Positions 1 through 64,000 of a DNA stretch of 64,000 nucleotides are shown here, piece by piece. A model generated the notes under the pieces. That model did no database searches and was not told where the DNA came from. It worked only from the letters and a program-made list of their open reading frames with translations. The DNA comes from Haematobia irritans. Lineage: Eukaryota; Arthropoda; Insecta; Diptera; Muscidae. Each line of letters starts with the position of its first letter. Positions within the stretch are counted from its first letter, which is position 1. The stretch spans positions 69,110,537 through 69,174,536 of the forward strand of contig NC_134401.1 in NCBI RefSeq assembly GCF_050003625.1. Reading direction: 5' to 3'. The translations under genes were made by a program, and so were the position numbers.

Positions 1-457
1 TGACTCGTTAGCAGCATGCGAGCGCTTTTATATATGACGGTGTGGCAATACGAGAACATTCTGGTAGCACTACAATATTCTGGCAACGCCAGAACATTCT
101 TAGACAATGCTAGAAGGATCTACGACCATTAAGATGTTCATCTGGTGGCTGCCAAACACATACACACTCACATAGATATATGCTCGCATTACTACAACAA
201 CAACAATAATGACAATAGACAATAATGAAATGAGAATGCAGAATAACAAAGCAAAGGGGTTGCTATTCTATGAGAGAGTAAGAACTAACATTTCGGTAAG
301 CAAACAAAAGAACATAAACGAAATTCAGGAAAATACTAGGAAATGAATAGATGATTCCAACAAGTGATAGCGAAATTTTATCGTTACAATTTGAATTTTT
401 AAATTAACGGAAACTAATTTAAATAAACTTATATCTATAATTATCAAATTCGTAACA
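1..457 (-). repeat. Gypsy-A 3' LTR, partial
   Basis: This matches 8711-8844 joined to 10718-11040 of the right LTR. It lacks the 1.87-kb insertion present there, so it serves as the empty site. About 150 bp of the LTR lie to the left of the window. Confidence 0.93.
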
Positions 458-470
458 CTGCCTCCCGCTT
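458..470 (-). promoter_or_regulatory. Gypsy-A polypurine tract
   Basis: On the minus strand, AAGCGGGAGGCAG sits directly before the LTR start TGTTACG. This is the expected position and composition for the plus-strand DNA primer of an LTR retrotransposon. Confidence 0.8.
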
Positions 471-948
471 AAGCCTGTTCGTCCCGAACAGGCACAGAAC
501 CTGTTCCGTAAGGAGCCAATCGTTCCAGATGTACAACTTTCATCTTTGATCGAGGGCTGTCGTCCTTCTGAATCCGGTATACAACATCATTGATCTTCTT
601 GATGACTTTGTATGGGCCTTCCCACTGTGTTTGCAGTTTAGGACACAATCCTTTCTTTCGTTGCGGGTTAAATAGCAGAACCAATTCTTCTTCCTGGAAG
701 CCCTCAGTATTTACAGCACGATCGTATCTCGCCTTCATTCTGTTGCTGACCATTTTTATTTTGTTGCGCACTGATTCGTGAACTTCACCGAAAGTGTTTG
801 GGATGTCGTTTCTGTTTTCTTCCATGGCGAGCTCATTAGGTTTAGCGCCGAATATCAGATCTCCAGGCAACTTCAACTCAGTTCCGAATAGAACATTGGC
901 CGGTGTTCGAGAGGTGGAATCATGAATGGCAGATCTATAGGACAGCAA
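469..948 (-). pseudogene. Gypsy-A integrase C-terminal part (frameshifted from the core)
   Basis: These 159 codons hold the end of the integrase core and the C-terminal DNA-binding region. The stretch VLLFNPQRKKGLCPKLQ followed by WEGPYKVIKKINDVVYRIQ is the GPY/F-type module of Ty3/gypsy integrases. The frame is shifted from the upstream integrase ORF near 950. A minus-strand T run (five T) appears to have lost one base, since one more T would align the frames. The last codons reach the polypurine tract. The label is pseudogene because it cannot be read through with the core in this copy. Confidence 0.85.
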
Positions 949-1658
949 AAATTTGGTATATGCTCGTCCCAGTCCTTCTGGCCGTTGTCCACCATTTTTC
1001 GAAGATGTTCCTCCAGGGTGCGATTAAACCTTTCTACCATGCCATCGGATTGTGGATGTAATGGCGTAGTCCTCGTTTTCTTGATACCAAGAGATTCACA
1101 CATCTCTTTGAATATGGCCGATTCAAAATTTCTTCCCTGGTCTGAGTGAATCTCGGACGGCACACCGTAGCGACATATCCAGTTTTTGTTGACCACATCC
1201 ACAATCGTTTTTGCCTCTTGGTTTGGAATTGCATACACCTCCGGCCATTTGCTGAAGTAATCCATGACCACAAGGACATAACGGTTTCCAGAATCACTTA
1301 CTGGGAAAGGGCCTGCCACGTCCATTGCTATTCTTTCAAACGGGGCTCCAGGTCTATATTCTTGCATAGGACCTCGACTTTTCCTTGTTGGACCTTTCGC
1401 CTTCATGCACTTCTCGCAATTGGCTACCCATTCAGCAATTGATTTCTGGCATCCAACCCAGTAGAGTCGTTGCTTCACTTTCTCGGCGGTTTTTGTTATT
1501 CCCAGATGACCTCCACTGGGACCATTGTGGAACTCCGCCAAAACGTCTCTTATTTTGGAATCTGGAACGATGATCAAATTTCGGCTGCTCTTGCCATCTT
1601 CGCTTTCCCATTTACGTTGCAGGGATCCATTGACTAGAACTAAACTATCCCATCCCAT
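873..1658 (-). pseudogene. Gypsy-A integrase, zinc-binding and catalytic part
   Basis: These 261 codons carry the HHCC zinc module (H and H in HNGPSGGHLG, then C and C in CEKCMKAKG) and the DDE core: the first D in MDVAGPF, the second D in HSDQGRNF, and the E in DGMVERFNRTL. The role in the family is to insert retroelement cDNA into chromosomal DNA. It is out of frame with RT-RNase H because GGGAT is tandemly duplicated around 1645-1655. After about 950 it reads into a wrong frame, so the last 20 or so residues are not integrase. Confidence 0.9.
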
Positions 1659-4040
1659 TGAGCCCAGTATGATTTCATAAGTGGACTTTCGGCTGCGATG
1701 TCTTTCTTACTGGGCTTCTCGTTCTCTTCCTTTGCCGAAATAATTTTGTTCAAAATGGGATCTTTACCCTGTTCTGTTGGCCAGTCCACTCCAGATTCGA
1801 TGTGTAACAGCCGAATATCAACAATCTCCTCCTTATGTTCAGCTTTCGAGCAGTGCTTGCATTCTATACTGCAAGGTCGACGTGACAAAGCGTCAGCGTT
1901 ACCGTGTTTTCCACCTTTTCTATGCTCGATACTGAAATCATAGCTTTGGAGCCTCTCGATCCAACGTGCCAGTTGAGCTTCCGGATTCTTGAATTGAAGC
2001 AACCATCGTAGAGCAGAGTGATCAGTCCTGAGCAAGAAGTGTTGTCCATACAAATATTTATGATAATGTTTTACACTCTCTATGATGGCTAGCAGCTCTC
2101 GTCGCGTTACACAGTAGTTCTTTTCGGGCTTGGACAACGTTCGGCTGAAATATCCGATGACCTTCTCCTTGCCGTCTATCTGTTGGGATAGCACACCTCC
2201 AATACCATGCGCACTAACATCTGTATCCAAAACAAATTTTTCGCCCGGAATAGGATACGCTAGAACAGGAGCTGAACATAAAAGTTCTTTTAAATGTTGG
2301 AATGAATCCTCCTGTTCGTTGCTCCACTGGAACTTCTGACCTTTTTGCGTCAATTTATGGAGACTAGCGGCGATGTTTGGGACGAATCGTCGGTAATATG
2401 TACATAACCCAAGGAAACTTCTTAATTCGTGGAGATTTCGAAGTCGTGGCCAATCTCTGACAGCTTGGATTTTGTCTTCATCGGTGGATATGCCCCCTGC
2501 AGTCACACGATGACCCAGGTATTTAACTTCCCGATGGAAAAGGGAGCATTTCTTTGCGTTAAGGCGTAGACCAGCGGCTGACAATTGCTGGATAACGTCT
2601 TTCAAGTTCTTCAGGTGCTCGTCAAATGTTTTGCCCATCACTATGATGTCGTCCAAGTATATCAAGCACGACTTCCAGTGCAACCCCTTCAGTACCCGCT
2701 CCATCAATCTTTCGAAGGTAGCCGGAGCGTTGCAGAGCCCGAACGGCATTACATTGAATTGCCAGAGACCGCCATTAACGCCAAAAGCCGTCTTTTCCTT
2801 GTCTTTCTCGGCGATCTCTACTTGCCAATATCCACTCTGCAAATCAAGCGTAGAAAACCATGTTGTTCCGGCTAGTGTGTCCAACGTGTCATCAATGCGT
2901 GGAAGCGGATAACTGTCCTTTTTGGTGACATCATTCAGTTTTCTGTAGTCCACGCAGAATCGGGTACTTCCATCTTTCTTTTTGACCAGCACAACTGGGG
3001 AACACCAAGGACTTGATGATGGCTCGATCACTCCACTCTCCGCCATTTCCTTTATGAGCTTTTGAACTTCGTCTCTTTTTGCCAGGGGAACACTTCGTGG
3101 TGCCTGTTTTATAGGCCTTTCTTCTGCGGTTTTAATTTCATGTTTCACTACAGATGTTCTTCCTTGATTTCCCTTTTCAGAAGCAAAAGCAGAGGCGTTT
3201 TTCCACAACAACTGCTTGGCTTTATTTCTCTCTGACGGCGATAGATGACGTGTCCAAGCCTCGAAATACCCTTCTAGATGTTTTCTCACTGTTCCATATG
3301 TCTTTGATGAGTTGCCTTCCAAATTGACTATTGCCTCGGCTGGTGTACATTTTCCAATGTCAGAAAATTTTACAATTTGCTCATGATTGTCAGACAAGTT
3401 CAAGACACGAACTGGTATTAGTCTCTCTTCGTTCGTTGTTACCAGGGCATTTGCTATCAAGATGTTGTTGCTTTTGTTTTCTTCTGGTTCAACAACCCAC
3501 AATTGGCCGACTTCACAATCTCCATTCATAGAAACCCATATAATTGCTTCGGCATTCGGTGGTATAGACTCTGACTGGCTCGTTGTCAAACGTCTGACAG
3601 GTGTATTCTCACTATAGCCCACGTTTACCGTTATTTCGGCATCGCACCATGTCATTACACGACGCTTCATATCCAGATTGAGACCAAATGCAATCATGAA
3701 ATCCGCTCCAATTATAACTTTGTCTACTATATCGGCCACAATGAAATCATAAGTAACGGATTTGTTAGCAATAGTTAATTTTACGGCGACCTTTCCATAT
3801 ACGGTTGCGGGTTCGCCTGTAGCCGTTCGTAGCTTGACTCCAATCAGTGGTGTAACTTTTCCTTTTACTAAATCAGATCTAATGATAGACTTTGATGCAC
3901 CAGTATCCAACGTCAAAGTACGCTTGTCGCCATTAATAACACCCGCAATAGTTAAATTGTTATTTTTCTGTTGAACTATTGCTATGGAGATGGTGGGGCC
4001 ATCGTCTGTGGGAGCCAGCTCTTGCCCCGCTGAACTAGCT
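1640..4040 (-). CDS. Gypsy-A pol: protease, reverse transcriptase, RNase H
   Basis: The ORF is open from about 4040; the first usable codon commonly listed is at 3916. Order: retroviral-type aspartic protease with LDTGAS and the later IIGADF; reverse transcriptase with WFSTLDLQSGYWQ and the catalytic YLDD box (LIYLDDIIV); RNase H with VLDTDVSAHGIGG and the RNase H/connection motif LLRTDHSALRWL; and the tether end GNADALSRRP. Length fits a Ty3/gypsy pol without integrase. Integrase follows after a 5-bp duplication that shifts the frame. No internal stop occurs over roughly 760 codons, so this part may still make active RT if translated. Confidence 0.93.
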
Positions 4041-4044
4041 CGAT

Positions 4045-5049
4045 TTAGTTTAAAGGTGACTCACTTGACTGTGGGGTCACCTTCTTATGGCTATTGTTTA
4101 ATGGAGATGGTGATGTGGATCTTGACCGTTTGCGTCGTGCTTTGCATTCTCGAGCTAGATGTCCCGGCTTATCACAGTTATAGCATTTGATCCGGGATTT
4201 ATTTGCCTCTTGCTTCATTTCTTGCATTGCCTGCTTCATGGCCTCTTTCATCGACTCAATAACGGACTTTGATTCGTCACACTCTGTCTCTACTTTACGT
4301 ACCTTGTGAATTTGAGGCCGCGCTAGCAATCTCGCAGTCTCCTGTGCAAGTGCGAATGTTACTGTTTCAGCGAATGTAGCCTTTTGTGACGCATATGTTG
4401 CACATTTTATATCTGGGTCTCGAATTCCATTGACGAAGGTTTCAATCTTGATGCGGTCCACAAGAGGATGACTCTCACCTGGGTATGTCAAAAGCACTAG
4501 CCGCTCAACTTCTGTTGCGAAATCTTGTAGGGTTTCATTCGATTTCTGGATTCTTCCTCTCAATTCCATTCTGAAGATGTCCTGCTTGTGCTCTCCACCA
4601 TACTTGCGTTGAAGTGCCGCTATTACTTCATTATAGTTATTTCTAGAAGCAGCGGGAATGCTTTGTATCACATCAGCAGCATTGCCCTTTAATGCCAATA
4701 GAAGTTCAATTGCTTTATCATCGTCATTCCACAAATTTCTACAAGCAACCAATTCGAATTGGAATTTGAAGACATCAAATGACGTTGAGCCATCGAAAAC
4801 AGGAGTTTTGATTTTTGAGCCCTCGATGACGCGCACTGGACCACCTTTAATTTCCAGCTCTGACATTTTTTTCTCGATGTGCAGAAACTTCTCATCATGA
4901 ACCATAATTTTCTCATCCACGGAAAGAACTTTCTTATCCAATTCCACAATTTGATTTTCTATATGGTCCACACGTTTCTCCATGCCTTCAGAAATTTGTT
5001 GTAATTTTTCGTTGAGAATTCTAGAATTTTCGTCGAATTTTTCTTCCAA
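4045..5049 (-). pseudogene. Gypsy-A gag, capsid and nucleocapsid part
   Basis: These 334 codons begin with a predicted coiled-coil region rich in E, K and I (about residues 1-65). A capsid-like helical region follows (about 70-230). The sequence ends in one CCHC zinc knuckle, CYNCDKPGHLARECK, before a basic S/R-rich tail. Gag packages the element RNA into virus-like particles. It is separated from the upstream gag pieces by frameshifts near 5050-5090 and by the element at 5369-8389, so this copy cannot make full Gag. Confidence 0.88.
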
Positions 5050-5359
5050 TTGCTAGAACTTGCTTCCATTTGTAGGGCATTTTCTTTCAGCAATTTTCTT
5101 CCATTTTTCTAGAATTTTCTTCCATTTTTCTGGAATTTTCTTCCATTTTTCTAGAATTCTCATCCATGATTTTTCTAGAGTTTTCTTCCATCATTTTGCT
5201 CAAAACATTGAGCATTGATGTGTAATCCACAACACTCGAAGCCACAGATGGAGTTTCTACACTGCTTGTATTGACGAGTATTGATTCATCAATGTCTTCC
5301 TTATAATCAAACTCATGCGTCGCAATGTCCATATTACGCCGTTCAAACTCATGGTACAA
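5050..5359 (-). pseudogene. Gypsy-A gag, middle piece with seven-residue repeats
   Basis: The reading frame contains repeated units of MEENSRK or variants, encoded by 21-bp tandem repeats around 5095-5200 (ATTTTCTTCCATTTTTCTAG on the plus strand). The frame stops at about 5087, and the next gag ORF starts in another frame at 5049. The repeats probably extend the coiled coil of the next piece. Upstream it abuts the 3-kb insertion. Confidence 0.7.
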
Positions 5360-5756
5360 TGATTATAAGGTAGAATTAAAAAAACAAAAACAACTTTCTT
5401 CATGCAACCCTGTGCGCTTTGATGTACACCATCTGTCATATTCATTTGTATGTATTGGTGTTTCAAATAAATAAATAAGGCTTAACTTTTGTAAACAACC
5501 TGTACAGATAACAATTTGTCCATAAAGTTTGAACGTTGTTTTAATTCTGATGTTAAAACATTTAAGGTGATTTGCGATGAGATGGTTTTCTACAATGTGG
5601 TCGTTATGTGGAAATACATGCAGCACATGGACAACACTCTTGTTTACATATTTCCAGATTTCGTATTGGAGGTGATGAGAAAGCCATACCGCTATGGGTT
5701 TGTGAAACACTATTGAGACCTTACTAACAGTCATGGAAGATCATCCTTAGTTTATG

Positions 5757-7097
5757 AGTAATTTAGGCATGGACTATTTCGTAGATATGATGCCGGCTTT
5801 ACATAATTATGTTACTATCAATACTCCAGCTTTCCTATCCGGTCCATGCGTTTATTGGCTATGTTCGAAATGTGCAAAACCGTAAGTCCATAGACTTTTA
5901 GTAGTGAATGGATTTCTGTTTACTTAGACTTGAATGTATATTTTTTAGATGCTAACTAGCAATCCTGGTGTTGTTGCTAGAAGTCATTATACTACAATGC
6001 TAAGGACAAATTGGTTCTGTAATACTCGCATTTGTCGAATTAGCTCTGGGACGGTTAACAAGAGAGGTACAATCTTCAGAACTGCGTACCATGTGCCTAC
6101 AGGTTTGTATATTACGTGAGCCTATATCAACAGCTCATTCTAACTTTCAATTTGTTTACTCCTTCAGGTTGTTATCGCCGCTTTGTACTATAGTCCTCAA
6201 TTGTTGTTGTCAATTTTGGATAAAATGTCTCAACAAAACAATGAGCCAATATCTTAACATTTCATTAAACAATGGATGCACGATACCGATTGTTTCCAAG
6301 GGCAAGTAGCAAACTTAATTTTTATAATTAATGTCTAATTTTTTTCCAAATTTGTATTGTATAGAATAAATGACCGCAAATTATGTGTCTTTGGTTTGTG
6401 TACACTCATATCCTTGGGTGATAGCAAACCCCAGGTGTTGAGCGAAGTCTCTGGTAAAATTATACCACCTTTAATTTTACTTTTTGATGGACTAACTCGG
6501 GCCTATAAATCTCGCGCCCAAGAGAAAGAGGAGGAAGAAGAGAATGATGATTGTTAAGGTAATAATAAGTCGTGTAAAAAAAAGCATTGCTCTTATTATT
6601 GATTTCCTAAAAACAGAGGCATTATCCAGCGACGAGGATGGAATCGATGAGTTTGCTCCCTACTACTTGGAACAAGTGGACGAATTCAGTAAAGCGAAAG
6701 CAGCTGAGGCGGGTATTGAGATGAAGGCTGAAATCAAAGATGATGACGATGAGGATGATGAAGATGAAGAGGATTCGATTGACGATTAAATGAAACTGCT
6801 TTGGAAGGTTTTACAACTCCTATTGACGATGAAGAAGACGAAAATGCTATAGATGAATTTGTAAAATTCAAGAATGTTATAACTGGTATGCATTTGTATA
6901 TAGTTCACATCCTTCGGATATCCAAATTTTTCTTTTCCTTTTTAGCATTGTCCACTCAAGATCAAGCCTGGTACGCTCTACTCACTATCACAGCTGATCA
7001 ACGAAAAGCCGCAAAAGAATCTAAACTAATAGAAAAGCGTAGAGGTTTCACTTTCACACAACAAACAGTACCATCTATATTCAAATTCGGTTCATAA
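5757..7097 (+). pseudogene. msk: Importin-7 (moleskin-like) C-terminal gene fragment with introns, decayed
   Basis: In pieces and in several frames, the plus strand encodes the C-terminal part of the nuclear import receptor importin-7/RanBP7. Visible blocks are DYFVDMMPALHNYVT (about 5768), LTREVQSSELRTMCLQ (about 6046-6100), AALYYSPQLLLS (about 6180), DRKLCVFGLCTLI (about 6370), the acidic DDDDEDDEDEEDS (about 6740), and TADQRKAAKESKLIEK with a natural-looking end KFGS-stop (6980-7097). GT...AG introns are still present at about 5881-5949, 6101-6168, 6310-6363, 6555-6630 and 6883-6945. It is therefore a DNA-level copy, not a retrocopy. A frameshift near 6785, internal stops and missing blocks make it non-functional. 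The parent gene lies elsewhere. Confidence 0.85.
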
Positions 7098-7862
7098 TAA
7101 AACAACGGAGATTGTGGCTTCCATTCATATGTCAACGCTACAAAATTGAAATTTAATTAAATATGAAAACTGTGTAACAAGAAATAGATGAAACTCGAAA
7201 CAAACTGACGATAAGATTCGCAATCATCCTTGTCGATTATTGAAATTTAACGAAACGAAAGTATCTGTCCAAGAACTGTGAAAACTTCTGGTTAACGCAA
7301 TTATTTGTAGAACATATTGTAATAATATAGAACATATTGTAATCGTGAAAAAAGGGGTGATTTTAGCGGCTAAACTTGAACTTAATACTGACCTTTTCGA
7401 TAGAATGTGAATTGATTAAAACAAACAACTTAAAATTTTTTGGCAAAGTTTTCTATAGAAATAAAGTTTTCTGTAGAAGTAAAATTTTGACAAAACTCTG
7501 TAAATGAAATGAAATAATGTGATATAGAAATGAAGTATCGTGATCCGCCCATTGCCAATGAAAATAAATTAAAGTCGATGATTCAAAATTGTTATTTGTA
7601 TATATTTATTGTTTTTTGGGATATTTTTACAAAATTGTATTGGTTTAAAGTTTATACGTTATACGTTAGAATAATATTTATAATAAAAGTTTAAAGGTCA
7701 ACTAATTAAAAGCAACATTTTGCTTTTTATAATATAACTTTTTGTAATTTTTTATTATTCCATATCTTTTGTTCTTTGAGACGCTTGTTCATATGCCTTA
7801 CTCTAAAATGTAAGCGACATTTGAAAAAGAATTTTTTCACATGCTCGGGTAAGTCAACACTA
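7098..7862. other. Non-coding part of the 3-kb element
   Basis: AT-rich sequence after the importin-7 stop codon; I see no coding potential. A short piece at about 7360-7400 (TTTAGCGGCTAAACTTGAAC) matches the TIR of the MITE at 14679-14910, so a MITE remnant is present. Confidence 0.5.
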
Positions 7863-8177
7863 TTACTTCTTTCCAATAGTTTTTTGTATATGCCTGTTAT
7901 GGTCTATGCTCTTGCCATTCATAGTGCAAAAAACTTTCTCAAGTTCTTGGATACTGCTTAAGAAAACTGGAGAAGGTTTTTTGAGGTAGCCTTTAGAAAC
8001 CTGGTCCATTGGTCCACCAGCAGCTAAAAAATGTTCTTTGCAGATATATTGGGAAGCCTTCAGTGGAGTGCCGCACGATTGACTCCAATCCAATCGTTTT
8101 TGTTCATCTGATGGAACTTTGAAAAAGGGACCACACAATCCATCATCTGCCTTACGACAAAGGCAGCACTTACGCAT
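7863..8177 (-). CDS. THAP zinc-finger domain ORF (104 aa)
   Basis: Starts with MRKCCLCRKADDG and shows the C2CH THAP pattern: C-x2-C at residues 4-8, the conserved W in KRLDWSQSCG, and C-x2-H-F in ICKEHF. THAP domains bind DNA; they occur in host regulators and at the N-terminus of P-element-type transposases. The ORF stops shortly after the domain (about residue 60 onward has no known motif), so no RNase-H-fold catalytic domain is present. It lies close to the right end of the 3-kb element and reads inward, the usual place for a transposase N-terminus. It is probably a truncated transposase, but a small THAP repressor is possible. Confidence 0.7.
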   Translation of the reverse strand: MRKCCLCRKADDGLCGPFFKVPSDEQKRLDWSQSCGTPLKASQYICKEHFLAAGGPMDQVSKGYLKKPSPVFLSSIQELEKVFCTMNGKSIDHNRHIQKTIGKK

Positions 8178-8390
8178 TTTTTCTTTTTACTTCTTTCAAT
8201 TCTTTTTAATTAATTTTTAATTGTAAAATAAAAACATTTAAGAAAGGCACCACCAACAAGATTCAAAAGAAATTACTTCATGTTGCTTTTATATATATGT
8301 ATGTGTGTGTGTGTATAGATGTAGAACTTCTGACAGAAGGTGTCTGTCAAAATTAAAAAAAATTAAATCAGCTGGCTTATAATTCTACCT

Positions 8391-8530
8391 TAAAATAGGT
8401 GTATCCTGGTTCAAACTCTTCCAGTAGACGCTTTTGAAGCTGGGCCTTATTGCCTGTTGTCGGCAGCTCCAGTTTGCTCAATTCCTTTTTTAAGTCTTCC
8501 ACACGAAGCTCATTAACTTCATTGTAGATT
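8391..8530 (-). pseudogene. Gypsy-A gag N-terminal piece with SAP-like motif
   Basis: The minus-strand frame reads VEDLKKELSKLELPTTGNK, then AQLQKRLLEEF, the SAP pattern (two amphipathic helices with LPTTGNKAQL between) found in DNA-binding proteins and at the N-terminus of some arthropod gypsy Gag proteins. No in-frame ATG is visible upstream; ATC at the likely start position may be a mutated ATG. The piece is cut off from the rest of gag by the element at 5369-8389. Confidence 0.7.
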
Positions 8531-8542
8531 TTTTTTCGTTAT

Positions 8543-8558
8543 TTCACTTCCGACACCA
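8543..8558 (-). promoter_or_regulatory. Gypsy-A primer-binding site
   Basis: On the minus strand, TGGTGTCGGAAGTGAA starts two bases after the LTR end (CGTAACA, AT). TGGTGTC-type sites are complementary to the 3' end of leucine tRNAs in flies. The tRNA identity is inference; the position is direct evidence. Confidence 0.7.
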
Positions 8559-8708
8559 ATTGTTACGTTTTTATATTTAGGCGTTTTTAATTACCCGACA
8601 ATTAAAACACAGTTCTTTTAAATAACGACAATCTACAATTTATTTACTATGACTTCACACTTTACAATTCGTTCACACTGAAGTTATTCGTTTGACGCTT
8701 TAATTAAG

Positions 8709-8744
8709 ACTGACTCGTTAGCAGCATGCGAGCGCTTTTATATA
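8709..8744 (-). promoter_or_regulatory. Gypsy-A LTR core promoter
   Basis: On the minus strand, TATATAAAAG (8735-8744) is followed about 30 bases later by TCAGTC (8709-8714). The latter fits the fly initiator consensus TCAKTY at the normal TATA spacing. The predicted transcript start is near 8711. Confidence 0.6.
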
Positions 8745-8844
8745 TGACGGTGTGGCAATACGAGAACATTCTGGTAGCACTACAATATTCTGGCAACGCC
8801 AGAACATTTTTAGACAATGCTAGAAGGATCTACGACCATTAAGA

Positions 8845-10715
8845 CCCAATAAACACAAACGTTTGAAAAATGCTAAATTTCAACAATTTTTCAAACATTT
8901 TTTCAAAGGATTAGGGTAATATTCAAGTTGAGAAATTGTTGAGAAAATCGCGTTCTCAACAAAAAACAGACATTACCCTCAACAGTGAAATTCAACAAAT
9001 TAGCAATAATATCTCAAGTGTTATCCTCAAATTGAAATGCATCGCTACTCAATAATTTGTCAAACAATTTTCGATGCGAGTCAAATTCAAAATTAACATC
9101 TTTGCAAATACTTTTCAACCTGAATTTGTATGAATGATATCCCCACTTCAAATTGAAAGTCAAAGCCAAAATTCTATGAATTTTGTATAATTTATTCATT
9201 TTCATCAAAATAAAATATATAATAATACACTACTCTACATAATACACTACAATACCAATTGATAAATAATAATCTTATTAAACATATCAACAAATAAAAA
9301 CAAACAACAAAACTTTAAATATCTTAAACATTATTAGTAAACACTTTTGCATTGATAATTCGATTTCCTTCCTTTTGGTGTCATAAAACAGCATTAAAAT
9401 TTATTAACATGCGGGCAATTTGAAATTAGGAACGTACTGGACCGTGTGTTAGAATTGATTTCCAGCAGAAGGAATTCACAAAATATCCATTTTAAACTGA
9501 TAATAGCATATGAATTAAACTGACGATGTGATGCACATTTTCATCCAGAAGTTGTTGATTTCAACAATTTGTTGTTTTTAACAATTTTAATTGGTTGCAC
9601 TTGTAATGTTTCTGGAAACTTTTTCTTGTCAATAAGCCACTCATTGTTCATTGGTCAGCTTCTTATTGTTTGCAAGAATGTAGCATCCAAAGATTTTAGT
9701 TTTCTGCAAAAGGCCGGTACTCTGTTCGGTTTTCGCGTTGAAACTCCATACAAAACCAAAAAATGCGAAAAATTTGCGAAATTTTTTCCATTTGTGATAC
9801 TTTGTTTTTTCGTGTTGAAAAACTGACGTTTATAGCACGGCGCCATTTGCAATGTGAATTAAGAAATAATTTATTTATTAAAAACTATTTGTGCGGGTTT
9901 ATAAATCAAACACGGACCATATTTTTGTTCCGAAACTATACAAAGGATCAAAGGAATAGCAGATCAATTGCCCAAGGAAAAATAAAATGTTATTTTGTAA
10001 AAACAAGCAACAACCACCAACTTAATCCAATATCGCTCCTGTAAAATAGCGCTCCAAGCTACCTAAAAAAACGCCGCTTTCTATGTGCGAAATAATGGTT
10101 TCCATAAAAATTTTTCGCAAGAATGAACATAGTACCGGCCTAAAGAGATTTAAATTTAGTGACTTCTCTAAAGTGTTGATTTAATTTTTCATATTGACGT
10201 ACCAATTATTATAAACTATTTGAAGCAGTTCCAGGTTATTGTCCCCCATTTTTTCATTGGTCAGCTTTTTAATGTTTTCAATAACGTAGAATCCATAATT
10301 TTAGTTTTCTGCAAAGAGATATACCTTTAGTGACTTCCTTAAAGTTTTATTTCATTTTGTTTTTTTTTTCACTTACCTATTTTTATAAACTATTTGGTTA
10401 TTTGCTTAAATTTTCCATTTTTTTTATTTCTTGCAATTGACCACGAACTTCGTTGCACAAATAAGTATTGAAAACCACATGGTTTTTTCGTTGCATTTTA
10501 GGGTAGTGTTTTGTCAAAGTTTTCTCATATTATCTTCAACACCTTTACAAAGATTTCGTCAACATTTTGGCACATTGGAAGTAATTCGCAAACAATTTGA
10601 AGATGTATTGAAGATGAGCTATTTCAAGTCAAGTTGAATTTATGTTGAAAATTATACTTACCCTCAAACTGAAAAGTTGTTGCATTTGAAAAACGCTCAT
10701 CCTGTGTTTATTGGG
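8845..10715. mobile_element. CCCAATAAACACA element, copy 1 (2-bp target site GA)
   Basis: The 1,871-bp insertion has CCCAATAAACACA at one end and its inverse at the other. Comparison with the uninterrupted LTR at 1-457 gives a precise 2-bp duplication, GA. Subterminal regions hold many copies of TTCAACAATTT-like and TTTCAAAC-like words. No transposase ORF is visible. A second copy lies at 47932-49842 in opposite orientation. A 2-bp, non-TA target is unusual, and I cannot assign a superfamily. Confidence 0.88.
9712..10140. mobile_element. 429-bp MITE with GGCCGGTACT ends inside the CCCAATAAACACA element
   Basis: The ends are GGCCGGTACTCTGTTC and, inverted, GGCCGGTACTATGTTC. The segment is absent from the corresponding position of the second host-element copy near 48505. 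Flanks (AAA/TAAA) suggest a 3-4 bp target duplication. Its ORFs look accidental. Confidence 0.7.
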
Positions 10716-11040
10716 GATGTTCATCTGGTGGCTGCCAAACACATACACACTCACATAGATATATGCTCGCATTACTACAACAACAACAATAATGACAATA
10801 GACAATAATGAAATGAGAATGCAGAATAACAAAGCAAAGGGGTTGCTATTCTATGAGAGAGTAAGAACTAACATTTCGGTAAGCAAACAAAAGAACATAA
10901 ACGAAATTCAGGAAAATACTAGAAAATGAATAGATGATTCCAACAAGTGATAGCGAAATTTTATCGTTACAATTTGAATTTTTAAATTAACGGAAACTAA
11001 TTTAAATAAACTTATATCTATAATTATCAAATTCGTAACA

Positions 11041-11365
11041 ATATATAAATAAATAAATAAATATACTCATCCCAGCATATATGCCAGTCAGTGGCTGCGC
11101 AGTGTTAATTCGAGCAAAATCATCATTTATTATTAATATTTACAGTACTGCTAATATTGTGATTTTTCCTACCAATTCCAATATTTTTTTATTTCCATTT
11201 TGATTTGCTGTCCAGAGCGTTTCTGAACTTGTTACCATAATAATTTGATTTGGCACAAACATTGCTTTTCGTCACAGTTTTTCTTGCAGATTTGTATAAC
11301 TCATATATATCATCTGTTTTAAATCGTTTCTATCTTTCAAAGGCAGAATCCCTACAAGCAATTTG
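11041..11365 (-). pseudogene. LINE ORF2 piece before the RT domain (left of the foldback)
   Basis: The minus-strand frame has IACRDSAFER, a stop (TAG where a tryptophan codon is expected), then KRFKTDDIYELYKSARK and YYGNKFRNALDS. This is the helical linker that precedes RT in CR1/Jockey elements (pattern RD-A-----K-Y---R----I--AK--Y). Its first codon continues directly from KHQ on the other side of the foldback insertion. It ends against the Gypsy-A LTR. Confidence 0.75.
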
Positions 11366-12881
11366 CAGCCTATTTCTGATATCCGAACGAAAACAATTGC
11401 GAACGAACGGCAGTCACTCACTTTCGTCTAGAATTGGGTTTCTCTAACTTCCTTTCGTTCGTTCGCATGGCTTACGTTACTGTCAAATGCTAGCATTACC
11501 AGATCTGCATTATTCCAATTTCCTGAAAAAGGTCCATACATTTTAAAAATGATTTTCCATAAAATTCAATCTGGCATCGCCGTTCATTTGGCAAACATTT
11601 CCCGCTTTTGATATTTGGTTTAGCTCAATAATTTTTTTAACAAATTAGCCCGCGTAGAGAGATAAGAATTTGTATTTCCATATTTCTACAATAATTACAG
11701 TTCAGTTGTCCTTTTAATGAGTGTTTCATTCGAAATGTATGTGTTTGCTCGTGTTAGAATTTCCCTTAAACGGTCTCTATGGCGGTTATAAAGAAAAAAT
11801 AGATCGATATAATTAACTTTTATCACATATTTATAATAAAAGCTTTAATCAATTTATTAATTATTAACTTTTTCCTATTTATAAATGCCTTTTTCCACAA
11901 AACGAAAGGTCTTTACCAAGTGAGTGGTTTTGACATTTCAGTTCGTCAAAATGCGAACGAATCGAGTTAGAGAAACCCAAATTTAGAGCTTACGTTACGT
12001 CTTCGTTCGCATTGACTTTCGTTTCGATTTTCGTTTAGATACCCCTTAGAGAAACCAAAATCAGCTGTTTTTCGTTTTGTATGCGAACGAAGACTAGCAG
12101 CCTATTTCTGCTATCCGAATTCTAGTCTTCGTTCGCATACAAAACGAAAAACAGCTGATTTTGGTTTCTCTAAGGGGTATCTAAACGAAAGTCGAAACGA
12201 AAGTCAATGCGAACGAAGACGTAACGTAAGCTCTAAAATTGGGTTTCTCTAACTCGATTCGTTCGCATTTTGACGAACTGAAATGTCAAAACCACTCACT
12301 TGGTAAAGACCTTTCGTTTTGTGGAAAAAGGCATTTATAAATAGGAAAAACTTAATAATTGATAAATTGATTAAAGCTTTTATTATAAATATGTGATAAA
12401 GGTTAATTATATCGATCTATTTTTTCTTTATAACCGCAATAGAGACCGTTTAAGGGAAAGTCTAACACGAGCAAACATATACATTTCGAATGAAACACTT
12501 ATTAAAAGGACAACTGAACTGTAATTATTGTAGAAATATGGAAATACAAATTCTTATCTCTCTACGCGGGCTATTTTGTTAAAAAAAATTATTGAGCTAA
12601 ACCAAATATCAAAAGCGGGAAATGTTTGCCAAATGAACGGCGATGCCAGATTGAATTTTATGGAAAATCATTTTTAAAATGTATGGGCCTTTTTCAGGAA
12701 ATTGAAATAATGGAGATCTGGCAATGCTAGCATTTGACAGTAACGTAAGCCATGCGAACGAACGAAAGGAAGTTAGAGAAACCCAAATCTAGACGAAAGT
12801 GAGTGACTGCCGTTCGTTCGCAATTGTTTTCGTTCGGATATCAGAAATAGGCTGTAGAATTCGGATAGCAGAAATAGGCTG
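11366..12881. repeat. Foldback-like long inverted repeat (arms about 731 bp, loop 26 nt)
   Basis: 11366-12096 and 12123-12854 are nearly perfect inverted copies around a 26-nt loop. A further 27 bp at 12855-12881 repeats the loop sequence in inverse, so the outer ends are CAGCCTATTTCTG and its inverse. TTG is present on both sides (11363-11365 and 12882-12884), a 3-bp target duplication confirmed by the LINE coding sequence. The arms are dense in GAACGAA-type words. No ORF. Transcription would give a hairpin with a stem of more than 700 bp. Confidence 0.88.
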
Positions 12882-12884
12882 TTG

Positions 12885-13122
12885 ATGTTTGATTTCATTT
12901 TTGAACCAAGGGGGTTTTATGTTTGATAACTATAGGTTTCTGCGGTACACAAACATCAAAAATATAACATAAATTTTCCTGTAAGAATGTTAGTTGGTCA
13001 TCGACATCGAGAAGGTCGTAAATGTGGTCCCATTGAACAACATCAATCAGATGGTTCAGTTGAGTGTAATCAAGACGTTTAAAATCACGATAGGTATCAT
13101 GAGTATCCACGTTGTCAATGTA
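12885..13122 (-). pseudogene. LINE ORF2 piece after the endonuclease
   Basis: The minus frame reads WDHIYDLLDVDDQLTFLQENL, then VPQKPIVIKHK, the region between endonuclease and RT in CR1/Jockey elements. At the 3' end a frameshift in a run of five G (plus strand near 12910) moves the reading to PWFKNEIKHQ, which continues beyond the foldback. Upstream it joins the endonuclease piece across the mariner insertion. Confidence 0.75.
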
Positions 13123-13761
13123 AAGGGTGATACGGTCAAAATTTGGTCAATATAAACTTGACGTATTTCTTTCAAATTTGCATTTAAAAAACCTGAACAC
13201 CCCTCATTTTGAAGGTGTGTCAGTTGTCAAAATGCCGTCCAAGCAAGAAGAGCAGCGTATCAAAATTTTGCTCGCGCATCGCGAAAATCCGAGCTACTCG
13301 CACGTAAAGCTGGCAAAATCGCTAAAAGTTGCCAAATCAACCGTTACAAATGTAATTAAAGCGTTTGGGGAACGTTTGTCGACAGCCAGGAAGTCTGGAT
13401 CGGGGGGAAATCGAAAACCGGAAGCCGCTGAGACGACAAAGATAGTTGCCGGTAGTTTCAGGCGAAACCCTAACCTCTCTCTCCGAGATGCCGCAAATAA
13501 GCTGGGTGTATCGTCTACAACCGTGCATCGACGGCCAAAGTGCGATCCCGGAGGCTGTACACGACGATGCTGACGAAGTTTAACTGCATGGTAATGGACG
13601 ACGAAACCTACGTCAAAACCGACCGAAAGCCTAACTGAATATTTTTCCTGAATTTTATACTAATTGAACTTGAAAAAGAAATATAATTTGATTTTTTAAA
13701 TAAACGATTTCACCGATTTACACGTGTTTTCCCTTGACCAAATTTTGACCGTATCATCCTT
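13123..13761 (+). mobile_element. Tc1/mariner element, internally deleted, in LINE ORF2
   Basis: 639 bp with inverted ends AAGGGTGATACGGTCAAAAT and the matching inverse. TA is duplicated on both sides (13121-13122 and 13762-13763). It interrupts LINE coding sequence, which continues on either side. It contains only the N-terminus and a short catalytic scrap of the transposase, so it is non-autonomous. Confidence 0.92.
13232..13637 (+). pseudogene. mariner-type transposase remnant
   Basis: The ORF begins MPSKQEEQRIKILLAHRENP and holds the paired helix-turn-helix region (SLKVAKSTVTNVIKAF, then LSLRDAANKLGVSSTTVHR). After residue 110 the sequence jumps, in another frame, to VMDDETYVK, which contains the first catalytic Asp of Tc1/mariner transposases. 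Most of the catalytic domain is deleted. The product could at most bind TIRs and act as a competitor; that is inference. Confidence 0.85.
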
Positions 13762-14440
13762 TATGTGTCGTAGGTTAGAAACAATAGGTCATGTTTGGAA
13801 AAGGCTGGTGCACAGAGTTGGTCATACATCATAACTTTTGATCTCTGATTGACAAAGATAACATCTAATAGACTAGAGTTTGTGCTAGTGAAATGCGTGG
13901 GTTTTGAAGTGTTCACTAGGAGTAAGTCAAATGTTTGCATGGCAGTTGATAGTAAACTGGAATCCAGTAAGTTGCTATTGAAATCGCCGACTATGATGAC
14001 GTCATTGTAACTCAGAGAAATGTATTCGATTTCCTGCATTATCGAATCAAGAGGAATGCGATCATTGGGTCTGTACACACAAGCTATAAGAAGTTTGACA
14101 TTGGACTGAGGGACTAATTCAGCAAAAATATACTCAAATTGGGAGCCATTTGCAGATCTCAGTTTTATATTACAATTCAGAACATTTTTTACATAAATGG
14201 CAACGCCACCAGCATTAGAGAGTCTATCACGTCAATAAAGAGTATACCCATCCAGCCCATATAGATTATCATTTATCTGAGGATGAAACCAGGTTTCGGA
14301 AATTACGTCGACGTATGAGTTTATGAATAAATGCCGAAATTCATCCATCTTATCGTTTAAACTTTGGGCGTTTATATGCGTGATTTTAAGCCCATGTTTT
14401 TGCTTGGTTAATACTCTCAGTGCAGTTGGAACTTAAATTT
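13762..14440 (-). pseudogene. LINE ORF2 apurinic-like endonuclease domain
   Basis: The minus strand encodes an exonuclease-endonuclease-phosphatase domain. Blocks in order: ITHINAQSLNDKMDEFRHLF (start), ISETWFHPQI (E of the catalytic set), GGVAIYVKN, IACVYRPND, IIVGDFNSNLLDS (GDFN), LLDVIFVN and FSKHDLLFL (the final H). This domain nicks target DNA for target-primed reverse transcription. One stop interrupts it near 14237. At 13761 the coding sequence is broken by the mariner element. Confidence 0.85.
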
Positions 14441-14600
14441 GTTTGTCAATTTTACTAAAAGCAATGTTAAGTACATAACAATAAGTGCAACAGTTTGTGT
14501 TATATTTTATATAAATTGATACATAGTGATTGTTTTTAAATAATTTGTAATAATTTTGATAGTTAATTATAATTTTTGTATTTTTATTAAATAATTTATA
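14441..14600 (-). other. LINE spacer between ORF1 and ORF2, left half
   Basis: AT-rich sequence between the endonuclease start and the CACTCA insertion. Its last 75 bp resemble, imperfectly, the first 90 bp to the right of 44512. The spacer therefore either had a tandem repeat at the insertion point or two LINE copies are involved. Confidence 0.6.
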
Positions 14601-15087
14601 CACTCATAGAAAAAAGTCTGTTATTAATAGCAAACACTGTCTGCTGTTTTTCAGCTATTTTAGCAGTTTTTTTGCTAAAGGTGGGTATTAAGTTCGAGTT
14701 TAGCCGCTAAAATCTTCATTTTTCCACGATTACTTTTCTTAATTAATCCATTTTAAGGAATACAAACTTTGTGAACATTTGCTTTGGGCTATTCCCCACC
14801 AAGTTATAATAAAATTTGCAACAAATATGTATAAATTTTATGCCTTTTTTTACTGATTTAGTTTTCACTTTAGCGATTTTAGCGGCTAAACTCGAACTTA
14901 ATACCCACCTTAAAACAGAATACAATTTGTTATTTTGGAGCAGCAGACAAACTGCAGAAAAGTCAGTAGTTTGCTGAAATTTTCGCTGATGGGAATAAAA
15001 TTACTTCAAACCTTGAACATTTTTTTGGTTGATTTTTTGGTTACCTTTTATCATGAATATATAAATAAAATAATAATAAGAAATAAG
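14601..15087. repeat. Left end of the CACTCA segment, with a MITE
   Basis: 14601-14678 and 14911-15087 contain the TIR-like end and subterminal words such as CAGCAGACAAACTGCAG and TAGTTTGCTG. No gene seen. The MITE at 14679-14910 is inserted in it. Confidence 0.6.
14679..14910. mobile_element. MITE, 232 bp, TIR AGGTGGGTATTAAGTTCG, target TAA
   Basis: The inverted ends match perfectly for about 35 bp, starting AGGTGGGTATTAAGTTCGAG. TAA is duplicated at 14676-14678 and 14911-14913. A 3-bp TWA target points to the PIF/Harbinger group. Fragments of the same family lie in the three array units (near 22545, 26515, 31420) and near 7360. Confidence 0.88.
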
Positions 15088-15505
15088 TCAAAACAAGTCA
15101 ATTTACATTTTTGGAATATTTCAACCAAATTGGGTTTCTTCTTGGGGACATATAAGTCCATATCAGGAGGAAGATATATGTGGGAGCTACATCTAAATCT
15201 GAACCGATGTAAAATTAATTCTACTCCCTGTACAAAATTTAAAGCAAAATAAAGTAAAACTATGGCTCCTGGGACCATATGCGTACATTTCGGGCGATAG
15301 ATATATATGGGAGCTATATCTAAATCTGAATCGATTTCAACCAAATTTGGCATGCATAGCTATAATACTAACCGATTTCACCCAAATTCGGCACACTTTA
15401 CGAAACAGCCAATTGCACTCCTTGTGCAAAATTTAAAGTAAATCAGGCAGAAATTCTGGCTTCTGGGGCAATATTATTCCACAGTGTGGTGCAGGGTATA
15501 AAAAA
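15088..15505. repeat. Dispersed repeat R, short copy
   Basis: Contains GGGAGCTATATCTAAATCTG, ACCGATTTCAACCAAATTTGG-like and ACTCCCTGTACAAAATTT words and ends GTGGTGCAGGGTATAA. The same word set recurs at 38541-39737, 59203-59685 and 61197-62999. Coding potential is not evident. Confidence 0.75.
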
Positions 15506-15549
15506 ACTATTATATATTCTTATTGTCAATTGGAATTTTTATAGGTACC

Positions 15550-16318
15550 TGTTCAAAGTTCACTTGAACAGGGAATTCATACATATGGGTTCCACTGTGG
15601 ATTCATATGTTTGGGTTCCACTGTACATAGCGGACAACTTCAATTTTCGAAATTTCCTTTTGTCCTTCATTTGTTTATTTGGAATGTTTGGAATAGTGAT
15701 TGGAAAATCTCCGTTTAATGGGAAGATTCCAAACATTGACAAATGATCAAATGAAGTTAGTTGAATCTCGCGCGTCGACTATTGAAAATCGTTTTTCTCC
15801 GTTCTGCTCCCCCCGTAAAGTGAATTATCGGAAGTGCCAAGTGTGTGTTGTTTTTTTTTTTTGTCGTATAAACATTTATAATAAATAACAATAAACATTT
15901 AGTGAACAAACAACAGAAATAAAATAAAGATTTTTCTAGGAAGACGTTAATACAAAGTGACCCAACAAACATATAACACTGAGAACACAAGTGAAAGTGA
16001 TGGACACATACAACACAAAAGTGAAAGTGCTGGACACTAATAAAAACTATTGAATTAAAACTTAAACTAATCTTAATCCTCATATTGCACAATTCCCTGA
16101 ATTTTTATTGCACATCTTTGTTTTTATTGCACATTATTTTCCCTTTTTGTATTGCACATTGATTTCCCTTTCTATTGCACATTGTTATTGTTTTAAATAT
16201 AAGTGAAATTTCTATATGAATATTTTATTAAATAAAATTTTGTAAAATTTGAAACTAAATCTAATATCTTATTATTCCGAAAGGCAAAATATAGAAATTT
16301 TCGATTGCGCGCTAAACA
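15550..16318 (+). repeat. BEL 5' LTR (769 bp)
   Basis: TG...CA ends. It contains a cluster of ATTGCACAT words (five) at 16085-16190. The ORFs inside are the same in both LTRs and look accidental. Confidence 0.92.
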
Positions 16319-18170
16319 TTTGGTCCATTGCGAACCGGATCAAAAGTGAGTTTTTTAAATTGTTAAAAAACGTATCTCAAAAACGAAATTAATACCAGTC
16401 ACCCAATTTGTGACCGAGTTTGTGTTTGTCTTTTCCTTCATTTAATAAATTTCAAATTTATAAAATTTAATAATAGTGAAAAACAATAACAAATGTATGT
16501 GCAGTGATCATTTGTGTAATAAAAAGTACAAGTGCAAGTGCGACAGACATACGTGTATAAGTAAACCATCCAAAATAAGGGTGGGTTACATACAAACAAT
16601 ACTAAATGCATTAAATTGCAATATTTAAGTGTTTGTTGATATAAAAAGTTATTGTGGAAAAAATAATAGACAAAAAGTTAATTTGTTTGATGTTTTAATT
16701 TGTTTAATTTGTGGTGGTATTTATTGAAAAAATTACAAAAAAACAATTAAATAATATTCCAAGAAATTGGTGGAAAAGAAACAATTGAAAATATACATAC
16801 AAACAAGTGACAATTGACATAAAACACAAGCCGACCACTAACAAATTAAAACCAATAACAACAACAGGGTGCAACAAAGAAAATAAAACAAATTAAAATA
16901 ATTAAAATTGTTTTTGGTTAATAATTTGTGACAGTGAAAAAAAAAGAAAAATTTGTTAATAACAAATTGTGACACCGTCAAAATTTTACCGTGCAACTTG
17001 GAAAGAATTATAATAATTTGAAAAAAAATTTAGTTCGCATTTTCATATCTTTTAATCAATTTTATTTTTTTTGTAAAAATTTCATATCAAACCCAAGTTG
17101 AACAATAAATTTTTCGACACTAAAATAAAAAATTTTATTAATTGTGCATTTTTCAAAACCCAAATTATTTCGGTACGGTCGGATAATTATTAACAACAAT
17201 AAACTTTTGAAAAAACTGTACGTTTGGACCTTGGACTTTAAAAATTACCGCAATAACGGTCAATTTTCAACGTACAATAAAAAACTAAAGCTAAAGCAAA
17301 ATTTAAAAGACACTACAAAAAAAAAAATCCAATCGACCCAAAGCCAGCAACAAAATTTACATCAACAACAACACAAACGACGATCAAAAAGGCGCAAACA
17401 GGTAACAACAACAATCCCAGACCCACAAAAAATACATCGCAAAGTGAGTACCAATACATACAATAATATTTATTTCCATTCAATTCTTCGAAAACAATTT
17501 AATAATATAAAATTTAATTTTTCGCGAAAGGTTTTAAAATTTTCGGTGTACATTTTTTTTATAAAACTTTTCAAACAAAATCATCTTCGTGAAAATTTTA
17601 AAAATATGTTTCATAATTTTTTAATCAAAAAAAAATTTTTTTTTGAAAAATAATAAAATTAACATTGAACCTTTTCCGTTTTAATATTTTAAATTTAAAA
17701 ATTTAATTTAATATTTCAAAAAATTTTTAAAACTAAAAACAATTTTTTTTGCGGTTCAATTTTTTATTTTTTTTATAAATTTAACTGCGATTTTCATCAC
17801 ATACTAATTCGGTTGTAATTTATAAATTTGATTTCTGCGAAAATTTGAAAAATAAAAATAATTTTTCGTCATTTAGTTACAAATATCTATAAAAAATTGA
17901 ATAAATTTTTATTTTATTATTTCTTTATATATAATTTTAAAATTTTGTTTTCGCTTATAAATCTAGCTTTGACTCAATATCAAATTCTGACCCTTAATTG
18001 ACCCGGGGTTTTTTGTCGTGGTGGGAATTTATAAACAATTCTTTTTGACCGATTTGTCGAATTGACCCGGGGGTTTTTCATCGTTGTGGTTGGGTTTAAG
18101 GGAAGTGACCCGAATTTTTCTTCGGGGAAAATTTAACGAATCTAACCTATTCTTTGAAAACAAGAATTTA
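16319..18170 (+). other. BEL leader, no convincing gene
   Basis: It begins TTTGGTCCATTGCGAACCGG, in the place of a primer-binding site (TGGTCCATTGCG); I do not recognise the tRNA. The rest is 65-80 percent A+T with long A and T runs. An ORF at 17144-17653 is lysine/asparagine-rich and looks like a by-product of composition. A basic Gln-rich stretch near 17330-17410 might be a Gag remnant. Confidence 0.6.
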
Positions 18171-18874
18171 CTTTGGAATTGAAAATTTTCACTTTTGCAG
18201 AAATTGCTTGGCCAGGAGCCACCTGACACCAGATTGCCCAGTTGTGACGGGATGCCGAGAGTGCAGGATCAGGCACCATACCCTGCTTCATGGTGCTCCA
18301 CAACTGGAACCCGTCTTGGGAGTACCTTCGCCACAAATACCGCTGATCCAAGGCAATGCCGAGGAAATGATGCCAGAGGTTGAACTGCCGTATCACCGTT
18401 CTAACGTATTTCTACCGACGGCGGTGGTGAAGGTGGCAGATAATGACTGTGAGCGTTCGGGTTTTGTTGTGCCAATCCGCCCCAATCTCCCGCATAGCGT
18501 ACTCAGTGGTGACAAGATTTGGATTTCCCATAATTCGAAAGGGGGAACATCGGCTGGTGAGGATCGCTCTGCAATCTAGACACCCTAGTCAGCAGACGAT
18601 CTTCAAGGTGGATGCTGTTGTGACTAGGGATTTACCCCGGAGGGTATATTCGGAGGCGATATTAGAGGACCCAAGCGTGGGCTTTCAACATCCGATGGCT
18701 GACCGAGATATTCGGTCAAATGATCCCATAGACCTGGAAATCGGAGGGGACGTTTTTGCTTACCTCAGGCGACGGGACATATCCCTCACGGATCTCGGGG
18801 AAGTGTACGCCCAAAAAACACTTTTGGGGTACATATTTGCAGGACCCACAAATACAGTGACGCTACGAGAGTAA
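18171..18874 (+). pseudogene. BEL Gag zinc knuckles and protease region, broken
   Basis: Frame 1 (from about 18171) has CRNCLARSHLTPDC and CRECRIRHHTLLH, the paired zinc-binding motifs at the end of BEL/Pao Gag. VFLPTAVVKV follows, the usual start of BEL protease. Reading then continues in another frame: SRIAYSVVTRFGFPI, RKGEHRLVRIALQSRH, then IDLEIGGDVFAYL and YAQKTLLGYIFAGP, the end of the protease domain. The shift happens at about 18470, and the G run at 18540-18545 puts the tail of the first frame out as well. The catalytic DTG/DPG-type triad is not readable. Sequence jumps to the 3' LTR region after 18874. Confidence 0.85.
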
Positions 18875-18896
18875 GGTAAGAGCAGCACTTGGTCAC

Positions 18897-18910
18897 TGGG
18901 GGGGGCAGAA
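18897..18910 (+). promoter_or_regulatory. BEL polypurine tract
   Basis: GGGGGGGGCAGAA directly precedes the 3' LTR start TGTTCAAAG. Confidence 0.75.
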
Positions 18911-19689
18911 TGTTCAAAGTTCACTTGAACAGGGAATTCATACATATGGGTTCCACTGTGGATTCATATGTTTGGGTTCCACTGTACATAGCGGACAACT
19001 TCAATTTTCGAAATTTCCTTTTGTCCTTCATTTGTTTATTTGGAATGTTTGGAATAGTGATTGGAAAATCTCCGTTTAATGGGAAGATTCCAAACATTGA
19101 CAAATGATCAAATGAAGTTAGTTGAATCTCGCGCGTCGACTATTGAAAATCGTTTTTCTCCGTTCTGCTCCCCCCGTAAAGTGAATTATCGGAAGTGCCA
19201 AGTGTGTGTTGTTTTTTTTTCGTATAAACATTTATAATAAATAACAATAAACATTTAGTGAACAAACAACAGAAATAAAACAAAGATTTTTCTAGGAAGA
19301 CGTTAATACAAAGTGACCCAACAAACATATAACACTGAGAACACAAGTGAAAGTGATGGACACATACAACACAAAAGTGAAAGTGCTGGACACTAATAAA
19401 AACTATTGAATTAAAACTTAAACTAATCTTAATCCTAATATTGCACAATTCCCTGAATTTTTATTGCACATCTTTGTTTTTATTGCACATTATTTTCCCT
19501 TTTTGTATTGCACATTGATTTCCCTTTCTATTGCACATTGAATTATTGCACATTGTTATTGTTTTAAATATAAGAGAAATTTCTATATGAATAATTTATT
19601 AAATAAAATTTTGTAAAATTTGAAACTAAATCTAATATCTTATTATTCCGAAAGGCAAAATATAGAAATTTTCTATTGCGCGCTAAACA
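18911..19689 (+). repeat. BEL 3' LTR (779 bp)
   Basis: Nearly identical to 15550-16318. It has an extra ATTGCACATTGAATT unit near 19545 (six ATTGCACA words against five) and a shorter T run near 19215. The right flank GTACC repeats the left flank. Confidence 0.92.
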
Positions 19690-20084
19690 GTACCCTTGGA
19701 CTTGGAAAATACCATATACTTTCAACATTATTCCAAATAGTGACTGAACTATGGCGAATGGTGTTCCTAAAACCATCTATTTTCACAATTATTTATAAAC
19801 CTAACTTATCAAATTTTCTAGCAAAATAAAGCTAGCATTTAGATTTAAATTGTTTCGGCTCATATGTACTGGCAGAAATTAAAGTATGTGGCCATTGTAA
19901 AACCTAGAAATGCAAGGCAGGACGTATATTCTCTTCTTCGAAAAGAAATCTATGTTTCTTAAAAAGTTATTTTGATAATGAAAGAAACTTTTAATTTGTT
20001 TTATTATAAATTAGAGGCTGTTTATTGTTTTCATATTTTTTCCATTTTTTCTTCCAATTGCCAAATGAGATCACCTTCGAGGTA
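19690..20084. other. No feature recognised
   Basis: Sequence interrupted by the BEL insertion. It joins 15506-15549 on the other side. AT-rich; short ORFs only. Confidence 0.4.
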
Positions 20085-20380
20085 TAGGTTTGGTGGCAGC
20101 CCGATGTATCAGGCTCACTCAGACTATTCAATCCATTGTGATACCACATAGATGAACTTCTTTCTTATCACAGAGTGCTGTCCGATTCCATTTAAGCTCA
20201 ATGACAAGGGACCTACTGATTATATCCGAGTGAAACCATTTAGAGGAGCTTTCAAACACTCAGAAATGTCACCGGCATTACTGAGGTGGGATAATCCACC
20301 GCTGAAAAACTTTTTGGTGTTAGGTCGAATCAGGAATCGATCCTACGACCTTGTGTATGCAAGGCGGGCATGATAACCAG
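20085..20380 (-). repeat. LOA-type LINE 3' end fragment plus tRNA-like SINE, degenerate
   Basis: 20085-20155 is the inverse of the 3' end of the LINE at 58950-59020 (GTGATACCACA and GGCTCACTCAGACTATTCA in common). 20165-20380 matches the SINE at 38265-38514: on the minus strand the tRNA-like 5' end has a B box GGATCGATTCC (one mismatch to GGTTCGANNCC) and the anticodon-arm-like GCCCGCCTTGCATACACAAGG. Confidence 0.75.
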
Positions 20381-21007
20381 GTATATCCTTGTAGCGAAAT
20401 TACCCGTATAGGAGCATGGGTTTTGTTGCTTGTGTGGCACCTATCCCTGTTCTTCATAGCAAATGTTGCCTTGGATCAAAATAATCCATCTACGGTCATA
20501 AAAAAACAACTTCCGCAGTGACACCAAACAGTCACAAGTTCATTATGGAGGCATTCTTGGCTTTTGTGATCCTCCGTTGCGGACATTTTGATCCAATAGT
20601 ATTCCACCATTTCTTGTGAATATTAACAATAGTTTATCTCTCTCTTGTTAACTATACAAAACAAAGTTTTCTTCTTCTTTTTATTTTGTCATATGTTACT
20701 GAATCCCTAATATAAACGCGTGCTACGAATAAATGGACTCTTTACATTATTACATTTCTTTTGATGTATAAAGCTTATTACTAAGTTCATTTATGGTATA
20801 TAAAATATATGGGTACTTATATTTTAGTTGTTAATCGGCATCACAATTACACAGACCTAAGATGACATTTAACCCTAGAAAGCTTATCCTAGTGGAAGTC
20901 ACGGATAAGCTAATCATACGTCTGTGGGACGTATCATAGTTTGTTATCATGTGTACAAAATTTGCAGGATTTTTTTTAAATGTTTGTACTTACACCGATT
21001 CTATATA
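20381..21007. other. No gene recognised
   Basis: Unique-looking sequence in this window. A short inverted pair around 20880-20930 (AAGCTTATCC...GGATAAGCT) is the only local structure I noticed. Confidence 0.4.
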
Positions 21008-21661
21008 CACTGAAAAAAATATTGTCGTGAGGTCAAAGATTTCATGTCTTTAGAATACGAATGCAAATTTTGCTTAGCATGTAAGACGCATTTCTCTAAT
21101 ATAAAGTTTTTTTCCTTGTCCAAAAGTCAATCAACTTTTCAATGAAGTTTGAATTGTCCTTACAATTAAGTGATTTTACTTAAAAATGTGTATCATAACA
21201 TGAAAGATAAAATTTTTGGTGTAAGGTTAACGTGACTTTAATAATTCAGAAAAAATCTTTAAAATTAATAAAATTGTATTTTAATTTGTTTCCTGTTTGC
21301 ATCTTGCCTACAAAGCAAAACATCGTTAAAAAAATAGGATATGTTTTTCAACACCTTATTTTAAAGACGTTTTTTACTTGAAACATAGCATAATTTCTAC
21401 TGGAAGTCGAGTCTTAATTTGGAAAATAAAGTTATCGTTTACTCGTTTTTAGAGGAATTTGATAGCATCTGACGAAAGAGTCTGAAAAAATTAAAAATTA
21501 ACATTTGCTTCCAGAAACAAGTACACAAAACCCAAATTTAAAAGAGAATTGCGTCTTTAAAGTATCCTTACTTGTATTCTCCGCTTCTTTGGCTCGGAAT
21601 CAATACCCAAATTGTTAAAGTAAAGACAAAATCTTTGGAACCGGGCATGCTTTTTTCAGTG
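21008..21661. mobile_element. CACTGAAAAAA-ended element, full copy
   Basis: Starts CACTGAAAAAAATATTG and ends with the inverse of CACTGAAAAAAGCATGCC. TA flanks both sides. No ORF. Half copies start units B and C of the array (25428-25681, 30331-30590), and inverted relics lie at 59686-59970 and 60450-61085. The array duplication breakpoint falls inside this element at 21409. Confidence 0.75.
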
Positions 21662-24600
21662 TACAAATCCCTATTATTTAAACCCGTTTTTGGATAAACT
21701 TTTATTTATTGTGTAACAAAAACACATTTTCGGTACTCATTTTCATAAGGGAGAGCGAAAAACTAAAAAAACGCATGAGTATCTCAGACGTAGATAAGCT
21801 GTTTAGGGTTAAGGTAAGTACTATGTTTAGTTTTCAAGCTGAAATCAATTTCACGGTAATTTTCACCGTAACTTTTTTAATCGATTAATTTAGAGATATT
21901 AAATGTTTCGCTATCAATACATTAGATCTTTTCCAACTATAATTGAATTTAAATAACTGTAGTCGTCTTCATATATATGTTTGCTCTTTTAATTTAGTGT
22001 TTTCGTGAAAAAAAACCGTACATAGTAGATACCTAAATGTGAACGAACCATTATTTTTTATCAACAGAACAAAAACGCAACTATATTAGCTGGCCGGCTA
22101 TTAGATCAAATGTCAACTCTGTTTTTAGTGCCATTCTTAAGCGAGCTTAGCAAAGCAGTGCGGGAAAATAAAATGTATCGGATAAAACATATAATATTAA
22201 ATATTTATATATACAATTTATTTTGTGTGATTGCGGTAAAAGACTTTGGTAAGTTTTATTTACCACATTCCTCGGCTTAAATCTACTTTAGTACAAGTGG
22301 TCCGATATTGGAATTAGCCGCCATCGCACATAATCATCCTAAATGTAATATATTTAGAATAAAATGGACCCTGAGAGATGTTCGCGTTAGCCCACTTTGG
22401 GCTCTGTCCATAGGTGAAAGTCTCAAACCCCGGCCGAAGGCCGTCCACCTATACCCAATTTTAAAGGGTCGGTATCTCGAAAACTACGCTCTTCCGACAA
22501 AAATTTTACTTAATATTTTCTGCTTAAAATGTACTATTTTTACCAAAAGGTGGATATTAAGTTCGAGTTTAGCGGCATTTTTTCACTGAAGTGAAAACTA
22601 AATCAGCAAAAAAGGCATAAAATTATACATATTTGGAATATAAGGAAATAAAAACGACATCTTTACTCCTAGAGGACTTGGCAAAACAAATAGCCGTGCT
22701 ATTTCCTAAAGAATCAAGCGTACGTATCACTAATAGAAAAAGGGTCAGCTAAAAACAGCAGTATTGAGCGAACATCAAATTGTAAATTCTTTTTGCCTTA
22801 AAAAAACCGAACTAAAAATGTATTTTTGTATATTGTTGCACGCCAGTACACTTTAAAAATTCCTAAATTTGATCAGCAAACAGTTTGGTCGTTTTATAAC
22901 TCACTACAATACAATATTACTATATAGTTTTTATTCTATTTTCAATTTTATTATTTGTTTCATGTAATTAAAGCATATTTTAGTGAAATCGAGTTTAAAA
23001 AAGTAGCAGATATTTCAACAAAAAGTAACCGGTTTCCGTTTTTCATTGAACTTTTTGTTGTTTTAGCAGACTTTTCCTATGTCTACAAACAAATTTCTTT
23101 AGGTGAACTTTTGCTCTAATAATTTTCTTTTTCCAGGAATCGTGGTACACTAAAATTCTTGGACAAAGAGCAAAAGGCTGGATCGTTTCGGAAAGATACA
23201 ATATTAGGAGACAATGCAAGGGATCAATGACGGAAGTAAATACAAATGATATTGATTGAACGGGAACGATCAAAAAATTTAATATAAATGAACTAATTTT
23301 CATGAACAAAAATAAACTAATATTAGCTTTCACAATAGACTGAAAAGTCTCTTAGAGTCTGCAATATCGAACCTACACCTAACCTAATATCAGCTTTAGA
23401 AATAACAAAACTTTTGTTGACTCAAAAATAAATTATAACCTTTTGCCTTTTCTTTAATAGATGAAGAATTTGCATCAAAACGTAGCTGGCTGAAATTCAA
23501 CAAAACAAACTCCGCTGAAATTTTACAAATTTGGAGCGAGACTTCAAATCAAAGGACGCGCTAAATACGCAAGAATGCAGCCATAGACGACGTTTTTATA
23601 GAATGGCCATCTTACAAATTGCCCCTTGCATTGGCAAGTTTCAAATGAGTATTTCATTATTTTTATGCATTTTATGAAAATGTTAAACTTTATTTATACG
23701 TATTTCCATTTTAGATTGAAATCGATTTTAAAACCTTGTATCCATCAGCCGACAAAAAGATCTATGGGAAATGGGAAATTTTTGAAAAAAATATCCTTGC
23801 CTTCTACAAGTTACACATAAAGGACTCTAACGCAAAGGAGCTACTAAAGAACTTATTGGACCAAGAAAAGTCTCTTTGCGAAGGTAAGTATTTCCGTTCG
23901 TGATATTTGTTTTGCTACGTAACATGTGGAAAGATTGTATTTGATAAGAAAAAAAGTAAACTGGTTTATTGGGAAAATATACTACCTGCTAAATTAATTT
24001 CCATAATATATTCTTATAAAGACAATTTACTCACATACATTTGTAACCGAAGCTATTTCGTTTCTTAAAAACAATTAGTTAAAAGTAAAGAATAAATCAT
24101 TGGCGTCAAATACTAATCTATCAAGGGAATGCAAATTTCGAAAATGAACGTCCCAAATTTAATATAAACTATTTTTATTTATTTTATTAAAGAATTTAAA
24201 ACCATGATAAATTATGATATTAAATAAGATATGTACTAACAACAAAGGTTTTCGACCTAGTAATATAAAATTTTTAAAACAAATATTACCAATTCTTTCG
24301 GTAATTTTTATTTAAAATTCCTTTAACACAGAAGTATTTATTAATTGCTGTTTTACTTATTTTCATTGCAGACACCCGTAACACAATTCTTCTTTATTTG
24401 CTCCCCGCAATTTTAAAAACCAAAAGTTTTAAGGAAAACAATAAAACTCGGATATACAATTGCTGAAAGTCAAGAAAACATTTTGAAGATTTTTCGACAT
24501 CAAAATACTATTGCAACATTTAATGGACATCCGTGTATTTTTCTAAATGGCGAAAACCTATTCGAATTAAACGGCGTCTATGTGGCGTATAGAGATATTT

Positions 24601-25427
24601 TATACAAATGTGAAACTATAATAAATGGAATCGCAACATGCTTCCATTTATTTTTCGTTTTTAATTTAAAGTACCCGCCGCAAGCGGAAAATATTTGGAC
24701 ATTCGTTCAAAACTATTTTTTTGAAATCAATTTAAATTCAGACACCTTTTCAGGTGATTCAAAATCGTTAATAGCCTATTTAAATGAACATAAGTAGTAA
24801 AGTCGTGCTTTATTCGATGTACCCTATGTAACTTGAAAGACTGATTTCGATTTACTTCACAAATTTACTAAATCCATTCATTTACGGATTTCAATGTATC
24901 CGCCGCAATAGGCTAATGTTTGGATATTCGTTTAACATTAACTTTTTTATATTAATATAAATTCTTTATGTTCTTTAATATATGAGAAATCTATTAATAA
25001 TTAAGTGGAAAACAATAGTTCCTACAAACATTGTTATAAACAAAATGTATGTAAAATATATACATAAAAATCTTAAATATCAATTTCGTATTTAAATGAA
25101 TTAAGTACTATGTTATAAATTCGATGCACCTTATGTAACTTAAAATACTGAATATGTTATACCGTATGTAATATGAATATCTACCGAATGTAACATAAAA
25201 TACTGAATTCGATTTATTTCATACAGTCAATAAAAATCTGTGAATTTTAGTTTAAAATGTCGATAAAAAATAGTTTATTGCTAAGACAACAAATATTTGT
25301 AGTTGTTATAACAGAAAAATATTAGCTATTTCAACTAACGCAGTTTGCTATTTCAGCAGCGATATGTATCAAACATTTTAGCTAACACGTTTGCTAATTC
25401 AGCAGTAGTTCAGCTAATTCAGAAGGC
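21409..25427 (+). repeat. Tandem array unit A (4.02 kb)
   Basis: Runs from GAGTCTTAATTTGG to TCAGAAGGC; the next unit begins with the same GAGTCTTAATTTGG at 25428. Contains one degraded copy of the unknown gene and a tail rich in GCTATTTCAGCA-like words. Near-identical to B and C except that it alone has 21790-22130 in unscrambled form. Confidence 0.88.
22173..24797 (+). pseudogene. Unknown multi-exon gene, copy A
   Basis: Likely exons: 22173-22248 (MYRIKHIILNIY..., hydrophobic, donor GTAAGT), 23137-23235 (ESWYTKILGQRAKGW), 23461-about 23600 (EEFASKRSWLKFNKTNS, one stop), 23715-23883 and 24372-24797. The last two join in phase through GAAG/GTAAGT...GCAG. Conserved words include TLYPSADKKIYGKWEIF, ILLYLLPAI and YPPQAENIWTFVQNYFFEI. 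From memory, this pattern resembles a large family of uncharacterised, multi-copy arthropod proteins, sometimes labelled SAMD3-like; function unknown. This copy has an in-frame stop and a 2-bp deletion near 24454 (compare copy C). An additional 93-codon ORF at 22308-22589 is present in all three units but probably non-coding. Confidence 0.6.
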
Positions 25428-25789
25428 GAGTCTTAATTTGGAAAATAAAGTTATCGTTTACTCGTTTTTAGAGGAATTTGATAGCATCTGACGAAAAAGT
25501 CTGAAAAAATTAAAAATTAACAGTTGCTTCCTAAAAACAAGTACACAAAACCCAAATTTAAAAAAGAGAATTGCGTCTTTAAAGTATCCTTACTTGTATT
25601 CTCCGCTTCTTTGTCTCGGAATCAAAACCCAAATTGTTAAAGTAAAGACAAAATCTTTGGAACCGGGCATGCTTTTTTCAGTGTACAAATCCCTATTATT
25701 TAAACCCGTTTTTGGATAAACTTTTATTTATTGTGTAACAAAAACTCACATTTTCGGTACTCATTTTCATAAGGGAGAGCGAAAAACTA

Positions 25790-26115
25790 AAAAACGCATG
25801 AGTATAATTGAATTTAATTAATAATTTAATTAATTAATATAAATGAACTAATTTTCATGAACAAAAATAAACCAATATTAGCTTTCACAATAGACTGAAA
25901 AGTCTCTTAGAGTCTGCAATATCGAACCTACACCTAACCTAATATCAGCTTTAGAAATAACAAAACTTTTGTTGACTGAAAAATAAATTATAACCTTTTG
26001 CCTTTTCTTTAATAGATGAAGAATTTGGACATCCGTGTATTTTTCTAAATGGCGAAAACCTATTCGAATTAAACGGTGTCTATGTGGCGTATAGAGATAT
26101 TTAGCAAAGCGAGCT
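25790..26115 (+). pseudogene. Scrambled mini-copy of the unknown gene in unit B
   Basis: Built of pieces that in unit A are separate: about 21780, then 23277-23473, then 24517-24602, then back to about 22134. The exon pieces join in frame: DEEF from exon 3 runs into GHPCIFLNGENLFELNGVY from the last exon and stops at TAG after AYRDI. The same block is present in unit C (30690-31010), so C and B share this event and A does not. Confidence 0.75.
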
Positions 26116-27211
26116 TAGCAAAGCAGTGCGGGAAAATAAAATGTATCGGATAAAACATATAATATTAAATATTTATATATACAATTTATTGTGTGTGATT
26201 GCGGTAAAAGACTTTGATAAGTTTTATTTACCACATTCCTCGGCTTAAATCTACTTTAGTACAAGTGGTCCGATATTGGAATTAGCCGCCATCGTACATA
26301 ATCATCCTAAATGTAATATATTTAGAATAAAATGGACCCTGAGAGATGTTCGCGTTAGCCCACTTTGGGCTCTGTCCATAGGTGAAAGTCTCAAACCCCG
26401 GCCGAAGGCCGTCCACCTATACCCAATTTTAAAGGGTCGGTATCTCGAAAACTACGCTCTTCCGACAAAATTTTTACTTAATATTTTCTGCTTAAAATGT
26501 ACTATTTTTACCAAAAGGTGGATATTAAGTTCGAGTTTAGCGGCATTTTTTCACTGAAGTGAAAACTAAATCAGCAAAAAAGGCATAAAATTATACATAT
26601 TTGGAATATAAGGAAATAAAAACGACATCTTTACTCCTAGAGGACTTGGCAAAACAAATAGCCGTGCTATTTCCTAAAGAATCAAGCGTACGTATCACTA
26701 ATAGAAAAAGGGTCAGCTAAAAACAGCAGTATTGAGCGAACATCAAATTGTAAATTCTTTTTGCCTTAAAAAAACCGAACTAAAAATGTATTTTTTGTAT
26801 ATTGTTGCACGCCAGTACACTTTAAAAATTCCTAAATTTGATCAGCAAACAGTTTGGTCGTTTTATAACTCACTACAATACAATATTACTATATAGTTTT
26901 TATTCTATTTTCAATTTTATTATTTGTTTCATGTAATTAAAGCATATTTTAGTGAAATCGAGTTTAAAAAAGTAGCAGATATTTCAACAAAAAGTAACCG
27001 GTTTCCGTTTTTCATTGAACTTTTTGTTGTTTTAGCAGACTTTTCCTATGTCTACAAACAAATTTCTTTGGGTGAACTTTTGCTCTAATAATTTTCTTTT
27101 TCCAGGAATCGTGGTACACTAAAATTCTTGGACAAAGAGCAAAAGGCTGGCTCGTGTCGAAAAAATACAATATTAGGAGACAATGCAAGGGATCAATGAC
27201 GGAAGTAAATA

Positions 27212-28144
27212 AAGGGTGATTTGTTAAGAGCTTGATAACTTTTTTTTTTAAAAAAACGCATAAAATTTGCAAAATCTCATCGGTTCTTTATTTGAAACGT
27301 TAGATTGGTCCATGACATTTACTTTTTGAAGATAATTTCATTTAAATGTTGACCGCGGCTGCGTCTTAGGTGGTCCATTCGGAAAGTCCAATTTTGGGCA
27401 ACTTTTTCGAGCATTTCGGCCGGAATAGCCCGAATTTCTTCGGAAATGTTGTCTTCCAAAGCTGGAATAGTTGCTGGCTTATTTCTGTAGACTTTAGACT
27501 TGACGTAGCCCCACAAAAAATAGTCTAAAGGCGTCAAATCGCATGATCTTGGTGGCCAACTTACCGGTCCATTTCTTGAGATGAATTGTTCTCCGAAGTT
27601 TTCCCTCAAAATGGCCATAGAATCGCGAGCTGTGTGGCATGTAGCGCCATCTTGTTGAAACCACATGTCAACCAAGTTCAGTTCTTCCATTTTTGGCAAC
27701 AAAAAGTTTGTTAGCATCGAACGATAGCGATCGCCATTCACCGTAACGTAGCGTCCAACAGCATCTTTGAAAAAATACGGTCCAATGATTCCACCAGCGT
27801 ACAAACCACACCAAACAGTGCATTTTTCGGGATGCATGGGCAGTTCTTGAACGGCTTCTGGTTGCTCTTCACTCCAAATGCGGCAATTTTGCTTATTTAC
27901 GTAGCCATTCAACCAGAAATGAGCCTCATCGCTGAACAAAATTTGTCGATAAAAAAGCGGATTTTCTGCCACTGATTTTGGTAATAAAATTCAATGATTT
28001 GCAAGCGTTGCTCGTTAGTAAGTCTATTCATGATGAAATGTCAAAGCATACTGAGCATCTTTCTCTTTGACACCATGTCTGAAATCCCACGTGATCTGTC
28101 AAATACTAATGCATGAAAATCCTAACCTCAAAAGAATCACCCTT
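27212..28144 (-). mobile_element. Tc1/mariner element, internally deleted, in array unit B
   Basis: 933 bp with ends AAGGGTGATT and its inverse. TA is duplicated (27210-27211 and 28145-28146); units A and C give the empty site (GTAAATACAAATG and GTAAATATAAATG). The transposase N-terminus (MNRLTNEQRLQIIEFYY, about 28032) is followed by a deletion, then the catalytic part. Confidence 0.93.
27319..27972 (-). pseudogene. mariner-type transposase, catalytic part
   Basis: 217 codons with the DDE/D set: first D in ILFSDEAHFWLNGYVN, second D in WFQQDGATCHTAR and third D in CDLTPLDYFLWGYVKS. The DNA-binding domain is reduced to a scrap and is out of frame with the catalytic part at about 27975, so the product is not a complete transposase. 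Compared with the usual length of about 340 residues, roughly 110 residues are missing. The terminal dinucleotide and TA target agree with Tc1/mariner. Confidence 0.9.
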
Positions 28145-31100
28145 TACAAATGATATTGATTGAACGGGAACGATCAAAAAATTTAATATAAATGAACTAA
28201 TTTTCATGAACAAAAATAAACTAATATTAGCTTTCACAATAGACTGAAAAGTCTCTTAGAGTCTGCAATATCGAACCTACACCTAACCTAATATCAGCTT
28301 TAGAAATAACAAAACTTTTGTTGACTCAAAAATAAATTATAACCTTTTGCCTTTTCTTTAATAGATGAAGAATTTGCATCAAAACGTAGCTGGCTGAAAT
28401 TCAACAAAACAAACTCCGCTGAAATTTTACAAATTTGGAGCGAGACTTCAAATCAAAGGACGCGCTAAATACGCAAGAATGCAGCCATAGACGACGTTTT
28501 TATAGAATGGCCATCTTACAAATTGCCCCTTGCATTGGCAAGTTTCAAATGAGTATTTCATTATTTTTATGGATTTTATGAAAATGTTAAACTTTATTTA
28601 TACGTATTTCCATTTTAGATTGAAATCGATTTTAAAACCTTGTGTCCATCAGCCGACAAAAAGATCTATGGGAAATGGGAAATTTTTGAAAAAAATATCC
28701 TTGCCTTCTACAAGTTACACATAAAGGACTCTAACGCAAAGGAGCTACTAAAGAACTTATTGGGCCAAGAAAAGTCTCTTTGCGAAGGTAAGTATTTCCG
28801 TTCGTGATATTTGTTTTGCTACGTAACATGTGGAAAGATTGTATTTGATAAGAAAAAAGTAAACTGGTTTATTGGGAAAATATACTACCTGCTAAATTAA
28901 ATTCCATAATATATTCTTATAAAGACAATTTACTCACATGCATTTGTAACCGAAGCTATTTCGTTTCTTAAAAACAATTAGTTAAAAGTAAAGAATAAAT
29001 CATTGGCGTCAAATACTAATCTATCGAGGGAATGCAAATTTCGAAAATGAACGTCCCAAATTTAATATAAACTATTTTTATTTATTTTATTAAAGAATTT
29101 AAAACCATGATAAATTATGATATTAAATAAGATATGTACTAACAACAAAGGTTTTCGACCTAGTAATATAAAATTTTTAAAACAAATATTACCAATTCTT
29201 TCGGTAATTTTTATTTAAAATTCCTTTAACACAGAAGTATTTATTAATTGCTGTTTTACTTATTTTCATTGCAGACACCCGTAACACAATTCTTCTTTAT
29301 TTGCTCCCCGCAATTTTAAAAACCAAAAGTTTTAAGGAAAACAATAAAACTCGGATATACAATTGCTGAAATTCAAGAAAACATTTTGAAGATTTTTCGA
29401 CATCAAAATACTATTGCAACATTTAATGGACATCCGTGTATTTTTCTAAATGGCGAAAACCTATTCGAATTAAACGGCGTCTATGTGGCGTATAGAGATA
29501 TTTTATACAAATGTGAAACTATAATAAATGGAATCGCAACATGCTTCCATTTATTTTTCGTTTTTAATTTAAAGTACCCGCCGCAAGCGGAAAATATTTG
29601 GACATTCGTTCAAAACTATTTTTTTGAAATCAATTTAAATTCAGACACCTTTTCAGGTGATTCAAAATCGTTAATAGCCTATTTAAATGAACATAAGTAG
29701 TAAAGTCGTGCTTTATTCGATGTACCCTATGTAACTTGAAAGACTGATTTCGATTTACTTCACAAATTTACTAAATCCATTCATTTACGGATTTCAATGT
29801 ATCCGCCGCAATAGGCTAATGTTTGGATATTCGTTTAACATTAACTTTTTTATATTAATCTAAATTCTTTATGTTCTTTAATATATGAGAAATCTATTAA
29901 TAATTAAGTGGAAAACAATAGTTCCTACAAACATTGTTATAAACAAAATGTATGTAAAATATATACATAAAAATCTTAAATATCAATTTCGTATTTAAAT
30001 GAATTAAGTACTATGTTATAAATTCGATGCACCTTATGTAACTTAAAATACTGAATATGTTATACCGTATGTAATATGAATATCTACCGAATGTAACATA
30101 AAATACTGAATTCGATTTATTTCATACAGTCAATAAAAATCTGTGAATTTTAGTTTAAAATGTCGATAAAAAATAGTTTATTGCTAAGACAACAAATATT
30201 TGTAGTTGTTATAACAGAAAAATATTAGCTATTTCAACTAACGCAGTTTGCTATTTCAGCAGCGATATGTATCAAACATTTTAGCTAACACGTTTGCTAA
30301 TTCAGCAGTAGTTCAGCTAATTCAGAAGGCGAGTCTTAATTTGGAAAATAAAGTTATCGTTTACTCGTTTTTAGAGGAATTTGATAGCATCTGACGAAAA
30401 AGTCTGAAAAAAATAAAAATTAACAGTTGCTTCCTAAAAACAAGTACACAAAACCCAAATTTAAAAGAGAATTGCGTCTTTAAAGTATCCTTACTTGTAT
30501 TCTCCGCTTCTTTGTCTCGGAATCAATACCCAAATTGTTAAAGTAAAGACAAAATCTTTGGAACCGGGCATGCTTTTTTCAGTGTACAAATCCCTATTAT
30601 TTAAACCCGTTTTTGGATAAACTTTTATTTATTGTGTAACAAAAACTCACATTTTCGGTACTCATTTTCATAAGGGAGAGCGAAAAACTAAAAAACGCAT
30701 GAGTATAATTGAATTTAATTAATAATTTAATTAATTAATATAAATGAACTAATTTTCATCAACAAAAATAAACCAATATTAGCTTTCACAATAGACTGAA
30801 AAGTCTCTTAGAGTCTGCAATATCGAACCTACACCTAACCTAATATCAGCTTTAGAAATAACAAAACTTTTGTTGACTCAAAAATAAATTATAACCTTTT
30901 GCCTTTTCTTTAATAGATGAAGAATTTGGACATCCGTGTATTTTTCTAAATGGCGAAAACCTATTCGAATTAAACGGTGTCTATGTGGCGTATAGAGATA
31001 TTTAGCAAAGCGAGCTTAGCAAAGCAGTGCGGGAAAATAAAATGTATCGGATAAAACATATAATATTAAATATTTATATATACAATTTATTGTGTGTGAT

Positions 31101-32166
31101 TGCGGTAAAAGACTTTGGTAAGTTTTATTTACCACATTCCTCGGCTTAAATCTACTTTGGTACAAGTGGTCCGATATTGGAATTAGCCGCCATCGCACAT
31201 AATCATCCTAAATGTAATATATTTAGAATAAAATGGACCCTGAGAGATGTTCGCGTTAGCCCACTTTGGGCTCTGTCCATAGGTGAAAGTCTCAAACCCC
31301 GGCCGAAGGCCGTCCACCTATACCCAATTTTAAAGGGTCTGTATCTCGAAAACTACGCTCTTCCGACAAAATTTTTACTTAATATTTTTTGCTTAAAATG
31401 TACTATTTTTACCAAAAGGTGGATACTAAGTTCGAGTTTAACGGCAGTTTTTCACTGAAGTGAAAACTAAATCAGCAAAAAAGGCATAAAATTATACATA
31501 TTTGGAATATAAGGAAATAAAAACGACATCTTTACTCCTAGAGGACTTGGCAAAACAAATAGCCGTGCTATTTCCTAAAGAATCAAGCGTACGTACCACT
31601 AATAGAAAAAGGGTCAGCTAAAAACAGCAGTATTGAGCGAACATCAAATTGTAAATTCTTTTTGCCTTAAAAAAACCGAACTAAAAATGTATTTTTTGTA
31701 TATTGTTGCACGCCAGTACACTTTAAAAATTCCTAAATTTGATCAGCAAACAGTTTGGTCGTTTTATAACTCACTACAATACAATATTACTATATAGTTT
31801 TTATTCTATTTTCAATTTTATTATTTGTTTCATGTAATTAAAGCATATTTTAGTGAAATCGAGTTTAAAAAAGTAGCAGAAATTTCAACAAAAAGTAACC
31901 GGTTTCCCTTTTTCATTGAACTTTATGCTGTTTTAGCAGACTTTTCCTATGTCTACAAACAAATTTCTTTAGGTGAACTTTTGCTCTAATAATTTTCTTT
32001 TTCCAGGAATCGTGGTACACTAAAATTCTTGGACAAAGAGCAAAAGGCTGGCTCGTGTCGGAAAAATACAATATTAGGAGACAATGCAAGGGATCAATGA
32101 CGGAAGTAAATATAAATGATATTGATTGAACGGGAACGATCAAAACATTTAATATAAATGAACTAA

Positions 32167-32497
32167 TGGTGTTTTCTTTTCTGAAAAAAGTGCTTTGCCT
32201 TCATTTTGTCTGTACAGAATGCGCATTTTTAAAATGTTACCAGCAACCTAAAAAAATGCTATCATTTCAGCGGGCAGAAAAGAATTCAAGGAAGGAAACA
32301 GGGCAATCGCAGCACTCTCGTTTGTTGGCAGTGCTGAAAATGCCCGTAATTTGCCCCTATGCGTGGCGATATTTTCACAACAGAATTCGAAGCCTTTTCG
32401 CACTTTTGCCTGTTTTTTTAGAAAAGAACCTAAAAAGTACATTTTCCGGGCAAAATGCAAAAAAAGTACGCATTTTTTACAAGAAAAGAAAACGCCA
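32167..32497. mobile_element. MITE, 331 bp, TGG(T/C)GTTTTCTTTTCT ends, target TAA
   Basis: Ends TGGTGTTTTCTTTTCT and, inverted, TGGCGTTTTCTTTTCT. TAA is present on both sides (32164-32166 and 32498-32500), and units A and B give the empty site GAACTAATTTTC. PIF/Harbinger-type target. No coding capacity evident. Confidence 0.9.
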
Positions 32498-32821
32498 TAA
32501 TTCTCATGAACAAAAATAAACGAATATTAGCTTTCACAATAGACTGAAAAGTCTCTTAAACTGCGTTCGCACTAGACACGAAATCGTCGTAAACGAGGAT
32601 TTTGGCCGAAATCCTCCTAAATCTCAGTAGATTTGCAATGGGAAAATATCAGCTGATTTTACGAGGATTTGGACGAAATCTCTTTAAAATCTCGAATACC
32701 TTCACTGTGCAACGCTGAGTTTAGAACATTCCGTTCTAAATTGTAATAAATTGTACAACGCTGTGTCTGTATAGAAACAAATTTTTTCACTCGACATTTC
32801 ATTAGGAAGTAAAGCGTTTCA

Positions 32822-35800
32822 ATGGAAAAGTAAGTATTAAATTTAATTTTTGTTTAAATACTTACAAATTATAAATATTATAGGCGAAAGTATAAGAACA
32901 AAGCAAACTGGAGTTCGGATGCCGAAGCTTGCCTGATGCATGTGTGGAGGGATAATACATCCAAGTTACGAGGTGCAAGGAAACAAAGCCACACATTGCA
33001 TGACATGGCGAAGGAAATGACAAAGTTTGGCTACCAATTTTCAAAAGACGAAATAAAAATCAAAATCCACAATTTAACCAACAAATACCGGTGTGAGAAA
33101 AAAAAGGTTGGTCCTTCTGGAGGTACACCATCAAGTTGGAGTTGGTTTGAGGAAGTACATGCCATTATAGGATCACAATCCTGCAATAATGCCGAAGAAT
33201 TGATGGAAGATAATTTTACAACAGGTACATTGTCACATTCGTAAAAAACACACCGTCAGTTTGTTAGTAGATTTCAGACGTGTTTGCAAAACTATGCAGT
33301 TGGTTATGCATAAAATACACAATCTCAAAGAATTATTTTCTGAAATTTCCTTTTGTTATTTTCGTAAAGAGCCAATTCAAATAATTCTTACTGCATTTGT
33401 TTTTGTGTGGGATATAATCTGTAGTGAGTACTCTATTTTTAATACCCACCAACACAGGATGTGGGTACTCAAATTTTGTTATTCCATTTGTAACGCTTCG
33501 AAATATTGGTCTCAGACCCCATAAAGAATACATATTCTTGATCGCAGTGAAATTCTGAGTCGATCTTGAAGAGAAAATTTCATTCCGTCTGACAGAAATT
33601 TCGTACGTGATGTGTATTGATATGCCATCTAACAATGATGCAAAAATGTGTCATCGTTTCACAATCATTAGCGTAGCTAGAAAATTTTCCTAGGGGCTAT
33701 AGCCCCCCTAGCAAAAAATTTATAGGCTGAACTTTAATAAAATTGAGTAAAAAATTAAACATCAAAACAACTCGACAATTGATTATTGACAATTAAGCAA
33801 CTAACGGCTCCGTTTGGCTTTAACTGCCAGTTAACAGAAAGTGAATTTGCAAATATCTACTCTCCGGTTAACTTTAACTGAAAAATTATCAGTAGTTAAA
33901 TTTCCAACTGCCATGGGGAATTCATGAAAAACGGGGTGAAAGTACGATTTTCCCAAAAAAAAAAAATTGTGCATTGTTCTAAAGGCACAAATTTAAAAAG
34001 TACTTCCAATTATTTCCTCAATTATTTTACTACAGATGAAGTTTTTGTTTTCCAAAAAAAAAGAGTAAGGATATATAAAATGGTACAAATTATTCAAATT
34101 TTGCCTCAAATATGCTAAATCCATTATAGAAAAATCGATAATTTTTGAAAATAGTTGAGAGAAAACGTTTCAAACAAGCGTCAGAATGCATTAAAAATCA
34201 TAAAAAAGTTAAAAATTATTTATTTATCATAAAATTTTTTAATTCACATTCAAAACAATGAAATCGTATCAGACCTTAAGAAGTGATGGAAATTCATTGC
34301 AACGGCTGTTGAAACGGTGGACATTCGTCCTATGACAAGTTCGTAGAACATTCATTGCTTCTCCGTCAATTTTGCACTACTTCCGGACCCAAAAAGAACA
34401 TTTTCACCTCTTTTTGCAGCATTATTAAGATACAAATTTATGAAAGAATAGCTTTAATATCAATTACTATTTTTTAATTAATTTGACGAGACTAAACCAA
34501 TCATAAGTTCAACCACAGCTTTATTTTATAAATATCAGACTTTAAACATTGCCATCGGCAACTGCTACCACAACCCAAGTAATTTGATTGTGCATAGAAG
34601 TCTTTAGCGGAACTTTGTGCGATAGTAAATACTTATTTAATTTTTATAACAATTAAAAAAAAAATATTGACATTTATTGAAAAATGGAAAATCGTAAACA
34701 GGGTTTCAAATTCTGGGGGGCTAACATTTTTCTAGGGGGGGTTTATGCCCCCTCCCCAGAGGCCTTCCTACGCTTATGTTCATAATTATATATTTATAAA
34801 CAGACCAAGAAGTAAAATGACTTGTATATGAATTCATTCAACCTTTTTTATATTACATAGTTTTCATTTGAACGAACTTCGTTATGGACGAAGTACAAAA
34901 AGTACAATACATTTCTTCTCCTTTCTCTTTTATCAAATCAACGGCTAGAGAAATTGCAATTATTGTTTTACAAAATTTCTTCCTGGTGTTATTGGAATGT
35001 TGTCTGCCTTAAACGGTGCTGACAGGCTATTAATTATGCTGTCTAAGTTCCAAAGTTTCCTTGAGTTTGTTATAGCTTCTGGCTTTATTTCAACATTTGC
35101 CAGTTATCTGTCACTTTGCGCCATTTCTTGATTGCCATCCTTAATATCTCTTTCCAATCTCCGACCATTCTAGAAGAATGTTGCCTCGACAACGAACATC
35201 ACGATGGAAAGTCACCTAATAAAAAATGGAAGTACTTAACAATAACAAAGCCCCGATCTTTTGTCATGTTTTAAAATCAATAAAAATATTGCACTTACAC
35301 ATCAACGGGTCCATCTTCGTTCATCAAACCCTGGGATACACCATCAAACTTCTTTTGGGCTTCTTCATATGCCAGTGTATCTAGTTCATCTTATTCTTCT
35401 TCTTCCTGGCAAAGTAATGCTAAACCAAATCCACCAAATATCATTGTCGACTAGGGCTGTCGTTCGGGTTTGATTTTTAAAAATCCCGGGATTTCAAAAT
35501 TCAGAATCCCGGGATCCCGGGATTTTTTCGGGATCCCGAAATGTCCGGGATTCTATAAATATTTTAAGTAACAACAATCTACAGCGCCAAAAAATTGTTG
35601 TAAATTGAACCAATTTAGTTTAATTCATTTTATGAACAAAAAACTAAAGACAAAACAATATTAAAAAGTAATTTTAAATTGCTATCATACTTAACGAACA
35701 TTTTGTCTAATTCAACATTGTGAAGAAAATAAAAATGTGTTGTGACAAAACTATATAAAAAATCCATTTCATATCGCAATCTCACTCAACAAAACATTTT

Positions 35801-37834
35801 AAGGTCTGGGTTAGATTATGCGTATCTTCGTATACTTATGTACTTCGTTTTAAGTAAAAATATCAAGACTTCTAAATTGTTATTAGATAAATGCGATCTT
35901 GTCATATTTTCTATTATTTTATTCTATTATTTTACACACAAAAATTTTTTTTTCTGATTCAATCACCAAATTAATTGATCCAATTAATTTTTTAATTGAA
36001 ATGTCTTCAATCACGAAAATGATAGCATCAATCACAGTTTTAATTGGGCATAGAAAAAATTCTTGATTAAAAAATTAATTGATTTTTTCAGCAAATTTCA
36101 ATTAATTTTTTAATTGAATTAATTAAAAATTTAATTGATGTTGATTGCAAAACTCAAATAATTTATTAATTAAAAAAGGTAACTATTTTTAATTACTTTT
36201 TGAATTGGCTTAAAGTTTTTATTTGGATTAACAAATGATTGGTTGAAATACATTTTTCATTAAAAATTTAAAAAAATTAGCACTTTTTTTAACTGAATTA
36301 ATCTTCCGAATTTGATTAAAAAGTTAATTGTATCAATTAATTTTTTAATTAAAAATTTTAAAATGTTCAATCATTGACTTAATTAACTTAATTTTCTATC
36401 ATGATTAAAAAGTTAATTGTATCAATTAATTTATTAATTGAAAAAATTTTCAACTTCAATTAACTTTTTAATTGGAAATATTTTGGTGATATTTTTTTCT
36501 GTGTATGTAGTGTTCCATTTCACATGAACTCATTATTCAAAGAACCATGACTTTTGCGGACTCGATTTTTGATGAAATTGTGCTGTTCAATATACCCCAT
36601 GTATAACAAATTCTTACTCAAGGTGTACCATAAATGTTTATTAACTCAATTTGTCGGTTATGAAATCTAACGGCGGTTTACAATGAGTGAAAACTCCAAT
36701 TTATTAATAAACAACCATAAAAGCCCACAATTTTAGCAAATTTGAATTACTTTTTCGGGATCCCGAAAAATCCCGGGATTAAAAATAAAAAATCTCGGGA
36801 TTCGGGATAAATCCCGTCTCGAAAATCCCGGGATTTCGGGACGGGATTTGTCCCGGGTGACAGCCCTATTGTCAACGATATTTGTTTTGCCGTCTCAATG
36901 TGTTCGTTAAGGTTTTCGATGTTAGCCTCTATTAACTTAGGAACTTCTTTATATTTCAACCAACGATAGGAAATGTGAATTCTTGTGAGATATTCGATTT
37001 CGCGACAAATTTTCTGAAAATCCATATATGTAGCTCGTTCTCTTGGTAGTGTATTGGTTTCCCGAACCTTAGCGTCCTTCTGTTCAATCATTTTCGTTGT
37101 TGCTCCCGCTCGGTTTCGTACATGCTTCCTCCTCTATCATGGAAAAATTTGAAAAGTGCCATAAAATTTAATACTATGAAACGATACTACAGTACCCATC
37201 AATGCTGTCTTACCTCATGTGGATTCATATTTAATGTTTTATATTTGATTTCTACAGAAAATGTTCTCAAAATTTTATTTCTACAGAAAATATTTTGTCT
37301 AAATCGGTTCAGATTCAAATTCATGCATATGGGTATATAAATGTTTATATAGCTCGCATTTACGGTACCGATACCACCCCAAAAAAACTTGTTTTTATTA
37401 ATATTATTAAAGTAAGCAGTAAAATAATGTTTAATCGGCTACATCCTTTTCTTTTAGCTACTATGGGCAGTGAAAATGTAAAGTGGAGCGAACTCGAAAT
37501 TTTAGAAGACAACGAAAATGAATTTATATTCTCCCAGACGTTGGATCAGCCAACAGTTTCAAGAGCTAAGCGGGCGCGAACATCGTCGTCATCATCTGAA
37601 TGCTCTTCTGCGCCGTGCATTCAAAAGGCCTCTCGGAGAAAAAAGAAAAACACTTACGACGATGTTCTCACCGTAATGAAAAATACGGAAAATATTTTGC
37701 GACAGGAATGCGAAGACAGAAAAAAAATCGATGAAGAACTTCTGAAAATTCAGAAGGAGCAATTGTATCTGGAAAAAGAAAAAAATGAAATTGAAAGAGA
37801 GAGGAATGCTATTTTAAAAAATATGTTGCTTTAA
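32822..37834 (+). CDS. Harbinger Myb/SANT-like protein, three exons, apparently intact
   Basis: Exons 32822-32829, 32884-33224 and 37458-37834 give 241 codons plus stop. Donors are GTAAGT and GTACAT; acceptors are TTATAG and TTTTAG. All phases agree across both introns. Residues about 10-105 form a Myb/trihelix-like DNA-binding domain (WSSDAEACLMHVWRD, then IKIKIHNLTNKYRCEKKK and SSWSWFEEVHAIIG). A Ser-rich linker with a basic KRAR patch and a C-terminal coiled coil (EERKKIDEELL-like, LEKEKNEIERERN) follow. In this superfamily the Myb-like protein recruits the transposase to DNA and the nucleus. The second intron is 4.2 kb because it took in other elements. Confidence 0.85.
33225..33665. other. 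Myb intron, part with dispersed-repeat R remnant
   Basis: 33440-33620 (CAGACCCCATAAAGAATACA, ATTCTGAGTCGAT) resembles the end of repeat R at 59560-59610 in inverse. The rest is unassigned. Confidence 0.5.
33666..34778. mobile_element. CATTAGCGTAG element, copy 1 (8-bp target)
   Basis: 1.11 kb with ends CATTAGCGTAGCTAG and, inverted, CATAAGCGTAGGAAG. Subterminal CTAGGGG/CCCCCTAG motifs. Flanks TTCACAAT and TTCATAAT form an 8-bp duplication with one mismatch. An 8-bp target fits hAT or P superfamilies. No transposase ORF. It lies in the Myb intron. Confidence 0.82.
35030..37091 (-). pseudogene. SMC2-like (condensin) gene fragment, interrupted by a hAT-like element
   Basis: At 36877-37091 the minus strand reads MIEQKDAKVRETNTL, RERATYMDFQKICREIEYL and TRIHISYRWLKYKE, which matches my memory of the first coiled coil of SMC2 just after its ATPase head. 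At 35300-35391 it reads LAYEEAQKKFDGVSQGLMNEDG, also SMC2-like. A GTAAGT donor at about 35297 and an AG acceptor at about 35222 suggest retained introns, so it is a DNA-level copy. Further ORF sequence at 35036-35110 (ANVEIKPEAITNSRKLWN) is not identified. The stretch lies in the Myb intron. Confidence 0.55.
35452..36868. mobile_element. hAT-like non-autonomous element with ATCCCGGGAT subterminal arrays
   Basis: Ends TAGGGCTGTC and its inverse. 8-bp duplication TTGTCGAC / TTGTCAAC (35444-35451 and 36869-36876). The first 100 and last 120 bp are packed with copies of ATCCCGGGAT, the sort of subterminal site hAT transposases bind. The middle is AT-rich and holds a second repeat at about 35932-36504 with many AATTAATTTTTTAATTG palindromes and ends ACACA...TGTGT. 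Confidence 0.82.
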
Positions 37835-38264
37835 ATGAATGAGAAAAGTTTAATTTTAAATATTGAATTTTTATTAAAAATTATATTGTATTTTAACAAT
37901 GTTCCCAAATAGTGTGAAACACATTACATACAATACTCAGTATTTCTGTTTTTTCTTCAAACAATTAAAATATACATTTAATTTCCTTTTAGAGTAATAA
38001 TTTGTTTAAAAAACAAGAAAACTAAAAACATTTAGAGTAAATGAACTTATTGAATTTATAATAAAAATCTATACTTTTTTAAAATAGTGTGAAACACAAA
38101 TAGTTCTTAGTACTTCTAGTATTTATTTAAAGCAATTTGAATTTTTAATTTAATTTTAGTTTATGCTTTTTGTTTTAAAAACCAAATAAAAACTATATAA
38201 TATTGCACAAGAAACGCTCTCATTGAATAGTTCTCGAATTTCATGTTATGTTATGGCCTGCAAA
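37835..38264. other. 3' flank of the Myb gene, duplicated
   Basis: Two imperfect copies about 175 bp apart of a stretch ending AATAGTGTGAAACAC (37910, 38083). No coding sequence. Probably the space between the two convergent Harbinger genes. Confidence 0.5.
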
Positions 38265-38514
38265 GGTTAGGTTAGGTTTCCATGTTAAGCTCAATGACAA
38301 GGGACCTCCTTTTTATAGCCGAGCCCGAACGGCGTTCCACATTGTAGTGAAACCGCTTAGAGAAGCTTTGTAACCCTCAGAATGTCACCAGCATTAATGA
38401 GGTGGAATAATCCATTAGTGGAAAACTTTTTGGTGTTAGGTCGAAGCAGGAATCGAAACCAAGACCTTGTGTATGCAAGGCGGGCATGCTAACCATTGCA
38501 CCATGGTGGCTCGC
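38265..38514 (-). repeat. tRNA-derived SINE
   Basis: On the minus strand the element starts at about 38514 with a tRNA-like head: GGTGCAATGGTTAGCATGCC (A-box region), then TTGCATACACAAGGTCTTGG and a B box GTTTCGATTCC. The body contains AAAAGTTTTCCACTAATGG and CTTGTCATTGAGCTTAACA. It ends near CCTAACCTAACC. A degenerate copy lies at 20165-20380. Pol III type II promoter inferred from A and B boxes. Confidence 0.85.
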
Positions 38515-38540
38515 ACACGTACATTATATTTTTTGCATAT

Positions 38541-39737
38541 TTATTATACCCTTCACCACTACTGTGGTACAGGGTATAATAAGTTTGTACATTTGTGTGT
38601 AACGCCAAGAAGGAAAAGTCTGAGACCCATCGTTTAGTATACCGATCGTCTTAGAATTGAATTCTGAGTTGATTTAGCGATGTCCGTCTGTCTGTCTGTC
38701 TGTCTGATTGTCCGTCTGTCTGTCTGTCTGTTGGTGTATCTTTGTGTGCCAAGTACAGCTCGCAGTTTTGGTATAGGGTCCTGTTTCGACTCAAAGACGA
38801 TCCCTATTGATTTTGGAAAAAATCGGTTCAGATTTAGATATAGCTGCCATATATATTTTTCACCGATCTGGTCATAATTGGCGTGTATATCAACCGATCT
38901 TTCTTAAATTCCGTACATCCGAATATTTTATGAGTCTCGAAAAACTTGCAAAATAACAGCCAAATCGGTTCAGATCCCATAGCTCCCATACATAGCTTTC
39001 GCCCGATTTAGACTCATTTGCCCACAGAGGCCAATTTTTTGCTCCGATTTAGTTGAAATTTTGCACAGGGAGTAGAATTAGCATTGTAGCTATGCGTGCC
39101 AAATTTGGTTGAAATCGGTTCAGATTTCGATATAGCTCCGATATATAACTTTCGCCCGATTTACACTCATATGACCACAGAGGCCAATTTTTTGCTCCGA
39201 TTTAGTTGAAATTTTGCACAGGGAGTAGAAGTAGCATTGTAGTTATGCGTGCCAAATTTGGTTGAAATCGGATCAGAGTTAGATATAGCTCCCATAAATA
39301 AGTTTTTCTGATTTCGACAAAAATTGTCAAAATACCAACATTTTCCTTGTTAAATCGCCACTGCTTAGTCGAAAAGTTGTAAAAATAACTCTAATTTTCC
39401 TAAACTTCTAATACATATATATCGAGCGATAAATCATAAATAAACTTTTGCGAAGTTTCCTTAAAATTGCTTCAGATTTAAATGTTTCCCATATTTTTAT
39501 ACTAAAATTGTGTTCCACCCTAGTGCATTAGCCAACTTAAATTTTGAGTCTATAGATGTTGTAGAAGTCTATCAAATTCTGTCCAAATCGAGTGATATTT
39601 AAATGTATGTATTTGGGACAAACCTTTATATATAGCACCCAACACATTTGACGGATGTGATATGGTATCGAAGATCTACAAAGTGGTGCAGGGTATAATA
39701 TAGTCGGCCCCGCCCGACTTTAGACTTTCCTTACTTG
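38541..39737. repeat. Dispersed repeat R, long copy
   Basis: Starts TTATTATACCCTTCACCAC and ends GGCCCCGCCCGACTTTAGAC then TTTCCTTACTTG. It has a (TCTG)n run at 38685-38735 and two copies of the 153-bp type unit. The same element in the other orientation is 61197-62999. The transposition mechanism is unknown to me; no long ORF. Confidence 0.82.
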
Positions 39738-40097
39738 TTTTTAATTTTCACTTTTAAAACTCGAACACATTAACTGTCTGTATATATTTTTATTTATGTC
39801 TCTGATTGCATCAGATACTCAGCCAAAAAATTCTCATTTCTCTTCCCTGTATATTGAAATCATAGCTTATTGTATTTGGTGGAGATTTTTTGTTTGTCTT
39901 TTCGCGGTCCTCCATTTCTAACCATTTTTCATTAATTCTGTCATTTTTATATACCTGTAGTCTACTAAAGCAAACAAAACAGTGGAATACCATCCCTTGT
40001 AGTTGTAATAGTCTGACGCTTCCTGCTTTGGAGGATGCACCTCTATATGACATCCATCTGAAAATTCTTAATTGTAATTACTTTTTAAAAGATTTAA
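39738..40097. other. Harbinger sequence with transposase exon 40057-39955
   Basis: Apart from that exon I see nothing. After the exon donor, the expected following transposase exons are missing, and the sequence runs into repeat R. Confidence 0.5.
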
Positions 40098-42113
40098 ATT
40101 AAAGTCATTAGCGTAGCTAGACAATTTTCCTAGGGGGGCTATAGCCCCCCTAGCTGAAAATTTATAGACTGAAGTTATAGTTTCAATTAATGTTTTATTT
40201 CATAAAAATGAATAACAATATAGGCATCAAAATAACTCGACAATTAATTTATAATAAAGCAACTAAATGTAGTTCCACACTTTTCCCAGCAAAAAAATTG
40301 GGAGTTGTTCTAAAGGCACAACTTTAAAAGCACTTCTACACAATTTTAGTCAAAAGATTTAAATTAAAGTCATTAGCGTAGCTAGACAATTTTCCTAGGG
40401 GGGGGGGTATAGCCCCCCTAGCTGAAAATTTATAGACTGAAGTTATAGTTTCAATTAATGTTTTATTTCATAAAAATGAATAACAATATAGGCATCAAAA
40501 TAACTCGACAATTAATTTATAATAAAGCAACTAAATGTAGTTCCACACTTTTCCCAGCAAAAAAATTGGGAGTTGTTCTAAAGGCACAACTTTAAAAGCA
40601 CTTCGAAAAATGTCCTCACAAAGAAGTTAATTATTTTAACTACACAGGAAGTTTTTTACTTGATTTTTTTCATATTTTAATGCGTAATTTTTTGTTTTCT
40701 TTAAAAAAAGTAAGAATAAATAAAGTGGTACAAATTATTCAAATTTTGCCACAAAAATGCTAAATTCATTATAGAAATTTTTATAGAATTTTTGAAAATA
40801 TTCGAGGGAAAACGTTTCAAACAAGCGTTAGAATGCATTAAAAATCATAAAAAATTTAAAAATTAATTATTTTGGAAAATATAACAAAATTTTCTAATCC
40901 ACATTCAAAACACTGAATTTGGATCACAACTTAAGAAGTGATGCAAATTCATTGCAACGGTTGTTGAAACGGTCGACATTCGTTCTATGACAATTTCATA
41001 TCACATTCATCGCTTCTCCGCCAAGTTTGCACCACTTCCGGACCCAAAAAGAACATTTTCACTTCTTTTTGGCTATGCTTTTTTGCAGCATTATTAAGAT
41101 ATTAATTTATGAAAGAATAGTATCAATTACTATTACAATTACTATTTTTTTTAATTAAATTTGCTAAACCAGACTAAACACAATAATAAAGGAGCTTTAG
41201 TTATTCAACTAAATCAAAAGTTCAACCACAGATTTATTTTATAAATATTCAGATTTCGGCAACTGCTACCACAACCAAAGTAATTCGATTGTGCATGAAA
41301 GTTTTCAGCGGAACTCTGTGCGGTTGTATATACTTGGTTAATTTTTAGAAAAATGTAAAATCGTAAATAGGTTTTCAAATTCTGGGGGGGGCTAAAATTT
41401 TTCTGGGGGGTCTAAGCCCCCTCCCCAGAGGCCTTCCTACGCTTATGATTAAAGTACAAACCTATTGCTCCAATACATTGGGGAAGTCCCATTTGTTGGA
41501 AGCCTTGTATGCACTCATTAATTTTATGGCTTGCTCCAAAATCTGGAGGTAAGTACTTTGGAGCCATTTGTTTCCATACTTCTTCGCAAAACTCTATCAG
41601 GATATCATGCACGGTTGACTTTCCCACACCAAATAGTTGCGATATAGTCATATATTCCGCTGAAGATTTTAAAGCGTATAATGCAATCGCAACCCTTTTT
41701 TCTAGCGGTATGCATTTGCGGAAAGTGTTGTCGGTTTTAGCAATCGCCTTTACATGCTTGCAAAGAATGAAAAAAAGAGTTTCGGGACATTCTAAAGGTC
41801 TCTTTAAAAGCTTGACCTGTCATTGTGGGGACATCGATTTCCCAGAAAAAGCTAGATCTTGGCTATAATTCGAATTTAAATAAAAAATCTCCTACAAATC
41901 TCATATATAATTATACATACGTGTATCCACAATTTTTTGGCGTCATTCAGGGCTAATTTCAAAAGATTTAAATGAAATTGGCCCATCACAATTTTGATTT
42001 TGGCTCTTTTCTGCCTTTTTAATATGGTTGCAATTTTGGTTTTGTTTTTTTTTTTCCATTTTAGCATGTATTAATGCAAGTTTTATTAATAACTGTTTTC
42101 CTCTACCAGACAT
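39955..42113 (-). pseudogene. Harbinger DDE transposase, N-terminal half, broken
   Basis: Start MSGRGKQLLIKLALIHAKME at 42113. An 11-A run at about 42050 shifts the frame. The next part (41868-41462) reads WEIDVPTMTGQAFKETFRMS, then, after a T-run frameshift near 41775, FRKCIPLEKRVAIALYALKS, LFGVGKSTVHDILIEFCEE and GLPQCIGAI. The codon for the first catalytic Asp is split by an intron (G at 41462, AT at 40057-40056); the next exon, 40057-39955, reads GCHIEVHPPKQEASDYYNYK and GWYSTVLFALVDYR. The other two catalytic acidic residues are not present in the window. In PIF/Harbinger elements the protein cuts at TWA targets. Confidence 0.88.
40106..41447. mobile_element. CATTAGCGTAG element, copy 2, with partial tandem duplication
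   Basis: The complete element is 40371-41447. Its left 265 bp, including 19 bp of left flank, are also present at 40106-40370. Target copies ATTAAAGT stand at 40098-40105, 40363-40370 and 41448-41455. It sits in the transposase intron of Harbinger, just inside the donor site. Same family as 33666-34778. Confidence 0.85.
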
Positions 42114-44320
42114 CTTAAATCAAGTAATTAAAAAATAAACAATTATTCAATGTTTGGTTTTTCTATTTGTAAACAAAAACAGCTGTTAAATCCTCAAATC
42201 TACGAAATCTCGTTATTTTGCCAGTCCGAACACCTGAGATTTGTAAAGAGATTTGAGTTCTAAATAGAGAGATTTCGTGTCTAGTGCGAACGTAGTATTA
42301 GAGTCTGCAATATCGAACCTACACCTAACCTAATATCAGCTTTAGAAATAACAAAACTTTTATTGACTCAAAAATAAATTATAACCTTTTGCCTTTTCTT
42401 TAATAGATGAAGAATTTGCATCAAAACGTAGCTGGCTGAAATTCAACAAAACAAACTCCGCTGAAATTTTACAAATTTGGAGCGAGACTTCAAATCAAAG
42501 GACGCGCTAAATTCGCAAGAATGCAGCCATAGACGACGTTTTTATAGAATGGCCATCTTACAAATTGCCCCTTGCATTGGCAAGTTTCAAATGAGTATTT
42601 CATTATTTTTATGCATTTTATGAAAACGTTAAACTTTATTTATACGTATTTCCATTTTAGATTGAAATCGATTTTAAAACCTTGTATCCATCAGCCGACA
42701 AAAAGATCTATGGGAAATGGGAAATTTTTGAAAAAAATATCCTTGCCTTCTACAAGTTACACATAAAGGACTCTAACGCAAAGGAGCTACTAAAGAACTT
42801 ATTGGACCAAGAAAAGTCTCTTTGCGAAGGTAAGTATTTCCGTTCGTGATATTTGTTTTGCTACGTAACATGTGGAAAGATTGTATTTGATAAGAAAAAA
42901 GTAAACTGGTTTATTGGGAAAATATACTACCTGCTAAATTAAATTCCATAATATATTCTTATAAAGACAATTTACTCACATGCATTTGTAACCGAAGCTA
43001 TTTCGTTTCTTAAAAACAATGAGTTAAAAGTAAAGAATAAATCATTGGCGTCAAATACTAATCTATCGAGGGAATGCAAATTTCGAAAATGAACGTCCCA
43101 AATTTAATATAAACTATTTTTATTTATTTTATTAAAGAATTTAAAACCATGATAAATTATGATATTAAATAAGATATGTACTAACAACAAAGGTTTTCGA
43201 CCTAGTAATATAAAATTTTTAAAACAAATATTACCAATTCTTTCGGTAATTTTTATTTAAAATTCCTTTAACACAGAAGTATTTATCAATTGCTGTTTTA
43301 CTTATTTTCATTGCAGACACCCGTAACACAATTCTTTATTTGCTCCCCGCAATTTTAAAAACCAAAAGTTTTAAGGAAAACAATAAAACTCGGAGATATA
43401 CAATTGCTGAAAGTCAAGAAAACATTTTGAAGATTTTTCGACATCAAAATACTATTGCAACATTTAATGGACATCCGTGTATTTTTCTAACTGGCGAAAA
43501 CCTATTCGAATTAAACGGCGTCTATGTGGCGTATAGAGATATTTTATACAAATGTGAAACTATAATAAATGGAATCGCAACATGCTTCCATTTATTTTTC
43601 GTTTTTAATTTAAAGTACCCGCCGCAAGCGGAAAATATTTGGACATTCGTTCAAAACTATTTTTTTGAAATCAATTTAAATTCAGACACCTTTTCAGGTG
43701 ATTCAAAAATCGTTAATAGCCTATTTAAATGAACATAAGTAGTAAAGTCGTGCTTTATTCGATGTACCCTATGTAACTTGAAAGACTGATTTTGATTTAC
43801 TTCACAAATTTACTAAATCCATTCATTTACGGATTTCAATGTATCCGCCGCAATAGGCTAATGTTTGGATATTCGTTTAACATTAACTTTTTTATATTAA
43901 TCTAAATTCTTTATGTTCTTTAATATATGAGAAATCTATTAATAATTAATTGGAAAACAATAGTTCCTACAAACATTGTTATAAACAAAATGTATGTAAA
44001 ATATATACATAAAAATCTTAAATATCAATTTCGTATTTAAATGAATTAAGTACTATGTTATAAATTCGATGCACCTTATGTAACTTAAAATACTGAATAT
44101 GTTATACCGTATGTAATATGAATATCTACCGAATGTAACATAAAATACTGAATTCGATTTATTTCATACAGTCAATAAAAACCTGTGAATTTTAGTTTAA
44201 AATGTCGATAAAAAATAAAGTTTATTGCTAAGACAACAAATATTTGTAGTTGTTATAACAGAAAAATATTAGCTATTTCAACTAACGCAGTTTGCTATTT
44301 CAGCAGCGATGTTTGTCAAA

Positions 44321-44510
44321 AACTTTTAGCAAACAAGTTTGCTAATTCAGCAGCATTTGTTTGCTATTTTAGCTGTAAAAAATGTTTGCTGTTTCAACTA
44401 ACCAATGTTTGCTGAAACAACTACATGCTACTGCTGTCCTTTTTCAGCAAACAAAATCTGCTGTTTTAGCAAACATTTTTGCTATTATTAGTAACAAAAT
44501 TTTTTGAGTG
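44321..44510. repeat. Right end of the CACTCA segment
   Basis: Dense array of words such as TTTGCTGTTTCAACTAACC, CAGCAAACAAAATCTGCTG and TTTTAGCAAACATTTTTGC in both orientations, ending TTTTTTGAGTG with TA beyond. The tails of units A and B resemble the first part of it. Confidence 0.65.
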
Positions 44511-44673
44511 TAGTAATATTTTTTAAAAAAGTTGTAAAAATTTTGATTGTGAATTAATAATTTTTGTATAATAATAAATATTGTATTTTTATTGAATAAT
44601 TTATGTTTGATTAATATGATTCGGTAGTGGCATGTTTGGCTGAGAATCGTAGATAGTATTTCTCTCGGTGTTT
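44511..44673 (-). other. LINE spacer, right half
   Basis: AT-rich sequence after the ORF1 stop. It contains a near copy of the left spacer end (AATAATTTAT, ATTTTTGTAT words). Confidence 0.55.
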
Positions 44674-45452
44674 TCACGAAAAAAATGGGAGAAGATCATC
44701 CATATTTTCCATTAGGATCGGTGGGTCTGATTTATTACTTTTAATGTAGATTTGAACGAAAAGAGTAAGCTGTATGTATCTGTTTTTGTCTTTTATACTG
44801 TAGTGCTTTTTGTAGCTTGTGGATGTAAGGTTTTCATTTGCATAGATCGGGATATTAGAATCGAATCCAAAATGTTTTAAAAATAATTTCGTGTTGTTTG
44901 CGCGTTTGAACAGTGCGACATTTTTTAAAAAAGAATTTCTATCATAGGGAGATAGAAATGTAACTACTATAGCAGTATCTTTTATAGTGTTGTTTTTGTT
45001 TTTCAATCTGTAAATTGACTTTATAGCCGGTGCAGCAATATTTAACGTACTACACAAGTTTGTAAAAATTAAGAGCAAGTTTTCTCCGTTGCAACAGGGG
45101 ATCCCACTCAATCGAAGATCACAAGCTACTGACAAATTTTCTTGTTTGAGTCTTTGTTGTTTCAGGACGATTATTTCAGATTTCATTTCTGATATAATTT
45201 GTTCACAGTTACAAGTCTTTATATTCTGTATGTCGTTTTGTATGGAATCTATTTTGGCTGTAACTGTTTCCACTTTGGATAATCTATCTGATATAATTCT
45301 CTTCTCAAAATTTCTCTCTATGTAGCTCTCCCACTCGCTAAATTTCTTGTCTATAACTTGAGTTAGTTTTTCGAACAGTTTATCTATGAGCATAGCTACA
45401 CGTTGTGGCGATTCATAGTTTACACGACGCGGAGTGGTGTTTGTGTTAGAGT
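44674..45452 (-). pseudogene. CR1-like LINE ORF1 protein, main part
   Basis: The minus frame is open from the hAT/LOA junction; the first ATG inside is at 45393. Residues 1-90 are a heptad-rich coiled coil (FEKLTQVIDKKFSEWESYIE, VETVTAKIDSIQNDIQNI). A globular region follows (ACDLRLSGIPCCNGENLLLI, TAIVVTFLSPYDRNSFL, YANENLTSTSYK), resembling the FP25K-like domain of ORF1 proteins of CR1-related fly LINEs. Such proteins bind RNA in the retroelement particle. The N-terminus lies on the other side of the LOA/hAT insertions at 63287-63406. The ORF itself shows no stop. Confidence 0.75.
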
Positions 45453-45458
45453 CAGGGA
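45445..45458. repeat. Double target-site junction: GTTAGAGT plus CAGGGA
   Basis: GTTAGAGT (45445-45452) is the left 8-bp target copy of the hAT-like element; its right copy is 63287-63294. CAGGGA (45453-45458) is the first 6 bp of that element. TAGAGTCAGGGA (45447-45458) is repeated at 59026-59037 and is the LOA target duplication. Confidence 0.85.
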
Positions 45459-45481
45459 GTGTGGTGGGATATTAGGCCACC

Positions 45482-46711
45482 ATGCAGAGAAATTCAAAGA
45501 CATCCACTGGGTTGCTAACTTCAGGGCCCAGTGGACGAGTATCGACTGGAGTTATAGATTTGGGCAATGACCAAGATTTAGGCCCAATTAGTCGACCTGT
45601 AGACGGGTCGACAGGTGGCGACAATTTGACAAGTCGGACCTTTTCCAAGGTAACGGCATCAAAAGGAGGTAATCCCTCACGAAAGAGATTCAAAGAACGA
45701 AGAAATGCTTTGTTTATCCTAAAGAAATTAGGATCAGTCGACCCAAGCACGTTGTCGGCTAAACAAAGCGATTCCTTAAAATGGGCTCAAGGAATTCTTG
45801 AGGCTGGAAAAAGGGAACGATCACCGGATGAGCTGCCATCCTCCAAAAGGGATCAACGATCGTTTGCCTCAGTTGCTAAAGACAGCCTTGTGATGGCTAT
45901 CATTAATAAAGGAGCATTGGGCGGTATGGTTCCAAAGCAAAAATGGGGGGAAATTGAGAATGCTTTGTCTGGCGTCTACTCACAGGTGCTGGAAAAGTTT
46001 CCCGGCCCAGATCCTCGACACCAAGAGGCTGGTTGGTATCAAGGACGATTTAAGCTAGTCGCATTTGAGGACCAGAGGTCTATAGAATGTTTTAAAGCTG
46101 CTCTGATACTAATTGGTGAAGTTTGGGAAGGAGCTGCTCTAGAGTTAGTCGAGAAGAAAGACATACCGGCTAGACCAAGAGCACATGCGTGGATACCTGC
46201 AAACCCTCCTGACCCTGAATCTATTTTAAATAGACTGAAACAATGCAATCCAGATCTTCCAACAGCTGATTGGAAGGTTGGCCGTTTGGATGAAGTGGAT
46301 GGGCCAAGACGGCATGCAGTGTTTATATTGAACACTCAGTCTTTGCCACATCTAGCAAAGTCCCAGGGCCGTGTATGTTATGGCTTTCATTATATCCAAA
46401 TGAAGGTGTATAAAAACGATCAGCTAAAGGATTCAGAAATGGACAAGCCTCTGTCTGAATCAGAAGTAAGCGGATCCTCTTGCGAAGTCGAGGGGGATAC
46501 CAAGACATTTGAAGACATGGATAGATACCGTATGCGTGAGGAGGCTTCTACTGCCTCAGAACTCACCAAAGTTGAACCTATGGTTATTGCGAGAGTCACC
46601 GATATCTCTGAAGAGGACATTCTTGATGACTCGATTGAAGCGGCTGATGTGACGGTTGTTGAAAATCTCGATGGTCCTACGGATCCTCCAGATAAATCTT
46701 CATCATTGTAA
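45482..46711 (+). CDS. LOA ORF1 protein (409 aa), DUF4780-like
   Basis: Start at 45482 directly after CCACC (CACCATGC), a fair Kozak context. The N-terminus is Ser/Thr/Gly-rich with basic patches (PSRKRFKERR). About residues 150-320 contain KWGEIENALSGVYSQVL, GWYQGRFKLVAFEDQRSIEC and RRHAVFILNTQSLPHLAKSQ, the pattern I associate with DUF4780 in ORF1 of LOA-group LINEs. The acidic Ser-rich tail overlaps the start of ORF2 by about 40 nt. ORF1 proteins of this type bind element RNA. The frame is intact. Confidence 0.82.
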   Translation: MQRNSKTSTGLLTSGPSGRVSTGVIDLGNDQDLGPISRPVDGSTGGDNLTSRTFSKVTASKGGNPSRKRFKERRNALFILKKLGSVDPSTLSAKQSDSLKWAQGILEAGKRERSPDELPSSKRDQRSFASVAKDSLVMAIINKGALGGMVPKQKWGEIENALSGVYSQVLEKFPGPDPRHQEAGWYQGRFKLVAFEDQRSIECFKAALILIGEVWEGAALELVEKKDIPARPRAHAWIPANPPDPESILNRLKQCNPDLPTADWKVGRLDEVDGPRRHAVFILNTQSLPHLAKSQGRVCYGFHYIQMKVYKNDQLKDSEMDKPLSESEVSGSSCEVEGDTKTFEDMDRYRMREEASTASELTKVEPMVIARVTDISEEDILDDSIEAADVTVVENLDGPTDPPDKSSSL

Positions 46712-47538
46712 GGCTGCATGTGCTGCCTTAAAAGTTCTCCTGATGAAAGGGGACATAGATATAGTTCTTATTCAAGAACCATATGTTTATAAAAACAAAA
46801 TATGTGAATTAAGTACTCCGGGGTTCAAACTATTGCAGTATAGTGGTAATGATGTAAATCGAGCCTGTATAATTGCTAAAAACGAGCTCAACTTGTTTCT
46901 GCTTCCTTCAATGTGCAATACAGACACTGTCGTTGCCAGTTTAGAAATAGCCAAATGCAAATATTGGGTATCTTCGGTCTACATGGGACATGACAGGGAG
47001 ATGCCTCCATATGCCGTTAAGACCTTAGTGGAGGAGTCATGGAAAACAAAGACGAAACTCATTATGGGATGCGATGCGAATGCACATCATAGTATATGGG
47101 GAAGTAGTGATACTAATGCAAGGGGAGAGTCGCTAATAGAGTTTATTTTGCGTACTAATCTGGTAGTTTGCAACAAGGGAGATGTCCCAACCTTTGTCAC
47201 TAAAAACAGGCAAGAGGTTTTGGACATCACCTTGGCCTCGCAAGAACTGAATGAAATGATATCTGAGTGGCAGGTTTTAAGTGAACACAGCTTCTCAGAT
47301 CATCGCTACATCAGTTTCAAATTTGATGTTCATATCACCAAGATCATATTTCCGCCAAATGTTAGGAAAGCTGACTGGAATAGGTATAGGGAATCGTTCA
47401 ATATGATGATACCGGAAATAACAGAGACAAATATGAGAAATGTGCAAGATATCGAATACGCAGTGGAGCGGATTACTAAGGCCTTCAACATCTCACTGAA
47501 AGCTGCATGCCCTAGAGGAAAGCCAATGGGGAAACATC
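46671..47538 (+). pseudogene. LOA ORF2, endonuclease part (before Gypsy-B)
   Basis: Start MVLRILQINLHHCKAA overlaps the ORF1 end in another frame. Endonuclease blocks: IVLIQEPYVY (catalytic E), IMGCDANAHHSIWGS, LVVCNKGDVPTFV, EVLDITLAS and FSDHRYISF (last H). Coding stops in the gypsy LTR after CPRGKPMGKH; it resumes without loss at 56222 (RPPWWSTEL), so the gypsy insertion is the only break here. Confidence 0.9.
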
Positions 47539-49889
47539 TGTAATGATTTGTTTAATTTTTTGGTTTTTTTGATATGTTGTTGTGGATGTGCAAAATTTTG
47601 TGAGGAATTTGTTTAGCCTGCCTATTGTGGTGCCGGCGCTTAATAACGCCACTTGGCAAAAATGTTAATTTTGATATTGCAGGCACAACTGAGTGCCACA
47701 GCAATTTAAATAAAAAGATTTTTAATTTATGGTGATGTGCCGGTTTTAGGCTTAAAAACTTGAATGTTCCTTTATTTAATTTTTCTTGATCTTTTATACA
47801 AAGATAACGGCATTTCTTATTTTGTTTTCTTTTTTCAAACATATCCTTAAAAATAAACAACAATCCTTATATCTAATCATATGTTCTATTACTTATTACT
47901 AAACAGCTGTTTGAATTACAATGTAACTTAACCCAATAAACACAGGATGAGCGTTTTTCAAATGCAACAACTTTTCAGTTTGAGGGTAACTATAATTATC
48001 AACATAAATTCAACTTGACTTGAAACAGCTCATATTCAATACATCTTCAAATTGTTTGCGAATTACTTCCAATTTGCCAAAATGTTGACGAAATCTTTGA
48101 AAAGGGGTTGAAGATAATATGAGAAAACTTTGACAAAACACTACCCTAAAATGCAACGAAAAAACCATGTGGTTTTCAATACTTGTTTGTGCAACGAAGT
48201 TCGTGGTCAATTGAAAGAAATAAAAAACATTTTAGACAAAAAACTGAATTTACTCCAAATAGTTTCTAATAATACGTAAGTGAAAATAAAAAAATGATAT
48301 GAAACTTTAAGGAAGACACTAAATTATATCTCTTTGCCGAAAACTAAAATTATGGATTCTACGTTCTTTAAAACATTAAAAAGCTGACCGATGAAAAAAT
48401 GTTGGACAAGTAACTGGAACTGCTTCAAATGGTTTATAATAATTGGTAAGTCAATATGAAAAATTAAATCAACACTTTAGAGAAGTCACTAAATTTAAAT
48501 CTCATTGCAGAAAACTAAAATATTTGGATGCTGCATTCTTGGAAACATTAAGAGGTTGACCAATGAAAAATGATGGTGGCTTATCGAAAAGAGAAAGTTT
48601 CCATAAATCAAAGTACAATGAATTAAACTTGGTATTTATGCTTTTCCATATCAACTACTGGGGGATAATTCGCATCACGCCTATAGTTTAATTTACATCG
48701 CATCATCGGTTTAATTTGATATTTTGTGAATTGAAATTGCTGGAAATTTATTCTAACTCTCTAGTCATCAAGTTCCTTGCTAATTTCCCGAATTTTAATG
48801 AGTTTTACAAGACACCAACGTTCTTGAGGAATTTTGTGGGTTTCAATACATTTTGTGCCACGAAGTACGTGGTCAGTTATTTTTATTGACATAAAACTGA
48901 AATTAATCCAAAACGGTAATTATAATTGGTAAGTCAAAATAAAAAGTGAAATGAAAACGTAATGGAAATCACAAAACTCGATTGTTTTGCAGAAAACTAA
49001 AATCATTGGATATTATATTCTTGGAAGATGTTGACCGGTGAAAAAATGATGAAGGAAACAACAAAGAAAAGATTCCAGAAAACTTGCAAAGTGCAACCAA
49101 TTAAAACAAAGTGCAACAGTTCCTAAATCAAGAACTTCTGGATGAAAATGTGCATTACATCAATTTACATTCCGTCATCAGTTTGATATTTTGTGAATTC
49201 CTCTTGATGGAATCTATTCTAACACGCAGGCCAGCAAGTTCCTCGATAGTAATTATTTGAAATTGTCAGCATATTAATTAATAATTAATTAATTAATAGT
49301 TATGTGACACCAACATTATGGGGGAAATTATACATGAAAAATGTTTAAGTTATTTAAAGTTGTATTGATAGTTTTAGTTATTAATACCTTTAATAAGATA
49401 ATTATGTTTTGATTGGTATTATAACATATTATTATTTTTTATATTGTTAATGTTATTTTTAATATTATTATATTTTTAACGAAAAAAATTAATAAAATGT
49501 ACAAAATCACTAGAAATTTAGTGTTGACTTTCAGTAAGAACTGGGATTGACTTTCATGCAAATTGTGGTTAGAAAATATTCGCAGCAATATTAGTTTTTA
49601 ATTTGTCTCACATTGAAAACTGTTTGAGAAATTATTGAGTAGCAATGCATTTCAATTTGAGGATTACAATTGAGAGATTATTGCTATTGTGTTGAATTTT
49701 ACTGTTGAGGGTAATGTCTGTTTTTTGTTGAGAACGCGATTTTCTCAACAATTTCTCAACTTGAATATTACCCTAATCCTTTGAAAAAATGTTTGAAAAA
49801 TTATTGCATTTTAGTATTTTTCAAACGTTTGTGTTTATTGGGAAACTATTGAACAGCTGGCTTAAAACTAATGTACCGAATACACTACA
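47539..49889 (-). repeat. Gypsy-B 3' LTR with nested 1.9-kb element
   Basis: TGTAATGATT ... ACACTACA on the plus strand; 438 bp plus 1,911 bp insertion plus 2-bp duplication. The uninterrupted copy is at 55780-56217. Confidence 0.95.
47932..49842. mobile_element. CCCAATAAACACA element, copy 2 (2-bp target site AA)
   Basis: 1,911 bp, inverted orientation compared with 8845-10715. The other LTR gives the empty site ACTTAAACTATTG, so the duplication is exactly AA. It shares with copy 1 the ends, the subterminal words and a 65-codon ORF (48010-48210, copy 1 10431-10637). It lacks the GGCCGGTAC MITE but has about 470 bp of additional middle sequence. Confidence 0.9.
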
Positions 49890-49903
49890 CCCTCACCCTT
49901 TGG
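49890..49903 (-). promoter_or_regulatory. Gypsy-B polypurine tract
   Basis: On the minus strand, AAAGGGTGAGGG stands directly before the 3' LTR start TGTAGTG. Confidence 0.78.
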
Positions 49904-50099
49904 AAAAAAAATAATTTTTATATCCAAAAATTATTTTTTAAAAATCCTATCAATATATACATAGCATACATACAATTCAGTGAATTTTTTTATTACAATT
50001 CAATTATTTTTTATTGTGTAATACATACATTTCAATTATTTATCAATTCTATACATTCCATTTTTTAAACATATTGTTATGGTACTTCTTCTTTATTCC

Positions 50100-51659
50100 T
50101 TATTCTAAAATTGAGTTTACTCCATCTCTAACTAGTATCTTATATGGGCCATGATATGGCGGTTGATTTTTCTTCCTATTCATTGTTCTCAAAAGAACGA
50201 GGTCTCCTACTTTCAAATTTAGTGAATTTGATGATTCATCTTGGAGTACCCTTTTTATTTTAGTTTTTTCTAATAAATCTTTAGCTCTTTCGAGAGAAAA
50301 TTTTAACCTGTGCCTTAATTCAGCAACATAATCATCAGTGTTGTAAAATTGGCTAGTTTTATTTATTTCATCGTTGGGTAAGGAAGGAAGTTTTCCAAAT
50401 ATTAGTTCATAAGGTGAATAACCTGTATCTATATGCGGTGACGTATTGTAGGCAAAAGTAAAATAAGGAATCCAAGTATCCCACTCATCATTTTTGGAGA
50501 AATTTAATAAGAATTCGTTAAGTACCCTATGATTTCTTTCTATCGAACCTAAGGTTTCATGGTGATATGGAGCACTAAAAATTTGTTTTATCCTCAACAA
50601 TCTACATACCTCTGCCATTAATTGATTGGTAAATTCAGTGCCCTTATCAGCTTTCAAAATTTTGAAATTCCCATAAATTAGTATGAAGTGTTCGACTAAC
50701 GTTCTTGCTACAGTTTTCGCATCCTTTGATTCCATTGGAATCGCTACAATATATTTTGTCAAATCACATTGAATCGTTAGAATATACCGATAATGATTCG
50801 ATAACCTCAACGGTCCTACTGTATCAATGGAAACAGTTTCAAAACTAGTTGTTGGTGTATTGGTAAGTGTAAATTGTTCTTTCGTGTGTCTTGTCTGTTT
50901 ATTCATTTTGCATTGCGGGCAATTTAGGACAAAGCCTTTTATCATCTTGTACATATTTCTCCAAATATATCTCTGTTTAATTTTTAGGGTTGTTTTTCTG
51001 ACACCTAAGTGTCCTCCATGTGTTGAGTTATGAAACTCATCTATTAGTTTCAGTTGTGTATCTTTACAATGTATTCTTTTCGGTTCATCGTATATTAAAA
51101 TTTTCAAATCCGTTTTCATATGTTTCTGCATTTTTGTAAATATTATTTTAAATTCTTCCATGGCCATGGTTTTAAAAATATTATCGTTTCTGCTCAGAGC
51201 TAATTCGCGTATCTTATGATCACGCATCAACGACGTCAGCTTCTCCAAACTCGCTCGTAAGTCAGATGGATTATCGCTGCATCTTACAATAATTTCGTAT
51301 TTTCCAACTTCTATCTTTGTTTTCCTATTTTCCTCTAGAGGTACAAATTTAAGTTTCATCAAGTTTTTTATATCCGCTACAGAAGTACACTCCCAAATGT
51401 AAAGTTGATCAGGCTTTAACATCGTGGTACTTGCTGCGGTACTCATGTCAGTGTTTTTCCCATGTGCAGTTTTCCTCTGCATGCTTCTAGTGATAGCTAA
51501 TATCCTTCTTTCATTTTCAACTTTATCCGGAATCATAGCTTTTAGGGCGTCACTATTTAAAACTATTCTAGATAACGCATCGGCATTCGTGTTCATTTTT
51601 CCTTTCTTGTAAATTATTTCGAAGTCATAATCGCTCAAATCCATTCTTATCCGTGTCAT
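50100..51659 (-). CDS. Gypsy-B pol, integrase part (519 aa)
   Basis: Begins MTRIRMDLSDYDFEIIYKKG, NADALSR, the end of RNase H and the tether. The HHCC module: HNSTHGGHLG and CPQCKMNKQ. The DDE core: D in SIDTVGPLRLS, D in LKADKGTEF and E in LGSIERNHRVL. The C-terminus has GDLVLLRTMN and PPYHGPYKIL. Upstream, the RT-RNase H ORF ends at 51656 in the overlapping ATGA. A six-A rather than five-A run here would give one frame. The ORF ends about 210 bp before the LTR. Confidence 0.92.
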   Translation of the reverse strand: MTRIRMDLSDYDFEIIYKKGKMNTNADALSRIVLNSDALKAMIPDKVENERRILAITRSMQRKTAHGKNTDMSTAASTTMLKPDQLYIWECTSVADIKNLMKLKFVPLEENRKTKIEVGKYEIIVRCSDNPSDLRASLEKLTSLMRDHKIRELALSRNDNIFKTMAMEEFKIIFTKMQKHMKTDLKILIYDEPKRIHCKDTQLKLIDEFHNSTHGGHLGVRKTTLKIKQRYIWRNMYKMIKGFVLNCPQCKMNKQTRHTKEQFTLTNTPTTSFETVSIDTVGPLRLSNHYRYILTIQCDLTKYIVAIPMESKDAKTVARTLVEHFILIYGNFKILKADKGTEFTNQLMAEVCRLLRIKQIFSAPYHHETLGSIERNHRVLNEFLLNFSKNDEWDTWIPYFTFAYNTSPHIDTGYSPYELIFGKLPSLPNDEINKTSQFYNTDDYVAELRHRLKFSLERAKDLLEKTKIKRVLQDESSNSLNLKVGDLVLLRTMNRKKNQPPYHGPYKILVRDGVNSILE

Positions 51660-53700
51660 TTTTGACGATGGTTACTGTGCGTAAAAAGAGATACTAAAGG
51701 CCTGTGATCTGTGACCACATAGAACCTTCTGCCATATAAATAGGGTCTAAAGAAATTTATTCCCCAATGAATGGCCAACAATTCCTTTTCGATGATAGGT
51801 TTGTTCAAATCGTGTTTCTGCAGTGTAGCACTTGCATATGATATTGGTAAATCTGCACCAATCTCCCCTTGGGAAAGAACAGCGCCAAGTGCATAGTTGG
51901 ATGCATCTGTAGTTAAAATAAACGGTTTCGTAAAATCCGGGTATTTAAGAATTTCTGGTTGTAAAAGTTTCTTTTTCAGTGTTTCAAATGCACTCTGACA
52001 TTTTTCACTCCACACAAATTTGTTGTCTTTCTTCAGCAGTGCATTGAGGGGTCTAGCTATGTCGGCAAAATGTGAAATAAATCGCCTGTAGTAGTTGCAA
52101 AATGCAACGAATCTTCTTACTTCATCTGCATTTACTGGTATGGGATAGTTTTTTATTGCTTCATCCTTCGCAGGGTCTGTTTTCACGCCTTTATCAGTTA
52201 TTAAATGGCCCAAATAAATTACCTCAGGCTTAAGAAAGCTACATTTATTGGCATTGAGCTTTATATTGAACTTCCGCAATCGTTGAAATACGTTTCTCAA
52301 ATTGGAATTGTGATGCTTCAAGCTACATCCAAAAACTATTATGTCATCAACATAGAGAAAAGCTGATTCATCCAATCCGCTCAAAGCAATCGTTAACATT
52401 CTTTGAAAGCTGTTCGAAGATATCTTTAATCCAAATGGCAAACGTTTAAACTGGAAATGTCCATTTCCTGTAGAAAAGGCCGTTAGTGGTCTGGAATCCT
52501 CGTACAGACCTATCTGGTGAAACGAACTCGTCATGTCCAGTGTTGAGAAATATCTTGCTCTTCCGAGTCTATCTAATACATCTTCAATTCGTGTCAATGG
52601 AAATTTATCGTTAACGATTTTGTCATTAAGTTTTCTGAAATCCACTACCAAACGCCATTTCTTTGTTCCATCAGTAGATTTCTTCGGAACTACTAGCAAA
52701 GGTGAATTATAAGGGCTGGTGGAATCTTCAATGATGTCATCACTCCTCATTTGCTCGACTTGCTTATTTATTTCATCCATCTGTGTGTGGGGAAGACGAT
52801 AATTTTTTATATAAACCGGAGAATCATCAATGGTTTGTATTTGTTGAGTATAAAAATTATTTATACTCAATTTATCCCCAGGAAGATGGAAAACATCTTC
52901 AAATTCTTTAAAAATCTCAATAATTGACTCCCTGGAATCAGGATCACATGTTCCAATATCAATATTGGTCAATAAAGTTTTAATTCTTTCAGGATTACGT
53001 GTCTTCGAATGACTTGCATAACAAATGTCATATTCACTCAAAGGATGTATTTCACAATCAATGCTGTCAATCTTCACTGCCGCATCTGTAGTATTTAGTA
53101 TCCTCACATGTTTTATGCCTTTAGCAGGTATTATGGTATTTGCTAAGAAAACTCCTTCCGCCAATCTTTTATTTAATACAATACTATTTTCTCTCACATC
53201 CACACTTATTGGGAAAATCATTTCTGAACGTGCTGGTATAATGGTGGCGCTTTGATTAATCGGTCTCGTATTCATTGGTAATATGATTTCATCATCATTG
53301 ATGTTAAACGAAATAGTGTATGTTTCAAAGTCTATTTTACACAAGTATCTTGACAGAATATCTCTCCCGATAATGCCATCTGTTGGGATTGGAAAATTCT
53401 CATCCACAATATAAAACTTGTCATCCAAAACAAATCTTTCAATATGTAAATCCAATGTTGTAGTACCAATACACTGTACTGCGTCTTCAGTAATGCCAGT
53501 GAGTTTCACGGTTTCACTTTGATTTATATTGCCAAAATTGTGGTTTTTGCAAATTGAAACATCAGCTCCCGTGTCAATCAAAAATCTTAATTCTTTATCA
53601 ATATTGCCACATTTTATAGATACAAATGCGCTAGATTTTGCCGATATATTGAAAATTCTTATATTTGGCCCTCTTGGACAACAGCTTCCTCCATTGTCCG
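51656..53700 (-). CDS. Gypsy-B pol: protease, RT, RNase H
   Basis: The frame is open from about 53700 and overlaps gag in the -1 frame, as usual for gag-pol of this class; its first Met is at 53581. Protease: LIDTGADVSIC and IIGRDIL. RT: FSTLDMTSSFHQIGL, then FLYVDDIIVFG with the YVDD catalytic box. RNase H: ILTTDASNYALGAVLSQ, VVTDHRPLVSLF. Stop at 51656 in NHRQK, just where integrase reading begins in the next frame. Otherwise no lesion in more than 640 codons. Confidence 0.93.
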
Positions 53701-54918
53701 GCCTTCGTAGTTTCCCTCATCGGCTGAATAAGGAAATGCTCGAAAACGTTGATTTGTTCTTCCGTCATATGAACGGTTCCGGGTATTTTGAGAATAATTG
53801 CCGCGAAAGTCGTCGTGCCCATTATTCCTCGTGTAATTATTGTTATTATTTTGATAATTGGTTTGTTTTCGGTTAGTGTTGATACTAGTATTGTTATGTC
53901 GCCAATTGTTGCGTCTGTTTCTATCGTCGAAACGCTCCCTAGGCCTAAACTGACTATCTCCACTATATGTATTGTTGTTCCCAAATCTATTATTATTACT
54001 ATACCTACTATCGTTACCATTATCATTCCTACTTCTTCCACCTCTAAAATTCCTATTATGACCTCTATTTATGAAAAACATGTTCTTATCTGCCGATTCT
54101 AAATTCTTCTCGGCAGTAATACATCTCTGTGCTGCCTCACTCAAAGTTTTTGGCATGTTCGATAATAATATAGGTTGATATTCAGCACTAACACCCTTAA
54201 CAAATACATTAAGTGCCATGCCATCATTCACTTTATATATTGCATCCTTCGTTTCCTGTGATGGGTTCGACAAACTCCCTATTTCAAACGCACTTAACTG
54301 ATCTGCAAGCTCTGAAACTTTTTCCCTAAACTCAGTTATAGTCGACCTTCCTTGTACCGTAGTACCCAATTCAGTTAAAACCTGTTGCAACGTTTTCGGA
54401 TTCGGAAATGTCTCTTCTAAACTTTTCTTCAATTCACGCCATGTTGTTGGTTTGTTGGAACGACCTAAAATACTCCTCACCTGGGTTGACAGCTTGAAAT
54501 TATAGACATACTTAACGAATATGGGTCTATCTTCTTCCTTCAACAAATCGTGCAGCAATTCAGTTTGCGAAATAAAATCATCCAAAAATTTAAATGTCCC
54601 CTTGAATACCTGTAGGTTTTTGCCTACCATAGATATGTCAAACGACGCCATATTGGGAAAACTTTCTACCTCCCCAACTTCCTCTTTTACGTTTAAAGTT
54701 TTTAAAATGTTCTCAGTTTCTCCAAGTAGCTTCTCAAATTGTAATTTTAAAGTTTTGACCTCTTCTTCATCAACAACTTCATTAATTTCATTTCTTAGAA
54801 AATTCAACCGAGCAAACTTTTCTTCTATATACTTCTTAGAGAAAGTTCTATTCACGCTCTTCCTCAAATTATTTTTTAATTTCTCTAACTCATTTATATA
54901 TTCATTTAGCGACTCCAT
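53659..54918 (-). CDS. Gypsy-B gag (419 aa)
   Basis: Start MESLNEYINELEKLKNNLRK. Residues 1-95 coiled coil; about 110-270 capsid-like helical domain (FKGTFKFLDDFISQTELLHD, WRELKKSLEETFPNPKTL). The C-terminal third is Asn/Arg/Gly-rich (RGHNRNFRGGRSRNDN) and has no CCHC knuckle; as in errantivirus-like elements the basic low-complexity tail would bind RNA. The ORF is intact and its end overlaps the protease frame by about 40 nt. Confidence 0.88.
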   Translation of the reverse strand: MESLNEYINELEKLKNNLRKSVNRTFSKKYIEEKFARLNFLRNEINEVVDEEEVKTLKLQFEKLLGETENILKTLNVKEEVGEVESFPNMASFDISMVGKNLQVFKGTFKFLDDFISQTELLHDLLKEEDRPIFVKYVYNFKLSTQVRSILGRSNKPTTWRELKKSLEETFPNPKTLQQVLTELGTTVQGRSTITEFREKVSELADQLSAFEIGSLSNPSQETKDAIYKVNDGMALNVFVKGVSAEYQPILLSNMPKTLSEAAQRCITAEKNLESADKNMFFINRGHNRNFRGGRSRNDNGNDSRYSNNNRFGNNNTYSGDSQFRPRERFDDRNRRNNWRHNNTSINTNRKQTNYQNNNNNYTRNNGHDDFRGNYSQNTRNRSYDGRTNQRFRAFPYSADEGNYEGRTMEEAVVQEGQI

Positions 54919-55420
54919 ATAAAATACTACAATTCAATAAATTCAAAATTTAATAAATAAAATATAATTATTAATTGAATTTTCTTTTCTTATTTCCCAA
55001 TAAATTTCTAAATTAATTCTATTAAATCTTAACAGTATTACAATTCATTTCAAAAATTACAATTACAATATGAATACACTCCTTTATATCAATCTGAATT
55101 TAGCGATTTTCCATAACGTATGTACGCCCCTAATGAAAATACAACCCTGATTCAATACATGTGAACCGGCTACCGATTACTTGAGTACTCGTATTAAATG
55201 TCAAATCGGAACATATAAAATGTCAACAAGTCGGACATCTTGAAAGCGAAGCAGAATATTCTTTTTTTAGTGAATAAATTTAATGTTTTAAAATTAATAG
55301 AATATTTAATTGGTGTATAATTTTATAAATTCATTTTATATTTTTCATTTCTTTCTTTTTTTTACATAAAATAAGACAATATAACAAAAAGTCCCAGCCT
55401 TTTCTTTTGTTAGTGTTGTG
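54919..55420 (-). other. Gypsy-B leader between the small ORF and gag
   Basis: About 500 bp, AT-rich, no ORF. It would hold the packaging signal; nothing specific seen. Confidence 0.5.
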
Positions 55421-55780
55421 TTAATGTGTTATTGGTTGTTGTGTCTCAGTGCAATTGGTTTTGTTGAATTTTCTTTGTTGCATCTCGGATTGAATTGCAT
55501 CAATACGTAACCACATCTCTGATGCTCGCTGCCAAGATGGTGGGGGATCAGCGTTGATGGCTTCTTTGAGGGCCGCAAGTTCTCTTCGTTGGCGCACTAT
55601 TTTACCACCTCTTCTATGTTTAGGTTTTGTTGTTGGAGGAATCCTGGTCAACTTCTCTTCACAAGCCCTTTGTTTCCTCTTGAAATATTGCTCAATCGTC
55701 AACTTTTTTGGACCGGCAGCTGGATCCACAGGACACTTTATTTCTTCAGGCATGAATTTTTGTGTCGGCAGGATCGCCAT
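55421..55780 (-). CDS. Gypsy-B leader ORF (119 aa), unknown
   Basis: The ATG at 55780-55778 lies across the LTR/primer-site junction: its A is the last base of the LTR and TG opens the primer-binding site. The product starts MAILPTQKFMPEEIKCPVD and is basic: KKLTIEQYFKRKQRACEEK, then TTKPKHRRGGKIVRQRRELA and PPPSWQRASEMWLRIDAIQ. The composition is that of a real protein, not of random AT-rich frames. It is followed by 500 bp before gag. No function assigned; possible accessory or N-terminal Gag-like RNA-binding protein. Confidence 0.6.
   Translation of the reverse strand: MAILPTQKFMPEEIKCPVDPAAGPKKLTIEQYFKRKQRACEEKLTRIPPTTKPKHRRGGKIVRQRRELAALKEAINADPPPSWQRASEMWLRIDAIQSEMQQRKFNKTNCTETQQPITH
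55763..55779 (-). promoter_or_regulatory. Gypsy-B primer-binding site
   Basis: On the minus strand, TGGCGATCCTGCCGACA follows the LTR end CATTACA without a gap. The tRNA was not identified. Confidence 0.7.
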
Positions 55781-56217
55781 GTAATGATTTGTTTAATTTT
55801 TTGGTTTTTTTGATATGTTGTTGTGGATGTGCAAAATTTTGTGAGGAATTTGTTTAGCCTGCCTATTGTGGTGCCGGCGCTTAATAACGCCACTTGGCAA
55901 AAATGTTAATTTTGATATTGCAGGCACAACTGAGTGCCACAGCAATTTAAATAAAAAGATTTTTAATTTATGGTGATGTGCCGGTTTTAGGCTTAAAAAC
56001 TTGAATGTTCCTTTATTTAATTTTTCTTGATCTTTTATACAAAGATAACGGCATTTCTTATTTTGTTTTCTTTTTTCAAACATATCCTTAAAAATAAACA
56101 ACAATCCTTATATCTAATCATATGTTCTATTACTTATTACTAAACAGCTGTTTGAATTACAATGTAACTTAAACTATTGAACAGCTGGCTTAAAACTAAT
56201 GTACCGAATACACTACA
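55780..56217 (-). repeat. Gypsy-B 5' LTR (438 bp)
   Basis: Matches the 3' LTR base for base as far as I can read, apart from the insertion there. Confidence 0.95.
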
Positions 56218-56221
56218 CATC

Positions 56222-58937
56222 GACCACCATGGTGGTCTACGGAATTAAGTAATATGAGGAAATCCTGCAGGAAGCTCTTTAACAAGGCAAAGTCCACCAG
56301 AGCTTCTGAGGACTGGGACGCTTACAAGAAGATTCTGAGAGGATACAAGCGAGAACTGAGAAAGGCTCAGCATAACTCTTGGAATGATTACTGCAGCAGT
56401 ATTGAGAATACGTCCGAGGCGTCCAGACTACGGAAGGTTCTAGCATCCACCAACTCCGCTCCAGGTTTCATTAAAACATCGGAGGGCAATTGGACAACGT
56501 CCAGTGAGGAGACGCTGGAGGTACTATTGGACACACATTTTCCTGGAAATCAGAGGTTGAACCATGTACTGGCGGTGCCACAGTTGCTCAGCGGTCGTTT
56601 CCTGTCGAGGAAATTGTATCGGAAACTAGAATAAGATGGGCGCTAAATAGCTTTGGACCATTCAAATCCCCTGGACCTGATGGAATTACTCCGGCGGAGT
56701 TACAAGCTGTAACTGACAAAATTATCCCCTGGTTGTCGGTGATATATAAAGGATGTATCAACTTATCATATATCCCAGGAAAGTGGAGGGAAACAAAAGT
56801 CGTCTTCATACCTAAAGCGGGAAAAGCCTCTCACTCGAGGGCGAAGGATTTCCGACCAATCAGCTTATCCTCATTCCTACTTAAGACTCTGGAGAGGATG
56901 ATAGATATTTATCTTAGAAGTTATTCAAGTTTGTTCTCGAAACGACAGCATGCATACTCGAAGGGCAGGTCTACTGAGACCGCACTACATGAACTAGTCA
57001 GCTTTATTGAAAGCTCACTATCAGTCAAAGAATACACAATCGTGGCGTTTCTAGACATCGAAGGGGCGTTCAATAATGTCCATCCGAGCTCGATATTAAA
57101 TGGACTGACAACTCTGAATGTTGATCCATGTATACTCAGGCTGTTAGACGAACTGCTAATGAAGAGACGTATTTCAGCCACACTAGGACAAGCAAACATA
57201 TAAAAGTATGTGAACAGAGGCACTCCCCAAGGAGGAGTTCTATCACCTCTTCTTTGGAATGTTGCTATAAATAGTCTTCTGGTTACTCTAGAAAAAGAAA
57301 GGATAAAAGTGGTGGCATACGCAGATGATGTAGCTCTGGCAGTCAGGGGAAAATTCCCATCCACAATCAGAGATATTATTCAGAGGGCCCTCCGGATGAC
57401 TGAAAAATGGACGAAAGACAATGGTCTTGGGGTAAATCCCGCAAAGACAGAATTAGTCATGTACTGCAAAGATCGCAAAACTCCCACGGTTAGGCCTATT
57501 TCCTTAGGGGGTATTGAAATTCCCTTTGGTGATTGTGCAAAATACCTTGGCGTTATTTTGGACAGGAAGCTGAAATTTAAGCTTAATATTGAAGAAAGGG
57601 CGAGGAAGGCAACTGTAGCTTTGTACTCGTGCAAAAAGGCAATAGGAAAAAAGTGGGGACTAAAACCAAAAATTGTGCATTGGCTATACACGGCAGTGGT
57701 TAGACCTATAATGCTATATGGTGTTGTAGTCTGGTGGCCGGCACTTAAGAAACCGACTGGTTTAGATAAAGTTCAGCGTATGGCGTGTTTGTGTATTTCA
57801 GGCGCATTCAGCAAGACAGGAACAAATTCCCTTAATGTCATGCTGCATCTATTGCCTTTAGACATTTTGGCCAAACAGTCAGCTGCAACAACGGCTGTGC
57901 GGTTGCGCGAACTATCGCTGTGGTCGGAAAAAGGTTACGGTCACAGTTCTGTCCTCAAAACAATGTCAGATGTGCCTAACGTAGTGGATTACACTTTGGC
58001 GAGTCCACTTTTCGACAAAAAGTTTGAGACTCTAATCCCCAACAGTGAGGCGTGGTGCACACAGACCCCGTGGAATAAAGAATATATAGATTTCTACACT
58101 GATGGCTCCAAATTGGATGGACAAGTGGGTTTCGGAGTATATTCTAATGATTTGGAACTTCAAATAGCGAAAAGATGACCTAATCACTGTAGTGTTTTTC
58201 AGGCTGAAATATTAGCAATAAGAGAGGTGGCGAATTGGCTGAGAAGTAATGTTCCAAAAAATGTGGGCATTAATATATACTCAGACAGTCAACCTGCAAT
58301 AAAATCCTTGGACTCTGTGTTCCTCAACTCGAAAACGGCCATCGATTGCCGCAAATCTCTCAATGAGATGGCTGAGCAGTACAATATTCACCTAATATGG
58401 GTGCCTGGCCATAGGAACATACCGGGGAACTGCGAAGCCGATGAGTTGGCAAGGCTAGGGACTACTTTACATATTCCAGGGGAACTAGAATTTGTTGGTA
58501 TGCCCCTAGCTACCTGCAAGCTCATGCTGCGTGAGAAGGCTGTTATGATGGCAAATGTTCGATGGGAGAATTGCAAGGGTTGTAACGACACCAAGCAAAT
58601 ATGGCCCCATTTCAACTTAAACCGCACACTAGATATGCTAATGTTCTCGAGACGTCAGATATCACTCCTGATATCTGCTATAACGGGTCGCTGCCTGATA
58701 GGAGATTTTGCAAAAACTATTGGCGCGAAGTATAATGACTATTGTATGAGCTGTCATGATGCGGAGGAAAAAGAATCAATTAAACACCTCTTGTGTGAGT
58801 GTCCTGCATTTTGTGTAAAGCGCAAGCAACTTTTAGGAGCATATAGCTTCAGATTACTGGCGGATCTGGAAAACGTTAACTTAAGCAGTCTGCTAATGTT
58901 TTTGGAACAATCTGGTTGGTTCAACAAAGAAAAATAA
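56222..58937 (+). pseudogene. LOA ORF2, reverse transcriptase and RNase H part
   Basis: Resumes RPPWWSTEL, RKAQHNSWNDYC. A frameshift lies at about 56560-56600. RT blocks: FGPFKSPGPDGITPAELQ, WRETKVVFIPKAGK, FRPISLSSFLLKTLERMID, VAFLDIEGAFNNV (first Asp), an in-frame TAA at 57201, RGTPQGGVLSPLLWN and VVAYADDVALAV (catalytic DD). RNase H: DFYTDGSKLDGQVGFGVYS, in-frame TGA at 58176, AEILAIREV, IYSDSQPAIKSL, WVPGHRNIPGNCEADELA. A C-terminal CCHC-like segment, CMSCHDAEEKESIKHLLCEC, follows. Three lesions in about 900 codons show a moderately old copy. Confidence 0.92.
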
Positions 58938-59025
58938 TCAAGAAGGTACTTTTAGTTAATGTGGTATCACAATGGACTGAATAGTCTAAGTGAGCCTGAA
59001 TCTTAATCGGGCTGCCACTTTAACC
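58938..59025 (+). other. LOA LINE 3' tail
   Basis: Contains GGTATCACAATGGACTGAAT and TAATCGGGCTGCCAC. The same tail lies inverted at 20085-20155. No poly(A); it ends CCACTTTAACC before the target copy. Confidence 0.75.
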
Positions 59026-59202
59026 TAGAGTCAGGGATCCGGAGCGGTCCATTTTTTTCGCTCCGCTCCGCTCCCGCTCCGGAGAAAAAAAACCGCTCCG
59101 CTCTTCGCTCCGCTCCGAGAAAAAAAAATCGCTCCGCTCCTCTTCGAGAAAATTATAGTACAAACATTGTATTATTTGTTCAATTGAGTTTTATTTTATT
59201 TA

Positions 59203-59685
59203 GAAAAATCGGGCGGTACATATATGGGAGCTATAGCTAAATCTGAACCGATTTCGATGAAATTTTCAGATTTAAAGGGTGGTACAGAAGATTATTTTGT
59301 GCTAAATTTGACGACGATCGGTTAGTAAAAAAAGTGCAACGTGACACCATTTGTCGAAATCGGGCAATACATATATATGGGAGCTATATCTAAATTTGAT
59401 CCGATTTCTTCCAAATTCAAAAACGTTCGTCCTTGTGCCCAAAAAACTCCCTGTACCAAATTTCATCAAAATCGGTTAATAATTGCGACCGAAATCCTGT
59501 GAACAACAAATACATGGACAGACGGACGGACGGACGGACGCCAAGCGCTAGATCGACTCAGGAGGTGATTCTGAGTCGATCGGTATATATTTTATGGGGT
59601 CTAAAATCAATATTTCTTGTAGGCACATTTTTTGGCAGATCAAACTTATTATACCCTAACCACTATGTGGTTTAGGGTATAATGA
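59203..59685. repeat. Dispersed repeat R, middle-size copy
   Basis: GGGAGCTATA(G/T)CTAAATCTGA twice, (GACG)n at 59520-59540, CTGAGTCGATCGGTATATAT and end ATTATACCCTAACCACTATG. Confidence 0.75.
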
Positions 59686-61196
59686 CTTTAAAACAATGTG
59701 TTGAAATATTTTACTAATTTTGAAGATTTTTTCAGAAATATTAAATCCATTTTGACTTCATTAAAACGAAATTTGCATTCATGTTAGGATACACATTTTT
59801 ATGTCGAATCACTTAGCTATAAGGACAAACAGACTTCATTGAAAAGTTTAGAGACTTTTAGACAAGGAAAAACTTTTTTTCAGAGATATACGTCTTCTAT
59901 TCTAAGCAAAATTCGTATTCGTATTTTAAGCATGTGAAATATTTGGCCTCCCGACAATATTCTTTGCGGTGCACCATCTACTATCTAATATGTGATAGAA
60001 ACCAAATTTATGAAAATTGACCAAATTCTGTTTGGTCTGACCATCGGACCAAATTTAAAAATTAGAAATCTTTTGGACCAATTTTGGTCCGATCGGACCA
60101 AAACGGCAACGCTGATTGGAATTGAAAGTCTATACACAGAGTAGAAGTAACTACTCTCCGAAAGTTTTTTTTGTTTTGCAACAGACGTAGAGAAGAGGTT
60201 TTGTTATATTTGTAATGTGTGTGTGTATGTTTATGTTTGCAACAACCTCCATCGACATCAGTCCGTGGTATACCTACGAATATTCTTACTCAGATCTAGT
60301 GTTACCTAATTTCGCTTTTTCCCCTTTATTGTATAATAAATGTATATGCGCACATTTTTCAACCAAAATTGAAACTATCCATAATTTTAATTAAATTTTC
60401 GAGAACTAATATCAGAAATAAGGGAATGCTAGGATATAGTACAATAGTAAAGCAAATGTGAATGAAAAAAAGCATGCCCGGTTCCAAAGATTTTGTCTTT
60501 ACTTTAACAGTTTGGGTATTAATTCCGAGCCAAAGAAGCGGAGAATAAAAGTAAGGATACTTTAAAGACGTAATTCTCTTTTAAATTTGGGGGTTATGTA
60601 CTTGCTTCTAGGAAGCAAATGTTAATTTTTCATTTTTTTAGATTTTTTCGTCAGTTGTTATCAAAATCCTTTAAAAACGAGTTAACGTGTTATTTTTTTT
60701 TGCCATATTAAGACTCGACTTCCAGTAGAAATTATGCTATGTTTCAAGTAAAAAGTGTCTTTAGAATAAAGTGTTGAAAAACATGTCTTATTTTTTAACG
60801 ATTTTTTGCTTTGTAGGCAAGATGCAAAAAGGAAACAAATTTAAAGACAATTTTATTAATTTTAAAGAATTTTTCTTAATTATTAAAGTCACGTTGACCT
60901 TACCTCAAAAATTTTATCTTTCATGTTATGATACACATTTTTAAGTAAAATCACTTAATTATAAGGACATTACAACTTCATTCAAAAGTTTATTGCCTTT
61001 TGGACAAGAAAAAAAACTTTATTTTAGAGAAATGCGTCTTCCATGTTAAGCAAAATCTCCATTCTTATTCTAAGGACATGGAAACATCTTTGTAGTAATA
61101 CGGGATGATATTGATCGAAAGTACTGTTGTTACTTTTACAACACATACTAGATATATATATTTTGACATTTGCCGTTTTTGAAAACAATTACTAAA
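59686..61196. repeat. Inverted CACTG element relics and unassigned sequence
   Basis: 59686-59970 and 60450-61085 resemble the inverse of 21008-21661 (GCATGCCCGGTTCCAAAGAT, GACTCGACTTCCAGTAGAAA). 59990-60440 has GGTCCGATCGGACC palindromes and nothing else I recognise. Confidence 0.6.
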
Positions 61197-62797
61197 CCAG
61201 TAAGGAAAGTCTAAAGTCGGGCGGGGCCGACTATATTATACCCTGCACCACTTTGTAGATCTAAATTTTCGATACCATATCACATCCGTCAAATGTGTTG
61301 GGGCTATATATAAAGGTTTGTCCCAAATACATACATTTAAATATCACTCGATCTGGACAGAATTTGATAGACTTCTACAAAATCTATAGGCTCAAAATTT
61401 AAGTCGGCTAATGCACTAGGGTGGAACACAATGTTAGTAAAAAACCAGTAAGGAAAGTCTAAAGTCGGGCGGGGCCGACTATATTATACCCTGCACCACT
61501 TTGTAGATCTAAATTTTCGATACCATATCACATCCGTCAAATGTGTTGGGGCTATATATAAAGGATTGTCCCAAATACATACATTTAAATATCACTCGAT
61601 CTGGACAGAATTTGATAGACTTCTACAAAATCTATAGGCTCAAAATTTAAGTCGGCTAATGCACTAGGGTGGAACACAATGTTAGTAAAAAAATATGGGA
61701 AACATTTAAATCTGGAGCAATTTTAAGAAAACTTCGCAAAAGTTTATTTATGATTTATCGCTCGATATATATGCATTAGAAGTTTAGGAAAATTAGAGTC
61801 ATTTTTACAACTTTTCGACTAAGCAGTGGCGATTTTACAAGGAAAATGTTGGTATTTTGACCATTTTTGTCGAAATCAGAAAAATATATATATGGGAGCT
61901 ATATCTAAATCTGAACCGATTTCAACCAAATTTGGCACGCATAGCTACAATGTTAATTCTACTCCCTGTGTAAAATTTCAACTAAATCGGAGTTAAAAAT
62001 TGGCCTCTACGGTCATATGAGTGTAAATCGGGCGAAAGCTATATATGGGAGATATATCTAAATCTGAACCGATTTCAACCAAATTTGGCACGCATAGCTA
62101 CAATGCTAATTCTACTCCCTGTGCAAAATTTCAACTAAATCGGAGCAAAAAATTGGCCTCTGTGGTCATATGAGTGTAAATCGGGCGAAACCTATATATG
62201 GGAGCTATATCTAAATCTGAACCGATTTCAACCAAATTTGGCACGCATAGCTAGAATGCTAATTATACTCCCTGTGCAAAATTTCAACTAAATCGGAGCA
62301 AAAAATTGGCCTCTGTGGTCATTTGAGTGTAAATCGGGCGAAAGCTATATATGGGAGCTATATCTAAATCTGAACCGATTTCAACCAAATTTGGCACGCA
62401 TAGCTACAATGCTAATTCTACTCCCTGTGCAAAATTTCAACTAAATCGGAGCAAAAAATTGGCCTCTGTGGGCAAATGAGTGTAAATCGGCCGAAAGCTA
62501 TATATGGGAGCTATATCTAAATCTGAACCGATTTGGCTGATATTTTGCAAGTTTTTCGAGACTCATAAAATATTCGGATGTACGGAATTTGAGGAAGATC
62601 GGTTGATATACACGCCAATTATGACCAGATCGGTGAAAAATATATATGGCAGCTATATCTAAATCTGAACCGATTTTTTCCAAAATCAATAGGGATCGTC
62701 TTTGAGCCGAAACACGACCCTATACCAAATTTTAGGACAATCGGACTAAAACTGCGAGCTGTACTTTGCACACAAAAATACATCAACAGACAGACAG

Positions 62798-62855
<58 letters not shown>

Positions 62856-62999
62856 GGACATCGCTAAATCGACTCAGAATTTAATTCTAAGACGATCGAT
62901 ATACTAAACGATGGGTCTCAGACTTTTCCTTCTTGGCGTTACATACAAATGCACAAACTTATTATACCCTGTACCACAGTAGTGGTGAAGGGTATAAAA
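61197..62999. repeat. Dispersed repeat R, long copy with 153-bp tandem repeats
   Basis: Inverse of 38541-39737. The left end (61197-61444) is tandemly duplicated at 61445-61692. From 61894 the 153-bp unit starting GGGAGCTATATCTAAATCTG repeats at 62047, 62200, 62353 and 62506 with no length change. A (CAGA)n run lies at 62786-62852. The right end is GGTGAAGGGTATAA. Confidence 0.85.
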
Positions 63000-63286
63000 A
63001 CACGTTGTGTTTTCCCCAATGTACGTACGAACAAAAATACATATCGTACAATTTAAACGTTTACTCACACTACGCTAAGTACTAGCTAAATTTGAAATTA
63101 CCTACACAGTGTAATTTCAAAGTTACACATTTCATTCAAGTAATATTTTATTCGGAGCGGAGCGGTTTTTCATTTGGAAACAGCTCCGCTCCCGCTCCGC
63201 TCCGGATTTTAGAAATGCCGCTCCCGCTCCGGCAAAAAAGGGCTTGCTCCGCTCCGCTCCACGCTCCGCTCCACTCCGGATCCCTG

Positions 63287-63406
63287 GTTAGAGTTCTCAG
63301 AGAGGGAGTGTATTTGAAGCTCTATCAGGTGCTTTGGAGCGAATAACAAATTATCACTAATTGTTTTGTTTTCACTGCCTGTAATATCAATACATTCGTC
63401 TTCCAT
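63287..63406 (-). pseudogene. CR1-like LINE ORF1, N-terminus
   Basis: Minus frame MEDECIDITGSENKT, LLFAPKHLIELQIHSLSENS, then the target sequence (codons S and N). The frame continues in 45444-44674 as TNTTPRRVNYESPQRVAM when the insertion and one GTTAGAGT are removed. This continuity is the evidence that both pieces are one ORF. The start codon at 63406 is the first in-frame ATG seen. Confidence 0.7.
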
Positions 63407-63640
63407 TGTAGTTGAAGATACTTAGGCTATTTGAATATTTATAGTGTGTATATGAATTTAATTTTCAATTTTATTTACAATGATTAATTTGATTTAATAT
63501 TTGTTTTAATTTAACGAATTTAAATGAAATTGCAGGGTGATATGAAAAATTTGGCGTAGTTAACAACCACATATGGAGACTTTATTGTGCATACTTTTAG
63601 GTTTCACAATTTATTATTTACTTGACAGCAACGCATGTTT
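63407..63640. other. Probable LINE 5' flank; no feature
   Basis: AT-rich sequence upstream of the ORF1 start; nothing recognised. Confidence 0.4.
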
Positions 63641-64000
63641 TTAATGTCCAAGAAAGTAGAATTGCCATTTTCGAATTTCGAAAATTTGAAAGTTGTGCTG
63701 GATGTGCTAGGCTTCTGCCGAGTTGCGCTGCAATTTGTTTTTGTTTTAAATTTTATCAACTAGCCGAGATATTTGGAAAAAAACATTTTTCAACAAAATT
63801 CCAGAATTGCCATTTTCGAAATTCGACATTTTGACAGTTGTGCTAGCCGAGTAGATTATTGTGCCGTTTAAATAAAAATTCTATCTCTTATAGTTTTCGA
63901 GAAATTGTAAAATTTCGAAAATTTCCAGAATCGGCATTTTCGAATTTCGAAAATTTTAATATTGTATTAAACCGTTATCGACTTGTGCTAAGTTGTGCCG
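63641..64000. repeat. Degenerate tandem repeat reaching the window end
   Basis: AGAAT(T/C)G(C/G)CATTTTCGAA starts at about 63658, 63803 and 63926. Between the copies lie words such as CAGTTGTGCTAGCCGAG and AGTTGTGC. The units are about 125-145 bp and diverged. The array continues beyond 64000. Confidence 0.6.

Follow-up and report, generated by a model that had tools for sequence, protein, structure and literature searches.

The segment between positions 14601 and 44510 of the window (the whole 64,000-nucleotide stretch of Haematobia irritans DNA analysed here) is a real, decayed insertion of a TA-target transposon, containing a broken three-copy array of a gene from an uncharacterised animal family. 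The preferred reading, to which a probability of about 0.55 is attached, is that a cut-and-paste transposon of ~6 kb with a TA target carried a gene of this unnamed family into the spacer of a LINE, and that it was later amplified and broken up. A stable partnership between the gene and ends of this type is possible.

The segment is bounded by imperfect inverted ends with a TA at either side, and the two TA copies (14599-14600 on the left and 44511-44512 on the right) are read from the sequence as target copies; inverted ends with a target copy on both sides are the arrangement of a TIR (class II) element. The left terminus (14601-14678, + strand) comprises the CACTCA end and subterminal words as far as a MITE insertion, and pairs imperfectly, in inverted orientation, with the right terminus (44200-44510, - strand), which comprises the TGAGTG end and dense AGCAAA/TTTGCT words. 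Starting at 14599, the left end reads TA followed by CACTCATAGAAAAAAGTCTGTTATTAATAGCAAACA (longer reading TACACTCATAGAAAAAAGTCTGTTATTAATAGCAAACA); starting at 44512 on the opposite strand, the right end reads TA followed by CACTCAAAAAATTTTGTTACTAATAATAGCAAAAATG (longer reading TACACTCAAAAAATTTTGTTACTAATAATAGCAAAAATG). The anchored match between them scores 48. The 10,000 dinucleotide shuffles stay at 36 or below, and none of 10,772 oriented TA pairs spaced 2-45 kb apart reaches 48; an earlier draw of TA pairs, made without limits on orientation or distance, contained 2 of 5,986 at this score. Taken singly, the tips are unremarkable: the window contains TACACTCA three times and TGAGTGTA six times. 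Unlike the single tips, the matched pair of ends is special.

The words AGCAAA/TTTGCT occur 100 times in the window. Nine are found in the final 310 bp of the segment, where 0.49 are expected, two in its first 78 bp (0.12 expected) and one within 14908-15010 (0.16 expected). When 6,360 overlapping 310-bp windows were scanned, 13 contained nine words, and all of these lie at the right end of the segment. The words look like putative transposase binding sites. Both the inverted CACTCA...TGAGTG ends with TA on either side and the subterminal words, as described in the initial annotation, hold up against these backgrounds.

The insertion separates ORF1 from ORF2 of a LINE on the minus strand. ORF1 is in the right flank (44674-45471, - strand), labelled by its sequence and position and giving no LINE match in Pfam. 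The start of ORF2 is in the left flank (13761-14432, - strand) as two open pieces separated by a stop, the piece at 13761-14231 containing an endonuclease domain (PF14529 in Pfam, 6e-08). When the flanks are joined, ORF1 and then ORF2 are read in one direction and in the expected order, with the stop falling within the ORF2 start. This order bears out the earlier placing of the segment in a LINE spacer.

Several younger elements are nested within the segment, as had been claimed for it. A MITE with ends AGGTGGGTATTAAG and TAA flanks was read directly at 14679-14910, and an LTR-type element occupies 15550-19689, its direct repeats (15550-16318 and 18911-19689) being 96.8% identical and its ORF at 18109-18579 giving no Pfam match. 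Self-comparison and direct reading identified a TA-flanked element with CACTGAAAAAA ends at 21008-21661, which has relatives at 60466-61092 in the window and at three loci of the genome sample (L073, L074 and L088). A mariner/Tc1-type element, its type judged by eye, lies in gene unit 2 (27212-28144, - strand) with TA flanks and AAGGGTGATT ends; its ORF at 27319-27990 gave no Pfam match at 0.1. Two insertions are found in gene unit 3: a MITE with TGGTGTTTTC / GAAAACGCCA ends and TAA flanks (32167-32497), and a PIF/Harbinger-type element with TTA flanks and ends ACTRCGTTCGCAC (32559-42297). The latter carries a Myb/SANT ORF at 32858-33244 (+ strand; Pfam Myb, 2.9e-16) and a weak helix-turn-helix ORF at 41412-41819 (- strand; HTH_Tnp_4, 0.026, below the cut-off). 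Subtraction of the nested elements and two extra gene units leaves ~6 kb by hand arithmetic on the coordinates, in keeping with the 6-7 kb proposed in the initial annotation. The stretch between the left end and the gene is largely made up of other repeats, which counts against the preferred reading, as does the possibility that the gene came inside another, unseen element.

The array, previously described as copies of one multi-exon gene, proves to consist of three units on the + strand. Unit 1 (21403-25405) ends in DNA matching the right-end subterminal region. Unit 2 (25422-30308) contains the mariner-type insertion, and unit 3 (30325-44353) is split by its two insertions; the units were established by self-comparison and direct reading. 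Divergence is 0.52% between units 1 and 2, 1.20% between units 1 and 3, and 1.16% between units 2 and 3. Units 1 and 2 show a 98.6% match to unit 3's right part and on into the right terminus, as far as 44353. Because units 1 and 2 end in right-end subterminal DNA, the gene adjoined the right end before the array was formed, and this junction is the best evidence that the gene belongs to the element.

The exons were read by eye, so that their borders are approximate and the reading frame is inferred. A possible first coding exon of unit 1, running from an ATG to a GTAAGT donor, lies at approximately 21776-21814 (+ strand), and a MITE fragment directly precedes the second exon of the gene. Filler takes the place of the first-exon region in both later units and resembles two parts of the gene, 23279-23472 (99%) and 24525-24600; in unit 2 its two pieces lie within 25834-26102 (+ strand). 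The last exons, which encode the C-terminal module of the family, lie at 24371-24797 in unit 1 (ORF 24417-24794, E 2.9e-28), 29320-29697 in unit 2 (E 2.2e-28) and 43250-43729 in unit 3 (E 2.4e-26), all on the + strand, and their frame is not the same among the units. In the inferred frame, a stop in a middle exon is common to all three units; the array is therefore probably dead.

Neither the spliced gene protein nor the last exon found anything in the protein database. Searched with a family consensus, 268 candidates yielded eight proteins at E<=0.01 (1.4e-27 to 3.4e-12); this consensus was composed after the window had been read, so that selection of the eight may be biased towards the window. 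Two of the entries are from the sea cucumber Apostichopus japonicus and are by name isoforms of one protein; the others are one from the sea cucumber Holothuria leucospilota, one from the aphid Macrosiphum euphorbiae and four unnamed ones from the source 'lgn'. A profile built from these database entries only (P0001-P0008), containing no window letters, matches 3 of the 1,480 window ORFs. These are the three last exons (E 2.2e-28 to 2.4e-26); no other window ORF does better than 0.15, and no shuffled ORF better than 0.29. Thus the gene's resemblance to an uncharacterised protein family, proposed in the initial annotation, is supported for the last exon, the family being a real, unnamed animal one. 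For the upstream exons the similarity, 34% over 229 columns, is to the consensus only. Pfam and NCBIfam searches give no applicable name for the family. The high copy number in arthropods that the initial annotation ascribes to the family may hold but drew no support from this analysis.

The window copies share with P0001-P0008 a C-terminal module with conserved C-F-F-N-YP-W-F-Q columns, and with these copies in the alignment the module's strictly invariant columns read P, G, C, F, F, N, Y, P, W, F and Q. They differ from the eight proteins in lacking Q, D and K columns that are invariant among the latter, and in the stop further up. A model of the module (P0002, ten rows) was obtained with moderate confidence (pLDDT 73.5, pTM 0.68), and structure searches with it matched no convincing known fold. 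With the window copies included, none of the acidic residues of the module is strictly invariant, D144 of P0002 being nearly so. Nothing in the module points to a DDE centre, and the suggestion of an RNase-H-like fold drew no support from it, given the lack of an invariant acidic residue and of a convincing fold match.

Under the preferred reading, the original element would have been a cut-and-paste DNA transposon of ~6 kb that inserted at a TA in the LINE spacer. It would have had ends of CACTCA plus an A-run, subterminal AGCAAA/TTTGCT words and, against its right end, one multi-exon gene of the uncharacterised animal family. Its internal part would then have been multiplied to give three units in tandem, probably through faulty gap repair, for which the gene-derived filler of units 2 and 3 speaks. 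The gene is broken today, and the element was fragmented by insertions of LTR-type, mariner-type and Harbinger-type elements and of MITEs.

Outside the later insertions, none of 35 ORFs of at least 45 aa matched the transposase families of Pfam; these comprised 20 from the left own segments, 14 from unit 1 from 22600 onwards and one from the right end from 43700 onwards. The mariner-type ORF belongs to a nested insertion and not to the element's own DNA. As this copy has no recognisable transposase, mobilisation was most likely by a transposase from elsewhere, with the gene acting as passenger or helper.

Similar tips are present on other elements. Two other families in the window (represented at 21008-21661 and 35935-36503) carry TA-flanked CAC...A-run ends, and the genome sample shows such a tip after TA for the CACTGAAAAAA family on L073 and L074; its copies at 60466-61092 and on L088 are without a clean TA tip. 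The pattern TACAC, 1-6 bases and AAAAA was counted 20 times in the window where 3.63 would be expected, a count that takes in overlapping matches and repeated units and is reached in none of 100 shuffles. One more candidate end pair, on L072, exceeds the cross pairs. Because of these similar tips, the ends are probably a variant of a common TA-target type, of a known kind as judged by their sequence, and the idea of an undescribed kind of transposon finds no support.

The presence of such tips on elements here that carry no gene also favours the alternative that best survives, although it is itself rather doubtful: that an ordinary non-autonomous TA element captured by chance one fragment of a gene, either from the host or from another element, and that the family has no link to the ends. 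The damage to the gene, with a MITE fragment before its second exon and a stop in all units, would fit such a capture; the joining of the gene to the right subterminal region already before amplification speaks against it. The preferred reading of a gene-carrying transposon must also accommodate the LINE stretches beside the insertion, which resemble one another over roughly 85-100 bp (score 92 against a shuffle mean of 58.7 and a best of 90; n=1,000) and count against it. As a result of this similarity the reconstructed empty site is somewhat imperfect. The similarity is read as an old tandem repeat of the LINE spacer, the alternative being that two LINE copies meet here. The latter would suit a quite improbable history in which the two ends come from two different insertions and the array was brought to the spacer by rearrangement, but the ends match far above chance with the same TA on both, and the flanks read ORF1 then ORF2 in a single direction.

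Further copies were sought in a genome sample of 206 kb, of which 202 kb were searched, from an assembly of over 1.15 Gb (five contigs of 177-281 Mb). In these 202 kb, <0.02% of the assembly, there were no matches to the left end, the right end or the family profile, a result still compatible with thousands of copies elsewhere; the lack of a second both-ended copy there nonetheless counts against the preferred reading. A query with the gene gave only three short matches in the same 202 kb, to a dispersed repeat in an intron.

That aphids and sea cucumbers should share unnamed gene families is not easily accounted for. It is conceivable, though unlikely, that the family regularly forms part, as cargo or as a novel sort of transposition protein, of a group of elements that target TA and have subterminal words and CACTCA-type ends; if so, this would explain its presence in animals as far apart as aphids, flies and sea cucumbers. 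A gene copy inside a transposon and joined to its end offers a concrete and cheap test of spread by transposition. Should transposition explain the spread, a set of entries now annotated 'uncharacterized protein' would have to be counted as mobile DNA.

Three known systems invite comparison. Tc1/mariner elements and TA-target MITEs are flanked by TA, have short inverted ends with A/T runs next to the tip, and include copies that lack a transposase. The element resembles them in its TA target, short inverted ends and A/T runs after the tip, but its own DNA is without a Tc1/mariner transposase and carries a gene of another family; absence of the transposase is also expected in a non-autonomous copy. 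PIF/Harbinger elements make a 3-bp target copy, TWA. Here, in contrast, the flanks (...TTTATA / TAGTAA...) share TA only and not 3 bp, and PIF/Harbinger is represented by the nested insertion in unit 3, with its 3-bp TTA/TAA target copies. CACTA/Mirage/Chapaev (CMC) elements have a CACT[A/G] tip and clustered subterminal words, and a 2-bp target copy is allowed. The element is like them in its CACT tip, 2-bp target copy and clustered subterminal words; it differs in that Pfam scans of it gave no CMC-type transposase, and in the fifth base of the tip, which is C rather than A/G, both ends reading CACTC.

In units 2 and 3 of the three-unit gene array carried by the TA-target element at 14601-44510, the first-exon region is replaced by filler (25834-26102 and 30735-31003, respectively), which consists of two short gene-like pieces of 194 bp and 76 bp and looks like the product of templated repair of a break. 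Unit 3 also contains a PIF/Harbinger-type element (32559-42297), flanked by TTA and carrying a Myb/SANT ORF and, convergent with it, a weak helix-turn-helix ORF, with further repeats nested inside it.

A 153-bp tandem repeat occurs at 61887-62534 and, inverted, at 38962-39305; diverged copies lie within the TA-target element at 15143-15371. About 90 bp of an intron of the arrayed gene (24172-24275) matches a dispersed repeat found at two loci outside the window in the same genome, once in L073 (3346-3434) and twice, in opposite orientations, in L084 (2377-2465 and 4333-4429).

Elsewhere in the window, an element at 47539-56183 appears by eye to be Gypsy-type: it is bounded by direct repeats of 404 bp that share 99% identity, its long ORFs resemble those of retroelements, and open pieces of another LINE flank it. 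A long near-perfect foldback occupies 11366-12854, its arms of 466 and 273 nt being 98% complementary.

At a further locus of the same genome, L072, a candidate TA-flanked CACTG/CACGG end pair (1476-3595) has repeated TATGTTT words behind its ends. Its layout is like that of the element at 14601-44510, although the words differ, the latter carrying AGCAAA/TTTGCT.
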